Made by a program: the position numbers and the translations under genes
Notes under the pieces: model-generated
What the model was told of the DNA's origin: nothing
The model's database searches: none
Seen by the model: only the letters and a program-made list of their open reading frames with translations
Part shown: positions 1-64,000 of the stretch, piece after piece
How positions within the stretch are numbered: the first letter of the stretch is position 1
How the letters are laid out: each line of letters opens with the position of its first letter
Virus record (IMG/VR): IMGVR_UViG_3300027749_002876
Span: 1-64,000 of that record
Origin: a virus
Direction: 5' to 3' (one strand)
Length of the DNA stretch: 64,000 bases

Positions 1-2
1 GC

Positions 3-8
3 TATAAT
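3..8 (+). promoter_or_regulatory. Sigma70 -10 box, likely leaderless start
   Basis: A perfect TATAAT lies six bases before the ATG at 15, so the expected transcription start coincides with the start codon. The -35 element would lie outside the window. No Shine-Dalgarno sequence fits between the box and the ATG. The same arrangement recurs at 41455, 52213 and nearly at 17818. Confidence 0.5.
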
Positions 9-14
9 CATTGA

Positions 15-824
15 ATGTCGGACCACTATCAAACGTTGGGTGTAGCTAAAACAGCTACACCTGACGAAATTAAGAAATCGTATAGGAAACTAGCAAGTCA
101 ACATCATCCTGATAAGGGTGGTGATACCGCTACATTTCAAAAGATTGAAGAAGCATATCGTATTCTTTCAGATCCACAACAACGTCAACAATATGATAGA
201 CCTATGCCGCAAGGAAATCCCTTTAAAGGATTTCAGCAAGCTCCGGGGGGATTTAATTTTAACTTCAACGGTGATATGAATGATTTTTTTGGGCAAATGT
301 TTAATCAACATAATCAGCGCCAGCATAATCAGCAGCCGGCATATAGAACATCAATTCATATTACACTGGAACAAAGTTATAGTGGCGGTTCACAATCATT
401 AAGATTACAAACACCTACTAGTGTATATGCAGTTAATGTTGAAATACCAAAAAGTGTAATTGATGGGGGTCAAATGCGTTACGATAATCTTATACCAAAT
501 GCAAGTTTGGTTGTAGAATTTAGAGTAGCACCTCATTTAAGGTTTGACCGCAAAGGAACAGATTTGTATTGTAATCAGCAAGTGTCTGTGTTGGATTTAA
601 TTGTGGGTAGTGATTTTGAATTTACTACCATATCAGGAAAAACATTGATAGTTAGAATCCCACCTAAAACACAGCCTTTTATGCACCTTAAAATAGCAGG
701 CGAAGGAATGCCAATTCCAAATTCTTCTATCTTTGGAGACCAAATAATCTTGTTAAAACCCTTTGTACCTGATATAATTGATGACGATATAACACAAAGT
801 ATATTACGTTTTAAATCCAAATAA
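15..824 (+). CDS. dnaJ: DnaJ-like co-chaperone (J domain + DnaJ C-terminal domain)
   Basis: Residues 1-65 form a J domain with the HPD motif at 31-33, which stimulates the ATPase of DnaK/Hsp70. A Gly/Phe/Asn-rich linker follows (about 68-110), then a substrate-binding DnaJ C-terminal beta domain (about 111-260). The CxxCxGxG zinc repeats of full DnaJ are absent, so the architecture is CbpA-like (class II). At 269 residues it is shorter than host DnaJ (about 375). It is followed by a ClpA gene, suggesting a phage-run protein remodelling module using host DnaK. The family call is firm; the substrate is unknown. Confidence 0.93.
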   Translation: MSDHYQTLGVAKTATPDEIKKSYRKLASQHHPDKGGDTATFQKIEEAYRILSDPQQRQQYDRPMPQGNPFKGFQQAPGGFNFNFNGDMNDFFGQMFNQHNQRQHNQQPAYRTSIHITLEQSYSGGSQSLRLQTPTSVYAVNVEIPKSVIDGGQMRYDNLIPNASLVVEFRVAPHLRFDRKGTDLYCNQQVSVLDLIVGSDFEFTTISGKTLIVRIPPKTQPFMHLKIAGEGMPIPNSSIFGDQIILLKPFVPDIIDDDITQSILRFKSK

Positions 825-827
825 ATA
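820..827 (+). promoter_or_regulatory. Possible T4-like late promoter AATAAATA
   Basis: AATAAATA overlaps the dnaJ stop codon and precedes the clpA ATG at 846. It matches the late-promoter core TATAAATA in seven of eight bases. Its overlap with the end of a coding region lowers confidence. Confidence 0.35.
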
Positions 828-845
828 ATTTTACAAAAGAAAACC

Positions 846-3119
846 ATGACAAATTCACCGGAAATTGAAAGCATTATCGAACAAGCCATTGTTTATGCCA
901 AAGAGCGTAAACACCAATATTGCACCTTAGAACATTTATTACTCGCATTAGTCACACATACCCCATTTAAAAAATGCTTAGACGGTTTTGGAGCAGATTC
1001 TGATTTACTAAGTCAAGAAATTGGTGCATATTTAGATAGCCTACACGCAATTGAACTTAAAGGTGTAGCCGCAGAAGATATTCAACCAAGAAAAACTAAT
1101 AGTCTTGAACGAACCATGAATCGTTCTGTGACACAAGTATTGTTTACCGGTCGCAGACAAGTCACAACTATTGATTTGTACCTATCAATTGCAAGTGAAG
1201 GTAATAGTCATGCACATTATTTCTTATTGAAATACGGTGTCAACAAACAGGAATTTTTAACTCATTGGCAAAAAACTTATAAGGGTGCTGAATTCACATC
1301 TAAATTATCAGAAGGTCAAGCAGAAGAAATTTTAGAAGAATACACAACTAATCTTTCTGACCTTGCACGTAAGGGAAAACTTGAACCACTAATTGGACGT
1401 GTCAAAGAACTTGACGATATTATTAATGTTCTTGCTAAACGATTTAAGTCAAATGTTTTGATGGTAGGTGATCCGGGAGTTGGTAAGACCGCTATTGCTG
1501 AAGGTCTTGCTAATATGATTGCAATGGGAGATTGCCCTGAATTCATTCTAAATCACGAGGTATATTCACTTGAAGTTGGTTCATTACTTGCTGGTAGCAA
1601 ATATAGAGGAGACTTTGAAGAAAAAGTTAAAGCAGTATTAGAAGCGTTAAACACAAAAAAGAAAGCAATTTTGTTTATTGACGAAGCGCACACTATGAGT
1701 GGCAGTGGAAGTGGTAGTGGTGGTAGTGTTGACTTTGCTAACATGATTAAGCCTGCAATTACCAAAGGCACGTTGAAAGTTATTGCTAGTACAACATGGG
1801 AAGAATACTATGACAGTTTTGAAAAAGATCGTGCATTGATGCGTAGATTCTATCGTGTATCAATTGATGAACCCAATCATGATACCACTGTTCGTATTCT
1901 AAGTGGATTGAGTCAACGATTGAGTGACTTTCATAGTGTAAAGATTGGAGAAGATGCTATTACTGCATCAGTTGAGTCAGCCGATCGTTACATTCATGAC
2001 CGCAAAAACCCTGACAAGAGTATTGACTTATTAGATGCAGCCTGTGCTAAACAAAGAGTATTGGGTAACAACGGTGTTGTAATTACCAAAGAATTAATTT
2101 TTGACCAAGTAGAGAAATTCACCGGAGTACCTGCTGATAAACTCAACGGAGATAATATGGATCGTATTCAAACTCTTGAAGTCAATGTCAAGGGTAAATT
2201 ATATGGTCAAGATGAAACTGTTGACAAAGTACTTGAGCGTGTCTATGTTTCATTTGCAGGTATCGGTAGTGAGACTAAACCTACAGCAAGTTTCTTGTTC
2301 TTAGGCCCAACAGGTACAGGCAAAACAGAATTGGCTAAGTTGTTGAGCAAGAACCTTGATATGCCATTACTCAAATATGATATGAGTGAATACGGTGAAC
2401 GACACTCAGTATCAAGTTTGATTGGTCCTCCTCCTGGTTATGTTGGTTTTGGCGATAGTCAAGTAAGCGGTGGACGATTGATTAATGATTTAAGCAAGAA
2501 TCCACACAGCATTTTATTATTTGACGAAGTTGAAAAAGCACACCCAGATATCTTCAACATCTTTTTACAAATGCTAGACGAAGGTCGTGTTACTGGATCG
2601 AATGGTAAAGAAGTTAACTGCAAAAATTCTATCATTATTATGACAAGTAATTTAGGTAGTAGTGATAGTGAACGCAACAACATTGGCTTTGGTAGTCAAG
2701 AGAAATTGGGTGAGGATGACAAAGCACTGAAGGAATTCTTTAAACCAGAATTCAGAAATCGTATTGATTTGGTATGTAAGTTTAATAAACTTGATATGCT
2801 TGCGATTAAGAAGATTGTTGTTAAGTTTTCTGATGAATTGAAAAAACAATTGTTGGATAAACACAACATTACTATTAATTTATCTGAGCCAGTAGTTGAA
2901 TATCTGGCAGAGCAAGGTTACGATAAGAAAATGGGCGCTCGACCGTTAGCACGAAAAATTGACGAATTGATTCGTGTTCCTCTTAGTAAGAAAATTTTAT
3001 TTGAACGAATCAAAAACGCAACCGTAACAGCGGTGATGGGCGATGAGGGCATTGAATATACAGTTGCTCAAAAAGCAACAGCAAGAGTAGGCGAAGATGG
3101 GATTATTGAAATTAGCTGA
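846..3119 (+). CDS. clpA: ClpA-like AAA+ unfoldase
   Basis: At 757 residues this matches the usual ClpA length (about 758). It has an N-domain (1-140), an AAA-1 module with Walker A GDPGVGKT at 208-215 and Walker B FIDEAH near 277-282, and an AAA-2 module with GPTGTGKT at 487-494. An IGF tripeptide at 613-615 sits where the ClpP-docking loop (IGL in E. coli ClpA) is expected. ClpA unfolds proteins and feeds them to the ClpP peptidase. No ClpP is encoded here, so it probably docks to host ClpP or to one encoded elsewhere in the phage. A second Clp ATPase, ClpX, lies at 62530. Function as an unfoldase is near certain; the partner is inferred. Confidence 0.95.
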   Translation: MTNSPEIESIIEQAIVYAKERKHQYCTLEHLLLALVTHTPFKKCLDGFGADSDLLSQEIGAYLDSLHAIELKGVAAEDIQPRKTNSLERTMNRSVTQVLFTGRRQVTTIDLYLSIASEGNSHAHYFLLKYGVNKQEFLTHWQKTYKGAEFTSKLSEGQAEEILEEYTTNLSDLARKGKLEPLIGRVKELDDIINVLAKRFKSNVLMVGDPGVGKTAIAEGLANMIAMGDCPEFILNHEVYSLEVGSLLAGSKYRGDFEEKVKAVLEALNTKKKAILFIDEAHTMSGSGSGSGGSVDFANMIKPAITKGTLKVIASTTWEEYYDSFEKDRALMRRFYRVSIDEPNHDTTVRILSGLSQRLSDFHSVKIGEDAITASVESADRYIHDRKNPDKSIDLLDAACAKQRVLGNNGVVITKELIFDQVEKFTGVPADKLNGDNMDRIQTLEVNVKGKLYGQDETVDKVLERVYVSFAGIGSETKPTASFLFLGPTGTGKTELAKLLSKNLDMPLLKYDMSEYGERHSVSSLIGPPPGYVGFGDSQVSGGRLINDLSKNPHSILLFDEVEKAHPDIFNIFLQMLDEGRVTGSNGKEVNCKNSIIIMTSNLGSSDSERNNIGFGSQEKLGEDDKALKEFFKPEFRNRIDLVCKFNKLDMLAIKKIVVKFSDELKKQLLDKHNITINLSEPVVEYLAEQGYDKKMGARPLARKIDELIRVPLSKKILFERIKNATVTAVMGDEGIEYTVAQKATARVGEDGIIEIS

Positions 3120-3819
3120 AGACAACACCGATGTTGATTTTTACGAATATCGAGACCAACATTACTATAACAAGTACGAATACCGAGCTAGATTTAATCT
3201 AATAGGTGTTCGTTATACATGGTATATTAAAGATGATATTCAAGAATTAATCGAAAGACTAGAAGCACCTGCTACAGCCTATCATCGTTTAGCATATGAA
3301 CGAGAAGAGGTTCGTGAAAATTTAACAGTTCTAGCATCATTTCTTAAATGGCGTAATGAACTGAAAATGAAGAAAAATTCTACAATTAGAATCGAACACA
3401 ATACTGTAGGTGTATTCAGTAATGATTTACAAGAACTAAAGAATATTACAACTAGTATTCCAGGTATTGAAATAGATTTAACACAGGCACAAATATCTAA
3501 TTATATTGGAGTTAAGCATTTTGTGCGTAAGCCCAAACATAAATTTAGAGTTTACCTAAAATCTAGGCGTGTTGAGGGTTCTTTTGCTGAAGACCTACAC
3601 AGTATGTTTAAGAAAAACAAAAAGTTGTATCCTAGCCCTGCTCTTAGACACTGGGCATTAGGATCCAAAAACAATCAAACTAGTTGGAGATACCGTTTCA
3701 GTAATGCCAGTCACTTTATTGATTACGATGATGAAAGCACATTAAGCTATCTAGCGTTAATGCATGGGGACATGCTTGGAAAACGCTATAAATTAGAAAA
3801 ACGCCCAGAAGAAGTTTAA
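3097..3819 (+). CDS. Conserved hypothetical protein, 240 aa
   Basis: I do not recognise a family. The ORF overlaps the end of clpA by 23 bases, which suggests translational coupling. The protein is soluble, rich in Lys/Arg (KHFVRKPKHKFRVYLKSRR around 175) and aromatic residues, with no signal peptide or membrane segment. The basic C-terminal half could bind nucleic acid, but no motif supports a specific role. Confidence 0.75.
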   Translation: MGLLKLAEDNTDVDFYEYRDQHYYNKYEYRARFNLIGVRYTWYIKDDIQELIERLEAPATAYHRLAYEREEVRENLTVLASFLKWRNELKMKKNSTIRIEHNTVGVFSNDLQELKNITTSIPGIEIDLTQAQISNYIGVKHFVRKPKHKFRVYLKSRRVEGSFAEDLHSMFKKNKKLYPSPALRHWALGSKNNQTSWRYRFSNASHFIDYDDESTLSYLALMHGDMLGKRYKLEKRPEEV

Positions 3820-3822
3820 TAT

Positions 3823-3830
3823 GATAAATA
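3823..3830 (+). promoter_or_regulatory. T4-like late promoter GATAAATA
   Basis: GATAAATACT closely matches the T4 late core TATAAATA, recognised in T4 by the gp55 sigma factor with gp33 and the gp45 clamp. It precedes the ATG at 3852, with GGAG at 3840-3843 as ribosome binding site. The same ten bases occur at 6753 and 10028. Confidence 0.65.
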
Positions 3831-3851
3831 CTCTATAATGGAGTATTTTTC

Positions 3852-4016
3852 ATGGCAAAAATCGTAACAGAATCAATCGTAATCACTTTTAGTAAGATAG
3901 TAAAAGACAATGAATCAGGTACTAATGTAACCAATCCTGATATTCAATCAGCTTTGGAACAGGTTGCCCAAGAATTAGTAGGGGACGGTGTTGTTGTTGA
4001 GGTTGTCAAAGCATGA
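3852..4016 (+). CDS. Small hypothetical protein, 54 aa
   Basis: The frame starts MAKIVTESIVITFSK and runs open to a TGA at 4014-4016, with GGAG eight bases upstream of the ATG. It overlaps the next gene by ATGA, a typical phage coupling. It follows a late promoter and heads a run of late genes, so it may be a minor virion or assembly protein. No family is recognised. Confidence 0.7.
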   Translation: MAKIVTESIVITFSKIVKDNESGTNVTNPDIQSALEQVAQELVGDGVVVEVVKA

Positions 4017-4402
4017 GCCAAACTACAACATTAGTCTTGTTGCCACAAACAACATGGAACGGCAATGTTTCTAACGTGCAAATATATGATGTTGTTGGTT
4101 TAAAGAACCCGGCTGCTTCTTACTATGTTGGTAGCAAAGACCTACAAACTATTAACGTTAATCAAGTTGGATTGACTGGCAACATAATTGTTCAGGCAAC
4201 ACTAGCAACACTTCCTGAGGACACTGACTGGTTTAATGTTTACACATTAGAAGCCAATTCAGGTGCACCTGCAAACAGTGAACCCAATCTTAATTCTTCT
4301 GTTAATGAAGCAATTAATATTGAAGGTAACTTTGTTTGGATGAGAGCAAAAATACAAGACTTTGCTTCAGGTGTGCTACAATATGTTAAATTAAGTTACT
4401 AA
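4013..4402 (+). CDS. Putative beta-rich structural protein, 129 aa
   Basis: The protein is Thr/Asn/Val-rich with alternating hydrophobic residues, few charges, no signal peptide and a C-terminal Tyr (YVKLSY). This composition is typical of phage tail, fibre or decoration proteins. It sits in a late operon behind the promoter at 3823. The structural role is inferred from composition and context only. Confidence 0.6.
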   Translation: MSQTTTLVLLPQTTWNGNVSNVQIYDVVGLKNPAASYYVGSKDLQTINVNQVGLTGNIIVQATLATLPEDTDWFNVYTLEANSGAPANSEPNLNSSVNEAINIEGNFVWMRAKIQDFASGVLQYVKLSY

Positions 4403-4403
4403 T

Positions 4404-5573
4404 ATGAAAAAGATTGTAGTCATGCCGGGAGGATTTCATCCGTTTCATGCAGGTCACGCCGCATTGTACCAAAGTGCATTGAAAGCGTTCCCTGATGCAG
4501 AAGTATATGTTGCCGCTACTAATGACACAAAATCAAGACCTTTTCCGTTTAGTATCAAAGAAAAATTAGCAAAACTTGCAGGCGTAGCTCCTGGACATTT
4601 TATACAAGTTAAAAGTCCATTCAAAGCGGAAGAAATTACAAGTCATTACAATCCTAACGAAGATGTACTAATTTTTGTACGTAGTGAGAAAGATAAAACA
4701 GAACAACCTAAACCAGGCGGCATGAAAAAAGATGGTACGCCTGCTTACTTTCAACCATATACTGGTAAGAATCTACAACCATTCAGTCAACATGCTTATA
4801 TGGCGTATCTACCTACAGTAGAGTTTGGACCTGGCATTACCAGTGCAAGTGAGATTCGTGCGGCCTGGCCTACGTTGAATGATAAGCGTAAAACAGCAAT
4901 GGTTATGAGTTTATATCCCACAACACAAAAGAATCCTAAACTTGCCGCCAACGTAGTTAAGATGTTAGACATGGGTATGGGTAATGAGTTGAACGAAATG
5001 CTTGGCTTCAAAATAGTTAAAACACCGAACAAGACTACTAAGCAGACTACCAGTTTAGCTGATATGAGGAAAGAGTTTGAAAAAGATAAATCCACAAACT
5101 TAAAAAAATATTCTAATAACACTGATACTAAAAATCCTAAATATGTCAGAACGGTTGCCGCAGAAGAAAATGTAGATGAAGGCATTAATTTACATGATAA
5201 CCCTTGGGGAGATCAAGGTAACTTTGTAGGTGACTCACCTCAACCCAACATTGGTGGAGAAACAGTCAAGCAATTACAAGTTGGTGATATTGTAACGTAT
5301 TTAGGACAAAAAGCAAGAATAGATGCTATGTCTAAAACCGGTAATACCTCTCGCATTACTATCGCAAACAAAATGGGCGGTGTAACTAAAGATGTACTCA
5401 CTCGTGATTTAAAACGAACAGGCTTATCAGAAGAAAACGGCGGAGTAGGCGGCGGGTTTGGTACAAACTATCCAGGCACTTACGAAGAGGAAAATGGTCC
5501 GTTTACCCATAAGGGCGGACTACGTATTACATCTCTTACTACAGAGAGCGTAGATTACTTAGACGAAAAATAA
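4404..5573 (+). CDS. HxGH-family nucleotidyltransferase with virion-type C-terminal region
   Basis: Residues 1-195 form a cytidylyltransferase-like (NadR/CoaD superfamily) Rossmann domain: GGFHPFHAGH at 9-18 carries the HxGH signature, and ITSASEIR near 150 resembles the ISSTxxR nucleotide-binding motif. The reaction should be transfer of a nucleotidyl group to a phosphorylated acceptor; the acceptor is unknown. The remaining half is a low-complexity linker containing V-D-E/G (a T4-prohead-protease-like site) and a small beta domain around QLQVGDIVTYLGQKARID. The gene is one base from its upstream neighbour. The late context suggests a packaged enzyme. Confidence 0.8.
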   Translation: MKKIVVMPGGFHPFHAGHAALYQSALKAFPDAEVYVAATNDTKSRPFPFSIKEKLAKLAGVAPGHFIQVKSPFKAEEITSHYNPNEDVLIFVRSEKDKTEQPKPGGMKKDGTPAYFQPYTGKNLQPFSQHAYMAYLPTVEFGPGITSASEIRAAWPTLNDKRKTAMVMSLYPTTQKNPKLAANVVKMLDMGMGNELNEMLGFKIVKTPNKTTKQTTSLADMRKEFEKDKSTNLKKYSNNTDTKNPKYVRTVAAEENVDEGINLHDNPWGDQGNFVGDSPQPNIGGETVKQLQVGDIVTYLGQKARIDAMSKTGNTSRITIANKMGGVTKDVLTRDLKRTGLSEENGGVGGGFGTNYPGTYEEENGPFTHKGGLRITSLTTESVDYLDEK

Positions 5574-5598
5574 AAATATTTCGACACCTCTTAACTAG

Positions 5599-5606
5599 TG
5601 TAAATA
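5599..5606 (+). promoter_or_regulatory. Possible late promoter TGTAAATA
   Basis: TGTAAATA, inside the palindrome GTAAATATTTAC, precedes the gene at 5630, which has its own AAGAGG ribosome binding site. It is one mismatch further from the TATAAATA core than the GATAAATA sites. Confidence 0.35.
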
Positions 5607-5629
5607 TTTACATCATTTAAGAGGACCAA

Positions 5630-6592
5630 ATGGCAACAAAGAAAACAACTCCAAAAGCAACGACAAAACCTGTAAAACAATCTACAGAACCAAAAACTGT
5701 TCCAGTAGAAAAGGTTTTAGAAATTGCTGACCAAGCCGCTCAAGCTACGCAAGAGCAACCAAAAGAACAAGCACCACAACCAGGTCAAGTTCAAGTCAAT
5801 GTAGATTTTCTACGAACAACCAAAGTACACATAGCAATGCCATGTTATGGTGGTATGTTAACTGAATCAACATTTATGTCATTTATCAAATGGGCTAATA
5901 CAGCCCGTCAACTTGGCATTGATTGGACATTAGAAACAATGGTTAATGAATCATTGATTAGCCGAGCACGTAATACACTAACTGCTAAGTTCTTAGACAT
6001 GCCAGACGCAACACACTTGTTTTTTGTTGATGCTGATATTGGATGGGAACCCTGGCATCTATTAGTTCTATTGAACCGTGACGTAGATGTTTGTGCAGGA
6101 TTATATCCAATGAAGACAATGCCAATCAAGTGGGTAGTTAATGGATTTGAAGGTGCGGAAGAAGGACCAGATGGTTTCCAAGAAGTATCTAAAGCCGGTA
6201 CAGGTTTCCTGTTAATGAAGAAACATGTGTTTGATAAACTCAAATCACATCCAGCTGTTAAGCAGTATAAAAATGACATTGGTCTAGATCCAAAATACGA
6301 CCAACACTTGAAAACATATTTTGACACAGCAGTTCGTCAGAATCGTTACTATTCAGAAGACTGGACATTCTGTGAAAACTGGCGTGATTTAGGTGGTAAG
6401 ATTTGGGTTGACAAACGCATTCTATTGCGTCACAGTGGTAGTTATGTTTTCTGTATGGAAAATCAACAACACTTGATGAGCACAATCGGACCTATGTTTG
6501 TGGCAGAGGAACAAGCAAAGGCAGCGGCTGCTCAGGTTGCGGCACAAGTTGTCCCGGATGCAACCGGAAACGTTACATTAAGCATAACTTAA
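5630..6592 (+). CDS. Glycosyltransferase-like protein (GT-A fold)
   Basis: After a Lys/Thr/Gln-rich disordered N-terminus (1-60) comes a GT-A-type domain: VHIAMPCYGG near 66, FVDADIGW (a DxD-type metal and nucleotide-sugar motif) near 130, and a C-terminal region with aromatic and acidic residues (YYSEDWTFCENW). GT-A enzymes move a sugar from a nucleotide donor to an acceptor. The start has a clear AAGAGG. The gene ends at an intrinsic terminator. The acceptor could be virion protein, modified DNA or host surface; nothing here decides. The Ala-rich tail (280-310) is probably disordered. Confidence 0.75.
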   Translation: MATKKTTPKATTKPVKQSTEPKTVPVEKVLEIADQAAQATQEQPKEQAPQPGQVQVNVDFLRTTKVHIAMPCYGGMLTESTFMSFIKWANTARQLGIDWTLETMVNESLISRARNTLTAKFLDMPDATHLFFVDADIGWEPWHLLVLLNRDVDVCAGLYPMKTMPIKWVVNGFEGAEEGPDGFQEVSKAGTGFLLMKKHVFDKLKSHPAVKQYKNDIGLDPKYDQHLKTYFDTAVRQNRYYSEDWTFCENWRDLGGKIWVDKRILLRHSGSYVFCMENQQHLMSTIGPMFVAEEQAKAAAAQVAAQVVPDATGNVTLSIT

Positions 6593-6596
6593 AATT

Positions 6597-6617
6597 AGCC
6601 CCGAAAGGGGCTTTTTT
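6597..6617 (+). terminator. Rho-independent terminator
   Basis: A perfect AGCCCC / GGGGCT stem with a GAAA loop is followed by six Ts. It ends the operon of the glycosyltransferase gene. Confidence 0.9.
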
Positions 6618-6654
6618 AATGACTATACTAAATACACTAAAGGGAAATAACAAT

Positions 6655-6747
6655 ATGTCATGGTTTAGACACAGGCCCCCAAAGTATCCACCACACAAAG
6701 AACCCGTTAAAGACCCTATTCCTCAAAACAATAAGCCTACTAAGTAA
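6655..6747 (+). CDS. Tiny Pro/Lys-rich peptide, 30 aa
   Basis: MSWFRHRPPKYPPHKEPVKD begins a 30-residue frame after an AGGGA ribosome binding site. It lies between the terminator at 6597 and the late promoter at 6753. Its regular proline/charged composition and good ribosome binding site favour a real gene, but there is no family evidence. Confidence 0.45.
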   Translation: MSWFRHRPPKYPPHKEPVKDPIPQNNKPTK

Positions 6748-6752
6748 GTATT

Positions 6753-6760
6753 GATAAATA
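6753..6760 (+). promoter_or_regulatory. T4-like late promoter GATAAATA, near-leaderless
   Basis: GATAAATACT ends only four bases before the ATG at 6765, so the predicted late transcript starts at or beside the start codon. No Shine-Dalgarno sequence fits. Confidence 0.6.
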
Positions 6761-6764
6761 CTTG

Positions 6765-8807
6765 ATGAACTTAAAAGAGCTTGATTCCTTCAAAATATCT
6801 GACGCCGTCACTTTCCATGACAAGCTTAACCCTGCGTTGTGGGCAGGAAATAAATTGCGTCCTGAAGTTAAAAATCAACTAGAAGAAATAGCAAAAGACT
6901 TCCTAGAAGAAATGGGTATCAATGATTTAGATGTTAGAGATATTACTATCTCTGGGTCTAACGCCGCATACAGTTATACAAAACACAGTGACTTGGATTT
7001 ACATCTCTTAGTCAATATAAATGATTTACCTAATAATGATATATACCGTGAATTCTTTGACGCAAAGAAATCATTATACAACGATAACCATGATATAACT
7101 ATTCATGGGGTTCCCGTAGAGTTATATATACAAGATGCCGCACAACCATCAGTGTCGTTAGGAGAATACAGTTTACAAAATGATAAGTGGTTGCGTATTC
7201 CTACAAAGCGTAGAGCTAACTTTGACCAATCAGCTACAAGATTGAAGTATGAAAAATTACTTGATATTGTAGAAAGAGCATTAGACTCAAAGAACTTAAC
7301 TAAAATTCAAAAAGTATTAAAGAAGATTAAGCAATATCGTCAAGCCGGGTTAGATAAAGGTGGCGAGTTTGGTCCTGAGAATTTAGCATATAAAGCATTG
7401 CGTAGTCAGGGGTATATTACAAAATTACACGATTTAAAAAACAAGTTGCATAGTGAGGTATTAACCATTGAAACTATGTATCAAAACATTGATGAAACCT
7501 TTGACCAACCTTATAAACTTAAATGGGAAAAAAGTGATTACGGTGACGTTGATGCCTATGCTAAAATGGATGATGGTAATTATCTAAGTATTATGTTCAA
7601 CAAAGGATATAATCAAGATAAGGAAGAAGCATGGAGTGTTGAGTTCTACAGAAACAACAGCCAAGAAGTTACCGGTGAGGGTGATGCACAACGTGTATTT
7701 GCTACTGTATTAAGTGCTATTCAAACATTCATTAAAAAATACAAGCCCAACAAAGTAATCTTTTCAGCTAGTAAAGAAGTTGAAGATGGACAAAACTCAG
7801 AAAGTAGAGCAAGACTATATGATAGTTTAGTTCAGCGTTATGCTAGAGCATGGGGATTTAGAGCATTTCGTGCTGATACTGGTAATAAAGTTATATACGA
7901 ATTAAGTAGAAAGCAACCGGTAGATGAAGATATCAGCCGTAGAGGATTCTTAAAAGGCATGGGCGCGGCAGCGGTAACAGGTAGTGCTAAGGCTGGTCAA
8001 TATCAATCTTCTACTGAAATAAGTCCAGAGCAGATGCAACAAATTTGGAAGCCAAGAAAAGGTGAGTTAGAAACTAGATGCTATGCTATATTAAAATCAT
8101 TTGCTAATAGTATAGCCGAATCGCATCCTGATTGGGTTAAAGTAATTCAAAAAATAAAAGTAAACACTACTTTAGGTGATAAAGTATTTCGTCAAGGAAA
8201 TGCCGCAAATTCTAGAGTATCATCTAGGGTAGTAAATGGTAAACCGATAGGTGTACAAGCCGGTCAAATTGGTATCGAAACAACTGTATTTTGGGATGCT
8301 CCTAATGATACGCTTGCTTTTATTTTAGGTCATGAGTGTGGACATATAATTATGAATCATGGGTTTTCTTTGGCATCTGATGCTAGAAATAATGAACAAG
8401 AAGCAGATATTATTGGAGCCTCTCTTGCTAAAAAAATAGGTTATGACAGGGCTAATTTCTTTAATTTTTTATTCAATGCTAAAGCTGAACAATTAAAAAA
8501 TGGATCACCCAATGATCCTCATTTAGAACCAGTTGATAGAGTAAAGTTTTTGAAAAAGAATGCTGATTTTGAATTATCACATAACACTATACAATATATT
8601 GATTCACTTGCTCAACAACTAAAGCAAGGCTTAGCAGAAGCAAGTGGCTATATCCCTAGTGAAAAAGAAAAAAACGATCCACGTTTTAAGACAGCATTAA
8701 CAGTAGATGTAGGACCATATAGCATCAAAAAGAACGCAAAAGCATTTAGCTGGCTTACATCAAGGGCCGGCATTCCACCAACAGCAAGCCCAAATGGTAA
8801 GGTATGA
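6765..8807 (+). CDS. Multidomain protein: nucleotidyltransferase, acetyltransferase-like module, Tat motif, M48-like metallopeptidase
   Basis: This 681-residue protein joins unrelated parts. Residues 50-230 are a pol-beta-like nucleotidyltransferase (GSN...SDLDLHLLV). About 245-378 is a module also present in the minus-strand gene at 33875. V-D-E at 386-388 resembles a T4 prohead-protease site and is followed at once by a twin-arginine motif SRRGFLK (391-397) and an Ala-rich h-region. Then comes an M48-like zinc peptidase with HECGH at 523-527 and ExxAD at 544-548. The tail after L-A-E/A (DPRFKTALTVDV) looks like a recurring phage module. I chose the ATG at 6765 over an upstream TTG. Cleavage at E388 would free a peptidase with its own Tat signal; this is inferred. 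Confidence 0.82.
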   Translation: MNLKELDSFKISDAVTFHDKLNPALWAGNKLRPEVKNQLEEIAKDFLEEMGINDLDVRDITISGSNAAYSYTKHSDLDLHLLVNINDLPNNDIYREFFDAKKSLYNDNHDITIHGVPVELYIQDAAQPSVSLGEYSLQNDKWLRIPTKRRANFDQSATRLKYEKLLDIVERALDSKNLTKIQKVLKKIKQYRQAGLDKGGEFGPENLAYKALRSQGYITKLHDLKNKLHSEVLTIETMYQNIDETFDQPYKLKWEKSDYGDVDAYAKMDDGNYLSIMFNKGYNQDKEEAWSVEFYRNNSQEVTGEGDAQRVFATVLSAIQTFIKKYKPNKVIFSASKEVEDGQNSESRARLYDSLVQRYARAWGFRAFRADTGNKVIYELSRKQPVDEDISRRGFLKGMGAAAVTGSAKAGQYQSSTEISPEQMQQIWKPRKGELETRCYAILKSFANSIAESHPDWVKVIQKIKVNTTLGDKVFRQGNAANSRVSSRVVNGKPIGVQAGQIGIETTVFWDAPNDTLAFILGHECGHIIMNHGFSLASDARNNEQEADIIGASLAKKIGYDRANFFNFLFNAKAEQLKNGSPNDPHLEPVDRVKFLKKNADFELSHNTIQYIDSLAQQLKQGLAEASGYIPSEKEKNDPRFKTALTVDVGPYSIKKNAKAFSWLTSRAGIPPTASPNGKV

Positions 8808-10006
8808 ACGATACTATTTGTAAATATGTATTCAATAGTATCACCATATCAAACAGCGGAACAGTAGACCCTTGTTGTGCACCAAATGGCCCGCATACTA
8901 AAGTATACCATGATAAAATAAAAAATCCTTTAGTTATACATGATGACTTTAATGAGGTATTGAACAACACCCAAATAGTTAATCTTAGAAAATCAATGGT
9001 TGCCGGAGAAAAAAATTCACTATGCGATACATGTTGGCAGAGTGAAAGAATTAATGGTGAGAGTGAGAGAACTTTAGGAAATACAAATTTACGAAATTCT
9101 GATGTATATAACAAAATAATTGATTTTTCAAATATATTTCATATTAACTTATTTTTAGGAAATAAATGTAATTTAGCATGTAGAATGTGTAGTCCTTGGT
9201 GCAGTTCATTAATAGCAAAACAAACTGACATTATTTACCAACGACCACCTACACCAATTATTCAATTTAATGATGATACTCAACAAAGAATCATTGAATT
9301 TATAGACAATAGTGAAAACTTAGAAAAAATTCATATGTATGGTGGTGAACCATTAATAAATGATTTCTATGATTTAATTTGCTCACATTTAATAGCTAAT
9401 GGAAGAGCCTCAAAAATCACATTGGATCTTTCAACTAATCTGCAAGTTGATTTAGAAAGAAAAAATGAATTACATCGTCACTTTAAGAATGTACACATTG
9501 CAGTAAGTGTAGACGGTGAGGGGGATACATATGAGTACATCAGATGGCCCGGTAATTGGAATAAAATACAAAATAACTTAAAAATATTAAGTAATACTAG
9601 GAACGATTTCCATGTCTCATCAGTAGTACAAAATTTAAATATTGATAATCTGTCAAATTTGATGGTATATTTAAGCACCATTGAAAATTTTAAATATCAA
9701 AATAGTACATACCGCAAAGTAACTAGTCACACCAATATAAATGATATTAAAATTATACCAACATGGGTTATAGAGCGTGAAATAGATCGTTTAAAAGCAT
9801 TAAATCAAAACATGAATTATACTATACATGCTTTAGTTAAGATGCTAGAAGCCGAAGTTGAACCATCACGTAACTTAGCATACGAAGAAGTTGCTACTTT
9901 CTTCAAACAACAGAAAGATTGGGATTCTCTTAGAAATCAAAATCTTTTTAAAACAAAGCCTCATTTTTTAGAGTTGGCCAAGCAATTTAACATCGAACCC
10001 TGGTAA
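8804..10006 (+). CDS. Radical SAM protein, twitch/SPASM-like type
   Basis: The Cx3Cx2C motif CNLACRMC (Cys122, 126, 129) binds the 4Fe-4S cluster that cleaves S-adenosylmethionine, and MYGGEP follows about 50 residues later. An N-terminal Cys set (DPCC near 24, CDTC near 72) suggests an auxiliary SPASM-like cluster placed ahead of the core. Such enzymes often modify peptides. The ATGA overlap with the upstream polyprotein-like gene suggests co-expression, and that neighbour could be a substrate. A second member lies at 44071. The family is firm, the substrate unknown. Confidence 0.85.
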   Translation: MNDTICKYVFNSITISNSGTVDPCCAPNGPHTKVYHDKIKNPLVIHDDFNEVLNNTQIVNLRKSMVAGEKNSLCDTCWQSERINGESERTLGNTNLRNSDVYNKIIDFSNIFHINLFLGNKCNLACRMCSPWCSSLIAKQTDIIYQRPPTPIIQFNDDTQQRIIEFIDNSENLEKIHMYGGEPLINDFYDLICSHLIANGRASKITLDLSTNLQVDLERKNELHRHFKNVHIAVSVDGEGDTYEYIRWPGNWNKIQNNLKILSNTRNDFHVSSVVQNLNIDNLSNLMVYLSTIENFKYQNSTYRKVTSHTNINDIKIIPTWVIEREIDRLKALNQNMNYTIHALVKMLEAEVEPSRNLAYEEVATFFKQQKDWDSLRNQNLFKTKPHFLELAKQFNIEPW

Positions 10007-10027
10007 GTTCTAATTGATATGGTATTT

Positions 10028-10035
10028 GATAAATA
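10028..10035 (+). promoter_or_regulatory. T4-like late promoter GATAAATA
   Basis: GATAAATACT lies 22 bases before the ATG at 10058. It falls inside the longest open frame (which opens at 10019), which argues for the later start. Confidence 0.6.
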
Positions 10036-10057
10036 CTACATAACTTTGGAATTCGCT

Positions 10058-10855
10058 ATGAAAATCAATCAAATCGTACAAGAAACTACTACATCGGGAT
10101 CCGTTGCCCCAGTAGAGCATAGTTTTGTCAAAATGCAAACTCGCAGTCCTAGTGTCTATGGAAATACAAAAGCAGGATCACTATTCAAAGGTAAAAAGAC
10201 TAGTAAGCCTTTTGCTAACAGCATCAATGAGGGAGCAATGAACCAACTTTCAATGGACTTGAAAGGTGGAGTTGATGGATTATCTGACGAAGAATTTCAA
10301 AAGAAATATAAGATGACTAAGCAAGAAGCTCGCAAAGAGTTGACCGCTAATAGAAAAGACAACAAGAAGCCTGAAAAAGTTAACGAAGCTGACTTACAAG
10401 AAGATGATATCATAGTAGTTCCTGGTTATGGCCGCACGAGAAAAACTGGATTTACAAAGCATGGTCAAAGTCGTGTTGACCATGAAGTTGAAATGGCACG
10501 TAGTGATGTACTAGCTACAATGAAGAATGCCAGAGTAATCTACGAACTATTAAAAAATAAGTCAGAAGAAGAAGGATTAGAAGGCTGGGTACAAGAAAAA
10601 CTTATCAAAGCAAACGATTATCTAAACGCAGTAAAAGAATACTACGATGAAAAATTAATGCAACGAGAAGGCAAGATTGACTTTGCTAAAAAGATACAAA
10701 AAAACGTAGACAAGAGTAACAAGGCAGTAGTAAAGACTAGTAAAGAAGTTGGCTCAAGAGTTGCTGATATTGGTGCAGGTGGCAAAGAATATAATGTCAA
10801 AACTGACAAAGCATGGGATGATGCACACAAAGCTAAAGAAAGTAAAACAAAATGA
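10058..10855 (+). CDS. Putative internal head protein, 265 aa
   Basis: From the ATG at 10058 the protein begins MKINQIVQE/T, resembling the T4 capsid-targeting peptide MKTYQEFIAE/A; a further I-N-E/G occurs at SINEGAMNQ. The body is Lys/Glu-rich and helical (residues 130-240), with no enzyme motif. The upstream ATG at 10019 would place the late promoter inside the gene and is rejected. The gene overlaps the 1220-residue modular protein by ATGA. Packaging in the head is inferred from the N-terminus and charge. Confidence 0.65.
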   Translation: MKINQIVQETTTSGSVAPVEHSFVKMQTRSPSVYGNTKAGSLFKGKKTSKPFANSINEGAMNQLSMDLKGGVDGLSDEEFQKKYKMTKQEARKELTANRKDNKKPEKVNEADLQEDDIIVVPGYGRTRKTGFTKHGQSRVDHEVEMARSDVLATMKNARVIYELLKNKSEEEGLEGWVQEKLIKANDYLNAVKEYYDEKLMQREGKIDFAKKIQKNVDKSNKAVVKTSKEVGSRVADIGAGGKEYNVKTDKAWDDAHKAKESKTK

Positions 10856-13800
10856 GTAGCATTTTAAAAGGTTTACAACTAAACGAATTATCTAATAAAA
10901 AATTAGGTGACTACAAAACAGCCGCAGGTGCTGATGCTACTGCCGCTGATAAAGAAGGTAACTATAAGCGTGGCGACAAGCGTATGAGTGGTATTATCAA
11001 AGCAACTAAGAAACAGTTTGCTAATGATGAAAGAAAAAAAGATGTGACAGAAACAGGCATTCCATTTCGTGGAGTGGGCGGCGCATTCAATCGCGGTGAT
11101 GATGAGCGACATGATTTAGATGTACCAAAACAAGTAAGACCTCAAGTTTGGGGCTTAAAGATCAATGGCAAAGTATGGAGCAAAGGTGGAAAATCAGTTA
11201 CATTCAATAGTAAAGACGCTGCCTTGAATATAAGAAATTCTATATTAAAGAATCGTCCTGATTTAGAAATTGGTTTAATAACTAAGGGCGGACAACAAGG
11301 TATGGCGGAAGCCACTGGTGATAAACCTTTTGACAATATGATGAAGAACATATCAAAAGGTACTAATAAACAAAAAACCTTAGACCGCAAGGAACAGCAA
11401 AAACAAACTCAACAACGAGCACGTGATGCTTTTGACAATATGTTTGGTGGTGGCAATCCTGCAGACAAATTAAAAATTAGAGAGCAAGGTGTGGCGGAAG
11501 GCTCAACTAACAGTAAATCAATAATTACTGAAACACGCACATACAAGTTATGGGAAAGTGCTGGTAAGAAGTTATATGAAGCACAACTAACAGCCGATCA
11601 AATTAATCAAATTTTTCAACAAGTAGAACAGGGTGCAACAGCGGCTGGCGGTAATCGCACTATGCTTGGCAGAGGCAAAGATGCTACTGCCGCTATAAGT
11701 AAAGCCTGGGAAGAGTTAAAAACTAAAGTACAAAATTCAGGACCTATTAAAGGTGTTGACGCTATGTATGACAAGGCTGCTGAACAATTAAAACAAGCAA
11801 CTGGTGGCGATCAAGGTGTCATGCAGTATGTTCAGAAGTATCGTGATTTTGCTAAAAAACATCCAATTGCACAGAGTTTAATTTATTCAGCATTGATTGC
11901 GGCTGCTGGTATTTCAGGTGCAGGTATTGGTGGTGCAGCCGCATTAGGTCTATTCAAACTAGTAGACAAACTATTGCAAGGCGAAAAGTTCAGTAGTGCC
12001 GCATACGCCGGTGCTAAAACTGGTGGCATGGCTTATGCCGCTGGCCAGATTGGTCAAGCGTTAAAAGGTACGCCTCAACAAGAATTACCCGGAGCACAAG
12101 GAGCACCTGGTCAATCTGAACTAGATCAAATCTATATGAATCGTGCTCAAGGGATGCAAGGCTCGGGTTATACGCAAACTGCAACTGGTCAAACAGGTGA
12201 CTTTGGACAACCAACATATAATATTATACCAGATGGTGGTGGTAGTTCGTATGACCAAGCATTCAAACAAGGTCTTGCAAAGTTTGCTGTCAACCCTAGT
12301 AACCCAAGCGCAAACGATATAATGCGAGCCAAAGACTATGCAGGAAAAGTAGCTTCTGGTATGCTTAAGCCTGTTAAGGAATCAGTAGAACTAACTGAAA
12401 GTCAAATCTTCTTACTGATCGGTAAGATAGTTGAACGTCACCGCAAACTTGATGAAGGGATCATGGACACCATCAAAGGCGCCGCAGGTAAGGCAGTTGA
12501 CTGGGCCAAGACCAAAGGCACTAACTTAACAACTAAAGTTACTGCTGACAAACTATTACAAGCATGGAAGAAAGCAGGTAGCCCAACTGACAGCTTAGAC
12601 ATTGCTAGTATTGTTCAACGAGCTGGCGTGCCAACAGCTACTATTAAACAAGTGTTTACTAACATGAAAATACCAGTGCCAGGTCAACCAGCAGTGGCAG
12701 CAACACCAGGTCAACCAGCAGTGGCAGCAACACCAGGTGCTAAACCAGCAGTGGCAGCAACACCAGGTGCTAAACCAGCAGTGGCAGCAACACCAGGTGC
12801 TAAACCAATTCAGACAACTACACCAGCTATAGTATCAGCACCGGCGGCAGCACCTGCAACCAAAATGGCAGTTCCTGCTCAAAAAACAACTATACCTCAA
12901 GTAGCACCTGTGGCTAAAGCGGCCGGAGCTACAGCACCTCAGGGGTTTAATGCTAGTAATGTAATGAAGATGCCTGGTATGGAAAAGTACGCTAAACCAG
13001 CAGTTGCAAAACCTGCGAATTTCAGCGGTGGCCCAACTGGTTACTCTAGTATGAATACTACATTTAAACAACCAGCAGTAAAACCAGCAATGGCAGCAAC
13101 ACCAGGTGCTAAACCAGCAGTGGCAGCAACACCTGTTGCACGTGTAGCAGAGGAATGGAGTCAAAAATACAAAAGCAGTATCAACTGTAGCCACCCCAAA
13201 GGCTTCTCACAAAAAGCTCACTGTGCTGGCAAGAAAAAGCATAATGAAAGTATTGAGATGGAAATGGTCTGTGAGGATTGCGGAATGTGTCAAACACACG
13301 GAGATCATTCACATGACAACTTAGAAGAAGCCTGTTGGAAAGGTTATCACAAAGAGGGTAACAAAAAGATGTTTGGAAAACAATATCCAGACTGTAGAAA
13401 GAATACAAAGGAAGGTGTGGCGAAGGGCCTATCAGAAATGGACAAATCACAAACTCCGCCAGGACGAGACGGTCACGTAAGTCATGGCACATACGGTTCG
13501 AGAGACAAGAAAGATCCAGATTCTGGTAAGAAGCAATACTACGGCAAAATGGAACGCCCTGAAAAAACAACCAAAACGGCATCGGATATTCTTAACAAAG
13601 CATTTAATAAAGGTGTAGCGGAAGAACAACATAGTTGCCCACATTGCGGTGGCGAGATGGTCAGTGAAGAACTAATGAACGAAAAGAAAGATGCTTGCTA
13701 CTACAAAGTCAAGAGCCGTTATAGTGTATGGCCTAGTGCTTACGCTAGTGGTGCATTAGTCAAGTGTCGTAAAAAAGGCGCAAGCAACTGGGGCAACGGC

Positions 13801-14514
13801 GGCAAGAAGAATGAGAGTTCTATTTTAGAAGGTATTGAACAAGCAGATGAAAGTTTACATGATTGGTTCAATAAAGAAAAATGGGTTCGCATGGATACTA
13901 AAGGAAAGATTAAAGGTCCATGTGCAAGAGAACCAGGAGAAGGTAAACCAAAATGTTTGCCACAAGCAAAAGCGCATAGCCTAGGTAAAAAAGGTCGTGC
14001 AAGTGCCGCACAACGCAAACGCAGAGAAGATCCTAATCCAGACCGGCATGGTTCAGCTATAAATGTCAACACAAAGAAAAAATCTAACGAAAATATAGGC
14101 GAGGGTTGGAGAGAAAAACTAGGCGCAGCCGCATTAGCCGGTTCTATGGCATTAGGCGCAGCCGGTGCACATGCTAGAGTTACCCCTGATGGACAAGGTG
14201 GCTTTACCGGTGGATTAAAACCCACAGCAACCGTGACAGCACCAGATAATACTCCATCTGCTACCGCACCTACTGCTTCATCTGACACATCAGATCCTTT
14301 TAAAGGTTTAGTCCGTGCTGATAGTGCCGATAGACAAGCAAAGACTATAACTGTTGACGGAAAAGAGTATGGACTTGTTGAAATATCCCCAACTGATATT
14401 AGACCACGTGGTGGACAACGAATCGTTGTTCCTCAAGCAGTATTAGGAGAACGAGGTATAGGAAACTATACAGGTATTCTAGTAGGTGATAGAGTATTTG
14501 TTATAAGTAAGTAA
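10852..14514 (+). CDS. Giant modular virion polyprotein, 1220 aa
   Basis: The protein is a string of short modules divided by (L/I/V/M)-x-E/(G/A) sites: MAE/A, VAE/G, LYE/A, LDE/G, LEE/A, ILE/G and IGE/G. Visible modules are a beta segment WGLKINGKVWSKGG near 100, a Gly/Ala-rich membrane-active-looking stretch (about 340-400), Pro/Ala repeats (about 610-650), Cys/Lys modules (INCSHPKGFSQKAHC; CWKGYHKEG), a zinc-ribbon-like CPHCGGE, a YYKVKSRYSVWPSAYASG module, and a DUF5872-like basic domain (SLHDWFNKEKWVRMD). After I-G-E1084 comes a Sec-like signal with an AHA site at 1106-1108, then a 112-residue tail. Modules like these recur in phage proteins; packaging and processing are inferred. Confidence 0.8.
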   Translation: MSSILKGLQLNELSNKKLGDYKTAAGADATAADKEGNYKRGDKRMSGIIKATKKQFANDERKKDVTETGIPFRGVGGAFNRGDDERHDLDVPKQVRPQVWGLKINGKVWSKGGKSVTFNSKDAALNIRNSILKNRPDLEIGLITKGGQQGMAEATGDKPFDNMMKNISKGTNKQKTLDRKEQQKQTQQRARDAFDNMFGGGNPADKLKIREQGVAEGSTNSKSIITETRTYKLWESAGKKLYEAQLTADQINQIFQQVEQGATAAGGNRTMLGRGKDATAAISKAWEELKTKVQNSGPIKGVDAMYDKAAEQLKQATGGDQGVMQYVQKYRDFAKKHPIAQSLIYSALIAAAGISGAGIGGAAALGLFKLVDKLLQGEKFSSAAYAGAKTGGMAYAAGQIGQALKGTPQQELPGAQGAPGQSELDQIYMNRAQGMQGSGYTQTATGQTGDFGQPTYNIIPDGGGSSYDQAFKQGLAKFAVNPSNPSANDIMRAKDYAGKVASGMLKPVKESVELTESQIFLLIGKIVERHRKLDEGIMDTIKGAAGKAVDWAKTKGTNLTTKVTADKLLQAWKKAGSPTDSLDIASIVQRAGVPTATIKQVFTNMKIPVPGQPAVAATPGQPAVAATPGAKPAVAATPGAKPAVAATPGAKPIQTTTPAIVSAPAAAPATKMAVPAQKTTIPQVAPVAKAAGATAPQGFNASNVMKMPGMEKYAKPAVAKPANFSGGPTGYSSMNTTFKQPAVKPAMAATPGAKPAVAATPVARVAEEWSQKYKSSINCSHPKGFSQKAHCAGKKKHNESIEMEMVCEDCGMCQTHGDHSHDNLEEACWKGYHKEGNKKMFGKQYPDCRKNTKEGVAKGLSEMDKSQTPPGRDGHVSHGTYGSRDKKDPDSGKKQYYGKMERPEKTTKTASDILNKAFNKGVAEEQHSCPHCGGEMVSEELMNEKKDACYYKVKSRYSVWPSAYASGALVKCRKKGASNWGNGGKKNESSILEGIEQADESLHDWFNKEKWVRMDTKGKIKGPCAREPGEGKPKCLPQAKAHSLGKKGRASAAQRKRREDPNPDRHGSAINVNTKKKSNENIGEGWREKLGAAALAGSMALGAAGAHARVTPDGQGGFTGGLKPTATVTAPDNTPSATAPTASSDTSDPFKGLVRADSADRQAKTITVDGKEYGLVEISPTDIRPRGGQRIVVPQAVLGERGIGNYTGILVGDRVFVISK
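12682..12807 (+). repeat. In-frame tandem repeat coding (GQ/GAK)PAVAATP
   Basis: Two 27-base units are followed by two 30-base units and a 12-base partial copy, nearly identical in sequence. They encode a Pro/Ala linker inside the modular protein. A related copy occurs near 13081-13135. The units are prone to copy-number change by slippage or recombination. Confidence 0.9.
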
Positions 14515-14526
14515 TAAGGAATTTAA

Positions 14527-14967
14527 ATGTTATCGGATAACTTAAAAGTACTTCTAGCAAGTACACAGGCGTTTGCTATTAAAACACAAAACTTTCATTG
14601 GAATGTTGAAGGTAGTAACTTCCCACAATATCACGACTTCTTCAATACATTGTACAAAGACGTAAATGAAACCATTGATCCTATTGCTGAATATGTCAGA
14701 GTACTAGGTGCTTATACTCCCGGTAGCTTAACACGTTATGCTGAACTAAGTATCATTCAAGACCAAACTAAAGTGCCAAGAGCAGAACTCATGTTTATGG
14801 AGTTACTACAAGATTGCGAAACACTGGGGCAACTTGTTGTTGCTATGTTTGATGAAGCAACGACTGAACGTCAACAAGGTATTGCTAACTACATGGCTGA
14901 ATTACAAGACTTGTATGGCAAGAAAGCATGGTTCATTCGTGCAACATTAAAGAGAGAGCGTGAGTAA
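14527..14967 (+). CDS. dps: Dps-like ferritin
   Basis: This 146-residue four-helix ferritin-like protein carries the Dps ferroxidase signature: His24 (FHWNV), His36, Asp51 and Glu55, with the same 12/15/4 spacing as E. coli Dps. Dps dodecamers oxidise Fe(II) using hydrogen peroxide and shield DNA. The N-terminal Lys-rich DNA-binding tail of E. coli Dps is lacking. It sits among late genes, so it could protect phage DNA in the cell or ride in the virion. A superoxide dismutase encoded at 34804 makes an antioxidant theme plausible. Confidence 0.93.
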   Translation: MLSDNLKVLLASTQAFAIKTQNFHWNVEGSNFPQYHDFFNTLYKDVNETIDPIAEYVRVLGAYTPGSLTRYAELSIIQDQTKVPRAELMFMELLQDCETLGQLVVAMFDEATTERQQGIANYMAELQDLYGKKAWFIRATLKRERE

Positions 14968-15158
14968 TGAAGGCAAAGGAAATATATAAGGGTTTCAAAA
15001 CTTATTCTGCTAAGATATTAGTGAAGAACCCTCACTATTCCGTTCATATGGATGCTATCGTAAACGCCAAAGACGTGGCGCAAGCAAGACAACTTATCAA
15101 ACTACAATACAATGTAGATGATGGCAGAATTGGTACTATTAAAGAAATAAAACAATGA
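14967..15158 (+). CDS. Small hypothetical protein, 63 aa
   Basis: The gene overlaps dps (TAATG) and the next gene (ATGA), so it is translationally coupled on both sides. The sequence alternates beta and helix (YSAKILVKNPHYSVHMDAIVNAKDVAQARQLIK), like a small alpha/beta phage protein. The function is not recognised. Confidence 0.7.
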   Translation: MKAKEIYKGFKTYSAKILVKNPHYSVHMDAIVNAKDVAQARQLIKLQYNVDDGRIGTIKEIKQ

Positions 15159-15967
15159 AAAAAATTTTAACAATGATAGTAGCAATACTATCAGCAAATG
15201 CCTTTGCTTGGGAACAACGTCAACCACTACCATTACAACAATGTCAAGTACATAGTCCTTATGGTTTCCCACAAACTATTGATGTAGCACCTATCTGCCG
15301 TCAAGCATACTTAGTAGGCTACGATGCGTCAGCTAAACTACCAAAGTTTGTGACGTATGAGCTATTACCACAAAATGCATTAGGATGTGTAGCAAGAACA
15401 AATGCTTTTGTAGCTGACCAATCAGTACCAAATGGTGCTAGACCAGATGACTATGCTGGTACAGGCTATGACAAGGGACATATGAGTCCAGACGGTGACC
15501 TATCATGGGATACTCAAGTGGAGTTTGAAAGTTTTTTAATGACCAACATGAGTCCACAAGCTGGTTCATTAAATCGTGGAATATGGAAATTACTAGAAAC
15601 TAGTGTACGTGGTTGGGCAGTTCAGCACAATCAAAGTTACATTGTTTATGTAGGTGGAGTATATAATGCACAAGACAAGAAAATCGGCAACGGCGTCGTT
15701 GTTCCTCATGGTTTTTACAAGATTGTTATCAATAATCAAACTAAAGAAATAGCAGGATGGCTATTCCCTCATACTGCCCCTTATCCTAACTTGGGTAATG
15801 ACTTAACTAAGTTTCGTGTTACAGTAGCACAAATTCAGCAACAAGCTGGTGTACAATATGCGTTCCCAAAAAATGCTGTTGAATTGCAACCCGGCAAAGA
15901 GTGGAGTGTGGATTACGGTGCATTAACTAATGCTAAAAGAACTAAATGTAGTAAAAATTTAGAATAA
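15155..15967 (+). CDS. Secreted DNA/RNA non-specific endonuclease (Serratia nuclease family)
   Basis: A Sec signal peptide (residues 1-18, cleavage after AFA) precedes a beta-beta-alpha-metal nuclease domain. The DRGHxxP-type motif appears as YDKGHMSPDGD with catalytic His109, and MTNMSPQ followed by LNRGIW supplies the metal-binding Asn region. These enzymes cut single- and double-stranded DNA and RNA with Mg. Export to the periplasm would keep phage DNA safe while destroying incoming foreign DNA or salvaging nucleotides; this role is inferred. At 270 residues the length is typical. Confidence 0.92.
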   Translation: MKKILTMIVAILSANAFAWEQRQPLPLQQCQVHSPYGFPQTIDVAPICRQAYLVGYDASAKLPKFVTYELLPQNALGCVARTNAFVADQSVPNGARPDDYAGTGYDKGHMSPDGDLSWDTQVEFESFLMTNMSPQAGSLNRGIWKLLETSVRGWAVQHNQSYIVYVGGVYNAQDKKIGNGVVVPHGFYKIVINNQTKEIAGWLFPHTAPYPNLGNDLTKFRVTVAQIQQQAGVQYAFPKNAVELQPGKEWSVDYGALTNAKRTKCSKNLE

Positions 15968-15968
15968 A

Positions 15969-15976
15969 GATAAATA
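15969..15976 (+). promoter_or_regulatory. T4-like late promoter GATAAATA
   Basis: GATAAATATA begins two bases after the nuclease stop codon and precedes the ATG at 15999, with AGGAG in the leader. Confidence 0.65.
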
Positions 15977-15998
15977 TAGTATAACAGGAGAAAAAGTT

Positions 15999-16214
15999 AT
16001 GATTACAAAATTAGGCAAAACTGGAAAAACAAATCACGTGTTCACATCGGAAAAAGAATTTACGTTTTTAGAAGATTGGATACTCCAAACTAAAGGAAAA
16101 GATTTCCATGCTAGTTGGAAATTGCTTGAGCCTACTGACATAGAAGCAAGTACTGTATATGAAGAATGGAAAACCGTTAACGGTATTACTCATATTATGA
16201 CAGAAGACGAGTGA
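15999..16214 (+). CDS. Small hypothetical protein, 71 aa
   Basis: It has its own late promoter and AGGAG ribosome binding site, so it is probably well expressed late. The protein is soluble and acidic at the C-terminus, with Trp residues spaced through it. No family is recognised. Confidence 0.7.
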   Translation: MITKLGKTGKTNHVFTSEKEFTFLEDWILQTKGKDFHASWKLLEPTDIEASTVYEEWKTVNGITHIMTEDE

Positions 16215-16226
16215 TCGTTTAGTTGA

Positions 16227-16802
16227 ATGCGTATTGGGGAAGTTTTATCAGAATCAGCAATAAATAAACTAGCAACAAAATTGCCTAGCTTAGAAAAGCA
16301 CGACTATACTACTCTAGATAAGCTACTACAAACCGTAGCCAAACAACACAATCTTACTGGAAAAGCGTTACATGACTTATTTGTTAAAAAATTTCATACA
16401 ACACCAGATAATTGGATTAAGAACAAAATAGATGAGGATGATGTTGATTCTGATTTGCAAAATGAAGTTGACAAATTCTGTGAGTGGGCTTGTCAACAAC
16501 TTCATGTACAAAATAAACCACATATTGAATTGAGCATGGATACTGAAGAAGCTCAAACAAATCATCACACCGGAGGTCATGTCATGGGAGATGATAATAT
16601 TTGGGTATACGTGAATAATCGCAATCTAGTTGATGTCTTACGCACAGTATTCCATGAATTGGTACATGTTCGTCAGGGTGAGTTGAACATGATATCACCG
16701 GGAGACAGTTATCCCGGTAGCCCGATTGAAGCAATGGCAGATATGCTAGCAGGCAAATATATTAAAATCTATGGTGAAAAGAATCATAAAATTTTTCAAT
16801 AA
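16227..16802 (+). CDS. Zinc metallopeptidase with capsid-targeting-like N-terminus
   Basis: FHELVHVRQGE contains the HExxH zinc motif (His143, Glu144, His147), and PIEAMADMLAG supplies a likely third ligand Glu168, a gluzincin-like arrangement. The N-terminus MRIGEVLSE/S resembles the T4 capsid-targeting sequence with a gp21-type cut. Residues 5-75 are helical. A virion-packaged peptidase could act on host proteins or cell wall after injection. The peptidase motif is clear; the target is unknown. Confidence 0.75.
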   Translation: MRIGEVLSESAINKLATKLPSLEKHDYTTLDKLLQTVAKQHNLTGKALHDLFVKKFHTTPDNWIKNKIDEDDVDSDLQNEVDKFCEWACQQLHVQNKPHIELSMDTEEAQTNHHTGGHVMGDDNIWVYVNNRNLVDVLRTVFHELVHVRQGELNMISPGDSYPGSPIEAMADMLAGKYIKIYGEKNHKIFQ

Positions 16803-16814
16803 TACTGATAGTTG

Positions 16815-16822
16815 TATAAATA
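16815..16822 (+). promoter_or_regulatory. T4-like late promoter TATAAATA (perfect core)
   Basis: An exact TATAAATA ends seven bases before the ATG at 16830. The T4 rule places +1 about six bases after the core, so the leader would be only one or two bases. Confidence 0.65.
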
Positions 16823-16829
16823 TTTTGCT

Positions 16830-17777
16830 ATGCTAAGTTATACTTTATCTAAAGATACCACAATCATTCAAGTTAACATTAAATTACTAGATACTAATTT
16901 TGCAAATAAGTGGAAAGATTATTTAACTAGAACTATTAAGCGATTACCTAATCTTGCTTGGAAGCCCGGGTATAATCCTATAGTTAATTATGTACCAATA
17001 AATCCATTAAACACTTTTGAAAAGTTAAAAGAATCATTTGTGTTATTACAAAAACATTATGGAACTGATTATTCATTTGAAATTAATGAACTAGATAACT
17101 TAATTCAGAATCCTAAGGAATTAACACAATCACACTTAAATTTGTGGAACCGTCACTTCACTACAAATGCTAGTGACTTTGTTACAAATATAGAAACAAA
17201 TCATTTAATACCCCATACTGACACGCCGGATCATATTATCTTTGCAACCATACATATGTTAAATCAGTGTACTCACAATTTAGAATCTTTTATATCTTTT
17301 ACACGTAGGGATAGTGTACGCATTGCGCCCCTGAAAAATAAAACATTTTATAGCATCCGATCGGCAGATGCTATAAATTTAAACGACAGCGCATCATTAT
17401 GGGGTAATGGTATGATTGAGGATCCTGAGGAAGATTTTACATTTAACAATGAATATCGTCACACTGTTTGGATGGCAGATGATATTGAAGGCAAGGATCA
17501 CTTCAAATGTTGGTATGACGAAGATGACGCATTAAATGACCATGTACATGGTAATATGTTCATGTCTCCAAATATAATGATTGATCCAGATATGATCTAC
17601 GCCACTATAATGGATGATCCAAAATTTAAGCAATTCGTACTTGATTCTAAAAAACCAATTAATAGATATCCAATTGGAAATATAGTTGATGTTGACACTA
17701 TAAATTGGAATGTTTTTAAAAAAGGTAAACTAATCTCTATCGTCTTAGATGGTGAAACATTATGGGAATCATCATAA
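16830..17777 (+). CDS. Hypothetical protein, 315 aa
   Basis: I start the gene at the ATG at 16830; the TTG 18 bases upstream lies within the promoter. The protein is soluble, rich in Asn, Asp and aromatic residues, and contains His/Asp clusters (HLIPHTDTPDH near 130; HTVWMADDIEGKDHF near 212). These hint at metal binding or an oxygenase-like beta fold. No motif is decisive. Confidence 0.7.
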   Translation: MLSYTLSKDTTIIQVNIKLLDTNFANKWKDYLTRTIKRLPNLAWKPGYNPIVNYVPINPLNTFEKLKESFVLLQKHYGTDYSFEINELDNLIQNPKELTQSHLNLWNRHFTTNASDFVTNIETNHLIPHTDTPDHIIFATIHMLNQCTHNLESFISFTRRDSVRIAPLKNKTFYSIRSADAINLNDSASLWGNGMIEDPEEDFTFNNEYRHTVWMADDIEGKDHFKCWYDEDDALNDHVHGNMFMSPNIMIDPDMIYATIMDDPKFKQFVLDSKKPINRYPIGNIVDVDTINWNVFKKGKLISIVLDGETLWESS

Positions 17778-17817
17778 AAGGTTTCCTTATTAACTAGGTA
17801 ATTAAAATTGTTTGTGT

Positions 17818-17823
17818 TATAAT
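17818..17823 (+). promoter_or_regulatory. Extended -10 promoter (TGTTATAAT)
   Basis: TATAAT preceded by TGT matches an extended -10 element; the -35 position (17795-17800) is poor. The box ends seven bases before the tilS-like ATG, giving another nearly leaderless arrangement. Confidence 0.5.
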
Positions 17824-17830
17824 AACATAA

Positions 17831-18424
17831 ATGATTAAATTAACAGTTCCATTACCCAAACAATTAACAGTAGCCTTTAGTGGTGGTGTAGACAGTTGTG
17901 CCGCAGTTGATTTTCTAAGTAGAAAGCATGATGTTATTTGTGCTTTCTTTCATCATGATACAGAGAATAGCGAACGGGCATATGAGTTTGTTGCTAACTT
18001 TTGCAATGATAGAAAACTATCATTAATCTTTGCTCGTATTAGTGAACCAGTTGTTCCAAAAGGTATCAGTCAAGAAGAACATTGGCGCGATCAAAGATAT
18101 ACATTTCTACAAACATTAGGTCCCGTCATTACAGCACATCACTTAGATGATTGTGTTGAAACATACATCCATTCGGCACTTAATGGCACACCCAAAGTTA
18201 TCCCTATGATTCGCAACAATGTGTTGCGACCATTCTTAACAACACGCAAGAGTGAATTTATCTCTTGGTGTCAACGACACAATGTACCCTGGATTGAAGA
18301 TTCAAGTAATCAAGATTCTAAATACATGCGTAACTACATTCGCAACGAATTAATGCCACATGCATTGCGAGTTAACCCAGGTTTGCATACTTTGGTAAAA
18401 AAAGTTGTTGAAAAGCAACGATAA
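17831..18424 (+). CDS. tilS: TilS-like PP-loop ATPase (tRNA-Ile lysidine synthetase core)
   Basis: SGGVDS at 17-22 is the PP-loop that binds ATP. Further TilS signatures are HHLDDCVET, a RPFL segment, and EDSSNQDSKYMRNYIRNELMP near the C-terminus. TilS converts C34 of tRNA-Ile(CAU) to lysidine so that it reads AUA. The protein stops at 197 residues, so only the catalytic core is present, without the C-terminal tRNA-binding domains of the E. coli enzyme. QueC also has a PP-loop but lacks the SNxDxxYxRNxIR block. No tRNA gene is found here. Confidence 0.8.
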   Translation: MIKLTVPLPKQLTVAFSGGVDSCAAVDFLSRKHDVICAFFHHDTENSERAYEFVANFCNDRKLSLIFARISEPVVPKGISQEEHWRDQRYTFLQTLGPVITAHHLDDCVETYIHSALNGTPKVIPMIRNNVLRPFLTTRKSEFISWCQRHNVPWIEDSSNQDSKYMRNYIRNELMPHALRVNPGLHTLVKKVVEKQR

Positions 18425-18436
18425 TTTGTGTATACT
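18408..18436 (+). promoter_or_regulatory. Sigma70 promoter for the dsbA-gene 43 unit
   Basis: TTGAAA (18408-18413) and TATACT (18431-18436) are 17 bases apart. The downstream leader carries AAGGAG before the ATG at 18456. The promoter overlaps the end of the tilS-like gene. Confidence 0.75.
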
Positions 18437-18455
18437 AGTATTTCAAGGAGAAATT

Positions 18456-18722
18456 ATGTCAGATTACAACAGAACCTTTAATGGTGACGCAAAGATTAAA
18501 CTAACGCAATTGATTAACGAGGGCATGACAGTCATGCACGAAATTGATACATTGAATGGCGGTTTAACAGATACTATCAAAGCAGTAGCAGAAGAATTGG
18601 AAATCAAAGCCAGTACACTGAAGAAAGCTATTCGTATTGCACACAAAGCAAGTCTCGGTCAGACTACCAAAGACCATGACGAACTTGTGACGATTTTAGA
18701 GACCGTTGGTAAAACCCTTTGA
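18456..18722 (+). CDS. dsbA: DsbA-like double-stranded DNA-binding protein
   Basis: The ATG at 18456 has an AAGGAG ribosome binding site. At 88 residues it matches T4 DsbA (89), and the pattern of the second half (ikDTIKAVAEELEIKASTLKKAIRIAHK...DELVTILETVGK) parallels that protein: helical, with a helix-turn-helix-like core. T4 DsbA binds DNA and influences late transcription. It overlaps the DNA polymerase start by TTGA, so the two are co-translated. The assignment rests on remembered sequence similarity and size. Confidence 0.65.
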   Translation: MSDYNRTFNGDAKIKLTQLINEGMTVMHEIDTLNGGLTDTIKAVAEELEIKASTLKKAIRIAHKASLGQTTKDHDELVTILETVGKTL

Positions 18723-21436
18723 GTTACGTTGACGCTATTCACAGTAGAGATGAAGATCGTATCTATGTAGTAGAACGGGATAATAACGGCAAGCGTCAAT
18801 ACAAAGAATATCCTACAAACTATGTAATGTATTATCCTGATCCTAAGGGTAAACAGCGTAGTATCTATGGTGATCCAGTGAGTCGTTTCAGTACACGTAA
18901 ACGACAAGAGTTTGAAAAAGAAAAGCGCATCCATTCAGGTAAGAAATTATTTGAAAGTGATGTACCTGTTGTCTTCCGTTGTCTAAGTGAAAACTATCTA
19001 GGTGTTGACGCACCTAAATTACATACTTGTTTCTTTGACATTGAAGTTGACTTTGATCCTGTCAAAGGCTTCAGCCCTACTAGTGACCCATTCAATCCAG
19101 TTACTGCTATCAGTTGTTACTTAGACTGGCTTGACCAATGTATCACATTAGTCATTGCTCCCAAACATATGTCTAGTGAAACAGCTAATGAAATCACTAA
19201 TGAGTTTGGGAACACAATGTTGTTCAAGACTGAGAAAGAAATGTTTGATGTGTTTTTTCAATTGATTGAAGATGCAGATGTATTAACTGGTTGGAACTCA
19301 GAGGGCTATGATATACCTTACATGGTCAATCGTGTTACTAGGGTAATGAGTAAAGATGACACACGCAAGTTTTGCTTGATGGGTCAATTACCTAAAGCTA
19401 GAGAATATGAACGATTTGGTAAATCAGAAACTACATACGACTTAGTTGGTCGTGTACATCTTGACTATTTACAACTCTACAAAAAGTACAACTATGAGTC
19501 TCGCCACTCATATAAGTTAGATTCTATTGGTGAGATGGAAGTAGGCGAGAACAAAACTGTATACGAAGGTACTCTTGACCAGTTGTACAACAAAGACTTC
19601 AAAAAGTTTATCGAGTACAACCGACAAGATACTATGTTGTTGGTGAAGATTCACAACAAACTTAAGTTTTTAGAATTAGCTAATCAACTTGCACATGAGA
19701 ACACTGTACTGTTACCAACAGTTATGGGTTCTGTGGCAATGATTGAGATGGCCATTTTTAATGAGGCCCACGCACGTGGATTGGTAGTTCCTGATAAAAA
19801 ACGAAAGACTGAAAATGATAATGAAATTCAACAAGCGGCAGGTGCCTTCGTTGCTACTCCCAAAAAAGGAATGCACGAATACGTCGGGGCAGTTGACATC
19901 AACTCGCTCTATCCCTCGGTTATTCGTGCCCTCAACATGGCAGGAGAAACAATCGTTGCACAAGTCAGACAGACAATCACAGACCAGTACATGAGCGACA
20001 AGGGCCTTCGACTAGCAAGTGAAAAGAAACGCTATAAAGAAGGTGACGATGATGTGACTGGCGCTGTTCTATGGGAAAACTTGTTTGGTTCACTAGAGTA
20101 CACTGCAATTATAAATCAAGAACGAGGTACCATGCTTACTGTAGACTACGAAGATGGTCGCAGTGTAGAAATGAGTGCGGCAGAGATATGGAAATTAGTA
20201 TTTGATAGTCATAAGCCCTGGATGCTAAGTGCAAACGGCACAATCTTTACTTATGAAAAAGAGGGCGTTGTTCCCGGACTATTAAGTCGCTGGTACTCAG
20301 AACGTAAAGAAACACAGAAGCTAGCAAAAGAAGCGTATGGCACTGACAAATATGATTATTATGATAAGCGTCAACTTGTTCGTAAGATTTTGTTGAACTC
20401 AGCATACGGTGCATTGTTGAATGAACATTGTAGATTCTACGACAAGCGTATAGGTCAGAGTGTTACATTAAGTGGCAGGCAGATTGTTCGTCATATGATG
20501 AGTAACATCAATGAAACGGTTGAAGGTGTTTATTCGCATGAGGGCAATGCCATAGTCTATGGTGACACAGACAGTTGCTACTTTACTGCATACCCTATTC
20601 TCAAATCGCAAATAGCAAATGGTGAGCTTGAATGGAACAAAGAAACTTGCATTGGTCTATATGATAGTATTGCCGATCAAGCTAATGATTCATTTCCGGG
20701 ATTCATGGAGAAAGCATTTCACACACCTCGCAAGAACGGTGAGATTATCAAAGCTGGACGAGAACTAATTGGTGATCGTGCTATCTTTATTGTTAAGAAA
20801 CGATATGCTATCAACATCTTTGACAAAGAAGGTAAGCGTAAGGACAAAGATGGCAGTGCAGGTGACATCAAAGCTATGGGTCTTGACTTGAAACGTGCTG
20901 ACACACCTAAGTATATACAAGAATTCTTAATGAATGTGTTGCAAATGGTCCTTCAACAAGGTAAAGGTCGTGATGAAGTTATTGAAGCAATCAAAGACTT
21001 TAAGCGTATCTTGTCATCACAAGACAGTTGGACTAAGGGTTCACCTAAAGGTGTAAACAAACTTACATACTACGGTGACTTGGAAGCTAAAAGTAAAACT
21101 GGCAGAGCAAACATGCCCGGGCACGTTAGAGCCGCACTTAATTACAACTACTTGCGTAGAGTTAATGGTGATAACTATAGCCAGAGTATCATTGACGGTA
21201 TGAAGGTAGTTGTTTGTAAACTAAAATCTAATGCGTTAGGGTTTACAAGTATTGCTTATCCTGTTGATGAACTACGACTACCTAAATGGTTTACTGAATT
21301 ACCGTTTGATGATGCTGAAATGGAAAAGACATTAGTTGATGAAAAGATTGATAATTTACTAGGTGTGTTGGGTTGGGATATTCGTTCTAATACAGACACA
21401 AAGAGTACATTTGATGATTTGTTCTCATTCGGGTGA
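18719..21436 (+). CDS. 43: T4-type family B DNA polymerase (gp43)
   Basis: At 905 residues it matches T4 gp43 (898). The 3'-5' exonuclease motif FDIEVD (Asp107, Glu109), polymerase motif A DINSLYPS (Asp393), motif B KILLNSAYGALLNEH, motif C YGDTDS (614-619) and KKRYAINIFD are all present. The C-terminus FDDLFSFG resembles the gp43 tail that docks to the gp45 clamp encoded nearby. The start is TTG, overlapping the dsbA stop; similarity to the T4 N-terminus begins right there and no in-frame ATG precedes residue 37. It replicates the phage genome. Confidence 0.98.
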   Translation: MSYVDAIHSRDEDRIYVVERDNNGKRQYKEYPTNYVMYYPDPKGKQRSIYGDPVSRFSTRKRQEFEKEKRIHSGKKLFESDVPVVFRCLSENYLGVDAPKLHTCFFDIEVDFDPVKGFSPTSDPFNPVTAISCYLDWLDQCITLVIAPKHMSSETANEITNEFGNTMLFKTEKEMFDVFFQLIEDADVLTGWNSEGYDIPYMVNRVTRVMSKDDTRKFCLMGQLPKAREYERFGKSETTYDLVGRVHLDYLQLYKKYNYESRHSYKLDSIGEMEVGENKTVYEGTLDQLYNKDFKKFIEYNRQDTMLLVKIHNKLKFLELANQLAHENTVLLPTVMGSVAMIEMAIFNEAHARGLVVPDKKRKTENDNEIQQAAGAFVATPKKGMHEYVGAVDINSLYPSVIRALNMAGETIVAQVRQTITDQYMSDKGLRLASEKKRYKEGDDDVTGAVLWENLFGSLEYTAIINQERGTMLTVDYEDGRSVEMSAAEIWKLVFDSHKPWMLSANGTIFTYEKEGVVPGLLSRWYSERKETQKLAKEAYGTDKYDYYDKRQLVRKILLNSAYGALLNEHCRFYDKRIGQSVTLSGRQIVRHMMSNINETVEGVYSHEGNAIVYGDTDSCYFTAYPILKSQIANGELEWNKETCIGLYDSIADQANDSFPGFMEKAFHTPRKNGEIIKAGRELIGDRAIFIVKKRYAINIFDKEGKRKDKDGSAGDIKAMGLDLKRADTPKYIQEFLMNVLQMVLQQGKGRDEVIEAIKDFKRILSSQDSWTKGSPKGVNKLTYYGDLEAKSKTGRANMPGHVRAALNYNYLRRVNGDNYSQSIIDGMKVVVCKLKSNALGFTSIAYPVDELRLPKWFTELPFDDAEMEKTLVDEKIDNLLGVLGWDIRSNTDTKSTFDDLFSFG

Positions 21437-21443
21437 ATTGATG

Positions 21444-21472
21444 TTGCATTTCGCAATAAAATCCACTATAAT
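21444..21472 (+). promoter_or_regulatory. Sigma70 promoter
   Basis: TTGCAT (21444-21449) and TATAAT (21467-21472) are separated by 17 bases, upstream of the oxygenase gene at 21500. Confidence 0.65.
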
Positions 21473-21499
21473 ACACATATAAACAACCTAAATAATTCT

Positions 21500-22066
21500 A
21501 TGATATCTCAAATTGAATTTGCTAGAAACAATAACTTTCCTTTAAAATTATTTGTTAGGGAAAATGTGTTAAGTGTAGAGATGTGTAATAATATTAAAGA
21601 GTTTACAAAAACTGAACATTCTGGATGGCATCGTTCTATTAATCGTACACCAAAGCATTGGGATATTGAATGTCACACTTGTAGAATCCCACTAGAGTGG
21701 GACAATGGTGAATTGCATAAATTACTATCACCAGTCTGGGAAGAAGCAATTGAATATTACGGTATGAATGTAACTCATGTAGAACATTATGAGGTAAAAA
21801 AATACAGTGAAGGTGATTACGTTACAGAACACGTTGACCAGTTTTACGGTAAAGCAGGAATTGAACGAAAATTAACGATGCTTGTTCAATTAAGTGACGA
21901 GTCTGATTATGTTGATGGTGATTTACATGTGATCAGATATCCAAGAAGCAAAACTATAGGATCATTGGTAATTTTACCTGCATTCTATTTACATGAAGTA
22001 AAAACAATAACATCAGGAGAACGCTGGTCACTGAATTGTTGGGCATGGGGCCCATATTGGAAATGA
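21500..22066 (+). CDS. 2-oxoglutarate/Fe(II)-dependent oxygenase (prolyl 4-hydroxylase type)
   Basis: The double-stranded beta-helix signature is present: EHVDQ gives the HxD iron ligands, FYLHEVKTI the distal His, and GERWSLNCW the Arg that binds 2-oxoglutarate. Length (188) suits the P4H-like phage oxygenases. The enzyme would hydroxylate a protein side chain or a nucleobase; no substrate is evident. It has its own sigma70 promoter and lies between the polymerase and clamp genes. Confidence 0.87.
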   Translation: MISQIEFARNNNFPLKLFVRENVLSVEMCNNIKEFTKTEHSGWHRSINRTPKHWDIECHTCRIPLEWDNGELHKLLSPVWEEAIEYYGMNVTHVEHYEVKKYSEGDYVTEHVDQFYGKAGIERKLTMLVQLSDESDYVDGDLHVIRYPRSKTIGSLVILPAFYLHEVKTITSGERWSLNCWAWGPYWK

Positions 22067-22075
22067 CCAGACTAG

Positions 22076-22104
22076 TTGTATATTCTATAAAAAATGTATA
22101 CAAT
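22076..22104 (+). promoter_or_regulatory. Sigma70-like promoter for the clamp gene
   Basis: TTGTAT (22076-22081) and TACAAT (22099-22104) are 17 bases apart, with an AAAGGAA ribosome binding site before the gp45 ATG at 22125. Confidence 0.55.
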
Positions 22105-22124
22105 TCAACATACAAAGGAAAAAC

Positions 22125-22859
22125 ATGAAAGATAATTTACAAGACTTGATTCAACATACACATGGCTTAGGCAATGTTGACTTAATCAAAATCACAGGTA
22201 CAGATCAAGAGACACAAGTTAACGCAGTAGCAGAAGACAAATCTGTTATTGTTAGTGGTTCATTTAAGAATCCAAATGCAGGTTTTATTGGTACGTTTGG
22301 TATGCCTAACTTAGGCAAATTAAAAACAATTTTAGGCTTTGATGACGTTTATGATTCAGATGCTAAAATTAATATTACATATGTAAAAAAAGATGGAGTT
22401 GATGTTCCATCAGCAATTCACTTTGAAACTAAGAACGGTGACTTTGTTAATGACTATAGATTGATGAGTAAAGCAATTGTTGAAGAAAAAGTCAAAACTG
22501 TTACCTTCAAGGGTACTACATGGAATGTTGAATTTGAACCTACAATTGCAGGCATTCAACGACTAAAGAAGCAAGCAAGTGCTAACAGTGAAGAAGATCA
22601 TTTTACATTGACTACAGTTAATGGTGACTTGAAAGCTAACTTTGGTGATCCATCAACTCACAGTGGTAACTTTGTGTTTCAAGCTGGTGTAGGTGGAACA
22701 TTGAACAAAACATGGAACTGGCCTGTTAAGGTATTCTTGGCAATCATGGATCTTCCCGGTGACAAGACAATTCGTGTAGCTGATGCTGGTGCAACTGAGA
22801 TTACAGTTGACAGTGGTTTGGCAACATATCGTTACTTACTTCCAGCAAACGCAAAATGA
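22125..22859 (+). CDS. 45: DNA sliding clamp (gp45)
   Basis: The protein (244 residues; T4 gp45 has 228) carries the T4-clamp pattern FGMPNLGKLKTIL near 60 and alternating beta strands throughout. The trimeric clamp tethers gp43 to DNA, and in T4 it also activates late promoters through gp33 and gp55. The many NATAAATA sites in this window fit that second role. It overlaps the next gene by ATGA. Confidence 0.95.
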   Translation: MKDNLQDLIQHTHGLGNVDLIKITGTDQETQVNAVAEDKSVIVSGSFKNPNAGFIGTFGMPNLGKLKTILGFDDVYDSDAKINITYVKKDGVDVPSAIHFETKNGDFVNDYRLMSKAIVEEKVKTVTFKGTTWNVEFEPTIAGIQRLKKQASANSEEDHFTLTTVNGDLKANFGDPSTHSGNFVFQAGVGGTLNKTWNWPVKVFLAIMDLPGDKTIRVADAGATEITVDSGLATYRYLLPANAK

Positions 22860-23242
22860 TTGACTATGTACACGGCGGTATATTCATGAATGTAACTAGT
22901 ACTAAAGGGGCAACTCCCTACATCAATACTGGTCAACCAATAACAGGCATGGTATCATTTGATGGTGTTAGTCAAACTATGAAAGTTTATGATGGTCATG
23001 GTTGGCAAGCTGTTGGTGGTGGCACTGCTACTGTTAATCTATCGCATGATGCTATCAGTATACTAAAGTGGGCTGAACAGAAAATGCTAGAAGAAGCCGA
23101 GCGCAATAAATTAGCAGAAACAAATCCCGCTATCAAAGACCTTGTTGAACAGATTAAACAAAAAGAAGAACAAATAAATATGGTTCAAACTCTACTTAAT
23201 AGTCCAGGTCATAATGAAATCAAAAATTCTATGGTACCATAA
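22856..23242 (+). CDS. Conserved phage protein, 128 aa
   Basis: The ATGA overlap with gp45 supports this start, though the ATG at 22886 (MNVTSTKG) is possible. The first half has a beta segment with FDGVSQTMKVYDGHGWQ; the second is a long charged helix (about 70-125) likely to form a coiled coil. The function is not known to me. Confidence 0.7.
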   Translation: MIDYVHGGIFMNVTSTKGATPYINTGQPITGMVSFDGVSQTMKVYDGHGWQAVGGGTATVNLSHDAISILKWAEQKMLEEAERNKLAETNPAIKDLVEQIKQKEEQINMVQTLLNSPGHNEIKNSMVP

Positions 23243-24795
23243 TGGAACAAGTTAATTTATCAGCAAGTCATAATCCCGATTGGGCATTGTTCTTACCTGC
23301 AGTCAGTAGTTTTTATATTGCTGGCTTGGGTAAGCAACGTGAGGGCGAAGTATACTTTGAACCTCAACGTATACCTGCACAATTCAATGGTGATGTTGAG
23401 AAACTGAACTTTCTTAATAGCAAAGAAGGATTATACTATTACAAGTGGGGTTTGTATAGTGCAGGTCATGCTAACTTAGATACTACCAAAGATGATCCTA
23501 ACGAAAGTATCATTCGCAAACGTGAAAGTGGTACATTCATGTTGGGTGACAGTGGCGGCTTTCAGATTTTAAAGGCTCAGTGGCCAGCAGACTGGAAAGA
23601 TCCTAACTGTCCACGTGCTATGGTAAAACGTAAAGCTGTATTGAACTGGATGGACACATACATGGACTATGGTATGTGTTTAGATATCCCATCACAATCT
23701 CTATCTACATTTCATATCAAAGATCCAAAGACAGGTAAGAGTGCTCATGGAATCAGTACAATTGAAGAAGCTATTAGTGCTACTCATATCAACAATGAAT
23801 ACTTTATTAAACATCGTAATGGTAACTGTAAGTTCTTAAATGTGTTGCAAGGTCGTAATCATACACAGAGTGATGATTGGTATGAAGAAATGAAAAAGTA
23901 TTGTGACCCAAACATCTATCCAGATAATCACTTTAATGGTTGGGCATTCGGGGGTCAGAACAAGATTGATGTACACTTGATGTTGCGTAGACTTGTTAAT
24001 ATCATACATGATGGATTACTAGTAGAAGGTAAACATGATTTGATTCACTGTTTGGGTGTATCAATTTTAGAGTATGCGGTACTCTTCACCGACATTCAAA
24101 AAGCTATTCGTAAGTATCACAACCCTAAACTACAGATTACATTTGACTGTGCAAGCCCATTCTTTAGTGCGGCTAAGGGTCTAGCATATTTTAACACAGC
24201 TATTGAACATAACAAGAAATGGTCTTATCAAATGGAAAAGACTGCTGAGAAAAAGTCTTATGCTAGTGATACCCGTAAGTTTAGAGATGCGGTATTGGCT
24301 GAGGGTATCCATAAAGTGTTTACAGATAGTCCAGTAACTGACCTGTTGACCTTAAAGGACCTTTGCTATCGTGGTCAAGGCTTCATTGGTCAACATGGTA
24401 AAGAAACTAAAACCAGTTGGGACACATTAAGCTATACATTACTGCAAAGTCACAATGTTTATACACACATGGCTGCTGTGCAAGAAGCTAATCGTCAATA
24501 TGAACAAGGTGTAATGCCTAAGATGGTTATGAATCGTTTTGATGATGAACACTTTGGTGAAATTGTTGATAAGATATTTGCACAAAACGATAGACAAAAG
24601 AGTCTAGATATGATAGAATCACATAGTAGCTTCTGGATGCAAATGAAATCAGGTAGTCAAGGTTTCAGTGGTAAGAAAGCAATGAACGCTATGACAATGT
24701 TTGACCAATTGTTTGAAGTAAATAATAGTGAGCCGGAAGTTGATGAAGTCATTGAAGACAGTGATGATGCAATGTCCGAAATCTTAGGAGAATAA
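23242..24795 (+). CDS. dpdA: DpdA-like DNA guanine transglycosylase
   Basis: The 517-residue protein has the tRNA-guanine transglycosylase signatures LGDSGGFQ (Asp103) and TFDCASPFF (Asp302, the position of the nucleophile in Tgt), but lacks the CxCxxC zinc site of bacterial Tgt. This fits the DpdA family, which swaps guanine in DNA for a 7-deazaguanine. FolE, QueD and QueE, which make the base, are encoded at 27917, 29575 and 30666. The modification should shield phage DNA from host restriction enzymes. The C-terminal 60 residues are acidic and probably disordered. Confidence 0.88.
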   Translation: MEQVNLSASHNPDWALFLPAVSSFYIAGLGKQREGEVYFEPQRIPAQFNGDVEKLNFLNSKEGLYYYKWGLYSAGHANLDTTKDDPNESIIRKRESGTFMLGDSGGFQILKAQWPADWKDPNCPRAMVKRKAVLNWMDTYMDYGMCLDIPSQSLSTFHIKDPKTGKSAHGISTIEEAISATHINNEYFIKHRNGNCKFLNVLQGRNHTQSDDWYEEMKKYCDPNIYPDNHFNGWAFGGQNKIDVHLMLRRLVNIIHDGLLVEGKHDLIHCLGVSILEYAVLFTDIQKAIRKYHNPKLQITFDCASPFFSAAKGLAYFNTAIEHNKKWSYQMEKTAEKKSYASDTRKFRDAVLAEGIHKVFTDSPVTDLLTLKDLCYRGQGFIGQHGKETKTSWDTLSYTLLQSHNVYTHMAAVQEANRQYEQGVMPKMVMNRFDDEHFGEIVDKIFAQNDRQKSLDMIESHSSFWMQMKSGSQGFSGKKAMNAMTMFDQLFEVNNSEPEVDEVIEDSDDAMSEILGE

Positions 24796-24796
24796 T

Positions 24797-25009
24797 ATGC
24801 CATACACAAATCGTATTAAAACACTAGAAGAATCAATTAGATTGCTTGATAACCAAATTTTTCAATTAGAAAAAGAAGGTTCTAGTGATGAGAAAAAATT
24901 GATTCAATTAAAAGAAACTAAAGAAAAATATACCAAAGAAGTACGTGTAATGATTCGTGCTCAATGGGATCATGACCACGAAACAGTAGACTTAGAGGAT
25001 GATAGATGA
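24797..25009 (+). CDS. Small coiled-coil protein, 70 aa
   Basis: Heptad-patterned helix (IKTLEESIRLLDNQIFQLEK ... LIQLKETKEKYTKEV) spans residues 6-55, ending in an acidic tail. It sits one base behind dpdA and overlaps the next gene by ATGA. It may be a structural accessory in this operon; no family is recognised. Confidence 0.7.
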   Translation: MPYTNRIKTLEESIRLLDNQIFQLEKEGSSDEKKLIQLKETKEKYTKEVRVMIRAQWDHDHETVDLEDDR

Positions 25010-25461
25010 TTGAACAACAAGCACAAGCCTTAACCGAACAGCGTCAACGCATTAAAGATAAAGCAGTGCGTACAATTTTTGTACGTTTTCAAAAAGAAGG
25101 TATTCATAAATACCCAGCGGCAGCAACAGACCCAAGCTTGGCAACAGGTGATGAGTATGATGTTAGCTTTCTAGCAACTCCACATCGTCACATCTTTCAT
25201 TTTGAAGTGACGATTGAAGTATTTCACAACGACCGTGATATCGAGTTTATTCAATTTAAACGATGGTTAGAGAATCAATATTCTCAAAACATTCTTCAAT
25301 TGGATTACAAAAGTTGTGAAATGATTAGTGATGACCTCTATGATGTTATCGCAACTCGATATCCAGATCGTAACATTGTTATTCAAGTATCAGAAGATAA
25401 TGAAAACGGTGCTACGATTGTTTACAATACTTATCAACCTTCTCTTTCAATCGCTATTTAA
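25006..25461 (+). CDS. Conserved phage protein, possible T-fold, 151 aa
   Basis: The pattern HRHIFHFEVTIEVFHNDRDIEFIQFKRWLE followed by SCEMISDDLYD and VIQVSEDNENGA resembles small T4-like phage proteins. It loosely echoes the T-fold of 6-pyruvoyl-tetrahydropterin synthase enzymes, but without the zinc His set. It lies in the deazaguanine operon. A pterin-related role is only a guess. Confidence 0.65.
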   Translation: MIEQQAQALTEQRQRIKDKAVRTIFVRFQKEGIHKYPAAATDPSLATGDEYDVSFLATPHRHIFHFEVTIEVFHNDRDIEFIQFKRWLENQYSQNILQLDYKSCEMISDDLYDVIATRYPDRNIVIQVSEDNENGATIVYNTYQPSLSIAI

Positions 25462-25474
25462 AGGAATTATTAAA

Positions 25475-25681
25475 ATGGCAAAATCACAATTTCAAACTAA
25501 TCCACGTGTTACACAAATCTTTGAGGACCTAGAAGGTTATCTCATGTTCTGTCAGGACTATGGATACAAATACGATGAGTCAACATTGTATGACATGCGG
25601 AGCTTTGCGTTCCGTCAATATAGCAAAGCCTGTACAGGCAAGTGGGCTAAAGATCAATGGCAAGAGGATATGCGCCCATGA
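25475..25681 (+). CDS. Small conserved phage protein, 68 aa
   Basis: The ATG at 25475 follows AAGGAAT; the longer frame upstream is the shadow of the preceding gene. Aromatic residues are abundant (YLMFCQDYGYKY, MRSFAFRQYSK, KWAKDQWQED). I recall similar short proteins in T4-like cyanophages, without a known role. It overlaps the next gene (ATGA). Confidence 0.7.
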   Translation: MAKSQFQTNPRVTQIFEDLEGYLMFCQDYGYKYDESTLYDMRSFAFRQYSKACTGKWAKDQWQEDMRP

Positions 25682-26439
25682 AAGTAGTATTAATTACAGG
25701 TGGCTTTGATCCACTACATAGCGGACATATTGCATATATTAATGCGGCAAAAAAATTAGGAGACATGCTAGTCATCGGACTTAATAGTGATGCTTGGTTA
25801 TCTCGAAAAAAAGGTAGACCTTTCTTGCCATTAGGTGAGCGTGTGGCAGTAACTTCGGCATTAGATACACCCGATGCATTGTTGTTATTCGATGATAGTG
25901 ATGACACTGCTAAAGATGCTATTAAGCAACTTAGAGAAAACTACCCAGAAGCAACTATTGTATTTGCTAACGGTGGTGATAGAACTAGCGACAATATTCC
26001 TGAAATGGATATCAATGATAATAACATTGAATTCGTTTTTGGTGTAGGCGGAGAAGACAAAGTAAATTCTAGTAGTTGGATTCTTGATACTTGGAAAGCA
26101 CCCAAAACAGAACGTGAGTGGGGCTATTATCGTGTGTTGCATGAAGTAGATGGTACTAAGGTAAAAGAACTTACAGTGGAGCCAAAACAATCTCTCAGTA
26201 TGCAAAAACACAGTAAACGCAGTGAGTACTGGATTGTTACTGAAGGTAAATGCAAATTGCGTAAGTATGCTGAAACGGGTGAATTAATTGAGACAATATT
26301 AAGTAAACATGATACAATTACTATTCAACCTGATGAATGGCATCAGTTAGTCAACACATTTACTAAGCCGTGTAAAATTGTAGAGATTCAGTATGGTAAG
26401 AAATGTGTGGAAGAAGATATCAAACGACAAAATGCATAA
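25678..26439 (+). CDS. Bifunctional cytidylyltransferase-like + cupin protein
   Basis: From the ATG at 25678, GGFDPLHSGH (8-17) is the HxGH signature of RfaE/HldE-type nucleotidyltransferases, covering about 1-130. A cupin of the phosphomannose-isomerase type II kind follows (about 150-245; SEYWIVTEGKCKLRKY ... IQPDEWHQLVN). Such a pair suggests activation and isomerisation of a sugar phosphate. It is followed by a glycosyltransferase gene, so it may supply a nucleotide-sugar. The exact sugar is unknown. Confidence 0.82.
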   Translation: MKVVLITGGFDPLHSGHIAYINAAKKLGDMLVIGLNSDAWLSRKKGRPFLPLGERVAVTSALDTPDALLLFDDSDDTAKDAIKQLRENYPEATIVFANGGDRTSDNIPEMDINDNNIEFVFGVGGEDKVNSSSWILDTWKAPKTEREWGYYRVLHEVDGTKVKELTVEPKQSLSMQKHSKRSEYWIVTEGKCKLRKYAETGELIETILSKHDTITIQPDEWHQLVNTFTKPCKIVEIQYGKKCVEEDIKRQNA

Positions 26440-27631
26440 ACTATTTTACATGGGCCTAGAGCCTTACAAAGCAAGATACACACTACAGTTACAAGACTGG
26501 AATGAAAGTGTATTTAAACGCAGGGGCATTAACTATGTTATTGTCCCGGGCGAAACATTAAGTAATGACCAGGCTATCGTTACTGGTCAGGTACTAGACG
26601 CACATGGACGCACATACTTCGGTATGAGTCAACTGATGAATCTAGTTAAGATGATGAAGCAAGGTGAGGTAGGCGCAGGTGATATAGTTTATTTTGAAGA
26701 TATGTTTCAGCCGGGCATTGAATCATTGCCCTACATTATGAAACAGATTCCAGTTACGAGTCGTCCTAAGATTTATGTTCGTTGTCTAGCACAAAGTATT
26801 GACCCTGATGATTTTGTACACGTATGGGGTATGAGTGAGTTCATGGGTCACTATGAGAAGATGGTTGATTCATTCGCTGACGGTGTACTCGCTAGTAATG
26901 AAGAAATGGTTATGCATATGAAGATTGCGGGTTGGAAGGCACCAATCTATAATATTTCAGGCTTAGCATTTGGTAAAGAAGAAGTACGTGGTCGTATCAA
27001 TAATAACATCAAGACTTTCAATGATCGTACTATGCGTATTGCATTCAGTGCAAGATGGGATCAAGAAAAGCAACCAGACTTTTATATGGATGTGATTGAA
27101 GAATTCTACAACCGTTATGGTATAAAGGATCGTCACGGTGTATATCGTGGTGTAGAATTCTGCGTATTCAGTGGTAGTAAACTGAAAAGTAACAACGATA
27201 GTTATATGAAGCGTACACAAGATATGCAAAGTCGTGGGTTGCTAAAAGTATACGAAGACCTAGATAAGAATCAATATTACGAATTATTGAATGATACTAG
27301 AGTATTATTTAACTGTGCATTGCAAGATTGGGTAAGTAACACAGTGAGTGAAGCAGACAGTTTAGGTGCTAACGTATTGTATCCAGCATATCGCAGTTTC
27401 CCAGAAACATTTGCAAATGACTATACAAGAATGTATGCGCCCTGGTCAGTTGAAGATGCAACTATTAAGTTGTATAATATGTTACATCAACCGCATGTAA
27501 ATCAAGGTAAGATTAGTGATTGGACTAATGGTACAATCGATAGAATTTGTGATATCCTAGAAGGTAACGGACAACAATGGTTGCGTATGGATAGTGATTA
27601 CCGCAAACACACCCGTGAAGCAAAATATTAA
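26432..27631 (+). CDS. GT-B-type glycosyltransferase
   Basis: The ATG at 26432 overlaps the cupin gene by eight bases. The two-domain pattern fits GT-B enzymes: an N-terminal acceptor half, then IAFSARWDQEKQPDFYMDV near 205 and a donor-binding segment VSEADSLGANVLYPAYRSF near 310. Neighbouring sugar-activation genes suggest a dedicated nucleotide-sugar. Acceptors could be modified DNA bases, virion proteins or host glycans. Confidence 0.75.
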   Translation: MHKLFYMGLEPYKARYTLQLQDWNESVFKRRGINYVIVPGETLSNDQAIVTGQVLDAHGRTYFGMSQLMNLVKMMKQGEVGAGDIVYFEDMFQPGIESLPYIMKQIPVTSRPKIYVRCLAQSIDPDDFVHVWGMSEFMGHYEKMVDSFADGVLASNEEMVMHMKIAGWKAPIYNISGLAFGKEEVRGRINNNIKTFNDRTMRIAFSARWDQEKQPDFYMDVIEEFYNRYGIKDRHGVYRGVEFCVFSGSKLKSNNDSYMKRTQDMQSRGLLKVYEDLDKNQYYELLNDTRVLFNCALQDWVSNTVSEADSLGANVLYPAYRSFPETFANDYTRMYAPWSVEDATIKLYNMLHQPHVNQGKISDWTNGTIDRICDILEGNGQQWLRMDSDYRKHTREAKY

Positions 27632-27641
27632 GGAGAAAATT

Positions 27642-27839
27642 ATGAGCGCACAAAATGATATTGAAAGTAGTTTGGCAGCATACAATAGTGAGAATGACAA
27701 GTTTGTCAAAGGTAATGCAGCCGCTGGTACACGTGCCCGCAAAGCATTAGCAGAACTAGCTAAAGCAGTTAAAGCTCGCCGTAATGAAATTACAGCAGAG
27801 AAAACCGCACGTGCTGAAGAAAAAGCAAAAGCTAAGTAA
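27642..27839 (+). CDS. Histone H1-like DNA-binding protein (Hc1-like), 65 aa
   Basis: The ATG at 27642 follows AAGGAG. GNAAAGTRARKALAELAKAV resembles the conserved core of the chlamydial Hc1 histone family, followed by a Lys/Ala/Glu-rich tail. Such proteins condense or organise DNA. It could compact phage or host DNA. The family call comes from the short core motif and composition. Confidence 0.65.
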   Translation: MSAQNDIESSLAAYNSENDKFVKGNAAAGTRARKALAELAKAVKARRNEITAEKTARAEEKAKAK

Positions 27840-27843
27840 TCGT

Positions 27844-27851
27844 GATAAATA
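27844..27851 (+). promoter_or_regulatory. T4-like late promoter GATAAATA
   Basis: GATAAATATG lies five bases after the histone-like gene and 65 bases before folE. The leader contains GTTGTAGGCTACACAAC, a weak inverted repeat, and AAGGAAGG as ribosome binding site. Confidence 0.5.
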
Positions 27852-27916
27852 TGTTGTAGGCTACACAACGGTAGCTTACACTTCAAAACAAAAACCATCA
27901 CAAAGGAAGGTTATCT

Positions 27917-28597
27917 ATGAGTTATAATAAAACAAAAACAGATCCAGAGTTGGGTCAACAAGTGCATGAACACTTAGTCAAAATGGGTGTTGAAACCCCA
28001 ATCAAACATCGTAATCTAGACCGTAAAGAAAAGATTGATATCATTGCAGGTAACTTCACCGAGATCATGCGTGTTCTCGGTTTAGATTTATCAGATGATA
28101 GTTTAATTGACACACCTAATCGTGTCGCCAAGATGTACGTCAACGAAATCTTTTGGGGACTAGACTATGAAGCATTCCCTAAATGTACAACAGTTAACAA
28201 CAAGATGCAATACAATGAAATGGTTGTAGAGCGTAATGTTAATGTTCAATCTAACTGCGAACATCATTTTGTAGTCATCGATGGGTTGGCTACTGTAGCT
28301 TATGTCCCTAAACAAAAAGTATTAGGGCTTAGTAAGATAAACAGAATTGTAGAATATTTCAGTAAGAGACCTCAGATACAAGAGAGGTTAACAGAGCAAA
28401 TTTTTCACACCTTACAGTTTATCCTTGATACAGAAGATGTTGCAGTTATGATTGATGCACAACACTATTGCGTTAAAAGTCGTGGCGTAGAAGATACGGG
28501 TAGTAGCACAGTTACTTGTCGTTTAGGTGGTGGTTTTAAAACTGATCCTGCCGCGCGTAGCGAGTTTTTACAAATTGCTAACAAAGGTTGTAAATAA
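27917..28597 (+). CDS. folE: GTP cyclohydrolase I
   Basis: The zinc and catalytic motifs are intact: CEHHF with Cys114 and His116/117, QKVLGLSKINRIVEYFSKRPQIQERLTEQI, and AQHYCVKSRGVED with Cys185. The enzyme opens GTP to 7,8-dihydroneopterin triphosphate, the first step to both folate and 7-deazaguanine. With QueD, QueE and DpdA nearby, it serves DNA modification. Its length (226) is normal. Confidence 0.96.
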   Translation: MSYNKTKTDPELGQQVHEHLVKMGVETPIKHRNLDRKEKIDIIAGNFTEIMRVLGLDLSDDSLIDTPNRVAKMYVNEIFWGLDYEAFPKCTTVNNKMQYNEMVVERNVNVQSNCEHHFVVIDGLATVAYVPKQKVLGLSKINRIVEYFSKRPQIQERLTEQIFHTLQFILDTEDVAVMIDAQHYCVKSRGVEDTGSSTVTCRLGGGFKTDPAARSEFLQIANKGCK

Positions 28598-28794
28598 TGT
28601 TAAAAGATAGACGAGTTTTACTAGAACAAGAAATTAAAAAAGCACACGATGAGGCTGCAGCCTTATACTTAGATATTGTTACACATGACGGTGATGTTCA
28701 TAGCACTGAGTATAAATCAATTAAAGATAAAATTATGAATCTAGAGTTTGATCTTAATGTCGTAAATCAATTAATACATAAAGGTCACAAATAA
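28597..28794 (+). CDS. Small helical protein, 65 aa
   Basis: Coupled to folE by a shared stop/start (TAATG). Two charged helices (about 1-28 and 40-62) with heptad leucines suggest a short coiled coil. It is not recognised. Confidence 0.6.
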   Translation: MLKDRRVLLEQEIKKAHDEAAALYLDIVTHDGDVHSTEYKSIKDKIMNLEFDLNVVNQLIHKGHK

Positions 28795-29030
28795 TGGGCT
28801 ACCGTAAGCAAATAGATTATAATAGTGTACATCATCAAATCTATATGAGTGGAGTTGAACTTCATAGTAACTATAATGACGGTTTCAATCAATTTGAAAT
28901 CAAAAAAGATTTACATAAACTGAAATGGTTGTTAGATGAAATTATAGCTGATGCGCCTACATTTACAGGTGAGGATGAATTTTTAAAAGAGCACGACCAA
29001 ACCAAAATGTGGAAAACACTTTCAAAATGA
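28794..29030 (+). CDS. Small hypothetical protein, 78 aa
   Basis: Shared stop/start with the upstream gene and ATGA with the downstream cytidylyltransferase make it part of the operon. It is mixed alpha/beta with a Trp/Lys-rich middle (HKLKWLLDEIIADAP). No family is recognised. Confidence 0.6.
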   Translation: MGYRKQIDYNSVHHQIYMSGVELHSNYNDGFNQFEIKKDLHKLKWLLDEIIADAPTFTGEDEFLKEHDQTKMWKTLSK

Positions 29031-29500
29031 TATTTAATCACATTAAAAAACTTAAAGCAGAAGGTAAACGAATTGGTATTACATTTAGTACTTTTGACAT
29101 GCTACACGCCGGACATGTTGCTATGTTAAGTGAAGCTAAAAATCATTGCGACTACCTTATCTGTGGATTACAAACTGATCCAACAATTGATAGGCCTGAT
29201 ACTAAGAACAAACCTGTACAAAGTATTGTAGAACGACAGATTCAACTTGCGGCTTGTCGCTATGTTGATGAAGTTGTTGTTTATCAAACTGAACAAGACC
29301 TAAGAGACTTGTTACTTATTCTTCCAGTAGATGTACGCATTTTGGGCGTTGAATATAAGGATAAAGACTTCTCAGGCGCAGAAGAATGCTATAATAGAAA
29401 CATTGAAATAGTATTTAATGGTCGTGACCATAGTTTCAGTTCAAGTAGTTTACGGAAACGAGTGGCTGATGCCCAAATCATTAACACTCTTAATAAATAA
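29027..29500 (+). CDS. Cytidylyltransferase, TagD/HldE-like
   Basis: GITFSTFDMLHAGH carries the HxGH motif (His27, His30) and HSFSSSSLRKRV near the C-terminus matches the ISSTxxR-type motif. The 157-residue length suits single-domain glycerol-3-phosphate cytidylyltransferase or heptose-phosphate adenylyltransferase enzymes. The ATG at 29027 overlaps the previous stop (ATGA). This is the third HxGH enzyme in the window, after 4404 and 25678. Confidence 0.85.
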   Translation: MIFNHIKKLKAEGKRIGITFSTFDMLHAGHVAMLSEAKNHCDYLICGLQTDPTIDRPDTKNKPVQSIVERQIQLAACRYVDEVVVYQTEQDLRDLLLILPVDVRILGVEYKDKDFSGAEECYNRNIEIVFNGRDHSFSSSSLRKRVADAQIINTLNK

Positions 29501-29528
29501 CTATAGCGGTCTTCGGACATCATCCCGC

Positions 29529-29557
29529 TTTACAAATTCTGCTGCCTATGCTATAAT
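29529..29557 (+). promoter_or_regulatory. Sigma70 promoter for queD
   Basis: TTTACA (29529-29534) and TATAAT (29552-29557) are 17 bases apart, followed by ATAGGAG before the queD ATG at 29575. Confidence 0.72.
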
Positions 29558-29574
29558 ACAACATAGGAGAAAAC

Positions 29575-30057
29575 ATGGCAAACAAAAAATTCTTTTCAAC
29601 AAAGACATACAGACAAATAGGTCCTGTCGCATATCGTCAATGGCGTGCTGACAGTCATTGTAACTTAATTCATGGTTACGCTATGAGTTTCCACTTTGAG
29701 TTTGAAGCTGACACATTAGATGCTCGTAATTGGGTAACTGACTTTGGCGGTCTAAAGCCACTCAAAGAAGTATTAGAAGAATGGTTTGACCATACTTTAT
29801 TAGTTGCACAAGATGACCCTATGCGTGAACATCTGTTAGAACTAGGTAGATTAAAACTAGCTAAGATTACAGAAGTAGAACGTACTGGTTGTGAAGGTAT
29901 TGCTGACTTCTTATACGAATATATTAACACAATCTTTTTACCCAACTGCGGTAGCGAAGAAGCTAAACGTGTATGGTGCTGTAGAGTAGAGGTACGTGAA
30001 ACTGATAGCAATATGGCAGGACGTGGTGGTCACAGGGAAGATAGAGAGTTTGAATAA
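29575..30057 (+). CDS. queD: 6-carboxytetrahydropterin synthase (QueD)
   Basis: The T-fold enzyme converts dihydroneopterin triphosphate to 6-carboxytetrahydropterin. YRQWRADSHCNLIHGYAMSFHFEFE covers the catalytic Cys and zinc His region (HGY instead of the more common HGH), and WVTDFGGLKPL and FDHTLLVAQDDP are typical. It is the second step of the deazaguanine pathway and has its own promoter. PsiE-like and QueE genes follow. Confidence 0.87.
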   Translation: MANKKFFSTKTYRQIGPVAYRQWRADSHCNLIHGYAMSFHFEFEADTLDARNWVTDFGGLKPLKEVLEEWFDHTLLVAQDDPMREHLLELGRLKLAKITEVERTGCEGIADFLYEYINTIFLPNCGSEEAKRVWCCRVEVRETDSNMAGRGGHREDREFE

Positions 30058-30473
30058 TGTTGAAAACAGAAATGGTAGATAAGGTAGGACATACCTTAGT
30101 AGACATATTTCATAGGCTTGCATTGTTTGCTATTGGTGCCGCAACAGTATGGGCAGCCGGATGTACTTTCGTTGAACTGTTTCAGAAACATCATGCCTCA
30201 GTCGGTGACCTGTTGTTGATGTTTATTTATTTAGAAATGGGTGCAATGGTAGGCATTTATTTCAAGACCAATCATATGCCTGTTAGGTTCTTGCTATACA
30301 TTGCAATCACAGCACTAACACGACATATGGTAGATATAATGAGTCATCAGCCAATTAACATTGTTGAAATGTTATCTGTAGCCGGTTCTACATTTGTTAT
30401 AGCAATAAGCGTATTAGTTATTAGATATACTAGTGCAAAATATCCTAGCAACAATAAAGACGAGGTAGCTTAA
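30057..30473 (+). CDS. PsiE-like phosphate-starvation membrane protein
   Basis: Four hydrophobic segments (about 18-40, 50-68, 77-92, 103-125) make it an inner-membrane protein. FIYLEMGAMVGIYFKTNHMPVRFLLYIAITALTRHM is the conserved stretch of the PsiE family, induced by phosphate starvation in E. coli. Its biochemical role is unknown. Phages often carry phosphate-stress genes, but this one lies inside the queD-queE operon. Confidence 0.75.
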   Translation: MLKTEMVDKVGHTLVDIFHRLALFAIGAATVWAAGCTFVELFQKHHASVGDLLLMFIYLEMGAMVGIYFKTNHMPVRFLLYIAITALTRHMVDIMSHQPINIVEMLSVAGSTFVIAISVLVIRYTSAKYPSNNKDEVA

Positions 30474-30664
30474 TGAATAGTTTAGAAAAAATCTGGGCAA
30501 GAGCGACCGGTCATCTGATGGGTAATACAGATGATGATCGTCCTGACGTTCCCATTCTTACATTGGGTGAAGCAAGAATTGCATTGTTCCTAAAAACTTT
30601 CTGGGTGGTGTTACATGTGATAACATGTTGTTTCATCATAGCAAATACAATCAGACATTGGTAA
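30473..30664 (+). CDS. Small single-span membrane protein, 63 aa
   Basis: A hydrophobic stretch (FLKTFWVVLHVITCCFIIANTI, about 39-60) close to the C-terminus suggests a tail-anchored membrane protein. It is coupled by stop/start overlap to the PsiE-like gene and may work with it. No family is recognised. Confidence 0.65.
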   Translation: MNSLEKIWARATGHLMGNTDDDRPDVPILTLGEARIALFLKTFWVVLHVITCCFIIANTIRHW

Positions 30665-30665
30665 T

Positions 30666-31514
30666 ATGGCACAATTAAAAATTTCAGAATTATTTTATAG
30701 TATTCAGGGTGAAGGTAGATACATGGGTGTTCCCTCTGTGTTCCTACGAACTTATGGATGTAATTTCACATGCGGTGGCTTTGGAATGTCTAAGGGAGAA
30801 ATGAGTAGTGAGAGAGATGTTATTGCAATTAAAGCAGAAGATTATACAGATTATAAATCCCTACCGCTTGTCAGCACAGGATGTGATAGTTATGCATCTT
30901 GGGACCCTCGTTTCAAACATCTTAGTCCTATGCTCACTACCGATAATATTGTTGGTAGTATTATGGATATACTCCCTCATAGTCGTTGGATGGATGAGCA
31001 CCTTGTTATCACGGGCGGTGAACCTCTGCTTGGATGGCAAAGAGCATATCCAGAATTACTTTCACATGAAAAAATGAGAAGTCTCAAAGAGATTACATTT
31101 GAAACTAATGGCACACAAGAACTCAGTCAAGATTTAAAAATATATCTACAACAATGGAAGATTTACAGAGAAAAAAATGCACTTACATTTAGTGTTAGTC
31201 CTAAACTAAGTATCAGCGGTGAAAAGTGGGAAGAAGCAATACTTCCCGATGTTATTACTCAATATGAAGACGTTGGTTTTGTATATCTTAAATTTGTTGT
31301 AGCGACAGAAGATGATGTACTAGAAGCAGAGAAGGCAGTTAAAGAATATCGTGTTGCAGGATTCAGAGGTCCAGTCTACTTGATGCCGTGCGGTGGTGTT
31401 GAAAGTATGTACAGTATGAATGCTAAGAATGTAGCGATTGCGGCAATGAAGCGTGGATGGCGTTATAGTGACAGACTTCAAGTGCCGTTGTTTAAAAACG
31501 AGTGGGGCACATAA
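30666..31514 (+). CDS. queE: 7-carboxy-7-deazaguanine synthase (QueE), atypical cluster spacing
   Basis: FYSIQGEG, FLRTYGCNFTC, ITGGEPLL and FETNGTQ are QueE signatures. The enzyme makes 7-carboxy-7-deazaguanine (CDG) from carboxytetrahydropterin using radical SAM chemistry. The third cluster cysteine is not at the usual short distance: Cys32 and Cys36 are followed by Cys73 (STGCDSYASWD), with about 36 residues inserted. The family has other spaced variants (Cx14Cx2C in Burkholderia). No QueC follows, so CDG may be the end product used by DpdA. Confidence 0.87.
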   Translation: MAQLKISELFYSIQGEGRYMGVPSVFLRTYGCNFTCGGFGMSKGEMSSERDVIAIKAEDYTDYKSLPLVSTGCDSYASWDPRFKHLSPMLTTDNIVGSIMDILPHSRWMDEHLVITGGEPLLGWQRAYPELLSHEKMRSLKEITFETNGTQELSQDLKIYLQQWKIYREKNALTFSVSPKLSISGEKWEEAILPDVITQYEDVGFVYLKFVVATEDDVLEAEKAVKEYRVAGFRGPVYLMPCGGVESMYSMNAKNVAIAAMKRGWRYSDRLQVPLFKNEWGT

Positions 31515-31732
31515 TGCCACAAACACAATCATACGATCATTTCTATGAAAGAATGATAGGAGCCGAATATAAGTTTGCTTGGTTTCCAGAAACGTGTCAT
31601 TTGTCAGGTAAACGTGTTTGGTTAAAGAAAGGCTACAGATTAACTAGAATTATCACTGGCCCCGGCGATTCAATCTTTGAATATCGTTGGCACGACAAGA
31701 ACGAACATATAATTTGGAAATTAAAACAATGA
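31514..31732 (+). CDS. Small conserved phage protein, 72 aa
   Basis: The ATG at 31514 shares a base with the queE stop and the end overlaps the glycosyltransferase by ATGA. It is rich in aromatic and basic residues (YKFAWFPETCHLSGKRVWLKKGYR, WHDKNEHIIW). It looks like a small beta protein; its role is unknown. Confidence 0.65.
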   Translation: MPQTQSYDHFYERMIGAEYKFAWFPETCHLSGKRVWLKKGYRLTRIITGPGDSIFEYRWHDKNEHIIWKLKQ

Positions 31733-33054
31733 GAACATACGACAAACGTATTGGCTTTTTGGTAAGTTATCAAACATTGATACCGCATGGTGGTATAGGA
31801 CAGTTTGCTAAAAGCTTCTGTGAGTTGATGGATAGTCACAATATCAAAGTTGATATCATTACTGACAAAGAACCACAAGATAATGAATTTGTAAAATCAT
31901 TAAAAGCAAACATTATCAGTCCCAAAGAGTCATTGCCTTATACAACACACAGTAACATCTTTATGTATGGTGATACATTCTGTTATGAGCGTATGGCTAA
32001 CTTCCGTAATGCGATTATAGAAGCATTAGAACATAACTTGTACGATGTATTTGTTTGTAACACATATGAAGCAGTTCAGGTTGCTAGTACTATTGGTCTT
32101 GAAGATGTAATTCAAATCATTGCTTATACACATTTAGAAAGTCAAATCTTTAAAGATACTAAGAATCCATTCTTGTACAATACAAATGTGTTGATGCGCC
32201 AGCAGTTAGAAACAGAAAATATTTCTGTAGGTACGCAAAGTGTATTCAACTTGTTACATGTTAACGGAACGGCACATCATCTTCCTATTCCAATAACTGA
32301 ACGTGACTTGTTGACTGAGTATACAGGCGAGCGTGAAGGCATATTGTTTGTTGGTCGATGGGAAGAAGGAAAAAATCCTGAATTGTTTATTGATTTGATT
32401 GAACAAACCAAACTACCTGCTAAAGTAATGACTAGCCCCAATGGCGTAAAGAAGTTTGAAGAACGATTAAAGAAGATTGGTGCAACATACGATGTTCGTG
32501 CCAGCATTGTAGGACAAGATAAAGTAGATTTTATTAAGTCCAGTAGAATTGCATTTAATCCTAGTGTCGTTGAGAGTTATGGTATGGCATTCTATGAACA
32601 ATATATTCAATTACCTACACTTGTATTAGAGAATCAGCGTTGGACTAACAACTTTAATAACAGTTTTTTCTATACTTGTAACAAAAAGAACATGGCTGAG
32701 ACAGCAAAAGAGTTATATGATATCTTTGAAAAGACTGAAAGATGGTATAATCTTGGTTCACTAGAACATGCAAAGCAACAAGAATCTACAGTGTTTCACA
32801 AGTGGAACGAATGTTTTTCTGACTTTTCACCTAGAAATTCTAATACTAATACAGCTAAGATTTGCAATGAAACGACTACAACACATAAAGATTTTATTGA
32901 AAAGCTAGGTCGTAGTGTTATTTGTATTGATGATGTTCGTAGTGTGTTAACTAACAAACACAAGTTTCGTGTAATATATACAGACAATGACACATACTTG
33001 ACCAAAGACCCTAGTTTTGAACCAACAGAGGAAGAAAGTTTATTTTCATGGTAA
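31729..33054 (+). CDS. GT4-like glycosyltransferase
   Basis: A GT-B enzyme with the N-terminal motif HGGIGQFAKSF and the C-terminal donor site: ILFVGRWEEGKNPELF near 205, then AFNPSVVESYGMAFYEQ, the ExxxE-type donor-binding block of family 4. It overlaps the epimerase gene downstream, which would supply or convert a UDP-sugar. The acceptor is unknown. The last 80 residues are an uncharacterised extension. Confidence 0.83.
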   Translation: MRTYDKRIGFLVSYQTLIPHGGIGQFAKSFCELMDSHNIKVDIITDKEPQDNEFVKSLKANIISPKESLPYTTHSNIFMYGDTFCYERMANFRNAIIEALEHNLYDVFVCNTYEAVQVASTIGLEDVIQIIAYTHLESQIFKDTKNPFLYNTNVLMRQQLETENISVGTQSVFNLLHVNGTAHHLPIPITERDLLTEYTGEREGILFVGRWEEGKNPELFIDLIEQTKLPAKVMTSPNGVKKFEERLKKIGATYDVRASIVGQDKVDFIKSSRIAFNPSVVESYGMAFYEQYIQLPTLVLENQRWTNNFNNSFFYTCNKKNMAETAKELYDIFEKTERWYNLGSLEHAKQQESTVFHKWNECFSDFSPRNSNTNTAKICNETTTTHKDFIEKLGRSVICIDDVRSVLTNKHKFRVIYTDNDTYLTKDPSFEPTEEESLFSW

Positions 33055-33872
33055 AGAAAGTTTTAATCACAGGTAGTAGTGGCTACATAGGTAGTCATCT
33101 TGCAAAGATGCTTGAGAAAGAATATGAAGTCTATGGACTGGACGTTCGTCCCCCTCAAGTTGAGATGGAAAGATTCATGCAGGTGAATATCAATCAACCA
33201 TTTACTATTGAAGAAGAATTTGATTGTGTGATTCATTTGGCTGCATTGGTTCGTGTTAGTGAAAGTGAGTTGAAACCTATTCAATATTATATCACTAACT
33301 TGAATGGTACGATGAATGTAGTAAACAAGATTAAAACAAAAAACTTTATCTTTGCTAGCACAGGTCTTGCTGAGTATTGCTATGATCCATATGGTACTAG
33401 TAAGAAAGCCGCAGAAGATGTAGTGAAAGAATTTTGTACTACTCATCGTCCAACACCATATACAATCTTTAGATTTTATAACGTTATAGGAAGCACCGGC
33501 GCATCCCCTACTAACCCCGATGGGTTAATGTATAATTTGTTGAAGGCACGCGAGACAGGTGAGTTTACCGTGCACGGCAATGACTATGATACCCGTGATG
33601 GATCATGTGTGCGTGATTATGTTCATGTGAATGAAATTTGTGATGCATTGCAACATGCTATTGAAAACCCTAGCAATCAAATTGAATGTTTGGGACACGG
33701 TGTTGGTAGAACTGTTACCGAAATTGTAGATATGTTTAAGAAAGTCAACAATGTTGATTTCTCTGTTCAAGTAGGTCAAAGAAGAAAGGGTGATTTACCT
33801 TCAACCGTGTTAGAAGATGTATCACCCTATATGCAGAACTTGTATACGTTAGAAGAATTACTTAAAGTTTAA
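33048..33872 (+). CDS. NAD-dependent sugar epimerase (GalE/SDR extended family)
   Basis: The NAD-binding GxxGxxG appears as ITGSSGYIG (Gly9, 12, 15), and the catalytic YxxxK as Tyr115/Lys119 in DPYGTSKKAAED. RFYNVIGS and RDYVHVNEI are typical of UDP-glucose 4-epimerase and related enzymes. At 274 residues it is shorter than GalE (about 338), as are many phage or polysaccharide epimerases. It ends three bases from a convergent minus-strand operon. Confidence 0.9.
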   Translation: MVKKVLITGSSGYIGSHLAKMLEKEYEVYGLDVRPPQVEMERFMQVNINQPFTIEEEFDCVIHLAALVRVSESELKPIQYYITNLNGTMNVVNKIKTKNFIFASTGLAEYCYDPYGTSKKAAEDVVKEFCTTHRPTPYTIFRFYNVIGSTGASPTNPDGLMYNLLKARETGEFTVHGNDYDTRDGSCVRDYVHVNEICDALQHAIENPSNQIECLGHGVGRTVTEIVDMFKKVNNVDFSVQVGQRRKGDLPSTVLEDVSPYMQNLYTLEELLKV

Positions 33873-33874
33873 CT

Positions 33875-34807
33875 TTATAGTCCAATCTTGCCTGGATACA
33901 TTGGACCAGATTTGATTCTTTCACCACCGTCAAAATAAGAAATCTCAATTGGCAATGTGTCCCATCCAAGTTTTGCGGCTGCCATAATTCTATGATTACC
34001 TTCGTTAACCCACGCACTACCATCATATGCTACATTAATGAAGGGTTTATACTCTTCGCCGGTATGTCCGTGTAATGGTAATTTACCGGTGCTGTTCATT
34101 ATTTTCATTATGGCAGCAAGATCATTGTGACGAATATTTGATTGCTCACGGCGCATACCCGGTATTTGTCTTAGTATATTAACTGGAACATTAACATTCC
34201 TAACAGTAGCAGTAGTCTTGCCCATATAGGGTAGACCATTACGGTCAGGACTTTTACTTTTAGCATAATCAATAGCGTCTTGCAACCAATCTTCATTGGG
34301 TACATCTACGCTTAATACACCTTCTGTCATTTTATTCTGGGGTTTGTCATATGCTCTACGGTCAGTTAAATGATATTCCATTCCGTTGTTTTTGCTATAT
34401 TTCTGATATAAATCCCAATCAGGCAACAAGCGTTGAATCATCTTAGCATACAATCCAATACGGCTATCTTCTTTAGCGTTGAATGTAATTTCTTCTACTT
34501 TATCAAGACCATACTCTTTGATAAATTCACGTGTGATATCAACTGCGGTAGATAATACTTGTGCTGAATTGCCTGTGCCAGTACGCCCGAACAAGTCTAA
34601 ATATTCGGGATCAGTATCATTTCTTAACAAACGAAATTGTATTTCCCACTTAGTAGGGTTACTATGTGGATTACTAAAAGCAAGCCATTGATAATCTCTA
34701 TCACCTACTGTAAAATTGGCAGCGGCTTCTTCACCACCGCGAAACTTCCATTCCCAGTTCTTCTTACCCGGCTGAAATATTTCAGTAATGAATTCAGTGG
34801 CTCTCAC
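33875..34807 (-). CDS. Putative virion protein: acetyltransferase-like module + ParB-like domain
   Basis: The N-terminus MRATEFITE/I resembles the T4 capsid-targeting peptide. Residues about 30-150 resemble a module of the large protein at 6765 (SxQVLSTAVDITREFIKEY; ARLY/GLYxxxxQR). A linker with M-T-E/G precedes a C-terminal ParB/sulfiredoxin-like domain with VNEGNHRIMAAAKLGW near 275, a nucleotide-binding GNHR signature. Last gene of a four-gene minus-strand operon; it overlaps the dismutase gene. Confidence 0.72.
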   Translation of the reverse strand: MRATEFITEIFQPGKKNWEWKFRGGEEAAANFTVGDRDYQWLAFSNPHSNPTKWEIQFRLLRNDTDPEYLDLFGRTGTGNSAQVLSTAVDITREFIKEYGLDKVEEITFNAKEDSRIGLYAKMIQRLLPDWDLYQKYSKNNGMEYHLTDRRAYDKPQNKMTEGVLSVDVPNEDWLQDAIDYAKSKSPDRNGLPYMGKTTATVRNVNVPVNILRQIPGMRREQSNIRHNDLAAIMKIMNSTGKLPLHGHTGEEYKPFINVAYDGSAWVNEGNHRIMAAAKLGWDTLPIEISYFDGGERIKSGPMYPGKIGL

Positions 34808-35358
34808 AGACTCTTACCCCAACGAGTGTTGATTACATTCCAGTTGATAATCTTCCACTGTTCTTTTAAGTATTTCTTTTTATCACTACCATAGTCTAGT
34901 ATAAAAGCATGTTCCCACCAGTCAATAAGCAACAGTATGTCATCACGTACTTCATGGTTTTTAATTGTTTTAACTGTGCCATCATATGCAAGATAGACCC
35001 AACCACTACCCTGAATCTTCATAGCAGTTTCTTCAAACTCTTTACAAAATGATTCAAAGCTACCAAACTTTTTATTGATAAATCCAAACATAGGGCCGTT
35101 TGGTTTATTGTTATTTCTTATTTCACGAAATTGCGGAAAGTATGTATTGTGCAAGAATGCACCAGCAAAGTTAAAATCAGGATCGCCTTCACCTTTGTTG
35201 TATCTTTTAGCATAGCCTTTGGCTAGAGTATCATAATGAAAATGAATACTTTCTTTACTAAGTACAGGTGCTAAATCACCCTCTTCAAAGTTAAGTGGAA
35301 TGATTTCTATATCTTGAGACTTTGACTTATCCTCAAGTAACTGAATCAAATCACGCAT
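34804..35358 (-). CDS. sod: Fe/Mn superoxide dismutase
   Basis: All four metal ligands are in place: His41 (HFHYDTLAKGY), His70 (FNFAGAFLHNTYF), Asp146 and His150 (IDWWEHAFILDY). SGWVYLAYDG and YLKEQWKIINW complete the family pattern. The enzyme converts superoxide to oxygen and peroxide. The first ten residues, MRDLIQLLE/D, look like a capsid-targeting peptide with a gp21-like site, unlike normal SOD N-termini. Its place in an operon of such proteins suggests that it is carried in the virion. At 184 residues it is slightly short. Confidence 0.9.
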   Translation of the reverse strand: MRDLIQLLEDKSKSQDIEIIPLNFEEGDLAPVLSKESIHFHYDTLAKGYAKRYNKGEGDPDFNFAGAFLHNTYFPQFREIRNNNKPNGPMFGFINKKFGSFESFCKEFEETAMKIQGSGWVYLAYDGTVKTIKNHEVRDDILLLIDWWEHAFILDYGSDKKKYLKEQWKIINWNVINTRWGKSL

Positions 35359-35359
35359 C

Positions 35360-36973
35360 TTAGTGTCTCAATAGCAATGTTGAAATAATGTTGGGATCGT
35401 TAGCACTGATGTCACCTTCACCTGGAGCAACGATAACATTGTACTTCATACCTGCCGGGATAGATTTACGCTTGGCCATGTACTCATCGTATGATAAGAT
35501 ACTGTTAGCACTTAGTCCATACTCACTAGCCAATCTTTGTTTTAGTTCAGGTAACTTGTCAGGTTGTACTTGCCATTGGCCACTTGACCCCTTAACTAGG
35601 TTTTTCTTTTCATCCTTAACTAACAAGTCTTGGAACAAATCATCTGGAACAATACGACTGTTCTTAGTTGTATCTAAGTTAGCGTCTTTAGCTTTAACTT
35701 GTTTCTCTTGACTTGTGTTAGCACCTTCACTCCAATTGATAATGAAGTTTGGTGGTTTCTGTGCAAGTGCGGCACCTGCCATCTTAGTGTAAGCATAGAA
35801 TTTAACGTCAGGATGCTTTGCAGCCATCTTCAATGCCATGTCTAGGTATTCTGGGCTAAAGAAGTCGCCTGCATCATGCCAGCGAATAGTAGTTTGCCAA
35901 CCATTAGGGAATTTCTTGTCACCCTTCTTACCCATTGCTTCTTCTTTAGATATCTCGGCACTTAACTGGTTAAAGAAACCACTTGGATCATTCAATAGAT
36001 ACGTTAATATTCTTCCGTCACTTTGCCAAGCAGCCTTGAACTGTACTTTACCACCCTTCATAGCGAAACAATCTACTTTACATGAGCCAGCACCCGGACA
36101 TGTGTTAACAATGATTAGATTGTTAGTAGATTCATCTACTGCGATACCAGTTAATGCGGCAAAGCCAACATTGAAGAATTGCTCAAACTCTCCATTGCTA
36201 TGCTTCATTTTTTCGTTTTGCTTTAGTAATGATTTTGGGCGTTGTGATAATGATTGTTTAATTTTATCTTCATCATATGTCTTACCATCTGGACCCAAGT
36301 ATTCAATGATACTTGACCGATGGATATAAGGCATCTTGTACTTGTCGCCTTTAGTCTTACCAGAGACATACTTCTCATTACCCTTTTTGTCTAATTTAAC
36401 TTGACCAGTCTTCTTGTCAATGTCATCAGTACCTTTAATACGATTCATATAGTCTTGGAACTCTTGACCTTTCAAATCACGGGTACTTGCTGGTAGTGTA
36501 GTAGCTTCTTCTAGACCAGATAGTTTACGAATTCTATCTAGTGTTTCTGAAATATCTTCTCCAAAACGTTTTTGATATACATTAGAATCCATTGAATTTC
36601 TACTACCAATAGTTTTCATTCCCTCACCGGCTAGCAATAAATCATACATTAATTTAATAACTTTTACAGGAGAAGTCAATGTGTCAACTCTATCATAGAA
36701 ATAAGCAATTTTTTCAGGCTTCATTCTACGAGCAGGCTTGCCTTTAATTAATTCTTTAGCACGTGCCTTAAGAGTGGCAAAATCACGAATTTTTTCTAAT
36801 TCATGTATATCATTTATATCAAAATTATCACCTTCAATATCTTCATCTACTTCTTCTTCCCCGGGCATATCGCCAGCTTTAGCAACAAATTGTTGAGGTG
36901 TCATAACTTGAACACCATTAACTGCTCCGGGTAGCTTTGGCGTCACACCTTCGTATAATTCTTTAAAGTTCAT
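35360..36973 (-). CDS. Gp88-like protein with capsid-targeting-like N-terminus, 537 aa
   Basis: MNFKELYE/G at the start and L-E-E/A at the end of the N-terminal part (about 155) are gp21-type sites. The C-terminal part (about 230-430) resembles the Gp88 family of phages: NTCPGAGSCKVDCFAMKGG with a Cys cluster, IRWHDAGDFFSPEYLDMA and KFYAYTK. The Cys set could bind iron-sulfur or zinc. The molecular function of Gp88 is not established. Acidic low-complexity lies near 35-55. It overlaps the upstream gene by ATGA. Confidence 0.72.
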   Translation of the reverse strand: MNFKELYEGVTPKLPGAVNGVQVMTPQQFVAKAGDMPGEEEVDEDIEGDNFDINDIHELEKIRDFATLKARAKELIKGKPARRMKPEKIAYFYDRVDTLTSPVKVIKLMYDLLLAGEGMKTIGSRNSMDSNVYQKRFGEDISETLDRIRKLSGLEEATTLPASTRDLKGQEFQDYMNRIKGTDDIDKKTGQVKLDKKGNEKYVSGKTKGDKYKMPYIHRSSIIEYLGPDGKTYDEDKIKQSLSQRPKSLLKQNEKMKHSNGEFEQFFNVGFAALTGIAVDESTNNLIIVNTCPGAGSCKVDCFAMKGGKVQFKAAWQSDGRILTYLLNDPSGFFNQLSAEISKEEAMGKKGDKKFPNGWQTTIRWHDAGDFFSPEYLDMALKMAAKHPDVKFYAYTKMAGAALAQKPPNFIINWSEGANTSQEKQVKAKDANLDTTKNSRIVPDDLFQDLLVKDEKKNLVKGSSGQWQVQPDKLPELKQRLASEYGLSANSILSYDEYMAKRKSIPAGMKYNVIVAPGEGDISANDPNIISTLLLRH

Positions 36974-37866
36974 TTTTTAAGATTCCTAATTTTCTGTTCT
37001 GCCAACATTACCAATTGTTCTAATTGCTCTACACTTTCACAATGCCATCTACGCAAACTCTTATTGATGTTACTGTTTGGATCATTTGCTGTTTTAGCAC
37101 CGGTACGATGTTTCTTCATACCTCGCATTCTAGCACAGAATGATTTGCGACGGGCGGCGGCCTTGCTACCTTTTTTAAGTTTGCTTGGCTTAGTTGTAAC
37201 TGCTGTTTGAATCTTGCTACCAGGATGACTACGGCGATAGCTAGCTACACTCTTTTTACTCATGCCACCCACACGCTTGTGATTGTACTTTGACCAGTTC
37301 TCGCCTTCGTTTAATTCTAAATCACTGTGATTAAACGCAATGTATGTGTCACCATTAACATCACCTGGACGAATTAAGAACACACCTGCATCGTCATCAC
37401 CTGATTCATCTTGACCAATTTCCCAACCCATTGCTTCCAATGTTCTTTGTGCTTTAGCCATTTGTTGTTCTGTGCCCAACCACCATTGTGCGGCAAGTTG
37501 ACGTAATATTTCTTCCTCATCAGGTTCACGGTCATCATCACTACCAAGTGCAAATTCATCTAAGTAACCTTCATCAATATTTGGATTACCAATTTGCTCT
37601 GCTACACTATTTAAACGGTCATTACTAGTTGTGACATAACTATACATCCAACCATCTAAACTAGTACCACTGTCTAGTTTTTCTTTGATTTTTACAGCAT
37701 TTCTAATTATTTCACGAATCTCACCCTGAGCCATGCCATTGACTTGTTCATCTTCCATTGCATAGCCTTCATTTTTAGGCTTTTTACCAGCTTTCTTCAT
37801 GGCAATAGCAATGGCAGCTTGCTGTGCTGGATTGGCTGCTTCATTGATAAATTCTTTTATTCTCAT
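36970..37866 (-). CDS. Modular virion protein with DUF6321-like basic C-terminus, 298 aa
   Basis: MRIKEFINE/A is the closest match here to the T4 capsid-targeting sequence MKTYQEFIAE/A. Further cut-like sites are I-D-E/G and L-N-E/G. The region after LNEGENWSKYNHKRVGG is strongly basic (MSKKSVASYRRSHPGSK, KLKKGSKAAARRKSFCARM) and resembles DUF6321, which I take to be a DNA-binding internal head module. The acidic middle may neutralise it before cleavage. First gene of the minus-strand operon, divergent from uvsE. A degenerate late-like GATAATAC just precedes its ATG. Confidence 0.75.
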   Translation of the reverse strand: MRIKEFINEAANPAQQAAIAIAMKKAGKKPKNEGYAMEDEQVNGMAQGEIREIIRNAVKIKEKLDSGTSLDGWMYSYVTTSNDRLNSVAEQIGNPNIDEGYLDEFALGSDDDREPDEEEILRQLAAQWWLGTEQQMAKAQRTLEAMGWEIGQDESGDDDAGVFLIRPGDVNGDTYIAFNHSDLELNEGENWSKYNHKRVGGMSKKSVASYRRSHPGSKIQTAVTTKPSKLKKGSKAAARRKSFCARMRGMKKHRTGAKTANDPNSNINKSLRRWHCESVEQLEQLVMLAEQKIRNLKK

Positions 37867-37884
37867 AGTATTATCCGTAAATAG

Positions 37885-37913
37885 TTGACTTTATTGCGTA
37901 GGTATGTTACACT
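37885..37913 (+). promoter_or_regulatory. Sigma70-like promoter for uvsE
   Basis: TTGACT (37885-37890) and TACACT (37908-37913) are 17 bases apart. Transcription from here would begin near 37920, which favours the uvsE start at 37943 over upstream in-frame ATGs. Confidence 0.5.
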
Positions 37914-37942
37914 ACATGTATTATTTATCACTTTGGACTACT

Positions 37943-38974
37943 ATGCACTCTTTTGACATTACTACTAAACGCATTGGCTTTGCTTGTAAATTTGCTGAAA
38001 TCAACAAGAAGGGAGAAATTGCGTCTGTCGAGGGTCTGAATACAGGTGGAACTACACTTGCTTGGGCACAGCGTAACAAGCGTGATGTTGTAGAACAAAA
38101 AATCATTGATGTAGCAAAGAGTAATATTCTTGCTACTCACGCACTAGTTAAAAAGGTAGCAACGCTAGAACCCAGTCTACGTATGGTTCGTCTAACTAGT
38201 GATATGTTCAGCTTCTATACACATGATGATTACAAAGAATTCTGGCACAGTATTGATGTTCAATCTAGCTTAGAACGTTGGATGGCACCTATTGGTGAAA
38301 CTGCACGTGCTAATGATGTTCGGTTGTCATTTCATCCGGATCAGTTTGTAGTTTTAGCAAGTGACCGTGAAGAAGTAGTAAATAAGAGTATAGAAGAATT
38401 TGAATATCATGTTGACATGGCTCGATGGATGAGTTATGGTAAACAGTTTCAGGATATCAAAATCAACGTACACATCAGTGGTCGTAAAGGTCCACAGGGC
38501 ATTCGTGATGTGTATGGTCGACTATCACCCGAAGCCCGCAACACACTAACACTAGAGAATGAAGAATACACACATGGACTATCTGACTGCTTATCGTTAT
38601 CTGACCTCGTCCCTACGGTCATGGACATTCACCATAATTGGATACGTGAGGGAGAATACATTGCCCATAATGATGCGCTTGTACAGCGTGTTATTGACAG
38701 TTGGCGTGGCATTCGCCCTACTTGCCATTACAGTGTTAGCCGCGAAGATGTACTCACAGGCCATTCCACTACACAATTACCCGATCATGGTGCGCTGATT
38801 GAATCGGGATACAGTAAACAGAAACTAAGGGCACATAGTGACTACTATTGGAACGAAGCGGTGAACGATTGGGCATTGACATTCTGTGATAACTTTGATA
38901 TTATGTGTGAGTCTAAGGGTAAAAACTTAGCCAGCTTTAAATTACTTGAAAGATATAAATGTTTAACAAAATAA
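37943..38974 (+). CDS. uvsE: UV damage endonuclease (UvsE/UVDE)
   Basis: The TIM-barrel family is recognised from IGFACKFAEI, RLTSDMFSFYTH, RLSFHPDQFVVL, INVHISGRKG, LTLENEEYTH, VMDIHHNW and CHYSVSREDV, which carry the His/Glu/Asp metal ligands. The enzyme nicks DNA 5' of UV photoproducts to start repair. This suits a phage of sunlit water. I chose Met at 37943 (MHSFDITTKR); an ATG at 37904 would lie upstream of the predicted transcription start. Confidence 0.93.
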   Translation: MHSFDITTKRIGFACKFAEINKKGEIASVEGLNTGGTTLAWAQRNKRDVVEQKIIDVAKSNILATHALVKKVATLEPSLRMVRLTSDMFSFYTHDDYKEFWHSIDVQSSLERWMAPIGETARANDVRLSFHPDQFVVLASDREEVVNKSIEEFEYHVDMARWMSYGKQFQDIKINVHISGRKGPQGIRDVYGRLSPEARNTLTLENEEYTHGLSDCLSLSDLVPTVMDIHHNWIREGEYIAHNDALVQRVIDSWRGIRPTCHYSVSREDVLTGHSTTQLPDHGALIESGYSKQKLRAHSDYYWNEAVNDWALTFCDNFDIMCESKGKNLASFKLLERYKCLTK

Positions 38975-39387
38975 AGAATCTATTTAAAAAACCTGAACCC
39001 CCTGCGGTAGTCAAGGAAAAGAAACCACGCAAGGTTAAAGAAAAGAAAGTTGAACCACAACTTACTGCTAAAGAAAAAGCAACAGCGGCAGGAGAACCTT
39101 ATATCAACATCATTAAATTTGAAGTAGATCCTAAGGATATTAACAGTGGTTCAGTTGAATTAGACTTCAACGACAAGTTTGTATTGAATCTGATTCGTGC
39201 AGGTTACAAAATGAAAGATACTGATACAGACAATGACATCGTAGATCGTTACTGGACTAATTTGTGCAGAGCAACAGTACTAGAGACCTTTGAACAAGAG
39301 ATAGCTGATCCGGACAAACGGGCACCCGGAGATGTACGCAATGTAGTCACACGGGATTTAGGTAACGGACGTACTGAGGTAAGTTAA
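38959..39387 (+). CDS. Conserved phage protein, 142 aa
   Basis: The start overlaps uvsE by 16 bases. A Lys/Pro-rich N-terminus (KKPEPPAVVKEKKPRKVKEKK) is followed by an alpha/beta domain (INIIKFEVDPKDINSGSVELDF). Similar proteins with a basic tail occur in T4-like marine phages as far as I recall; the function is unknown. Confidence 0.7.
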   Translation: MFNKIKNLFKKPEPPAVVKEKKPRKVKEKKVEPQLTAKEKATAAGEPYINIIKFEVDPKDINSGSVELDFNDKFVLNLIRAGYKMKDTDTDNDIVDRYWTNLCRATVLETFEQEIADPDKRAPGDVRNVVTRDLGNGRTEVS

Positions 39388-39972
39388 ATGCTAAAAAATA
39401 TTGATTTATTCAAACCAGATTTTGTAATTGATTGTTCAAAATTAAAAAATTGTAGAGATATCTATTCAAGTATGCGTAACAATGGAATTGTTAAAGCATA
39501 CGTATATGGTATGTGTTTCAAGCCAGGACCATTGACATATGATTTCTCTAAGGTAGGGATGAGTTGCCCTGAGTTGGGTGAAAAGAGAGAACATCAAGTT
39601 GGTGAGCGTATCACAAGACAGTTAAGTTGGGTTCCTGGTTGGGAAGAGGACCATGTTCGCAGTTCTCATGGTGCTGATTTCTGGGGAGGAATTGAACATT
39701 ACTTAATTCCACAAGGCTTGTTACCCAAATCATTTAATAAGAATGATGTTACTATTGCAGTTTGGGATGTATCTAAACGAATGATTTTTTCAGATGTGCA
39801 TGAAAGTGACGAACTGAAGGCGACTGGTTGGGCTGAAGGTGAATTGGCAAGACAGTATAAAGATACATTTGGTAGATTACCTTATCTTAATGTACAAGAC
39901 CCTACTAACACTAAGCACTATAAGAAGGGTTATATACCTAAAGCGGTGCATGAGTTGTTTGAAATGTTGTAA
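39388..39972 (+). CDS. Hypothetical protein, possible GIY-YIG-like fold, 194 aa
   Basis: VKAYVYGMCFKPGPLTYDFSKVGMSC followed by GERITRQLSW and HGADFWGGIEHYLI loosely resembles a GIY-YIG nuclease (Y-G ... KVG ... R ... E). The spacing is unusual, so the call is weak. An HNH endonuclease gene follows with its own promoter. Confidence 0.6.
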   Translation: MLKNIDLFKPDFVIDCSKLKNCRDIYSSMRNNGIVKAYVYGMCFKPGPLTYDFSKVGMSCPELGEKREHQVGERITRQLSWVPGWEEDHVRSSHGADFWGGIEHYLIPQGLLPKSFNKNDVTIAVWDVSKRMIFSDVHESDELKATGWAEGELARQYKDTFGRLPYLNVQDPTNTKHYKKGYIPKAVHELFEML

Positions 39973-39985
39973 AAATACAACATTT
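39962..39985 (+). terminator. Strong inverted repeat at gene end
   Basis: A perfect ten-base-pair stem (AAATGTTGTA / TACAACATTT) with an AAAA loop spans the stop codon at 39970. Only three Ts at the end of the stem follow, so it could be a weak terminator or an RNA-stability hairpin. It separates this gene from the sigma70 promoter at 39993. Confidence 0.6.
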
Positions 39986-39992
39986 GCTACGG

Positions 39993-40021
39993 TTGACAAA
40001 TAATCATTTTGAGTGTATAAT
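39993..40021 (+). promoter_or_regulatory. Consensus sigma70 promoter
   Basis: TTGACA (39993-39998) and TATAAT (40016-40021), both perfect, lie 17 bases apart, ahead of the HNH gene. The -35 context TTGACAAATAAT resembles the repeated promoters near 51.5-52.5 kb. Confidence 0.88.
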
Positions 40022-40048
40022 ATGGTTATATTAACTTAGAAAGCGTAT

Positions 40049-40642
40049 ATGACAAGACAAGTTAGCGAGAAAAACAAAGACAAAATTGTTGTACCTTTAA
40101 ACAAACGCCCAATTTGTAAGACTTCTGGTTGCAATAATAAAACGCAACATCTTGGTACATATAAAGCCAATGGATATCCCAATTTTCGTGCATATTGCGT
40201 AACATGCCACGCAGATCGGCGTCTAGCTTTTCAAGCAAATGCATCGTTGGTTGACCGCCGATCTCTTCCTAGTTGCGAAGTTCCTAATTGCCGTAAGCGG
40301 GTAGAAGTATTTGGTAGTGACCATTATGGTAATATAAAATATACTGTATTTTGCAAAGACCATGCATGTACTATTAATGGATATTCATTGTGGCGCAAAA
40401 CATACTGTGAGAACATTGACGGCCGTTTAGGATTTACTTGCACAACTAATATTGTGTGGGAGGGAATGTTAGATGTAGATCACATCAATGGCAATCCAGA
40501 AGATAACAGACCAGAGAATTATCAAACATTATGTAAATGTTGTCATGCATACAAAGGTAACAAGAATGGTGATTATAAAACACCCGGTCGCAAAAAACTC
40601 AAAGAAGCAAAAAAGAACGGAATGTTCACAGCATTGGTTTAA
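40049..40642 (+). CDS. HNH endonuclease
   Basis: The C-terminal HNH domain reads LDVDHINGNPEDNRPENYQTLCKCCHAYKG, with the DH, N and CxxC zinc elements. The N-terminal half has Cys pairs (CKTSGCNN, CVTCHAD, CEVPNCRKR) likely forming zinc fingers. It has a dedicated host-type promoter and hairpin-isolated setting, typical of a free-standing homing-type endonuclease or morons. It could also be a host-DNA nicking enzyme. Confidence 0.85.
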   Translation: MTRQVSEKNKDKIVVPLNKRPICKTSGCNNKTQHLGTYKANGYPNFRAYCVTCHADRRLAFQANASLVDRRSLPSCEVPNCRKRVEVFGSDHYGNIKYTVFCKDHACTINGYSLWRKTYCENIDGRLGFTCTTNIVWEGMLDVDHINGNPEDNRPENYQTLCKCCHAYKGNKNGDYKTPGRKKLKEAKKNGMFTALV

Positions 40643-40645
40643 TCT

Positions 40646-41440
40646 ATGGCTAAAATGATACCATTTACTCTATTCAAAGAATCATGCAACGACCGAGGAT
40701 ATACCGAACGTATATTTGAGGATCGTGGTGTGTATGTGTTATACTCTAATAATGGTATAAAATGTGAAATTAAAAAGAATCATTACACCATCGGTTGGTT
40801 AGCTAGACCAGAAGATGTTAAAGTAATGCGCCAAAAATTTATTGAAGCTGGATTCTCTGAAAAATTTGGAAAACGTTCTGAAAAGCGCAAGGATGAGAAG
40901 GACTTTATCAATGTAAATTTTGATGGCGAGATACTTGAAAACTTTTGGGTACTTGTCGGAATCATCGAATCAATTGAAACTATTGTTAGAAAAGTTCGCG
41001 GTCAAGCAATCAAACCGATACCACGTGAAGTATCCGAACGTAATATATTTGAAAAGATTGCTAAACGTTTTAAGTATTTTATTGATAGTGAAGATGGTTT
41101 TGGTTTAGAGAATACTAGATCATTACTTGAGGGTGATAGTATTGACCACTTGATTACTATAGGTGAATCAGTTAATCGTACCAAAGAAAATACATACAGA
41201 GAACATATTGTCCCTTGTATTATGATTTATAATCAAGCAGTGACAATGACAATGGAAAAAGCTTCAATAACTGAAGTAGCACAAATGATTAAGACCAATC
41301 TTGCAATTGTTTTAATTACCAATGAAGAAGCTAACTTATTAGACAATGAAATGGATATGCAAACTACAATGCCCGAAGGATGGAATTTTGGTGATAGCAT
41401 TTTTGCTAGACTAACTTCTGCCCAAATTCAATTGAAATAA
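40646..41440 (+). CDS. Hypothetical protein, 264 aa
   Basis: It follows the HNH gene by three bases and is probably co-transcribed. The first 90 residues are basic and mixed alpha/beta; the rest is helical with a long acidic end. No recognised motif, signal peptide or membrane segment. Confidence 0.65.
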   Translation: MAKMIPFTLFKESCNDRGYTERIFEDRGVYVLYSNNGIKCEIKKNHYTIGWLARPEDVKVMRQKFIEAGFSEKFGKRSEKRKDEKDFINVNFDGEILENFWVLVGIIESIETIVRKVRGQAIKPIPREVSERNIFEKIAKRFKYFIDSEDGFGLENTRSLLEGDSIDHLITIGESVNRTKENTYREHIVPCIMIYNQAVTMTMEKASITEVAQMIKTNLAIVLITNEEANLLDNEMDMQTTMPEGWNFGDSIFARLTSAQIQLK

Positions 41441-41460
41441 TCTAAATAGTAGTATATAAT
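41432..41460 (+). promoter_or_regulatory. Sigma70 promoter with leaderless geometry
   Basis: TTGAAA (41432-41437) and a perfect TATAAT (41455-41460) are 17 bases apart. The box ends six bases before the RNase H ATG at 41467, so the expected +1 is the A of the ATG. There is no ribosome binding site. Confidence 0.75.
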
Positions 41461-41466
41461 AAACAC

Positions 41467-42468
41467 ATGACAACATACGCACTTATCGATACTGCAAATA
41501 CTTTCTTCCGTGCTAGACACGTGGCATCACGTTCTAGTACATTGGAAGAAAAGATAGGCATGGCCCTTCACTTAACACTTGCGTCAGTCAATCAAGCTGT
41601 TCGCAAATACGGAATCGATCATGTCGTATTCTGTCTCGAAGGCCGCTCGTTCAGAAAGGATCTCTATGCTCCATATAAAAAGAATCGTGTAGTAGATGCT
41701 ATGTCTATTACTGAGGAAGAAGCCGAAGAGTCAAAAATGTTTTGGGAAACGTATGAAAAATTTACAACTTTCATTAAAGAGCGGACTAACGTGAGTGTCC
41801 TTCGTCACGAACGTGCTGAAGCAGATGACCTCATCGCCCGCTTCATCGCATTGCATCCAGCAGATCGCCACGTAATTTTATCAACGGATGGCGACTACGC
41901 ACAGTTAATTTCTGAAACCGTTTCGCAGTACAACGGCGTGACTAATGAGCTAATCACATTAAAGGGCTACTTGAAAGAAAATGGTAAGCCTGTCATTGAT
42001 AAGAAAACTAAAGAGCCTAAACTACTAGAAGATCCCGAGTACGGATTATTCAAAAAAATTATCAGAGGTGATTCAGGGGACAACGTGTTCAGTGCTTTTC
42101 CGGGCTGTCGTGAGAAAGGTACTAAGAATAAAGTTGGCATTCGTGAAGCATTTGAAGATAGAAACAAACAGGGCTTCAATTACAACAATTTTATGTTGCA
42201 ACGTTACACAGACCATGAGGGTGTTGAAGTACGAGTTAAAGATGCGTTTGAGAGAAATCGTACACTCATCGACTTGACTGCACAACCCCAAGAAATAAAA
42301 GATGCTGTGGATCAACGGATTCGTGAAAGTGTCCGTATTGAAACTATTCCTCAAGTGGGCCTACATTTTCTAAAATTTTGTGGCAAGTATGAATTGACAA
42401 AAATTTCAGAACAAGCAGAAATTTATAGCAAATGGTTAAATACGCCTTATAAAGGAAATTTATTATGA
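41467..42468 (+). CDS. rnh: T4-type RNase H / 5'-3' flap exonuclease
   Basis: The FEN1/T4 RNase H family is clear from ALIDTANTFFRAR, CLEGRSFRKDLYAPYKKNR, RAEADDLIARF, LSTDGDYAQLI and IRGDSGDNV, which hold the Asp/Glu residues binding two Mg ions. It removes RNA primers and flaps in lagging-strand synthesis, working with gp43 and the ligase at 55399. At 333 residues it is slightly longer than T4 Rnh (305). Confidence 0.93.
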   Translation: MTTYALIDTANTFFRARHVASRSSTLEEKIGMALHLTLASVNQAVRKYGIDHVVFCLEGRSFRKDLYAPYKKNRVVDAMSITEEEAEESKMFWETYEKFTTFIKERTNVSVLRHERAEADDLIARFIALHPADRHVILSTDGDYAQLISETVSQYNGVTNELITLKGYLKENGKPVIDKKTKEPKLLEDPEYGLFKKIIRGDSGDNVFSAFPGCREKGTKNKVGIREAFEDRNKQGFNYNNFMLQRYTDHEGVEVRVKDAFERNRTLIDLTAQPQEIKDAVDQRIRESVRIETIPQVGLHFLKFCGKYELTKISEQAEIYSKWLNTPYKGNLL

Positions 42469-42926
42469 AAACAAGTTGGACAGTTGATTTACAAGAAGAC
42501 CCCTCTACCGGGGACACTATATTAGAATTCCCACCAGATATGTTAGAACAAACAGGTTGGGGTGAGGGTGATTCATTAATTTGGAAAGATAATGGAGATG
42601 GAAGTTTTATGTTAACTAAAAAAGAAACACAATGGGTTCTTGTAGAATGTGTCAGTACATTCCGTCAACGGTATATGGTTGAAGTGCCCGTGGGTACTGA
42701 TGACTACGGCAAAGACAAATCATTTTGGGCATTGGATACAGTAACAATGGAAGAAGCCAAAGAATTCAGTCAGGAGCACATTGGTGAACAGATTATCAGT
42801 CACCGTGTTGTTACATATGATGAGGCAATAGCCCTATCTGACAAAGACAATGCTTATGCTGTGTCTTGGGATAATGATATCAAAGTTAAAAACTTCTTTA
42901 CAACATTGGCTGATCAAGAAAAATGA
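42465..42926 (+). CDS. AbrB-like N-terminal domain protein, 153 aa
   Basis: Residues 1-50 (LEFPPDMLEQTGWGEGDSLIWKDNGDGSFMLTKK) look like a swapped-hairpin AbrB/SpoVT domain, used for DNA binding in antitoxins and regulators. The rest (about 55-150) is an acidic alpha/beta region with no known motif. It overlaps rnh by ATGA. Similar proteins occur in T4-like phages as far as I recall. Confidence 0.65.
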   Translation: MKTSWTVDLQEDPSTGDTILEFPPDMLEQTGWGEGDSLIWKDNGDGSFMLTKKETQWVLVECVSTFRQRYMVEVPVGTDDYGKDKSFWALDTVTMEEAKEFSQEHIGEQIISHRVVTYDEAIALSDKDNAYAVSWDNDIKVKNFFTTLADQEK

Positions 42927-43150
42927 CCTTTACTACGCCAGACAAAACTATTAAAACAATACGTCAGGACGACCCTGACTTTCATATTCATAATGGATTT
43001 GTCATGGCGCCACGTGCTGGATTTGAAATTAGCAATGATTGTCCAAGACAATATAAACTTATGATTATGGAAGCTACTAAGAATGGTTGGCTACAACCAG
43101 TTGCATATGTGAAAGAATCAGAATATGTTTGGGAAAAACTAGGAGATTAA
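42923..43150 (+). CDS. Small hypothetical protein, 75 aa
   Basis: ATGA overlap with the preceding gene. A small alpha/beta protein with FVMAPRAGFEISNDCP in the middle; not recognised. Confidence 0.65.
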   Translation: MTFTTPDKTIKTIRQDDPDFHIHNGFVMAPRAGFEISNDCPRQYKLMIMEATKNGWLQPVAYVKESEYVWEKLGD

Positions 43151-43151
43151 T

Positions 43152-43382
43152 ATGAACGACAAAGACATGAACAACATCTATTACATTCTAAACCGAACCC
43201 CTGAGCAATTAGAAACTTGGTGGAATAGTATGGATCAAGAGGATCAAGAATATGCTATGTGGATTATTAAAGCATATAGACAAGAACTTAACAGGATGCA
43301 AGTTATGTATGATGATTTAGTATCAGAAGGAAGTGATACATCATTGGCTAAAGACTATTTAAAAAAGTTTCAATTACAATGA
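43152..43382 (+). CDS. Small helical acidic protein, 76 aa
   Basis: Strongly helical, with Trp/Glu/Asp-rich stretch TWWNSMDQEDQEYAMWIIK. It overlaps the next gene by ATGA. The acidic surface might mimic DNA or bind a host factor, but this is speculative. Confidence 0.65.
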   Translation: MNDKDMNNIYYILNRTPEQLETWWNSMDQEDQEYAMWIIKAYRQELNRMQVMYDDLVSEGSDTSLAKDYLKKFQLQ

Positions 43383-43843
43383 AAAAGATTTACTATGAAA
43401 AAGTTGGTCGTAAATACGTTCCTGTAGCAGAATATGACAATGATTTTTTAGACAGTTTTACCAAAGGTACTCATCTTGTCATGAGTTATCCCGGTGGGAC
43501 TAGTCGCAGGTTTAATATTGATCCAGCACATGCTCCAATGATTGCAGCCGGGCGCGTAGCTGAAGATGCCATCTGTCGTGCTATCAGTAAAGCAAGTGAA
43601 CTACGCCCTCAGCAGACTCCTATTACACTAGGACAAAAGAAAGCATGGGAAAAGTTAGCTAAAGAATTTGGATCTGAGCTTGCTACACTATCTGGTTTAT
43701 GCATCCGTGATTGTGCTGAAGCAGGCGTAAAGGCTATGATGCTAGAAGCCGACAAATTAATGTCAAACCCATCAGTAAAGAAAGCATATGAGCACTTCCA
43801 ATTGGTTTGTGAATTAACCAAGGAACACAATGAATCTAGCTGA
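43379..43843 (+). CDS. Hypothetical protein, 154 aa
   Basis: N-terminal beta part (KKIYYEKVGRKYVPVAEYD) then a helical body with KAWEKLAKEFGSELATLSG. Many small phage proteins share this kind of start. It overlaps the next gene by 14 bases. The role is unknown. Confidence 0.65.
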   Translation: MKKIYYEKVGRKYVPVAEYDNDFLDSFTKGTHLVMSYPGGTSRRFNIDPAHAPMIAAGRVAEDAICRAISKASELRPQQTPITLGQKKAWEKLAKEFGSELATLSGLCIRDCAEAGVKAMMLEADKLMSNPSVKKAYEHFQLVCELTKEHNESS

Positions 43844-44096
43844 TTACTTTGAAAAAAATCGTTACAAACCTGTCTATGAGTTTATGGCACGTGTAACCGG
43901 TATGCATGGAAAGATTCGTTGGATAGGAAGTGTCGGCAACGATACTGTTATCAGCGACCAAGTAGGACCTATGTTACACATACACCTTGACTTACCATTA
44001 AAGATTGATAGTAAATATACATATCATCTCTTTGTGAAACACAAAGGTGTAAAAAGATTGACAAATTTTAATGACGAAAAAGTTTCCAAACGATAA
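43830..44096 (+). CDS. Small beta-rich protein, 88 aa
   Basis: Predicted beta strands alternate throughout (FMARVTGMHGKIRWIGSVGNDTVI). It overlaps the radical SAM gene by 26 bases, so it may be coupled to it. No family is recognised. Confidence 0.6.
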   Translation: MNLADYFEKNRYKPVYEFMARVTGMHGKIRWIGSVGNDTVISDQVGPMLHIHLDLPLKIDSKYTYHLFVKHKGVKRLTNFNDEKVSKR

Positions 44097-45333
44097 TGTA
44101 ACTTGTATATCACCTTGGTATGAATTACGCATTGATGCTAATGGAGCATTAAGATGTTGTCATTCAATTAGACAAGCACAAGCTGAACAAACTAGTCTAA
44201 GTTTCTTGGATTGGTTCAACCACGTCAATAGTACCAGAACTAATATTATTAATGGTGATGAAAGTATTGGTTGTAGTGCCTGTTATTATAATGAAAAGAA
44301 TAATTTAATCAGTCATAGAATGCAACGCAACATGCAGGCTGCAATATATCACGGCGAATACTTTAATGAAAGTTTAGAACAAAGCCCTGCATATAAACGA
44401 ATGAATAGCAATCAAAAGATATATCCAGCATTCATGCATATTACATTAAGTAATCTTTGTAATTTAAAATGTAGAATGTGTTTCCCTCAATATAGTTCTC
44501 AGTTAACAGATGCATATAAGAAAATAAATTGGTTGAATAAAGACGAACCTACATTAGTTGATTGGACTACTAACGATAATAAATGGAATGAGTTTTTAGA
44601 ATTAGTACAACATAATAATCAATTAATGTCATTGCATTTCATGGGCGGGGAACCACTATACCATAAAAGATTTTACGAGTTTATCGACTACTGTATTGAG
44701 AATAACAAAACAGATTTTCACTTGACATTTGTTACCAACGGTACAATATACAAAGAAGAACTATTTGACAAGTTAAAACATTTCAAATCTGTTCAAATAG
44801 AGATTAGCATAGAGAACCTAAACATTACAAATGATTATATCCGTATAGGTTCTGATTTTAGAACAGTACAAAAAAACATATTGAAGTTTATCGATAAACA
44901 AATGCATGTTGTATTACGTACAGTTCCGCAAGCACTAAGTATTAGTAATTACGATACAATATTAGACTTTGCACTGGAACATAATCTAGGACTTGATAGT
45001 AATGTACTTGACAATCCTCAACATTTAAAGTGTTTTGTCCTCCCAAAACAACTAAAAAATGAGATAGCAGATAAAATTAGGTCTAAATATATACATATAT
45101 TATCATCAAATAACAATTTAAATGAGATTGCGTTATTTAGGTCAGCATTGGGAATAAAGAAACATATTGAATCATTACTTGTTAGGTTGGAAGAAGTTGA
45201 ACCGAGTGATATTGAACAATTAAGACAGAAATTTATAAAACACAATATAGAGTTGGATACTGTGAGCGAATTAAAATTTGCTAACATATACCCAGAACTA
45301 TTGAATTTTTATGCAAAATATAGTACTATTTAA
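44071..45333 (+). CDS. Radical SAM protein, twitch/SPASM-like type (second copy)
   Basis: CNLKCRMC (Cys130, 134, 137) binds the SAM cluster; FMGGEPLYH and a FVTNGT motif follow. As in the protein at 8804, an N-terminal Cys set (CISPW, RCCHS, GCSACYYNE) precedes the core, suggesting an auxiliary cluster in a permuted position. Both may modify peptides or proteins. The substrate is unknown. The 420-residue length matches the paralogue (400). Confidence 0.85.
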   Translation: MTKKFPNDNVTCISPWYELRIDANGALRCCHSIRQAQAEQTSLSFLDWFNHVNSTRTNIINGDESIGCSACYYNEKNNLISHRMQRNMQAAIYHGEYFNESLEQSPAYKRMNSNQKIYPAFMHITLSNLCNLKCRMCFPQYSSQLTDAYKKINWLNKDEPTLVDWTTNDNKWNEFLELVQHNNQLMSLHFMGGEPLYHKRFYEFIDYCIENNKTDFHLTFVTNGTIYKEELFDKLKHFKSVQIEISIENLNITNDYIRIGSDFRTVQKNILKFIDKQMHVVLRTVPQALSISNYDTILDFALEHNLGLDSNVLDNPQHLKCFVLPKQLKNEIADKIRSKYIHILSSNNNLNEIALFRSALGIKKHIESLLVRLEEVEPSDIEQLRQKFIKHNIELDTVSELKFANIYPELLNFYAKYSTI

Positions 45334-45607
45334 CGTAACGCATGATAAACCTATCACTATAAAACATAATGGTGTTATAGTTGATAGTAATGAGTTAGAA
45401 TGTGTATATGGTACAAACGAATTAACCATAGAGGGTATTGACTATGTAGTAAATGACTTGTCAATGTTTAATATGGGTAATGGTGAGATAGTTAAACACG
45501 CAACAAATGAAAAAGGCGTATGGACATTGAAATATGAATATCCCGTGTTCAGTTGGTTGCATAAGATATTACAACATGGATGGTTATTAAAGGAAGATAA
45601 TGGATAA
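45311..45607 (+). CDS. Small hypothetical protein, 98 aa
   Basis: It overlaps the radical SAM gene by 23 bases. Mostly beta strands (TIKHNGVIVDSNELECVYG), ending in an amphipathic WLHKILQHGWLLKE. It could be a partner or substrate of the radical SAM enzyme, given the coupling. Confidence 0.6.
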   Translation: MQNIVLFNVTHDKPITIKHNGVIVDSNELECVYGTNELTIEGIDYVVNDLSMFNMGNGEIVKHATNEKGVWTLKYEYPVFSWLHKILQHGWLLKEDNG

Positions 45608-46064
45608 ATCGCTAATTGCAAAACCTGTAGTTAAAAATCAATTTTGGATTGTAACTAATGGAGAAGAAAAAGTAGGTAATGTCCTTGCTGATGGCTCGGG
45701 CTTTGAACTCAAATTAAATGGTAATAAAACTCATTATAAGAATACGAAGGCTATTGAGCGTATTACTAATATTCGTTTTGAGAATGTAACTAAACTCAAG
45801 ACAGTCGAGAAAGACTTACCCTTTAGTGAATATCCTACTACTCCTAAGGTATTCAATAGTATACTAGATGTAAGACGTAAACTACACTTGTTTACAAAAA
45901 CAATAAAAAGTAAGTGTTATTATGCCGCAGGATGGTATGCAGTTACGCAAGGTAGTGAGAGTAAAGCAATTTTCTGCCCTAAATATATCTTTATCCAAAG
46001 ATATGAGTACACGGGTCCATATAAAACTAAAGATGAGGCAGAAAATGTGCTAAATAGCATATGA
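45600..46064 (+). CDS. Hypothetical protein, 154 aa
   Basis: Start and stop overlap with both neighbours. Basic alpha/beta protein with several Lys and aromatic residues (QFWIVTNGEEKVGNVLADGSG; CYYAAGWYAVTQG). I recall similar conserved proteins in T4-like phages without an assigned role. Confidence 0.65.
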   Translation: MDKSLIAKPVVKNQFWIVTNGEEKVGNVLADGSGFELKLNGNKTHYKNTKAIERITNIRFENVTKLKTVEKDLPFSEYPTTPKVFNSILDVRRKLHLFTKTIKSKCYYAAGWYAVTQGSESKAIFCPKYIFIQRYEYTGPYKTKDEAENVLNSI

Positions 46065-46270
46065 TTATAATAAATCGATTTATTGACAGAGTTTCAGCCA
46101 GTGAAGGGAAAACGGGAACAACCGTAATACTTCCCATGGAAGAAGCAAGAATGTTACGTGATGAAATCGCTAAACTACTGTCAGACAATTACGATTTATT
46201 AAACAAGAAAAAGGAATCCATTGACAATGCAGTTATACAAGTTGAAGTCAATGGTGGTAAATGGTCATGA
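46061..46270 (+). CDS. Small helical protein, 69 aa
   Basis: Helical with a coiled-coil-like stretch (EEARMLRDEIAKLLSDNYDLL). ATGA overlap upstream. Not recognised. Confidence 0.6.
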   Translation: MIIINRFIDRVSASEGKTGTTVILPMEEARMLRDEIAKLLSDNYDLLNKKKESIDNAVIQVEVNGGKWS

Positions 46271-46560
46271 GTAGAACACAACCTAAATTATTATTAGAGA
46301 TTGTAGATAAAGTTACATATAAATGCGACCAAATCGTAGAGGCCGCAGGCATATGGGCAGTATTTTATGATAATCAACCAATCAATCTAAAATCACAGCA
46401 CTATCAGGATCCTGACGCTACGCCTAAATATAAAAAGACTAGCTTCAGTAATCCTGGACATGCTAGAAATCTTTGTCGTAAACTCAACGCACAATTCAAA
46501 ACAGATAAATTTACAGTTGTCTTTATGAATCAAGGCACTTGCGTTTATCCAGATGAGTGA
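46267..46560 (+). CDS. Small hypothetical protein, 97 aa
   Basis: The ATG at 46267 gives the ATGA overlap usual in this region; an ATG six bases earlier is possible. A compact alpha/beta protein with IWAVFYDNQPINLK and SNPGHARNLCRKLNAQF. It is unassigned. Confidence 0.6.
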   Translation: MSRTQPKLLLEIVDKVTYKCDQIVEAAGIWAVFYDNQPINLKSQHYQDPDATPKYKKTSFSNPGHARNLCRKLNAQFKTDKFTVVFMNQGTCVYPDE

Positions 46561-46960
46561 CAGAAAATCACTAAAGCAAATAATAACTGAAGCAGTAGCA
46601 AACGAACTGCCCGATGAGTTGCGTGAGGAACGTGATTCACCTGTAGATGGATTACTATTTAAATGGTGGCAGACAGGTAGACAGGATGGATTACGATTAA
46701 CCGACTACGGTGATCTAGCATTCAGAATGGCTGAGATTGAATTCTATCAATACGACCTTGCTTCACGATCGGCCGATACATATCATGCATGGGTAATAGA
46801 ACTCAACAAAAAAATCAAATGCCCCTATTACATGGGGGTAAATAAAGATGGAAAGAAAAGTAAACCATTCATTAGATTCTATGATAGCAAGATTGCCATG
46901 ATGGTTAGTCTATATGGAAACGTGAATGAATACTTAGATTCAATAAAGGTAAGAAAATGA
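46553..46960 (+). CDS. Hypothetical protein, 135 aa
   Basis: Helical, with Trp/Tyr-rich segments (LLFKWWQTGRQDGLRLTDYGD; LNKKIKCPYYMGVN). The middle resembles T4-like phage proteins that bind other phage factors, but I cannot name it. ATGA overlap with the next gene. Confidence 0.6.
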   Translation: MSDRKSLKQIITEAVANELPDELREERDSPVDGLLFKWWQTGRQDGLRLTDYGDLAFRMAEIEFYQYDLASRSADTYHAWVIELNKKIKCPYYMGVNKDGKKSKPFIRFYDSKIAMMVSLYGNVNEYLDSIKVRK

Positions 46961-47121
46961 CAGAGAAGAAAAGTTCTAATCCATTTATCAACATGGCTAA
47001 TGAGGCTAAGAAGAATAGTCCTAGATTGCCAGACGCAAAAGCCGCAAAACAAAAAGTCCCTAAACCAAACAAAGGTTTTGGTGGCTCATCAGTAATTCGT
47101 AGAACTGGTCGTGGTGGTTAA
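46957..47121 (+). CDS. Small basic protein, 54 aa
   Basis: MTEKKSSNPFINMANEAKK opens a 54-residue frame overlapping the previous stop (ATGA). It is Lys/Gly-rich and ends RRTGRGG. Its basic, disordered nature suggests nucleic-acid binding. Its stop meets the stop of the minus-strand gene at 47118. Confidence 0.65.
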   Translation: MTEKKSSNPFINMANEAKKNSPRLPDAKAAKQKVPKPNKGFGGSSVIRRTGRGG

Positions 47122-47612
47122 TAGCCCCAAAGACCTTCGTTACGCATACGTCGGATAGTATATAGGTATGTACTACATATAGCATAAGCTTTGACTTTTA
47201 CCATAGTTAATAGACTACGATCATTTATCTCCGGTAAAAACATAACACTATTTGTGTTGATAGGTACAGTACCCGGAGTAATCAATTTACCATTGCTAGC
47301 AGTAGCATACGGCGGGGGCGGCGTAGATGCATCAAAATGAAAATAGTTTGGATATAATTTAGAAGGTTGTGTCGCAATCCAAGTTTGCATATCAGTGTTT
47401 TTAGCATTGATCCAAAATCTATTACCTTGTATGTACTTTTCAGTTACTTCAATTATAGGTTGATTGTTGCCCACATATAATTTATTATCTATTCTCCAAA
47501 CATCAATTAAACAGGAAAAACCCTTTTGTTGGGCTTTGCTTATTTGCGGCGGAGTGTTGGCATCCTCATAGTTTGAACCATCATAGATTCCTTGATAAGA
47601 TATATAGAACAT
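47118..47612 (-). CDS. Glycerophosphodiester-phosphodiesterase-like protein, degraded site, 164 aa
   Basis: CLIDVWRIDNKLYVGNNQPIIEV followed by NRFWINAKN follows the pattern of a family that reads IDVW...GHDxP...LWIHCKN in phosphodiesterase-like TIM barrels. Here the His of GHD is replaced (GNN), so activity is doubtful. It is a lone minus-strand gene with a CATAAATA late-type promoter right before its ATG. Confidence 0.55.
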   Translation of the reverse strand: MFYISYQGIYDGSNYEDANTPPQISKAQQKGFSCLIDVWRIDNKLYVGNNQPIIEVTEKYIQGNRFWINAKNTDMQTWIATQPSKLYPNYFHFDASTPPPPYATASNGKLITPGTVPINTNSVMFLPEINDRSLLTMVKVKAYAICSTYLYTIRRMRNEGLWGY

Positions 47613-47616
47613 ACTA

Positions 47617-47624
47617 TATTTATG
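47617..47624 (-). promoter_or_regulatory. T4-like late promoter CATAAATA on the minus strand, near-leaderless
   Basis: Read on the minus strand, CATAAATA ends four bases before the ATG of the gene at 47612. It is preceded by TTGA, forming TTGACATAAATA. The geometry matches the plus-strand sites at 6753 and 50099. Confidence 0.5.
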
Positions 47625-47702
47625 TCAACGGAATTAATAGCTGCCGCGTTATATATATGTAGACGCTAAAATCTACTTCATTAACCATAAAGGAAACTTA
47701 AA

Positions 47703-47966
47703 ATGAAATCAGTTGCAACACTTATCGCTACTTTGGTAGCAACAGCATCTTTCGCCGCAGAACCAGCTAAGGCTCCATCGGCACCGGCAGCTCCTGTAGC
47801 AGCCGCACCAGCCCCGGCAGCTCCTGCTAAAGCAGAAGCTCCCAAGACTGAAATGAAGTTGGCTAAGAAGAAAGAAGACAAGGCAGCTCCAAAAGCTGAC
47901 GCACTTAAAGCAGATACTAAAAGTCAAGCTAAGCCTGCCGAAAAAGCCGAAGCTACTAAGAAGTAA
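47703..47966 (+). CDS. Exported Ala/Pro/Lys-rich protein, 87 aa
   Basis: MKSVATLIATLVATASFA is a textbook Sec signal with cleavage after SFA. The mature part is low-complexity Ala, Pro and Lys (PSAPAAPVAAAPAP; KKKEDKAAPKADALK), so it is probably an extended periplasmic polypeptide. It has an AAAGGAA ribosome binding site. It may bind cell wall or block superinfection, but there is no direct evidence. Confidence 0.7.
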   Translation: MKSVATLIATLVATASFAAEPAKAPSAPAAPVAAAPAPAAPAKAEAPKTEMKLAKKKEDKAAPKADALKADTKSQAKPAEKAEATKK

Positions 47967-47970
47967 TACA

Positions 47971-48195
47971 ATAAGACTTACATTAATCAGATTTCACGGA
48001 ATCAATCCAATTGATGTTCTGATTGATGATGAGGACATATTAGTAAATTCTAGACGCATTGTTGGGAAGGTTGATAACCCTCCCGATGATGTTGAAGAGG
48101 AACTAAGTGATTATATAGAGTCTAGACTCAACCTTGCTAGGAATTTAGCAATGATGAAGTACAGACATAAATATCAGGATGAAGCTGTATTTTAA
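47971..48195 (+). CDS. Probable small protein with non-canonical start (ATA), 74 aa
   Basis: A clean open frame encodes a plausible protein (IRLTLIRFHGINPIDVLIDD near the start, then VDNPPDDVEEELSDYIESRL and a helical basic end). No ATG, GTG or TTG lies near its beginning; ATA at 47971, five bases after the preceding stop, is the best start, with AAGAAG as a poor ribosome binding site. It overlaps the next gene by 17 bases. It may be a start-codon mutant or use ATA by translational coupling. Confidence 0.5.
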   Translation: MRLTLIRFHGINPIDVLIDDEDILVNSRRIVGKVDNPPDDVEEELSDYIESRLNLARNLAMMKYRHKYQDEAVF

Positions 48196-48934
48196 ATTTA
48201 ATATTCTACCTGAATTCATAATACATTCACGTGTGAATTCTGTAATAGAAGGTTATGGTTTGGATACGGTTTCTGACTGTCTAGACAAAACTCACTTTAA
48301 AAATTACCCATATAAAGTTGAACACAAATTCAATGACAGGGGATTTAGGGACGATGTTTGGCCTGTATCTAACTTAGATGAATGTATATGGTGTGTGGGA
48401 GATAGTTTCACAGTAGGCATAGGATCTCCTAGAGAACATACATGGACTTATCTATTACAAGAAAAAACAAAAATAAGAACAATTAATATTAGTATGGATG
48501 GTGCTAGCAACACATGGATTGCTCGAAAAGCATCAAGCGTTATTGAGTCTATCGTACCAAAAAATTTAATTATCCAATGGTCTTATATACATCGTAGAGA
48601 ACTTTTTGATACTCGATTGTCAGATGAAAACCGAAGACTGTGGTATGATGAAGATTTATTTGACGGTGAAGACAACATTAATTTAACCCTAGATAATATA
48701 GCCCAAGTTGATACTCTTGCAAAAACTCGAGGAGTCAATGTTATTCATACATTTGTACCAGATTGTGTTCCTAAGTGGGATAGAGAATTATTTTATGACA
48801 AAGTGAGACAATTTAAGATAGGTATCGTTGATTATGATGTGTTAGATAAAGCAAGAGACGGGCATCATTACGATATAAAAACGGCAGACTTGTTGACCGA
48901 TAACATTGTCAACTCGGGTCTATTAAATATATAA
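48179..48934 (+). CDS. SGNH/GDSL-type hydrolase
   Basis: WCVGDSFTVGIG is the block I motif with the nucleophilic Ser of the SGNH superfamily; NISMDGASN supplies the Gly/Asn blocks and DGHHYDI the C-terminal Asp-x-x-His. Such enzymes are esterases or acetylhydrolases, often acting on carbohydrates; in phages they trim host glycans. It overlaps the upstream non-canonical ORF. The substrate is unknown. Confidence 0.8.
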   Translation: MKLYFKFNILPEFIIHSRVNSVIEGYGLDTVSDCLDKTHFKNYPYKVEHKFNDRGFRDDVWPVSNLDECIWCVGDSFTVGIGSPREHTWTYLLQEKTKIRTINISMDGASNTWIARKASSVIESIVPKNLIIQWSYIHRRELFDTRLSDENRRLWYDEDLFDGEDNINLTLDNIAQVDTLAKTRGVNVIHTFVPDCVPKWDRELFYDKVRQFKIGIVDYDVLDKARDGHHYDIKTADLLTDNIVNSGLLNI

Positions 48935-48955
48935 TTATATTGCAGGCTACAAGCA

Positions 48956-48963
48956 TATAAATA
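48956..48963 (+). promoter_or_regulatory. T4-like late promoter TATAAATA (perfect core)
   Basis: Exact TATAAATA followed by GTAG. It drives the gene at 49027, which has a 58-base leader and an AGGAG ribosome binding site. Confidence 0.72.
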
Positions 48964-49026
48964 GTAGTGAAGTTACGAGTTCTTCATAAAAACTCAACAC
49001 TTAAACACACACATAGGAGATATAAA

Positions 49027-49296
49027 ATGTTTAACACAGCAACTTACGCCTTTATTGACGGCGTTTCAGATTTTAAAAAGAAAATCGTAGAACAAACAGT
49101 TCAACACGATGGCATTAAAACAGCATTAAACGGTTTTGTTGATGCACAATCAAAATATACTAAACAAGCCGCAGATGCAGGAATGCAATCTATGATGAGC
49201 TTGGGTATGATTTTCATGAGCAAAGAATATTATACTGGTTTAGCAGATCAATTCAAGACCCTAACACCATCATTCAACGCTACTAAGGCTAAGTAA
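49027..49296 (+). CDS. Phasin-like helical protein, 89 aa
   Basis: The ATG at 49027 follows ATAGGAG; upstream start codons lie near the promoter and are rejected. The protein is one long amphipathic helix set with Gln/Lys/Ala pattern (KIVEQTVQHDGIKTALNGFVDAQSKYTKQAADAG) reminiscent of phasins. It has a strong late promoter, so it is likely abundant, possibly a structural or assembly protein. Confidence 0.6.
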   Translation: MFNTATYAFIDGVSDFKKKIVEQTVQHDGIKTALNGFVDAQSKYTKQAADAGMQSMMSLGMIFMSKEYYTGLADQFKTLTPSFNATKAK

Positions 49297-49297
49297 T

Positions 49298-49486
49298 ATG
49301 ATTAGTCTTTTATTAACAGTAGGTGTAATAGCCGGAATAGGCGTTGTATGTCCTTTGGTTATAAAAACAGATACATATGGATCTAGATTAGAGGAATATA
49401 TTATCAGTAAGAATCCCAAGGATACTTCTGATGTAGAACGTCTAACCAGAGAATATGATTTATCAGCAAACAAGAGGTTCCTATGA
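49298..49486 (+). CDS. Small N-terminal membrane-anchored protein, 62 aa
   Basis: A hydrophobic N-terminus (MISLLLTVGVIAGIGVVCPLVI) forms a signal anchor; the rest is charged. It overlaps the next tiny gene by ATGA. It may be a lysis or envelope accessory; not recognised. Confidence 0.6.
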   Translation: MISLLLTVGVIAGIGVVCPLVIKTDTYGSRLEEYIISKNPKDTSDVERLTREYDLSANKRFL

Positions 49487-49566
49487 ACAAGATAAAACAA
49501 TTTTTTACAAGTATACTTGAAGCCATCCAGTCTATCAAAGATTACAAAGCGGGTAGAATGAAATGA
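49483..49566 (+). CDS. Tiny peptide, 27 aa
   Basis: MNKIKQFFTSILEAIQSIKD begins an amphipathic helical peptide with ATGA overlaps on both sides. The chain of overlapping tiny genes supports it. Confidence 0.45.
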   Translation: MNKIKQFFTSILEAIQSIKDYKAGRMK

Positions 49567-49661
49567 GATTCATTGATGACCTAATCATGCTACTCAAATG
49601 GGCTAAGGACGGTTGGGAAGTACATCCAATCATTACTGATGAATTCAAAGGTTGGATATGA
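49563..49661 (+). CDS. Tiny peptide, 32 aa
   Basis: MRFIDDLIMLLKWAKDGWEV begins an aromatic-rich peptide between ATGA overlaps. Functional evidence is absent beyond the tight coupling. Confidence 0.45.
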   Translation: MRFIDDLIMLLKWAKDGWEVHPIITDEFKGWI

Positions 49662-49759
49662 ATCAATGGCAACCAATGACTGACGAAGATTGGGAATGGG
49701 TTAATCATGGCACATTACCAAAACCTGTTGACATTCCAGTCAAAACACAATACAATTAA
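49658..49759 (+). CDS. Tiny peptide, 33 aa
   Basis: MNQWQPMTDEDWEWVNHGTL begins a Trp- and Asp-rich peptide, coupled upstream by ATGA. It resembles short DUF-like phage peptides, with no known role. Confidence 0.45.
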   Translation: MNQWQPMTDEDWEWVNHGTLPKPVDIPVKTQYN

Positions 49760-49787
49760 CACACATACACTTTTTTAAGGAAATAAA

Positions 49788-50057
49788 ATGACAGATTACA
49801 TACCAAAACTGCCAGAAGTTAAATTCAATAAAAATGGCTACGAAATTCGTACCGATATTTTATCAATGGCTAAGGACCTAGTAGGGCAAGAATATCATGC
49901 TAAGTATATGGGCTGGGAAGTCAGTGCTGAACGTGATGAGAAGACCGGACAAATTGTTAACAAAGTAAACATGCCAGAATTTCCAGGACTAGATAAGATC
50001 CTTGAAACCGCTGAAAAGATGTATGGCTTTGTAAATCAAGGTACAAGTAAGAAGTAA
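49788..50057 (+). CDS. Conserved small phage protein, 89 aa
   Basis: AAGGAAAT precedes the ATG. The pattern PKLPEVKFNKNGYEIRTDILSMAKDLVGQEY then KVNMPEFPGLDKILETAEKMYGFVNQ is one I associate with conserved small proteins of T4-like cyanophages. The gene is followed by a hairpin terminator, so it is the end of a transcription unit. Confidence 0.65.
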   Translation: MTDYIPKLPEVKFNKNGYEIRTDILSMAKDLVGQEYHAKYMGWEVSAERDEKTGQIVNKVNMPEFPGLDKILETAEKMYGFVNQGTSKK

Positions 50058-50070
50058 TTCTTTATGTGAG

Positions 50071-50093
50071 GGCTCTTTTTAGAGCCTTCCTTT
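50071..50093 (+). terminator. Probable intrinsic terminator
   Basis: GGCTCT / AGAGCC with a TTTT loop, followed by TTCCTTT. The T-rich tail is imperfect, so strength is moderate. Confidence 0.6.
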
Positions 50094-50098
50094 ACGGA

Positions 50099-50106
50099 TA
50101 TAAATA
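50099..50106 (+). promoter_or_regulatory. T4-like late promoter TATAAATA, leaderless geometry
   Basis: Exact TATAAATA ends five bases before the ATG at 50112. With +1 about six bases after the core, the transcript would begin at the A of the ATG. Confidence 0.72.
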
Positions 50107-50111
50107 TCTAC

Positions 50112-51218
50112 ATGAATGTATTAATATTAACTCCCGATCGTGTAGGTAGCACTCTACTACAACGCCTGATAACTGTTTACATGAATGCACATGAATATGA
50201 CAAACCAGTTATTAATTTGCATGAACTCACTAATGGTATAGATTTATATTACAGTGATGTATATAACAGAGAAGTATTAGGTAAGCCTAGAAATGGCAAA
50301 GAATGGGGATACTACCAATCATTGGAAGAAGTAGTAAACAACTTATCAAAAGCTGACCACTATAAAACAGCTAGACTTGCATTATACCATTTAAATAACA
50401 GAAATGATAGTACCGAAGATAAAACTCAATTTTATAATTATATTAATGATAATTTTTATATAATATCCGCACGTAGGAATAATCTATTTGAACACGCTAT
50501 CAGCTGGGGCATTGTTACTGCTAGTAAAAAATTAAATGTGTATACTCATGCTGAAAAAATAGATACCTTCTATAACATATACAAAAATGGCATAACTATT
50601 AATGAGACAACATTGAAAAATTATTTGTATAGTTACAAAGAATATCTTAAATGGTCTGATACTCATTTTAGAGTAGCAAGTTATTTTGACTATGAAAAAG
50701 ACTTAAAAGATATTGAAAAATATATATTGAATTTAGATATATTCCCTAATAAAGAAAAGAAAACATGGAATGATATATTCAATATTGAGTGGAAAGACTG
50801 GAATAAATGCCATAAACTAATTAGTGATGTTGGTTCAATGGATCCCAAGTTATTAGAGTATGCCGGTCCTAAAACTCCTAGCACAGAGTTAGTATTAGAT
50901 AAACTTAAAAACAATTTAAGTTTATTAGATCAAGATTATTTATTAGAACATAGTAAAAAATATATTGCCGCACACAAAGGTATAGGTCAATTAGTACGCA
51001 ATGGTACATTAGTTACCGGCATACCAATTAAATTACAAACTATGGCTGAAAAGAAAAAAGTAATCAAGAACTTTGATGAATGTATTGAAGTATATAATAA
51101 ATGGGTTGATGAAAATAATTTGGGTATTAAATATACCAATGACGAGTTAAAGCAAATTGCCAACGAAGAAGTAAAAAATTGGTACAACGAAGTGCCAAAA
51201 AACTTATTACTAGAATAA
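50112..51218 (+). CDS. Sulfotransferase-like protein
   Basis: LILTPDRVGSTLLQRLI resembles the 5'-phosphosulfate-binding loop of PAPS-dependent sulfotransferases, and ISARRNNLFEHAISW resembles the 3'-phosphate-binding R-x-N segment. The C-terminal third is helical and Lys-rich. It may sulfate glycans or proteins on host or virion. The late promoter sits directly at the start. The fold assignment rests on two motifs. Confidence 0.65.
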   Translation: MNVLILTPDRVGSTLLQRLITVYMNAHEYDKPVINLHELTNGIDLYYSDVYNREVLGKPRNGKEWGYYQSLEEVVNNLSKADHYKTARLALYHLNNRNDSTEDKTQFYNYINDNFYIISARRNNLFEHAISWGIVTASKKLNVYTHAEKIDTFYNIYKNGITINETTLKNYLYSYKEYLKWSDTHFRVASYFDYEKDLKDIEKYILNLDIFPNKEKKTWNDIFNIEWKDWNKCHKLISDVGSMDPKLLEYAGPKTPSTELVLDKLKNNLSLLDQDYLLEHSKKYIAAHKGIGQLVRNGTLVTGIPIKLQTMAEKKKVIKNFDECIEVYNKWVDENNLGIKYTNDELKQIANEEVKNWYNEVPKNLLLE

Positions 51219-51278
51219 TTTATTGACTACCTATTCCTAGCATAATTACTAATATACAACTTTATTAAAGGAAACCAA

Positions 51279-51476
51279 ATGTCAGAAAAAACAGAACCAT
51301 TAACATTATCAATGAGCCAAGCTGATTTAAGTGTTATTGCAAGCGCAATGGAAAAAAATGTCACTGGATTACAGGAAGAATTTTCTACATTAGAAAAAAG
51401 AGCCATTATAATCAAACAAGAGATTGACCGTCAGGTAGCTATGCTTTCTATAATGAAATTGAAACTAGCAGAGTAA
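51279..51476 (+). CDS. Small coiled-coil protein, 65 aa
   Basis: AAAGGAAA ribosome binding site. Two long helices (about 12-60) with heptad spacing (LQEEFSTLEKRAIIIKQEI) suggest a coiled-coil dimer. It is unassigned. A weak TTGACT lies upstream at 51223 without a good -10. Confidence 0.6.
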   Translation: MSEKTEPLTLSMSQADLSVIASAMEKNVTGLQEEFSTLEKRAIIIKQEIDRQVAMLSIMKLKLAE

Positions 51477-51497
51477 TACTCAAGTATTACATTTTTA

Positions 51498-51513
51498 GCC
51501 CCTCTTTTGGGGC
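51498..51513 (+). other. GC hairpin in the intergenic gap
   Basis: GCCCC / GGGGC with a TCTTTT loop stands between two operons. It lacks a trailing T-run on either strand, so it may act as an insulating hairpin rather than a classic terminator. Confidence 0.5.
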
Positions 51514-51530
51514 GATCCCACACCCAAAAT

Positions 51531-51559
51531 TTGACAATAAATGGACATTGTGCTATAAT
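51531..51559 (+). promoter_or_regulatory. Consensus sigma70 promoter, copy 1
   Basis: Perfect TTGACA (51531) and TATAAT (51554) with a 17-base spacer and an extended -10 TGC. The start of the spacer, ATAAATGG, is shared with the promoters at 51868, 52190 and 52454. Confidence 0.92.
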
Positions 51560-51591
51560 AGAATCTTAAACAGTAAAGAAAAGGAAACGAA

Positions 51592-51864
51592 ATGTCAGCA
51601 CTTACAGAATACACATTGGAAATCTACAAAATAGACAAGCGTACCAAAGAGGGTAAGCGACTGGTTGCAAAACAAGATTTTGCTCCTAGTACTAAAGACT
51701 ACATTTCTTGTGTAGCCGAAGGTAAGCGTAAGTTGGGTTTAGTTGTTGAAGTGTTTGAGACCTTTGTTACCCGCAAAAACTTGATGGGTGGCAAGTCATT
51801 CCAAGAACGCTATGACACTCCTTACTATTGCTCACCCTCAAGCGAATCGTACTGGTCAATGTAA
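51592..51864 (+). CDS. Small protein, 90 aa, probably early
   Basis: AAGGAAACG precedes the ATG. It is basic (pattern KIDKRTKEGKRLVAKQDF) with an aromatic/serine tail (SFQERYDTPYYCSPSSES). Its consensus host promoter suggests strong early expression, as for host-takeover proteins. No family is recognised. Confidence 0.65.
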   Translation: MSALTEYTLEIYKIDKRTKEGKRLVAKQDFAPSTKDYISCVAEGKRKLGLVVEVFETFVTRKNLMGGKSFQERYDTPYYCSPSSESYWSM

Positions 51865-51867
51865 AGG

Positions 51868-51896
51868 TTGACAATAAATGGATTTGGGTGTATAAT
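51868..51896 (+). promoter_or_regulatory. Consensus sigma70 promoter, copy 2
   Basis: TTGACA (51868) and TATAAT (51891) with a 17-base spacer beginning ATAAATGG, identical at both hexamers to copy 1. Confidence 0.92.
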
Positions 51897-51926
51897 ACTT
51901 GTATTGACTTAACTAAAGGACTAAAA

Positions 51927-52193
51927 ATGACTAAGAAAATCTCTATCAAAGTATTCGGTGATCCCGGACACGCTTGGGCACGTTTCCCCAAAGCTAAGTT
52001 GGTTAGTCTTGGTATCGCTGATAAGATCACTCCTTACAGTTACCAAAATGGTACTAATGCTTTCCTTGAGGAAGACTGTGATTTGTCAACACTGATGGCA
52101 GTTCTTAAGGCCAAAGGTTATGAAGTAAAATTTAATGAGAGTTTTACCAACAAACAAAGCAAAATCCGCGGTTATTGCTCATACAAAATTTGA
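51927..52193 (+). CDS. Small protein, 88 aa, probably early
   Basis: The ATG at 51927 follows AAAGGA; the longer frame upstream runs through the promoter. It is alpha/beta (KKISIKVFGDPGHAWARFPKAKL, DLSTLMAVLKAKGYEVKF). The stop codon TGA is the middle of the -35 box of the next promoter, showing how densely these units are packed. Confidence 0.65.
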   Translation: MTKKISIKVFGDPGHAWARFPKAKLVSLGIADKITPYSYQNGTNAFLEEDCDLSTLMAVLKAKGYEVKFNESFTNKQSKIRGYCSYKI

Positions 52194-52218
52194 CAATAAA
52201 TGGGCATTGTGCTATAAT
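52190..52218 (+). promoter_or_regulatory. Consensus sigma70 promoter, copy 3, leaderless
   Basis: TTGACA (52190) and TATAAT (52213), 17-base spacer beginning ATAAATGG. The -35 overlaps the upstream stop codon. Six bases separate TATAAT from the ATG at 52225. Confidence 0.92.
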
Positions 52219-52224
52219 TCATTT

Positions 52225-52449
52225 ATGAAATCAAAAATCTTTATTAATCAACGTGACAATGACAAGTATTTCAAACAGAAAATGCCTACATGGCGCAATG
52301 GTTTCTGTGAAATAGTCCGTAATGTCACGATTGAAAAGGACCCGCACGACATTTACCTAGACGGTGAGTGGGGTTACATTACGGTCTATGGCCGTAAGAT
52401 TTATGTCACACGGGCCGGCACTGAATTTGCATTTGAAATTCGTGGCTAA
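52225..52449 (+). CDS. Small protein, 74 aa, probably early and leaderless
   Basis: The ATG at 52225 coincides with the expected transcription start, and no ribosome binding site precedes it. Residues are mixed with many aromatic and charged side chains (QRDNDKYFKQKMPTWRNGF, YLDGEWGYITVYGRKIYV). No family is recognised. Confidence 0.6.
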   Translation: MKSKIFINQRDNDKYFKQKMPTWRNGFCEIVRNVTIEKDPHDIYLDGEWGYITVYGRKIYVTRAGTEFAFEIRG

Positions 52450-52453
52450 AAGG

Positions 52454-52482
52454 TTGACAATAAATGGTTTTGGGTGTATAAT
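52454..52482 (+). promoter_or_regulatory. Consensus sigma70 promoter, copy 4
   Basis: TTGACA (52454) and TATAAT (52477) with a 17-base spacer. From TATAAT on it repeats the TATAATAGAATCTTAAACAG of copy 1 exactly. Confidence 0.92.
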
Positions 52483-52516
52483 AGAATCTTAAACAGTTAA
52501 ACAACAGGAGTTAAAA

Positions 52517-52774
52517 ATGTCAGCATTAAACACATATCTGGTACGTAAGAACGCATACGCTACAATCTTTGGTGCTAAAGCACTTACTTTAGACAATGCT
52601 ACTGACCGTCAGAAGATTGCCGATAGTATTGATTCAGATTTGAGTCCCGAGAATCTTACATGCGACGGCGAGTTGCCCCGTAGTTTGGTTCAGAAACGTT
52701 ATAAGGAATTGACAAAGGCGGCACGTGAATTGCAAAAGTTGGACCCATCTGTTAAGTTTTACGAATTTGTTTAA
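52517..52774 (+). CDS. Small protein, 85 aa, probably early
   Basis: Opens MSALNTYLVRKNAYAT after CAGGAG. Its start MSAL(N/T)(T/E)Y resembles that of the gene at 51592, and both follow copies of the same promoter. The middle is helical. Unknown role. Confidence 0.65.
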   Translation: MSALNTYLVRKNAYATIFGAKALTLDNATDRQKIADSIDSDLSPENLTCDGELPRSLVQKRYKELTKAARELQKLDPSVKFYEFV

Positions 52775-52783
52775 GGAGTAGAC

Positions 52784-53437
52784 ATGGCTCGCTATCAGAA
52801 ACCCGTTCTTAATCTTGTGGCCGACAACGTGTGGGGTGCGGCATGTCAGGCACAACGATTCAATGGCAGTTATGTTAAGTTGAGTGTTTTGACTGAAGAA
52901 GACAAATCCTCTAACAAACTATCCAATAGTCAACTGATAGAAACTTTCATGGTTGATTCTAGTTTGATTACTGAAGAAGACATGGCACAAGGCAAAAAAG
53001 TTCGTGCTTTTTATCAAGCATTCACTTTCAAAATCTTGCAAGGCAAACACCTAAATGATTTTGACAATACTGCAATGGTGATTGCCAATCGTGATGTTAT
53101 CACTAGCAATTATGATGTTGCGGTTATCGCTAGTTTGCCTAGTTGCTATGAACGTGGTGTTAAGCGTCAATCAGTAGACCGGCGTATTAACTTTGCACGT
53201 GGTGGCTTTATAGGTTCTCTTGGTAAGAAGGTTTCAACAAGTGTTGAAGTATTGAGGTCAGTGTACTCACAAACTTACAATGTAAATTTTGTAACCGGTA
53301 TCAATGATGATGACCAAGTTGTATTCTTTGCTTACAAGAAAGAATTGGAAGCAGGAAAGATGTACGACATTTACGGCAATGTGAAAGCACACCGTGATAC
53401 TACAACCCAACTTAATCGTGTAAAGGTGATTGCATGA
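52784..53437 (+). CDS. Hypothetical protein, 217 aa
   Basis: An AAGGAG lies nine bases upstream. The protein is alpha/beta, with no signal or membrane segment; CQAQRFNGSYVKLSVLTEED and RRINFARGGFIGSLGKK stand out. I recall similar phage proteins but no function. It is co-transcribed with copy 4 of the promoter. Confidence 0.65.
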   Translation: MARYQKPVLNLVADNVWGAACQAQRFNGSYVKLSVLTEEDKSSNKLSNSQLIETFMVDSSLITEEDMAQGKKVRAFYQAFTFKILQGKHLNDFDNTAMVIANRDVITSNYDVAVIASLPSCYERGVKRQSVDRRINFARGGFIGSLGKKVSTSVEVLRSVYSQTYNVNFVTGINDDDQVVFFAYKKELEAGKMYDIYGNVKAHRDTTTQLNRVKVIA

Positions 53438-53661
53438 ATACAGAATTGATTCAGAAATTAGAGTCGCAATGTATCGTCCGTGAAATGCGAGGTACTAATG
53501 CGTTTGATAATTATATGGTTGATCGGTTCGATACTGAAAAGTTTGCAGAACTGATTGTTAAAGAATGTGACCGATATGCACGTAGTGCATGGGAACATGG
53601 CCCGTTGTTAGGTAGAGATTTACTAATCCATTTTGGAGTTGAGGAGATGAATGATGAATAA
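53434..53661 (+). CDS. FAELIVKEC/HFGVEE family small protein, 75 aa
   Basis: KFAELIVKECDRYARSAWEHGP ends in LLIHFGVEE, the signature of a small helical family repeated at 54575, 54901 and 55083. ATGA overlap with the preceding gene. These short proteins are widespread in phages and have no known function. Confidence 0.65.
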   Translation: MNTELIQKLESQCIVREMRGTNAFDNYMVDRFDTEKFAELIVKECDRYARSAWEHGPLLGRDLLIHFGVEEMNDE

Positions 53662-53884
53662 AGATATGCAAATTTTGTTTAAGCAAGCAGGTGGTTATAT
53701 TGAAACTGATGAAGAGGGTAATATTTTTACCTATGCACATGATTTTGATCCTGAACAATTTGCCCGATCACTAGTTATGGAGTGCTATCAGACATTAATC
53801 AATCATGGTTATACGGATGCGGCACATGTGTTAGAAACAGAGTTTGCTGAAGAATGGCAAAAATATGAATTTCCGGAGATTTGA
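53651..53884 (+). CDS. Divergent member of the FAELIVxEC family, 77 aa
   Basis: QFARSLVMECYQTLINHGYTDAAHVLE keeps the helix pattern F-A-x-x-L-V-x-E-C but the HFGVEE tail is degraded to EFAEEWQ. Either of two adjacent ATGs (53651, 53654) could start it. Confidence 0.6.
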   Translation: MMNKDMQILFKQAGGYIETDEEGNIFTYAHDFDPEQFARSLVMECYQTLINHGYTDAAHVLETEFAEEWQKYEFPEI

Positions 53885-53885
53885 A

Positions 53886-54014
53886 ATGACAAATTTATTA
53901 GTGGGTTTTATTCTTGGTATTGTTGTCTCAACGGTAGGCTTTAGTGGTATCGCTAAGATGGCTGACAGAGGCGTGGACAAGGTTAAAGAAGTAACCATCG
54001 AACAAGCCAAGTGA
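53886..54014 (+). CDS. Small membrane peptide, 42 aa
   Basis: MTNLLVGFILGIVVSTVGFSG is a hydrophobic N-terminal anchor followed by a charged tail (KVKEVTIEQAK). It is in a dense gene cluster; role unknown. Confidence 0.55.
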   Translation: MTNLLVGFILGIVVSTVGFSGIAKMADRGVDKVKEVTIEQAK

Positions 54015-54043
54015 AATTTAAACGCAAACAACTGGAGGATAAA

Positions 54044-54469
54044 ATGGGTCTAGATATGTATGCTTATGTTGCCGGCCGAAAAGGTCAACAAAGTGAATAT
54101 TATGAAACTGCTGAGTTTGACAAAACCATGAATGAGTTTGTAAGCAATACGGTGAATAAACCATATGAGATTGCTTATTGGCGTAAACATCCTAATCTAC
54201 ATGGTTGGATGGAACGTCTTTGGGAGCGCAAAGGAAAACCCGGTGCAGGAGAAACTGAAACATTCAATGGCATTGAGTTAGAACTAAACTGGGATGACTT
54301 GGATGAGCTTGAACGAGCAGTACGACACGGTCAACTTCCAGACACACAGGGTTTCTTCTTTGGGAATCCTGCAGACAGTCATTACTATGAGCAAGACCTT
54401 GAGTTTGTAAACAACGCTAAGGCAGAAGTGTTCTTAGGATTGAAAGTATTTTACAACAGTAGCTGGTGA
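54044..54469 (+). CDS. Conserved phage protein starting MGLDMY, 141 aa
   Basis: The ATG at 54044 has GGAGG upstream; the earlier GTG gives an unconvincing extension. The start MGLDMYAYVAG and the later pattern EIAYWRKHPNLHGWMERLW and PDTQGFFFGNP mark a family I know only as conserved in phages. No catalytic motif. Confidence 0.65.
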   Translation: MGLDMYAYVAGRKGQQSEYYETAEFDKTMNEFVSNTVNKPYEIAYWRKHPNLHGWMERLWERKGKPGAGETETFNGIELELNWDDLDELERAVRHGQLPDTQGFFFGNPADSHYYEQDLEFVNNAKAEVFLGLKVFYNSSW

Positions 54470-54582
54470 TGTATATCACAAATAAATACGATTCAGTTAG
54501 GTTGCCATATAGCGAAGAAATGTTAGAATGGTTATTGGCAACTTATCCTAAATCACAATATAGAGTAGTAGAAGATGAATGA
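54469..54582 (+). CDS. Small protein, 37 aa
   Basis: MYITNKYDSVRLPYSEEMLE starts an ATGA-coupled frame between two clear genes; it overlaps the next gene by eight bases. AATAAATA at 54481 lies inside the coding sequence and is not counted as a promoter. Confidence 0.5.
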   Translation: MYITNKYDSVRLPYSEEMLEWLLATYPKSQYRVVEDE

Positions 54583-54904
54583 AAATATCAAAGCAGGTGC
54601 AGATATTCACGCCGGTGACGGTGGATACAGTTTAGGCACACAAGAAAAGCATGACGAGTTTGTCAAAGGTCGTAATCAATCATTAGGTAAGATGCGAATT
54701 CGAGAATTAATGACGCAAGCTGGTACTGACACTAGCGGTAAGTGGATGGGTATTGAACATGCTGAAAAGTTCGCCGAGTTGATTGTTAGGGAATGTGCCA
54801 ATCATTGTGATTTACTATTAGATCATAAGATTAGTTCAGAATGGTCAAGAGGAACACACGATTGTTCCAGAGCGATTAAACAACATTTCGGAGTTAAAGA
54901 ATGA
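54575..54904 (+). CDS. FAELIVREC/HFGVKE family protein, 109 aa
   Basis: The longest member of the tandem family. EKFAELIVRECANHCDLLL is followed by IKQHFGVKE at the end. An N-terminal extension (about 1-55) carries a Gly-rich motif GADIHAGDGGYSLG. The ATGA overlap at its end leads to the next member. Confidence 0.65.
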   Translation: MNENIKAGADIHAGDGGYSLGTQEKHDEFVKGRNQSLGKMRIRELMTQAGTDTSGKWMGIEHAEKFAELIVRECANHCDLLLDHKISSEWSRGTHDCSRAIKQHFGVKE

Positions 54905-55086
54905 ACGAACGAATTTTAGAATTAGCAAGACAAGTATGGCCTGATCCTAATACCAGCCATGTCAATCACAAAAAGTTCGCCGAGTTGATTGTTAGGGAAT
55001 GTATGGACACGGTGGCTAATTGTAAAGGTACAACCAAATTTGACCATTGGAATACAATCAAAGAACATTTCGGAGTTGAAGAATGA
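54901..55086 (+). CDS. FAELIVREC/HFGVEE family protein, 61 aa
   Basis: MNERILELARQVW, KKFAELIVRECMDTVANC and IKEHFGVEE at the end show the core family pattern. ATGA overlaps on both sides. The block from KFAELIVREC is close to that of the previous gene, suggesting recent tandem duplication. Confidence 0.68.
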   Translation: MNERILELARQVWPDPNTSHVNHKKFAELIVRECMDTVANCKGTTKFDHWNTIKEHFGVEE

Positions 55087-55280
55087 ACGAACGAATTCGA
55101 CAACTTGCTGAACAAGTGGATAAAGAGTTCAATAGTCCTTATGACAGGCACAAAGCAATTGAGAAGTTTGCTTTGTTAATTGTGAAAGAATGTCAGAAAT
55201 TAAATTCAAAAGAATTGTCAATCACGGCCATTGAACGGTTGCTACCATTGTATAAAGAACATTTCGGAGTTGAAGAATGA
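55083..55280 (+). CDS. FA-LIVKEC/HFGVEE family protein, 65 aa
   Basis: MNERIRQLAEQVDKEF resembles the start of the previous gene and KEHFGVEE is its end. The middle has KFALLIVKECQKL. A third clear copy in the tandem array. Confidence 0.68.
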   Translation: MNERIRQLAEQVDKEFNSPYDRHKAIEKFALLIVKECQKLNSKELSITAIERLLPLYKEHFGVEE

Positions 55281-55402
55281 TTCCATGGTATAAGAAATTA
55301 TTGCTTATGATTATAGCACCTTTTATTATTGGTGCTTGGTGTGTAATGAATCCCCGTAAAGTATGGGTACAGGCTAAAAAAGATTTTGGAGTTAAAGAAT
55401 GA
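55277..55402 (+). CDS. Small membrane peptide ending DFGVKE, 41 aa
   Basis: Residues 6-25 form a hydrophobic span (LLLMIIAPFIIGAWCVM); the end AKKDFGVKE matches the tandem family tail, so this looks like a fusion of a membrane segment to the family's last exon-like stretch. ATGA overlaps precede and follow it, the latter with the DNA ligase. Confidence 0.6.
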   Translation: MIPWYKKLLLMIIAPFIIGAWCVMNPRKVWVQAKKDFGVKE

Positions 55403-56745
55403 GTGCAAGTTGGATTAATAAATTAAATGAATCAGATAGCCGTCTTCATAAGGAAGATATTATCAAACAAGCATTAGAGGCAAGTGTCCTCGGTAGCATT
55501 AATAGTCAAGTGTTTTTAGGCTTTCTCAAAGCCTGTTACAATCCCTACGTAACATTTGGTGTCAAACAGATTCCTGACACAGTTGGTATTGTTGATGCAG
55601 AAAATCCCTGGACTGAATTCAATGAATTAATGGTGCAACTTAGTCACCGTAGGTTGACAGGTCATGCCGCACGTGATGCTATTCAAAGTACGGCTGAACG
55701 ATTTGATAGTGATGAATGGAATACATTCTTAGCACCTATATTGCGTAGGGACTTACGTGCAGGTATCAGTGATAAAACAATCAACAAAATTTGTAAGGGC
55801 ACTGACTACGAGATTCCAATCTTTGGTTGCCAACTAGCAACTAACAGTGAAGGTCGTCCTGAGATGAAGGGTACGAAACGTCTTGAGCCTAAGTTGGATG
55901 GTGTTCGTGCATTGTTCACTGTTATCCCCAGTGACTTTGATATCACTGTAGTTTGCTACAGTCGCAACGGTAAAGTGTTTGAGAACTTTGGTCACATCGA
56001 AAATCAGATTCACGACAATTGGACCAAGATGGTTCGTGCGTGTAATGGTGTAGACCAAGGTCGTAGTCTCGTTGATGGTTTTGTACTTGACGGTGAAGTG
56101 ATTGGACATAGTTTCCAAGAACTTATGCGACAAGCACGCCGAAAAACTGACGCACAGGCAGAGGATAGTGTATTAAACATCTTTGACATTATCCCTCTCG
56201 CAGACTTCCGTCGAGGTCATTGGAACGCACAATTGCGTAAGCGTATTGCTTTGCTTGATAGTATGCGCCCAGTTGTTGATACAATGCCCAATGTTGAACT
56301 ACTGCCACACATCATGGTTGACTTAGATACAGCCGCAGGTAAGGATCAACTTGAGCGTTATGCTAAGGACAACGTTAATGCAGGATTTGAAGGCATTATG
56401 ATTAAAGAATTAGAAGCCCCATATCAGTGCAAGCGTAGCACTGATTGGATGAAGTGGAAGCCCACTATTACTGTAGACTTAGAGGTTGTAGGTGTTGAAG
56501 AAGGTACTGGACGTAATCTTGGACGCTTGGGAGCACTTGTTTGTGCAGGTGTAGATGATGGGAAAGAAATTTCAGTCAATGTTGGTAGTGGCTTTAGTGA
56601 CGGTGATAGAGATGATTACTGGAATAATCGCAATCTGGTCATTGGCAGAACTTGTGAGGTACTGTGTGATGTGATTACACAAAACCAAGATGGTACATAC
56701 AGTTTGCGCTTTCCACGCTTTGTTAGATTCCGTGATGACAAATAA
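55399..56745 (+). CDS. 30: ATP-dependent DNA ligase
   Basis: Motif I is EPKLDGVRA with the adenylated Lys165; FENFGHIENQ, DGEVIG, FEGIMIKELEAPYQ and WMKWKPT are motifs III-V, and the C-terminal OB fold follows. T4 gp30-type ligase (448 residues against 487). It seals Okazaki fragments and nicks, working with gp43 and RNase H. The start overlaps the preceding gene by ATGA. Confidence 0.95.
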   Translation: MSASWINKLNESDSRLHKEDIIKQALEASVLGSINSQVFLGFLKACYNPYVTFGVKQIPDTVGIVDAENPWTEFNELMVQLSHRRLTGHAARDAIQSTAERFDSDEWNTFLAPILRRDLRAGISDKTINKICKGTDYEIPIFGCQLATNSEGRPEMKGTKRLEPKLDGVRALFTVIPSDFDITVVCYSRNGKVFENFGHIENQIHDNWTKMVRACNGVDQGRSLVDGFVLDGEVIGHSFQELMRQARRKTDAQAEDSVLNIFDIIPLADFRRGHWNAQLRKRIALLDSMRPVVDTMPNVELLPHIMVDLDTAAGKDQLERYAKDNVNAGFEGIMIKELEAPYQCKRSTDWMKWKPTITVDLEVVGVEEGTGRNLGRLGALVCAGVDDGKEISVNVGSGFSDGDRDDYWNNRNLVIGRTCEVLCDVITQNQDGTYSLRFPRFVRFRDDK

Positions 56746-56748
56746 ATA
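56741..56748 (+). promoter_or_regulatory. Late-type promoter AATAAATA, leaderless geometry
   Basis: AATAAATA ends five bases before the ATG at 56754, the same distance as at 50099. It includes the ligase stop codon. One mismatch from the perfect core. Confidence 0.5.
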
Positions 56749-56753
56749 CATGT

Positions 56754-57305
56754 ATGATAATAGAACCTGTATGCCATAAATTGTTTCAAGTAACTGATAT
56801 ATTACCTGAATCAGCATGTGAAGAAATTAAAAATCTTAATTGGTTAAATTTACCGGCTGAAAGTCCTCCCTTACAAGAACTGATGATACGTAAAAGAATC
56901 AAAGATGAAGAAATTCCAACTTTAGTTAAAATAAATCAATTACTTGAAAAGCATGGAAAGGAAATAGGCAAACTGCTAAATCTTAAGTTTAATCACATAC
57001 GCACACTTTGGTGGTTAGACTTACCCGGATTTACATCGGGTATTCATATTGATAGTACAGGTTGCCCTGCATTGCAAGCATATTGGATCGGTCCTAGTAG
57101 TGAGTATGGTACACATTTTTATACTACCGGAGATTACATTCCCAAACCTGCTAATTTAATTAAAGGTTTTGACTTTATTCCAAACACCGGCTATTTAAAT
57201 GATTTAGCAGGGTCTGATTCTGAAAAAATATATCACGGGATGTTAAATCCTGTACCCGAAAATACTTTCAGAATATCTTCCTATACTCAGTTTTGGACTG
57301 AGTAA
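56754..57305 (+). CDS. 2OG-Fe(II) oxygenase-like protein
   Basis: GIHIDSTGCPALQAYWIGP carries the HxD iron pair; KIYHGM gives the distal His and FRISSYTQF an Arg for the cosubstrate. The length (183) suits small phage oxygenases. The similarity to the enzyme at 21500 is slight. Substrate unknown. Confidence 0.7.
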   Translation: MIIEPVCHKLFQVTDILPESACEEIKNLNWLNLPAESPPLQELMIRKRIKDEEIPTLVKINQLLEKHGKEIGKLLNLKFNHIRTLWWLDLPGFTSGIHIDSTGCPALQAYWIGPSSEYGTHFYTTGDYIPKPANLIKGFDFIPNTGYLNDLAGSDSEKIYHGMLNPVPENTFRISSYTQFWTE

Positions 57306-57319
57306 TTTTACCAATTTAA

Positions 57320-57348
57320 TTTACAACAAGTTATATTGATGTTACAAT
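57320..57348 (+). promoter_or_regulatory. Sigma70-like promoter
   Basis: TTTACA (57320-57325) and TACAAT (57343-57348), 17-base spacer, upstream of the gene at 57381 with CGGAG ribosome binding site. Confidence 0.55.
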
Positions 57349-57380
57349 CGTAGCATCATAAACTAATTACGGAGAACATA

Positions 57381-58676
57381 ATGGTAACAATCGTTAAACA
57401 TGAGTGGCATCAACATGATAGACAATATGCAATTGAAATTGATGAAACACTATTAAGTGAAATCTATTCTGACTTAGATGAAGATGAGATTAAACAAAAA
57501 CTCGCAGAAATTGAATCCGGTGAACTCGACTACGAAGAAGTTTTTAGCGATGCCAGCGAAAATGATGTTGACATTGAATGGGAATTTCAATATGATGATT
57601 GTTGGACTGACCGTAAGGGTGGGTATGATGTTACCTACGAACTAGGTGATGAAGACAGTTGGCACAGTGAACCTGAATCTGATCCGCCAACGCACAAGTG
57701 TACCAACTGTAAATTTGAGGGTACCGAGTATGAGGGACAGTGGACATGGGAAGACAAAGACGGAAATGAATTAGATATAGCAAAGTATGTGTGCAAATAT
57801 TGCGAGAGCGACTTGGCATTGACTGAGTTTGGTATTCAGAAAAAGAAAGAATCTGACGAACGTTCTGCACGTTGGGACACTGAAGCTAGCAATGAAGAAG
57901 ACGAACTAGTTGATGCTGTTGAATTAGAGGAAGCATTAGAAGAACTTAAAACAGAATTTGAAAAATTGTCAACAGAAGATAAAATTCCTGCAAAGTGGCC
58001 CTTTGATAATCTTGTTCTCAAAGAGGATGAAGAAGAAGATTTATTGAAAGAAGTTTATCCAGAAGATACTTACACAATTCGTATCTGGGGTCGTACACGT
58101 GAGATTGGCGTTCACAAGATTAAGAAAGCACAATACGAATACTGGAATGATGAAGACCACGAAAGTGATTTAAGTGATGCACTCAATGAGAATTATGATT
58201 ACGAAGAAAATGGTACTCCCAAAGCGGCACAGTTTGATTTACCTTACTATGAGTACCAAGACAAACATTCATTCTGGGGCTTTGATCAAGATGATACTCA
58301 TATGACTATCACTAATAGTGAAGGTGAAGAAATCTATGAAGGTGACTTAGAATCATTCTTTAGTGAAGCACACGGTGAAGAAGATAGTCGTTGGGAAACA
58401 TCAGAAGAACTTGAAGAACTCTATCCAGAACATCTAGGTAAGGGTTACTGGTTGATGTGGACTCAAGGTGGTAAGGGCAGTTGTATTCAAACAAGTATTG
58501 AAGGTGTGTTCGAACCCAAGAAACTTAAAGCACTTAACTGGGATGTTCAAGGTACAAGCGTTGTTACCCGATTAGTATATGACGGTGATGAACTTGATGA
58601 CGAGGGCATGGATAGTGAACATGACAACTGGCGAGGTCAGTGGTCGCAGTTTGATGTATATCATAACAAGAAATAA
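57381..58676 (+). CDS. Acidic protein with zinc ribbon, 431 aa
   Basis: An extremely acidic protein (Asp/Glu through most of its length). A CxxC pair (CTNCKF near 107) and a second (CKYCES near 138) form a likely zinc ribbon around TWEDKDGNELD. Acidic phage proteins often mimic DNA to bind host factors, but no family is recognised. It lies upstream of two coupled small genes. Confidence 0.68.
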   Translation: MVTIVKHEWHQHDRQYAIEIDETLLSEIYSDLDEDEIKQKLAEIESGELDYEEVFSDASENDVDIEWEFQYDDCWTDRKGGYDVTYELGDEDSWHSEPESDPPTHKCTNCKFEGTEYEGQWTWEDKDGNELDIAKYVCKYCESDLALTEFGIQKKKESDERSARWDTEASNEEDELVDAVELEEALEELKTEFEKLSTEDKIPAKWPFDNLVLKEDEEEDLLKEVYPEDTYTIRIWGRTREIGVHKIKKAQYEYWNDEDHESDLSDALNENYDYEENGTPKAAQFDLPYYEYQDKHSFWGFDQDDTHMTITNSEGEEIYEGDLESFFSEAHGEEDSRWETSEELEELYPEHLGKGYWLMWTQGGKGSCIQTSIEGVFEPKKLKALNWDVQGTSVVTRLVYDGDELDDEGMDSEHDNWRGQWSQFDVYHNKK

Positions 58677-58678
58677 TC

Positions 58679-58909
58679 ATGGCATATAAAACAATTTACA
58701 CAGAGGTTGAAGTTGATGTTGACTTGTCAGAGTTTGACGATAGTGAATTGATTGACGAACTAGAATCACGCGGTATAAGTCAAGTGAGTAATCCATCAGA
58801 CATTAAAAATTTACTAGAAGCAATTTGGTTGAAACGCCGTAATGGCAATACTGATTATCAAAATGAGTTAGAACAACTGATTTGGATGGGACTTGGTAAA
58901 GTTTTATGA
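58679..58909 (+). CDS. Conserved small phage protein, 76 aa
   Basis: VEVDVDLSEFDDSELIDELESRG is a stretch shared with many small phage proteins in my memory. The rest is helical (LEAIWLKRRNGN). ATGA overlap downstream. Unknown role. Confidence 0.68.
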   Translation: MAYKTIYTEVEVDVDLSEFDDSELIDELESRGISQVSNPSDIKNLLEAIWLKRRNGNTDYQNELEQLIWMGLGKVL

Positions 58910-59109
58910 TGACAGAAGAAATGCAACGATGTGTGGGTAAAACTTACACATTTGAAGATGGCAATAGCATTACTGTTATACAAATCAAACGCCGTGATGA
59001 AGAACAACACTGGGTCACGTATTCTGTAAATACTGGTCCGGGTGTTCCTGCTAAATTTGTTTTAGAGTGGGAACAGTTTAAAGAACACTATATTCACCTG
59101 TTTCCATAA
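58906..59109 (+). CDS. Small hypothetical protein, 67 aa
   Basis: Overlaps the preceding stop by ATGA. Beta-rich (KTYTFEDGNSITVIQIKRRDEEQHWVTYSV), ending in a Trp/Phe-rich segment. It is unassigned. Confidence 0.62.
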   Translation: MMTEEMQRCVGKTYTFEDGNSITVIQIKRRDEEQHWVTYSVNTGPGVPAKFVLEWEQFKEHYIHLFP

Positions 59110-59126
59110 TATGTAGATTAATAGGT

Positions 59127-59132
59127 TATAAT
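59127..59132 (+). promoter_or_regulatory. Possible -10 box TATAAT
   Basis: A TATAAT sits 15 bases ahead of the ATG at 59148, with no good -35 in front. ACTAAATA at 59136 is a weak late-type alternative. Confidence 0.35.
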
Positions 59133-59147
59133 TCAACTAAATATTAG

Positions 59148-60809
59148 ATGCGCTTAAAATTTCTATCCTTCTCAAATCTCACTCTATTAGTAGCACTCTG
59201 TCTTAGTTCAGTGGCTGCCTGGTATAGTATCATCGGCTTAACCGCTATCTTTGCAGGTGCGGTTATCCCTGTTATCATTATGGGTACTATCCTCGAGATA
59301 GGAAAGATTACCACAACTGTTTGGCTACGCAAGTACTGGGGTCGTTGTGGGTTCTTGCTTAAACTATACCTAGTACCTGCTGTGATTGCACTAGCATTAT
59401 TAACTTCTATGGGCATCTTTGGTTTCTTGTCAAAAGCACACATGGAACAAGGCATGATATCAGGTGATGTGCAAAGTAAAATTGCAATATATGATGAAAA
59501 AATCAAAACCGAAAAAGAGAATATTGAAGCAAACCGTAAGGCGCTTAAACAGATGGATGAGGGAGTGGATCAAGTATTGGGACGCTCAACAACAGAAACG
59601 GGTGCTGAAAAAGCTGTGGCTATGCGAAAAACCCAGCAGAAAGAACGTGCTAGACTTCAAAATGAAATACTACAGTCGCAAAAGTCTATCGCGGGACTTA
59701 GTGATGCACGTGCGCCTATTGCCGCCGAGGTACGTAAAGTTGAAGCAGAAGTTGGGCCAATTAAGTATATCGCGGCGTTAATCTACGGAGACAATGCTGA
59801 CCAAAATATGTTGGAAGCGGCAGTACGTTGGGTTATTATACTATTGGTTATTGTATTTGATCCTCTTGCTATTGCATTAGTGTTAGCAGCCAACGCAAGT
59901 AAAGAATGGGATGAGGAGGGTGACAGCCCTCTAGGGGATAAAACACCATTGACCCCCGCTGTCACAGAACCTGCATATGAGCCTGATGATGGTCCTATTA
60001 ACGAAGAAGCATTAGAGGCACTACGTGAACGTGCAAAAGAAGAACTACCGAGCGGTAAAATAATTACTAAATCAGAGTTATTCCCGTCAGACCCTACTAT
60101 AAATTGTTACAAATGTGGTACTGAATTAATAAATGCTCCTGGTATAGGTCTTTTCTGTCCTAATAAAAAATGTGAGGTGTTAGATAGCGTAGACAATTCT
60201 AATATAACATGGGAATATATCTCACCTGCATCAGTGAACGTTGAACCAGAAAAGTCTATATTAGAACAACATCCATACTTAACTAAAGGTTTTGACCATT
60301 TTGAAAATTTAAAGCCAATGGTATATAAACCAGAAGCAGAAGCCGAACCAACCGCAGATACTGAAACTAAAATTGATGACGTAACTAGCATGGAAGTAAA
60401 ACAAGATTTACCCTTTACTGAATTACCGGGTGGATATGTATCATATGAGGGCAAACATATACAGCGAGATGCTTTATTCAGTCAGCATCCAGAATTTTTA
60501 AAATTATCGGCTGATGCAAGCCAACCAGTTAATAGTAGTTTTGGAACTAAGTTCCCTGACATTGCTAATAAAGGTGATGTCTTTACCAGAGTAGATGTAT
60601 TGCCTAATAAAGTATTTAAATATGATAGCAGAAATTGGATTGAGATTAGTAAAGAAACATCCAACACATACCTTTACAATACCAAATACCTTGATTACCT
60701 TGTGGAAATGATTGGTAAAGGTGAATATGATCCTGAATTACTATCAGACAATGAACGTGCTCAAATTGAAGACCATATTAAACTCAACAAACTTAACCAA
60801 AGTCATTGA
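59148..60809 (+). CDS. Membrane protein with coiled coil and zinc-ribbon-like tail, 553 aa
   Basis: Hydrophobic segments near 8-55 and 68-92, a long charged coiled coil (about 100-205), and a further membrane span near 225-248 (VIILLVIVFDPLAIALVLAAN) define an inner-membrane protein. After a disordered acidic linker, CYKCGTELINAPGIGLFCPN (about 320-342) is a zinc-ribbon-like pair. Similar coil-containing membrane proteins occur in T4-like marine phages. It could be an envelope sensor, a lysis regulator or an exclusion factor. Confidence 0.72.
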   Translation: MRLKFLSFSNLTLLVALCLSSVAAWYSIIGLTAIFAGAVIPVIIMGTILEIGKITTTVWLRKYWGRCGFLLKLYLVPAVIALALLTSMGIFGFLSKAHMEQGMISGDVQSKIAIYDEKIKTEKENIEANRKALKQMDEGVDQVLGRSTTETGAEKAVAMRKTQQKERARLQNEILQSQKSIAGLSDARAPIAAEVRKVEAEVGPIKYIAALIYGDNADQNMLEAAVRWVIILLVIVFDPLAIALVLAANASKEWDEEGDSPLGDKTPLTPAVTEPAYEPDDGPINEEALEALRERAKEELPSGKIITKSELFPSDPTINCYKCGTELINAPGIGLFCPNKKCEVLDSVDNSNITWEYISPASVNVEPEKSILEQHPYLTKGFDHFENLKPMVYKPEAEAEPTADTETKIDDVTSMEVKQDLPFTELPGGYVSYEGKHIQRDALFSQHPEFLKLSADASQPVNSSFGTKFPDIANKGDVFTRVDVLPNKVFKYDSRNWIEISKETSNTYLYNTKYLDYLVEMIGKGEYDPELLSDNERAQIEDHIKLNKLNQSH

Positions 60810-60834
60810 CAACTAGTTACATTTAGTGTATAAT
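60806..60834 (+). promoter_or_regulatory. Consensus sigma70 promoter
   Basis: TTGACA (60806-60811) and TATAAT (60829-60834), both perfect, with a 17-base spacer. It overlaps the end of the upstream gene and drives the lipoprotein gene at 60866, with CGGAG as ribosome binding site. Confidence 0.9.
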
Positions 60835-60865
60835 AACTCTATCTGTAACTACAAACGGAGTATAT

Positions 60866-61534
60866 ATGAAACTCAAACTTTTAGCAATCTCAGTAGCACT
60901 AGTGTTAGCTGGGTGTTCATCAACTAGCAAAAATGCAAGTGTAGAGTCTGCGCCCATTACTGCTATAAATTCACAAAAACTTACCTCTAGTTTTAAACGA
61001 CAAGGCATCAAAATTGAATGGTCTTGTTCATGGGGTACAGGCATGTTTGGGTTGACTGATGCACTATGCGTCAAGGGTGAAATTCAATCTATTGAAGTAA
61101 CTGGATATGCAAATAGCTTTGGCAATAGTGAAGCATTGCGTGAACGAGCATTTATTGCCGCAGAGATGGATGCCAAAGCACGATTGATTCGGTTTATGAA
61201 TGAGGGCGTTGGCTCTAATAATTTTGCTAATACTGTCACAAAGAACGTGGAAAAAGCACAAGACCGCATTAAGAATCGTATTAGTGCTGATGAAGCAGTT
61301 GAAATGAGCGATACTGATGCAGGCAAAGACACAAACTTTGCTGTACGTGAAAATACAAACGAGGTTGTTCGTACATTAAGTGAGAGCATTCGTAACAACG
61401 CTGAAGGTAAACTACGCGGTGCTTTGCTTAAAGATGCTGAAATTGTAGATAGACAAACTGTTAAGGCAGTTATTCGTTGGGATCATAATACTGAACGTGC
61501 CGCGATGTATATGCGTAAGCGTTTTGGTAACTGA
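60866..61534 (+). CDS. Lipoprotein (LPP20-like)
   Basis: MKLKLLAISVALVLAGCSS has a lipobox (LAGC) with lipidation at Cys17. The mature part is alpha/beta with EALRERAFIAAEMDAKARLIRFMNEG and TVKAVIRWDHN, reminiscent of LPP20-family lipoproteins. A phage-made outer-membrane lipoprotein could block superinfection or change the envelope. It has a perfect host promoter and is coupled to a second exported protein. Confidence 0.78.
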   Translation: MKLKLLAISVALVLAGCSSTSKNASVESAPITAINSQKLTSSFKRQGIKIEWSCSWGTGMFGLTDALCVKGEIQSIEVTGYANSFGNSEALRERAFIAAEMDAKARLIRFMNEGVGSNNFANTVTKNVEKAQDRIKNRISADEAVEMSDTDAGKDTNFAVRENTNEVVRTLSESIRNNAEGKLRGALLKDAEIVDRQTVKAVIRWDHNTERAAMYMRKRFGN

Positions 61535-62505
61535 TGAAATACCTAGTAGTACTACTAAGTTTTATTTGCAATATTGTTTTAGCACAGCCAATTCGTGTAG
61601 AAGGTATTGGTAGTACACTACAACAGGCTAAAGATAACGCATTTAAAACTGCGGTAGAATTGCAAATCGGTTTTGTTCTAGTCAATGAACTAGAATCAAA
61701 AGACAACAATCTTATACGCAATTACATTATAAATTATAGTGCGGGATATGTTGATAGTTATAAAATTATCACCACAAACTCATATGATGATAAGGTAATT
61801 ATCATTGTTGATGTTTTGGTATCATCTAGTAAAATTGCAAATAGAATTTTAGGTACTAGTACTAATCCTAAACTGTTTGACAATCAAACACAAAATACAC
61901 GATATGAAACTTATATCCAATCAAAGATCAACGGAGATAAGTTGTTACACAGTGTACTAAATGATTATCCACGTAAGGCATTTATAGTACAACAAGGTCA
62001 ACATAAGTTTGGTGTAGATACAAATCGTAATCCTTTTATTGAAATAGGATTTGTATTTCATTGGAATTATAATTATATTGAATCATTAAATGAAGCACTA
62101 TCTTTGTTAGAAGATGGTAGTAACGGATTGTTTAAAACAAGCCCGGGCAATGTGATAGTTATGGCCAAAGATCCAAAAGATTATGTCTTTGGAAAAAAGA
62201 ATCATTATAAATTTAATGATGTATTGACAATGCATACCATTATTGATAGATTTAACAATCACATGCCTAATATACAATTGGTCATATACAATCAGAATAA
62301 TACAGTTTTTTATAAACAATGCTACACACCAGAGTCATTTACAGGTAGAAAGCCTGGATTATATTCTATAGGGGATACCCTTATACTCTATGGTAATCAA
62401 ACAGAAAACAATATAATAAGAATTCATCTATCAAACATCGGGGATGCATTGAAATTTATAGAACGAATTGAACTTAGTGTTGCCGGTCACGAAAGTTGTA
62501 AGTGA
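61534..62505 (+). CDS. Exported protein with FlgT-like N-terminal domain
   Basis: The Sec signal is MKYLVVLLSFICNIVLA. The next segment, VEGIGSTLQQAKDNAFKTAVELQIG, follows the FlgT/LPP20-type N-terminal pattern found in periplasmic proteins. The C-terminal region is a longer alpha/beta domain with no recognised motif. Operon partner of the lipoprotein at 60866, so the two may form an envelope complex. Confidence 0.7.
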   Translation: MKYLVVLLSFICNIVLAQPIRVEGIGSTLQQAKDNAFKTAVELQIGFVLVNELESKDNNLIRNYIINYSAGYVDSYKIITTNSYDDKVIIIVDVLVSSSKIANRILGTSTNPKLFDNQTQNTRYETYIQSKINGDKLLHSVLNDYPRKAFIVQQGQHKFGVDTNRNPFIEIGFVFHWNYNYIESLNEALSLLEDGSNGLFKTSPGNVIVMAKDPKDYVFGKKNHYKFNDVLTMHTIIDRFNNHMPNIQLVIYNQNNTVFYKQCYTPESFTGRKPGLYSIGDTLILYGNQTENNIIRIHLSNIGDALKFIERIELSVAGHESCK

Positions 62506-62529
62506 ATAATAAAACAGATAAGTAAAACT

Positions 62530-63732
62530 ATGTCAACAGAAACAAAACTAAACCATTGCACATTTTGTGGTGCCCATAAAGAAAAAGTTAAAAAACTCAT
62601 TGTCAGTGAAGAGGTGGCAATTTGCAGTGATTGCGTAGACCTATGCAATAAATTGATGATGGATGATAGCCATGAAAAAATAGAACCAACGGAACACAAT
62701 GTATCCTACGATCCAGAGTCTATCAAAGAATTTTTAGACCAACACATCATAGGACAAGATAGTGCTAAGGGTGTGTTAAGTGTAGCAATTGCTAACCACT
62801 ATAAACGAATCAACAAGCCACCAAAAGATTTAGAAATCTCTAAGGGTAATGTTTTGTTAGTAGGACCCACTGGATCAGGTAAAACATTGCTTGCTAAAAC
62901 AGTAGCAAAATACTTAGAAGTCCCCTTTATTATAGCAGATGCTACAAGTATTACTGAAGCAGGTTATGTAGGTGATGATGTTGAATCAATGATTAGTATG
63001 CTAGTCAATGCCGCCGGCGGCGATCCTAGACTAGCAGAACGCGGTATTGTGTTTGTTGATGAGATTGACAAGATTGCTCGCAGAGGTGAGTCAGCAAGTG
63101 TTACACGTGATGTATCCGGTGAGGGTGTGCAACAAGCATTACTTAAATTAGTTGAAGGTACTATATGTCGTATTCCAGCAAGTGGTGGACGCAAACACCC
63201 CGGTGGTGATATGCTTGAGATTAATACAAAAGACATTCTGTTTATTGCAGGTGGTGCGTTTGTAGGATTAAAAGAAATTATCAACAACCGCGAGAATGGA
63301 ACAAGTATTGGCTTTGGTGCAGAGATTAAAGATAATCGCAAAGAGTCAGAATTGACAAATGTGTCGCCTGATGACTTAGTTAAATTTGGAATGATTCCTG
63401 AGTTTATTGGTCGTTTTACTACTACAGTAAGTGTGAGTGATTTAAATAAAGAAGAATTGATTAAGGTTCTTAAGGAAGTTAAGAACAACTATATCGACCA
63501 ATACAAATATTTGCTCAGTTTAGACAACATTGCAATAGACTTTAATGAAGATGCATTGGATCAACTAGCAGAGAATTGCTTAAAATTAAAGACAGGTGCT
63601 CGTGGATTACATACTGAAATTGAACGCACATTAATGCCACATATGTTTAACACTAAAAAGTACCGTGAAAACAATGTTACCGAGATAAATATAGACAGAG
63701 ATTTAGTTTTGGAGCCAAAATCATTAGCATGA
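62530..63732 (+). CDS. clpX: ClpX AAA+ unfoldase
   Basis: The N-terminal zinc domain has Cys10, 13, 32 and 35. GPTGSGKT (112-119) is Walker A, GYVG (145-148) the pore loop, VDEIDKIARR the Walker B region, RKH at 221-223 the substrate loop, and IGF at 260-262 the ClpP-docking loop. At 400 residues it is slightly short (E. coli 424). It unfolds tagged proteins for ClpP. With the ClpA at 846 the phage has both Clp unfoldases but no ClpP in this window. All functional loops are intact. Confidence 0.96.
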   Translation: MSTETKLNHCTFCGAHKEKVKKLIVSEEVAICSDCVDLCNKLMMDDSHEKIEPTEHNVSYDPESIKEFLDQHIIGQDSAKGVLSVAIANHYKRINKPPKDLEISKGNVLLVGPTGSGKTLLAKTVAKYLEVPFIIADATSITEAGYVGDDVESMISMLVNAAGGDPRLAERGIVFVDEIDKIARRGESASVTRDVSGEGVQQALLKLVEGTICRIPASGGRKHPGGDMLEINTKDILFIAGGAFVGLKEIINNRENGTSIGFGAEIKDNRKESELTNVSPDDLVKFGMIPEFIGRFTTTVSVSDLNKEELIKVLKEVKNNYIDQYKYLLSLDNIAIDFNEDALDQLAENCLKLKTGARGLHTEIERTLMPHMFNTKKYRENNVTEINIDRDLVLEPKSLA

Positions 63733-63944
63733 GTGGAAGAAAAGTATTAGTGCAAGACGGCAACACAGAAAAAGCATTACGGAAATTCAAAAAGAAGATT
63801 ACTGATTCTGGGTTACTGCAGGAAGTTAGGGATAGACAAGAATTTGTCAAGCCCACTATCCGTCGTAAACTTGCAAAAAGTCAGGCAAAAAGACGCTGGC
63901 AGAAATACTTGCGTGACCAAAGTCTTCCTAAGAAAGAATTTTAA
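63729..63944 (+). CDS. rpsU: Ribosomal protein bS21
   Basis: Residues 1-71 align with the S21 family: the start VLVQDGNTEKALRKFKKKI, the DSGLLQEVRDRQEFVKP segment, and a basic tail (RRKLAKSQAKRRWQKY). bS21 sits on the 30S subunit near the anti-Shine-Dalgarno helix and helps mRNA selection. Phage S21 may replace the host copy and favour phage mRNAs. ATGA overlap with clpX. Confidence 0.92.
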   Translation: MSGRKVLVQDGNTEKALRKFKKKITDSGLLQEVRDRQEFVKPTIRRKLAKSQAKRRWQKYLRDQSLPKKEF

Positions 63945-63979
63945 GTTCCAAAATAGTAGATTTTTTACGTGTTTTTAGT

Positions 63980-63990
63980 TATAATAAATA
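63980..63990 (+). promoter_or_regulatory. Possible promoter at window edge
   Basis: TATAAT (63980-63985) overlaps AATAAATA (63983-63990). Either a host-type -10 without a good -35 or a late-type core. The gene it would serve is outside the window. Confidence 0.35.
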
Positions 63991-64000
63991 CGTGTGTAGA

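Follow-up and report, generated by a model that had tools for sequence, protein, structure and literature searches.

Putative head cargo of a freshwater jumbo phage: T4-like start tags, candidate internal cut sites and signal-like segments behind them

Why should proteins with quite different bodies, encoded together in the same phage genome, begin with nearly the same short peptide? The question is raised by the window studied here (the first 64,000 nucleotides of IMG/VR record IMGVR_UViG_3300027749_002876), for which an initial annotation proposed that such starts direct cargo into the prohead. We consider it highly probable that the proteins are head cargo in which T4-style capsid targeting and prohead-protease cutting are combined as a modular polyprotein system. 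Packaging is well supported and presence in virions is supported indirectly, the evidence read from sequence being the tag and its enrichment, its co-occurrence with an S77 protease, the conserved junctions and the placement of signal-like segments; from these we infer cutting, injection and re-export of the cargo. The larger point, missed in the initial annotation, lies beyond the start tags, in candidate internal cut sites and putatively masked signal peptides. The source record (524 kb) joins two related phages in one chimera, and its genes were called within this analysis by a home-made procedure. The group to which they belong, freshwater giant or jumbo phages, is very common and abundant, with genes that are mostly unannotated.

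A common start on unrelated bodies

The six N-termini listed in the initial annotation are all genuine open-frame starts at the positions claimed (Table 1), and the common element is a peptide of about ten residues, ending in hydrophobic-x-E, on bodies that are unrelated. Its DUF6321, superoxide dismutase (SOD) and GP88 assignments are borne out by Pfam, and the peptidase at 16227 has an HExxH and a distal glutamate that are invariant (H143, E144, H147 and E168 in an alignment of 29 sequences); this protein gives a weak fold match to minimal metallopeptidases (E 0.2-0.5) and no sequence match among solved structures. What stands of the 'ParB-like' body at 33875 is a weak fold match alone: its AlphaFold model has a mean pLDDT of 61, with the linker at 156-201 below 50, and the Foldseek similarities to GNAT (E 1e-3 to 0.1) and ParB/sulfiredoxin (E 0.02-0.1) are all weak. 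The tagged genes do fall into two blocks, and their description as late agrees with the T4-late-promoter-like GATAAATA found upstream of the genes at 10058 and 36970.

Table 1. Features of the window; a slash follows each tag or junction glutamate, behind which a cut would fall.
Position	Strand	Feature	Details
6765..8807	+	680-aa multi-module protein	nucleotidyltransferase-like, DUF6934-like, M48 peptidase, ASGYIP module
7494..7496	+	junction glutamate	NIDE/TFDQPY
7926..7928	+	junction glutamate	PVDE/, immediately 5' of Tat signal
7929..7994	+	Tat signal	DISRRGFLKGMGAAAVTGSAKA, then M48 domain
8637..8639	+	junction glutamate	GLAE/ASGYIPS
10058..10855	+	tagged protein, 265 aa	MKINQIVQE/T...; no known domain
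10852..14514	+	1220-aa multi-module protein	second tag type, MSSILKGLQLNE/L
11497-11499, 13621-13623	+	internal site codons of the 10852..14514 protein	GVAE
14101..14103	+	junction glutamate	NIGE/, immediately 5' of Sec-like signal
14104..14175	+	Sec-signal-like segment	GWREKLGAAALAGSMALGAAGAHA; K/R, hydrophobic core, AxA layout
16227..16802	+	tagged HExxH metallopeptidase-like protein, 191 aa	MRIGEVLSE/S...
33875..34807	-	tagged protein, GTG start	MRATEFITE/I...; GNAT-like and ParB/Srx-like parts, disordered linker
34322..34324	-	junction glutamate	KMTE/GVLSVDVPNE
34804..35358	-	Fe/Mn superoxide dismutase, extra N-terminal peptide	MRDLIQLLE/DKSKSQ; Pfam Sod_Fe_C E 2.6e-25
35360..36973	-	cargo protein, 537 aa	MNFKELYE/G...; GP88 domain, Pfam E 2.9e-24
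36545..36547	-	junction glutamate	EDISE/TLDRIRKLSG; in relatives NEGVAE/GLDRIRKLSG, same place
36970..37866	-	tagged cargo, 298 aa	MRIKEFINE/AANP...; modules, DUF6321 domain last, Pfam E 2.6e-10
37306..37308	-	junction glutamate	FNHSDLELNE/GENWSKYNHK

The strict pattern M[KR]xx.[hyd][hyd]xE (hyd, hydrophobic) is matched by four of the six starts, and two of the six score low with a motif profile. The SOD and GP88 proteins have looser versions, though L-x-E is retained in their relatives (MRDLIQLLE/A, MNFKELFE/G, MKIRHLLE/G). The SOD appears to carry about 14 extra residues, since the best solved SODs align from its residue 18, at residue 4 of their own chains. Over the whole record 13 genes have the strict pattern; judged by how often it occurs at internal positions of these proteins, 0.35-0.48 would be expected. 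Profile scores of at least 7 number 15 against 0.75 in the record, a comparison that is circular, and 10 in each of two related phages (352-364 kb), where 0.69 and 0.52 are expected; across 146 loci of relatives the profile gives 104 against 2.7. The enrichment expected by the initial annotation is thus present: the full start-anchored motif stands some 15- to 40-fold over chance in the record and the two related phages and near chance in unrelated ones (phiKZ, 1 against 1.19 expected; S-PM2, 0 against 0.66). It is extremely improbable, given an excess of about 10- to 40-fold in the record and its relatives, that charged helical N-termini have come to look alike by chance, a reading to which the merely twofold excess of the looser [LI]xE start (60 against 28-31 in the record) would be congenial; that looser motif was rejected as evidence.

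The start is also conserved in relatives. The peptidase family keeps a hydrophobic-x-E[SA] start in 41 of 42 relatives, some 40 homologues of the 10058 protein keep hydrophobic-x-E in varied form (their ATG is conserved at 10058, though the longest ORF begins at 10019), and an orthologue of the 36970..37866 protein, at 493601, retains the tag MRINEFITE on a body that is 40% identical. Tagged and untagged copies of GH19 coexist in three genomes. Identical tags such as MRATEFITE do occur on several genes, and tagged genes are clustered, as might be seen if a single leader had spread by duplication and been kept for expression instead of packaging. We hold this to be very unlikely, as M1 and E9 are invariant and the residues between them widely variable within one orthologous family (the 29 aligned peptidase sequences), the bodies are unrelated, and motif proteins of phage PA5oct have been noted by mass spectrometry.

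Prohead protease and virion evidence

The capsid-targeting reading of the T4-like start is largely supported by this enrichment together with the protease and the PA5oct notes. A gp21-like protease, which the initial annotation proposed to look for, is present in the record (Pfam Peptidase_S77, E 2e-27, 353668-354312), in a head cluster between core and scaffold/capsid genes; for the window's own phage, whose head genes are absent from the record, it is deduced from a close relative, because the gene lies in the second phage of the chimera. S77 occurs in 16/16 IMG/VR relatives, of which six were fetched around S77 and have it by design and ten are large contigs found through cargo modules (10/10), and also in PA5oct, T4, slurp01, Phosso and Vibrio 2.275.O. 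A tagged gp67-like protein is placed between the portal and core genes.

As a proxy for virion content we used the mass-spectrometry notes of Pseudomonas phage PA5oct, which are attached to five of its six motif proteins against a background of 93/374 (25%; p 0.004), in a list that is not purely structural, since it includes enzymes such as ribonucleotide reductase. All three homologues of tagged bodies have such notes, including the SOD homologue gp223 (ESI-MS/MS), as does the counterpart in the gp67 position, which begins MKINDIITE. The association in PA5oct is limited to the top scorers: simple start patterns are not significant (p 0.15-0.78), and a whole-distribution test of the full profile is null (p 0.56).

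These observations are consistent with a scheme in which a start peptide of about nine residues, M-[KR]-x-x-[EQD]-hydrophobic-[ILV]-x-E, would target unrelated proteins to the prohead core, and the phage S77 protease would cut behind the tag glutamate. The likeness to T4, with its capsid-targeting sequence and the L/I-x-E cut rule of gp21 (PMC9026906), extends to a start peptide of about ten residues (MKTYQEFIAE, on IPI, IPII, IPIII and Alt), an S77 protease and tagged bodies that are unrelated, one of them an enzyme (PMC9026906, PMC3012670). It differs in that the T4 tag has ten residues rather than nine, that T4 has about 3-4 motif genes whereas 10-16 are found per genome here, and that V is common at P3 here. 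The inner-body or ejection proteins of phiKZ and SPN3US are likewise numerous packed proteins of giant phages, which a prohead protease cleaves behind glutamate, but theirs are long propeptides of up to 127 residues (PMC5694885), and phiKZ gives no match to the S77 model.

Conserved sites at module junctions

The same [LIVM]-x-E rule appears to be reused inside multi-module cargo, so that a single packaged chain would yield several mature modules. The 6765..8807 protein matches Peptidase_M48 (E 1.6e-8), DUF6934 (8e-6) and TAT_signal (9e-4, aa 389-406) in Pfam, with a weak NTP_transf_2 match in its relatives; in the family of the 10852..14514 protein, [LIVM]xE lies within the first 18 residues in 29/29 distinct members. 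The ASGYIP module (60 aa) is preceded by [LIVM]xE in 74 of 76 distinct contexts, with 13 different residues at P2, where chance would give 1.7% per position, and [TAG]FDQPY is preceded by IDE, VNE, IDE and IAE in its four contexts. Examples of junction peptides are QLKQGLAEASGY, RKQPVDEDISRRGF and NENIGEGWREKL.

Module swaps in relatives fall exactly at [LIV]-x-E sites. Behind the 37306 junction, relatives with the same upstream sequence ending in NE continue with other modules (GWKDKLAAAALAG in L306, AYNNYHANR and AFNNYHANR in L288 and L366), and two GP88 relatives (L324 and L325), which start MNFKELFE/G, have a signal-peptide module in place of the stretch between the next two sites. For two modules the start tag and the internal site are interchangeable: the ASGYIP module also stands alone, in 60 aa, as MKIAEIIQE/ASGYIPS and MKAKEFINE/ASGYIPS, and the second module of the 33875..34807 protein occurs by itself (L324_7021) with the start MRAKEFITE/GTLSVDVPNE.

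At module boundaries generally, the site is found in 42.7% of cargo cases against 21.8% at random, and in 10.1% against 9.8% in other proteins, with a window that was moved to just inside the alignment starts after the positional profile had been seen. The initial test, with the window upstream of the alignment starts, gave no enrichment (20.9% against 22.0%) because the sites sit slightly inside those starts. The density of [LIV]xE[AGSTN] is not raised in cargo (5.6 per 1000 residues there and elsewhere alike); relative to composition, it is 1.53 in cargo and 1.23 elsewhere.

It might be argued that the start peptide alone acts in head targeting and that the internal junctions are flexible linkers or recombination seams that are never cut, for short common sequences such as QGVAEG could seed in-frame recombination. 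GVAE, considered as a possible mobile repeat peptide, has few copies per genome. That the junctions are never cut we judge unlikely. P3 and P1 are kept at 74 of the 76 junctions, whereas P2 and all that lies upstream of P3 are variable, a pattern more in keeping with recognition by a protease than with homology at the DNA level; in addition, the site survives one-residue shifts and is exchangeable with the start tag. Under the protease reading, evolution would exchange modules at the very sites that the enzyme is predicted to cut.

Signal-like segments behind the junctions

At many junctions, cutting would give a product that begins with a signal peptide of Tat or Sec-like type, with predicted mature ends such as DISRRGFLKGMG... 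and GWREKLGAAAL.... The Tat segment of the 6765..8807 protein scores 21.8 bits with NCBIfam TIGR01409 (cut-off 16.7), the match starting from residue 2 past the glutamate, and 7/7 Tat segments scored with this model exceed the curated cut-off (20.3-25.9 bits). Among related Tat segments, [LIVM]xE lies at most four residues upstream of the twin arginine in 15 of 19; the other four break the strict rule, through T at P3 or D at P1. The Sec-like module has [LIVM]xE immediately upstream in 30/30 distinct contexts.

A doubtful but still considerable alternative is that these hydrophobic segments are membrane anchors or helpers of translocation at cell entry and not export signals. The Sec-like segments lend themselves to it, as none matches a curated signal model and AxA, present in 21 of 30, is missing in nine; a small-x-small motif is nevertheless found in 29 of the 30, and the Tat segments both pass the curated model and are followed by GH19, M48 and TonB C-terminal domains. 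Periplasmic action is common for all three kinds of domain. If the segments are export signals, they would stay hidden in the cell that makes them and be uncovered only once the head has matured, and export of the GH19 muramidase-like, M48 and TonB/TolA C-terminal modules to the envelope of the next host would therefore become possible after injection. It is tempting to speculate, at somewhat less than even confidence, that the maturation protease serves in this way as an export switch, by which silent internal Tat and Sec segments become N-terminal and act only in the next cell.

Neither T4 nor the other named phages scanned yielded multi-module cargo that has internal sites and signal peptides. 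The polyvalent proteins, which have several domains and are believed to be carried into the host together with phage DNA (Iyer and colleagues 2017, PMC5512222), are comparable in having several effector-type domains per chain on a DNA-injecting element, and in some of the domains themselves (ParB-like, metallopeptidase and lysozyme-type, with ART-PolyVal and GNAT together in a tagged protein of the genome G001). The ART-PolyVal match in that genome (82862) has an E of 1e-20, and a Kinase-PolyVal match in another of its tagged proteins (361410; 0.02) falls below the cut-off; the window's own proteins have no polyvalent-domain Pfam match at threshold. For polyvalent proteins, self-processing by a peptidase domain of their own has been proposed, whereas here the phage prohead protease would act at punctuating sites; the passages on this point describe no shared start tag, and the term 'signal peptide' is absent from the text (PMC5512222).

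A sequence rule comprising start tag, cut sites and mature modules would thus allow the head cargo of abundant freshwater jumbo phages to be read off their genomes, so that dozens of unknown proteins become candidate injected effectors whose mature ends can be predicted. Should the masked signal peptides prove real, they would amount to a novel means of holding back secretion until the following infection, within a modular delivery scheme that the T4 packaging tools already at hand could put to the test.

Start tags and their frequency

As read from the sequence, the start tag, a peptide of about nine residues resembling the T4 capsid targeting sequence and ending hydrophobic-x-E, is real and is enriched. 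The window covers bases 1-64000 of an IMG/VR virus record 524,565 bases long. The six starts listed by the initial annotation are all genuine, and four of them match the strict pattern M[KR]xx.[hydrophobic][hydrophobic]xE; the SOD (MRDLIQLLE) and the GP88 protein (MNFKELYE) have less strict starts, in which relatives retain L-x-E. Across the 640 gene calls of the whole record there are 13 strict-pattern starts, whereas internal positions within those proteins would give 0.35-0.48 by chance. A motif profile built from these 13 starts gives, at a score of at least 7, 15 starts in the record itself, a circular count as the profile was derived there, 10 in a related 364-kb phage (0.69 expected) and 10 in a 352-kb one (0.52 expected); 146 loci from additional relatives yield 104 (2.7 expected). 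A second, simple pattern, which also admits the 10-residue tag of T4, yields 16 starts versus 1.7 expected in the record, 14 versus 1.6 and 14 versus 1.4 in the 364-kb and 352-kb phages, 4 versus 0.95 in T4 and 3 versus 0.8 in P-SSM2, and stays near chance in S-PM2 (0 versus 0.7) and phiKZ (1 versus 1.2).

On the SOD the tag is an added N-terminal extension, because alignments with the best solved structures begin at residue 18. Among 29 sequences of the 16227 protein (numbers are window coordinates), M1 and E9 are invariant and the residues between them variable; HExxH and a distal glutamate are also invariant. Tagged proteins of relatives include GH19, amidoligase, GNAT + ART-PolyVal and LRV repeats, and three genomes each carry two GH19 copies, one tagged and one untagged. 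As a separate observation, about 70 places in the record carry GATAAATA, a modified form of the T4 late promoter TATAAATA. It shows roughly tenfold enrichment ahead of genes and precedes 10058, 37866 and the tagged gp67-like gene. Of the related radical-SAM-like proteins (see table), one lies within the cargo block.

Prohead protease, head cluster and record architecture

The initial annotation had suggested looking for a gp21-like protease gene, and the record holds a single Pfam Peptidase_S77 gene (E 1.9e-27). Around it, as assigned by position and resemblance, lie a portal, a 74-aa protein at the gp67 position (MKLFEMFDE/A; slashes mark predicted cuts), an acidic core protein, the protease, a scaffold-like protein and a gp23-like capsid protein, the last sharing 62-67% identity with annotated major capsid proteins. 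Six relatives retrieved around this gene carry S77 by design; the informative co-occurrence test is that of ten large contigs found via cargo modules, all ten of which have exactly one. phiKZ gave no match to the Pfam Peptidase_S77 model.

The capsid protein of Pseudomonas phage PA5oct is 64% identical to that of the record, and its GenBank entry marks 93 proteins 'ESI-MS/MS', a phrase that a paper on MIJ3, a near relative, applies to confirmed structural proteins, although such notes also stand on enzymes such as ribonucleotide reductase. Five of six PA5oct proteins scoring at least 7 with the profile from this record are so marked (base rate 93/374; p 0.004), as are all three homologues of tagged bodies (gp67-like, GNAT-like module, SOD); simple patterns did not reach significance against these notes. 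Three motif-bearing PA5oct genes stand in tandem, two of them marked, and the third (64 aa) may have been overlooked by mass spectrometry owing to its size.

A direct repeat (99.6% identity over 4089 bases) closes a phage of ~347.6 kb. The first ~173 kb, including the window, run collinear to this phage but inverted, with ~70-80% protein identity, and are therefore a piece of a second, related phage. The 524-kb record thus seems chimeric, joining one complete phage (~348 kb) to a ~173-kb fragment of a relative, and should not be tallied as a 500-kb phage.

Coordinates of features in the record and in related phages
Feature	Sequence	Coordinates	Remark
Peptidase_S77 gene	record	353668-354312	
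Direct repeat	record	172924-177012; 520477-524565	
~310-aa gene with AIFGYG repeats	record	218-220, 269-288, 357-362, 452-454, 512-519 kb	many diverged copies
Radical-SAM-like	window	8804-10006	CNLACRMC motif
Radical-SAM-like	window	44071-45333	
Radical-SAM-like	record	301184-302356	
Cytidylyltransferase-like, cargo modules or signal segment fused behind	record	186027-187502	starts MPGGFHPFHAGH
Same	L228, a relative	7376-8917	
QGVAEG-type in-frame linkers	window	10852-14514	
Same	352-kb phage	188672	
Tat segment VDE/DISRRGFLKGMG	window	6765 protein	ahead of M48 peptidase
NIGE/GWREKLG	window	10852 protein	near its end
Tandem motif-bearing genes	PA5oct NC_071039	260677-262300	

Conserved sites between modules

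Junction sites in the cargo are likewise conserved. Ahead of the C-terminal module of 6765 (ASGYIPSEKEKN...), [LIVM]xE lies 0-1 residues away in 74 of 76 distinct upstream contexts (chance 1.7% per position), with V, I, L or M at P3 and 13 different residues at P2. Two relatives carry this module as a lone tagged 60-aa protein (MKIAEIIQE/ASGYIPS, MKAKEFINE/ASGYIPS). In 33875, modelled as two folded parts, GNAT-like and ParB/sulfiredoxin-like (weak matches), a disordered linker holds the MTE/G site, and the second module (KMTE/GVLSVDVPNE) also stands alone as MRAKEFITE/GTLSVDVPNE. Because both modules also exist alone behind a tag, start tag and internal site are interchangeable. Homologues of 36970 have three different modules after FNHSDLELNE/, swapped exactly behind the glutamate. 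With a test window chosen after an earlier one gave no enrichment, sites occur at 42.7% of alignment boundaries in cargo proteins versus 21.8% at positions drawn at random from those proteins, and at 10.1% versus 9.8% in other proteins. QGVAEG-type linkers recur in cargo, in the proteins tabulated and in others, and are possibly recombination seams besides cut sites.

Signal segments and the proposed fate of the cargo

Putative signal peptides, masked within the uncut chain, are placed at or a few residues behind such sites. [LIVM]xE immediately precedes a segment like GWREKLGAAALAGSMALGAAGAHA in 30 distinct contexts, every true module member having the site; 11 siteless matches to the loose pattern were rejected as unrelated sequences. 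In 19 contexts a Tat-type segment (RRGFLKG...) begins 2-4 residues past an acidic residue; [LIVM]xE stands there in 15, and the remaining four show T at P3, D at P1 or a displaced site. All seven Tat queries exceeded the NCBIfam cut-off, one having an inexact tail outside the matched part, and the match begins 2-3 residues past the glutamate. GH19, M48 and TonB C-terminal domains (the last in locus L249, E 1e-17) follow the Tat segments.

A search of open-licence papers turned up no case of such proteins being punctuated by a prohead protease, nor of signal peptides being unmasked. The cargo proteins resemble polyvalent proteins (PMC5512222). For T4 it is established that the first 10 residues are enough to direct packaging and that gp21 cleaves behind L/I-x-E (PMC9026906), and the cargo system here would work alike. 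Tagged proteins would very probably be packaged into the head, and cutting after the glutamate of the start tag seems almost as probable; cutting at the internal junctions is likely, as is injection of the cargo. It is a more tentative possibility, slightly short of even, that the cargo may then be exported in the next host.

Follow-up and report, generated by a model that had tools for sequence, protein, structure and literature searches.

Genes at the locus

The window analysed here, a stretch of 64,000 nucleotides, lies in a 524,565-bp record of a T4-like virus of the giant freshwater phage type, whose genome we examined in targeted stretches. Two genes on the given (+) strand are of particular interest. 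The first (6765..8807) encodes a modular protein of 680 aa, with homologues of 1.5 kaa (L480, L482, L489), in which a nucleotidyltransferase-like N-terminal domain (residues 15-230; 6807..7454; phrog_36119, E 1e-42) and a second, DUF6934-like domain (7476..7871; phrog_16075/phrog_6387) precede a predicted head-protease site, V-D-E388 (7920..7928). The site is followed at once by a Tat-like signal, DISRRGFLKGMGAAAVTGSAKA (residues 389-410; 7929..7994; profile A1, E 2.8e-15), so that the junction, with the predicted cut as a slash, begins KQPV-D-E388/D389-I-S-R392-R393-G-F-L-K-G, and the signal closes on a predicted signal-peptidase AxA at 408-410 (A-K-A410) before a glycine. The signal is not a strong one: Pfam TAT_signal (PF10518) scores 19.5 bits on residues 389-406, below its cut-off of 22.7, and the short h-region is the weakest in the phage set (maximal 15-residue KD of 0.86, with a set mean of 1.30). 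Behind it lies an M48 metallopeptidase module (residues 411-625; 7995..8639) with HECGH at about 523-527 (nt 8331-8345); PF01435 (Peptidase_M48) matches above its cut-off with E 1.6e-8 for the whole protein and 2.6e-10 for the module alone, and HExxH (H106-E107-x-x-H110) and E127-x-x-A-D are invariant in four homologues. Fold searches of PDB and BFVD with an AlphaFold model of the module (pLDDT 70) returned nothing significant. A second site closes the module, KQGLAE625/ASGYIPSEKEKND, and the C-terminal module after it, beginning ASGYIPSEKEKNDPRF (8640..8804), is common to dozens of phages, where it stands behind similar sites. No clear capsid-targeting peptide was seen at the N-terminus of this protein or its homologues, which counts against packaging.

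The second gene (10852..14514) encodes a polyprotein-like product of 1220 aa with many psi-x-E sites. It opens with a targeting-like peptide, MSSILKGLQLNE12 (10852..10887), similar to the starts of several other signal-bearing polyproteins, and contains an 18-nt linker for QGVAEG, CAAGGTGTGGCGGAAGGC (11485..11502), as well as a DUF5872 module without a signal (residues 952-1020; 13705..13911; PF19197 at E 0.004, below cut-off; phrog_727 at E 1e-38 over the ORF). A long Ala/Gly-rich stretch occupies approximately residues 340-400. Further downstream, a predicted head-protease site, I-G-E1084 (14095..14103), with psi-x-E at the same place in homologues, is followed by a Sec-like signal, GWREKLGAAALAGSMALGAAGAHA (residues 1085-1108; 14104..14175); the junction reads N-I-G-E1084/G1085-WREKLGAAALAGSMALGAAG-A1106-H-A1108/R1109 and leads into a 112-residue passenger (14176..14511). 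The passenger contains a conserved small beta-rich domain (14302..14511), which is found behind Tat signals as well (L201, L226) and for whose model (pLDDT 86) neither PDB nor BFVD gave a significant match. The Sec-like signal is less hydrophobic (h-region 1.59; core 1.55) than the usual N-terminal signals encoded in the window (2.15-2.55), with a basic n-region and AxA-type ends present. A paralogue, VDE/GWKQKLGAAALTG, is encoded elsewhere in the same genome (C1, ~176 kb). The neighbouring ORF 10019-10855 also has a capsid-targeting-like start, MKINQIVQE (10058..10084), likely its true N-terminus. The order of elements that the first-pass annotation had described in these two proteins was thus borne out for the M48 protein and agreed to the residue for the second.

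The genome encodes a Peptidase_S77 prohead protease of the gp21 type (L128, E 1.9e-27) and gp20/22/23 head genes (gp23, E 4e-99) in the order portal, acidic core, protease, gp22, gp23. T4 gp21 cleaves after L/I-x-E (PMC9026906), and the major capsid protein propeptides of six such phages, judged by sequence, carry L-x-E at the expected place (LLAE/SS, LKE/NA, LTE/TA, LAE/SA). Counting against a general link, S77 was detected in 5 of 15 site-bearing contigs tested, although in 5 of the 7 of at least 260 kb; the remainder are fragments.

Recurrence of the site-signal unit

A single instance of a site before a signal is weak evidence, because [VILMA]-x-E falls within the allowed offsets at ~9% of positions in the carrier proteins. 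In IMG/VR, an unbiased search for RRGFLKGx[GA]A yielded 62 distinct viral occurrences. In 48 of them [VILMA]-x-E ends 2-4 residues before RR, compared with 3 of 76 cellular Tat proteins (Fisher p ~1e-20); against the background the binomial p is ~4e-38 with relatedness ignored, and after clustering of the DNA at 70% identity the site is still present in 32 of 46 clusters. A chance motif was rejected on the comparison with the 9% background, and an ordinary feature of Tat n-regions on the cellular count. At least 40 residues lie upstream in open frame in 42 of the 48 site-bearing occurrences, where the signal would become N-terminal only after the predicted cut. The Sec-like form of the unit was found in ~25 contexts, and in loci fetched by linker DNA only, psi-x-E immediately precedes the n-region of all four internal Sec-like segments (background 12%). 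Isolates that carry the cassette were looked for, with an eye to virion proteomics, and none was found.

The first-pass annotation held that export signals work only at an N-terminus. That statement goes too far, since a Tat signal lying inside the chain is known from the Streptomyces Rieske protein (PMC13186574), and this precedent lends something to the notion that the phage signals are used uncleaved, as do internal RRGFLKG motifs lacking a site in viral contigs without S77 matches (L188, L191, L196, L202, L221). Such use would leave unexplained both the placement of psi-x-E 2-4 residues before RR in 48 of 62 cases and the arrangement of targeting peptide, cut and signal described below, and we regard it as extremely improbable. 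Exposure by a protease, which the annotation had taken for the only sensible reading of an internal signal, remains the best one without being the only one.

Descent of the DNA accounts for part of the conservation. The cassette DNA is conserved at synonymous sites, which means that shuffling links many of the copies and these cannot be counted as independent, yet divergent M48 and GH19 families retain the arrangement. The site precedes the Tat motif by 2-3 residues in all 14 Tat-bearing M48 homologues, even as the motif itself diverges (RRGFLKG, RRDLLKG, RRGVLKA, RRAALKA, RRDVLKT), and the spacing is kept in 9 of 9 other GH19 contexts; the check that the annotation had proposed, whether homologues conserve the site-signal spacing, accordingly gave a positive answer. 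These families bear on the possibility that the signals are relics, brought along when envelope proteins with N-terminal signals were captured into polyproteins by linker recombination, and no longer of consequence. The strong DNA conservation of linker and cassette and their shuffling among unrelated contexts would fit this, as would the weak h-region of the window's own Tat segment and four M48 homologues (L490, L492, L493, L510) that begin in a CTS-like manner and lack a Tat signal, and which also count against the explanation favoured below. However, M48 and GH19 retain RR, the h-region, AxA and the 2-4-residue spacing as DNA and other residues diverge, and a signal, even if of another type, is maintained in the GH19, LysM and tail families, so we consider relics unlikely. 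The phage's own Tat-GH19 protein also counts against cleavage: its site is IAD/DISRR, with Asp at P1 where relatives have Glu, and Asp blocks CTS processing in T4 (PMC9026906).

Signals and passengers

Most phage Tat signals conform to RRG[FI]L[KR]G, and their mean hydrophobicity is slightly below that of cellular Tat signals (KD 1.30 vs 1.46). Their c-regions contain K/R in 49 of 59 cases and [AVS]xA in 49 of 59, the latter a frequency that resembles that of cellular Tat proteins (68 of 76), and a lipobox occurs in three phage signals, compared with 5 of 1210 control windows. Domains recognised in the passengers before the next site are M48 (x4), LysM+SLT (x3), LysM+GH19 (x1) and the TonB_2/TolA C-terminus (x3), all of which are, by their domain assignments, probably envelope-acting; Zeta_toxin and GP88 matches beyond a further psi-x-E site were left out of this count. 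Signal-less segments of the same proteins have CTP_transf, GP88, ParB_N, GNAT, amidoligase, DnaJ-Zn and DUFs, and no envelope domain was found in them. In three families of passenger, some members follow a Tat signal and others a Sec-like one (E 1e-9 to 1e-18). Where the survey of passengers and signals returned none, the signal lies further upstream (L441), a Tat signal is at 869 (L151), the sequence is cut off (L086), or the match is a second repeat in a Tat passenger (L204, L218).

Export is indicated by the envelope-type passengers, by the lipoboxes and by the fact that the same passenger is found behind either kind of signal. The Ala/Gly-rich segments could instead be membrane-active parts of ejected proteins that aid passage of protein or DNA over the inner membrane and that neither Tat nor Sec recognises. 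Activity on membranes is common among phage ejection proteins, the h-regions are modestly hydrophobic, and the stretch at about residues 340-400 gives the 1220-aa protein a second long Ala/Gly-rich segment. Such a role would hardly call for a near-invariant RR-x-[FIL]-L-K, for AxA and K/R in the c-regions or for lipoboxes, nor for envelope-acting passengers of which one family swaps Tat for Sec-like signals, and we judge it improbable.

Carriers and proposed route

The carriers look like head polyproteins, with modules joined by the in-frame 18-nt linker (QGVAE/G). In short members a T4-like, CTS-like start is predicted to be cut directly before the signal: MRANEFINE/DINRR (continuing as DINRRDLLKG), MRASEFIAE/DLSRR, MKINEIITE/GMNRR and MRAREFITE/IGRR. 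Overall, an N-terminal targeting peptide of ~10 residues ending in psi-x-E was found in 21 of 68 signal proteins by strict and 35 of 68 by broad criteria, compared with 14% and 24% of other ORFs. These starts also bear on where the signals would act. Were they unmasked in the producing cell, late export there might aid lysis or block superinfection, for which the peptidoglycan hydrolases among the passengers and the loss of cleaved core fragments from T4 proheads (PMC9026906) could be cited. The targeting peptides on short members speak against this, and phage proteins exported after expression are served by ordinary N-terminal signals, as in the nuclease 15155 (MKKILTMIVAILSANAFA), which makes hiding needless; we find the producing cell a very unlikely site of action.

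We favour, as the probable explanation, effectors that travel in the virion and bear two addresses, one read after the other, the cut in the head exposing an export signal and the passenger being exported in the next host. The genomes themselves show the site-signal unit, how it is spaced and that it recurs, as well as the types of passenger and the gene for the protease; from these we infer packaging, cleavage, ejection, export and function as follows. In the infected cell, a signal buried behind a capsid-targeting peptide or other domains would leave the protein cytoplasmic and free to enter the prohead, where the S77 protease would cut at psi-x-E, 2-4 residues before the twin-arginine motif or before a short basic Sec-like n-region. 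After ejection into the cytoplasm of the next host, the host's Tat or Sec machinery would recognise the new N-terminus, so that the passenger, be it an M48 peptidase, a peptidoglycan hydrolase, a TonB/TolA-like domain or a lipoprotein, would reach the periplasm or envelope. More broadly, we lean, with some reserve, towards a class of T4-like giant phages whose heads are packed with modular polyproteins, in which the linker (CAAGGTGTGGCGGAAGGC) may be both protease site and recombination joint, and a subset of modules may start with a hidden signal of Tat, Sec-like or lipoprotein type, one precursor thereby serving host cytoplasm and periplasm.

If the proposed route is correct, these would be the first virion-delivered proteins with a two-step address, in which hiding the signal permits packaging and its uncovering by the head protease permits export, and this would solve a general problem, namely how a head can carry an envelope-acting protein that the producing cell would otherwise secrete. 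Giant phages would then be predicted to act on the periplasm in the earliest moments of infection, ahead of gene expression. Linker-joined polyproteins, if real, would allow hundreds of unknown cargo modules to be read and sorted according to where they are sent.

Comparison with known systems

The first-pass annotation knew of no described system of this kind; likewise, the literature on Tat and phage head proteins, phage polyproteins, QGVAEG and exported internal proteins yielded no prior description. Among the nearest known systems are the T4 proteins IPI, IPII, IPIII and Alt, whose CTS is cut by gp21, and which share the short N-terminal psi-x-E targeting peptide, the S77 protease, T4-type head genes and cargo that varies between phages. 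Once mature, however, the T4 internal proteins lack an export signal and do their work in the cytoplasm, whereas here the predicted cut leaves an N-terminal Tat- or Sec-like signal and the carriers are often long and modular. The ejection proteins of phiKZ and SPN3US (processed by gp175 and gp245) likewise belong to giant phages in which many head proteins are cut after x-x-E, some at multiple sites, but those cuts remove propeptides, and the descriptions consulted report neither export signals behind the sites nor a polyprotein of unrelated modules. Activation of membrane transport by proteolysis is known from Providencia TatA, where a rhomboid protease removes an N-terminal extension (PMC3712462); unlike the phage effectors, TatA is a translocase component, not a cargo signal, and there is no virion step. 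Finally, ordinary Tat and Sec proteins, including lipoproteins, share S/T-R-R-x-F-L-K, the h-region, the AxA or lipobox and the envelope enzymes, but the phage proteins carry the signal internally, with an n-region that starts at the predicted cut of the phage protease.

Carrier proteins with internal export signals

The first-pass annotation had placed two internal export-type segments directly after candidate maturation-protease sites, and both positions were confirmed exactly. The first carrier protein (ORF 6765-8807, 680 aa) comprises an N-terminal NTase-like domain (phrog_36119, E 1e-42) and a second domain (phrog_16075), followed by V-D-E388 and the Tat-like segment DISRRGFLKGMGAAAVTGSAKA. 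Behind these lie an M48 metallopeptidase bearing HECGH, then KQGLAE625, and finally a C-terminal module that is also present in dozens of phages. The other (ORF 10852-14514, 1220 aa) starts with MSSILKGLQLNE12, contains over 20 triplets of the form [VILM]-x-E (among them those of QGMAE153 and QGVAE216), and later carries a DUF5872-like module, I-G-E1084, the Sec-like segment GWREKLGAAALAGSMALGAAGAHA and a 112-residue tail. A Radical SAM/SPASM protein is encoded between them (8804-10006), and further downstream a Dps/ferritin-like gene (14527) adjoins that of a non-specific endonuclease (15155-15967; PF01223, E 1e-41) whose N-terminal signal, MKKILTMIVAILSANAFA, is of the ordinary kind.

Judged from their sequences, the carriers look like polyproteins. 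An 18-nt linker, CAAGGTGTGGCGGAAGGC, encoding QGVAEG (window 11485-11502; further copies in loci L133-L234 and L360-L475) was found 155 times in one set and, as exact 18-mers, at least 142 times in an independent scan, always in the same reading frame and between unrelated sequences or modules. It is conserved as DNA, synonymous positions included, with Val encoded by GTG in 92 of 94 copies (background 20%) and Ala by GCG in 89 of 94 (background 11%), and looks like a recombination joint combined with a putative protease site. Only about 3% of linkers directly precede a Sec-like signal, so only a minority of modules would be exported. The final kilobases of the full record (C1 519-524.6 kb) repeat an internal region (C1 172.5-178.5 kb; L514, L515) containing an HNH-like ORF and a 945-aa polyprotein with VDE/GWKQKLGAAALTG (slashes mark predicted cuts); the repeat is either a genuine duplication or an assembly artefact.

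Predicted protease sites precede the signals

IMG/VR was scanned with a degenerate nucleotide pattern that encodes RRGFLKGx[GA]A and is blind to any upstream site. A [VILMA]-x-E triplet ended 2-4 residues before RR in 48 of 62 distinct viral occurrences (2 residues, n = 30; 3, n = 9; 4, n = 9), compared with 3 of 76 in bacterial genomes (Fisher ~1e-20) and a random-position background of 8.9% in the same proteins (binomial ~4e-38, ignoring relatedness of copies). At least 40 in-frame residues lay upstream in 42 of these 48. Grouped by the 76 residues upstream of the unit, 41 cases gave 38 groups unrelated to one another, indicating that the unit recurs in different proteins; many copies share codons and are thus partly related by shuffling. 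After DNA clustering at 70% identity, the site was present in 32 of 46 clusters. Internal RRGFLKG lacking ψ-x-E, the predicted S77 site, also occurs in large viral proteins of other lineages (L188, L191, L196, L202, L203, L221); S77 had no match in the five contigs of this group searched (those of L188, L191, L196, L202 and L221).

The spacing is kept among homologues of the window's M48: ψ-x-E lies 2-3 residues before RR in all 14 distinct Tat-bearing contexts, three of which (L480, L482, L489) are 1.5-kaa homologues of ORF 6765, across the variants RRGFLKG, RRDLLKG, RRDILKG, RRGVLKA, RRAALKA and RRDVLKT. Four further M48 contexts have a start resembling a capsid-targeting peptide and no Tat signal.

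The phage signals appear to resemble real export signals. Of the 59 distinct Tat cases, 49 carry a correctly spaced [AVS]xA, and the c-region contains K/R in 49; hydrophobicity is similar (1.30 versus 1.46 for cellular Tat). Three contain a lipobox (L168, VAGC; L215, LSGC; L185, LSGC; control windows, 5/1210), and L482 reads LEE/GIRDKLATAALAACVAGSPGC. The Sec-like version, [VLI]-x-E/[GD]W[KR]xKLxAAALAGxMALGAxGAxA, occurs in about 25 contexts, and the site was present at all four internal Sec-like segments in loci fetched by the linker alone.

Passengers

Recognised domains lying behind a signal and before the following site are M48 (4), LysM+SLT (3), LysM+GH19 (1) and TonB_2/TolA C-terminus (3), to which an own-genome GH19 is added. 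Signal-less segments of the same proteins contain CTP_transf, GP88, ParB_N, GNAT, amidoligase, DnaJ-Zn, DUF5872, DUF6321 and other DUFs, none with known envelope action. Three passenger families occur behind both signal types: the tail domain of ORF 10852 (behind Tat in L201 and L226; E about 3e-18), the QDLGNGF family (E about 1e-13) and LysM hydrolases (E about 7e-13). The conserved feature is predicted export rather than any particular signal element.

In GH19 peptidoglycan hydrolase relatives, D-[LI]-S-RR is immediately preceded by VLE, VVE or VDE, and one has a Sec-like signal instead, LDE/DWKNWVAGGAMALGALGAQG. The phage's own GH19 protein (L513; C1 ~514.8-516.2 kb; 398 aa) starts with MRATEFINKE and reads IAD/DISRRGFALG, with Asp replacing Glu. 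Since Asp at this position stops processing in T4 (PMC9026906), this copy may have decayed or may go uncut. Its gene adjoins a paralogue of the non-specific DNA/RNA nuclease that carries a Sec signal in the window.

Head processing and proposed mechanism

The 524,565-bp virus record, whose bases 1-64000 form the window, encodes, at C1 350.7-356.7 kb, a portal, an acidic core protein, Peptidase_S77 (E 1.9e-27), a gp22-like scaffold and gp23 (E 4e-99), and L-x-E is kept at the expected propeptide position in the major capsid proteins of this and five related phages. T4 gp21 cleaves after L/I-x-E (PMC9026906). Together, these features identify the head system as T4-type, with an expected protease specificity that fits the predicted sites.

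T4 internal proteins enter the head via 10-19-residue N-terminal targeting peptides, which gp21 removes (PMC9026906). Short members of our set start MRANEFINE/DINRR, MRASEFIAE/DLSRR, MRIHEIINE/DISRR, MKINEIITE/GMNRR or MRAREFITE/IGRR, so that a single cut would free the targeting peptide and uncover the signal together; this layout is the idea in its cleanest form. ORF 10852 has another recurrent start type (MSSILKGL..E). For ORF 6765, in which no targeting peptide stands out clearly, packaging is a tentative proposal.

Most likely, the export signal would be concealed during synthesis, the protein packaged into the head and the signal uncovered by the S77 protease inside the prohead; after ejection, host Tat or Sec would take the passenger to the periplasm. 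The sequences themselves show the anatomy of the unit, its spacing and recurrence, the kind of passenger and the protease gene; from these we infer packaging, cutting, ejection, export and effect. The earlier argument that such signals function solely at an N-terminus goes too far, as a Streptomyces Rieske protein has an internal Tat signal (PMC13186574).

The first-pass annotation knew of no comparable system, and our literature search likewise found no description of Tat/Sec signals uncovered by a prohead protease, nor of phage-head polyproteins with linkers, nor of QGVAEG; isolate records contained none of the cassettes. The component parts are known, and their arrangement is, as far as could be searched, new.
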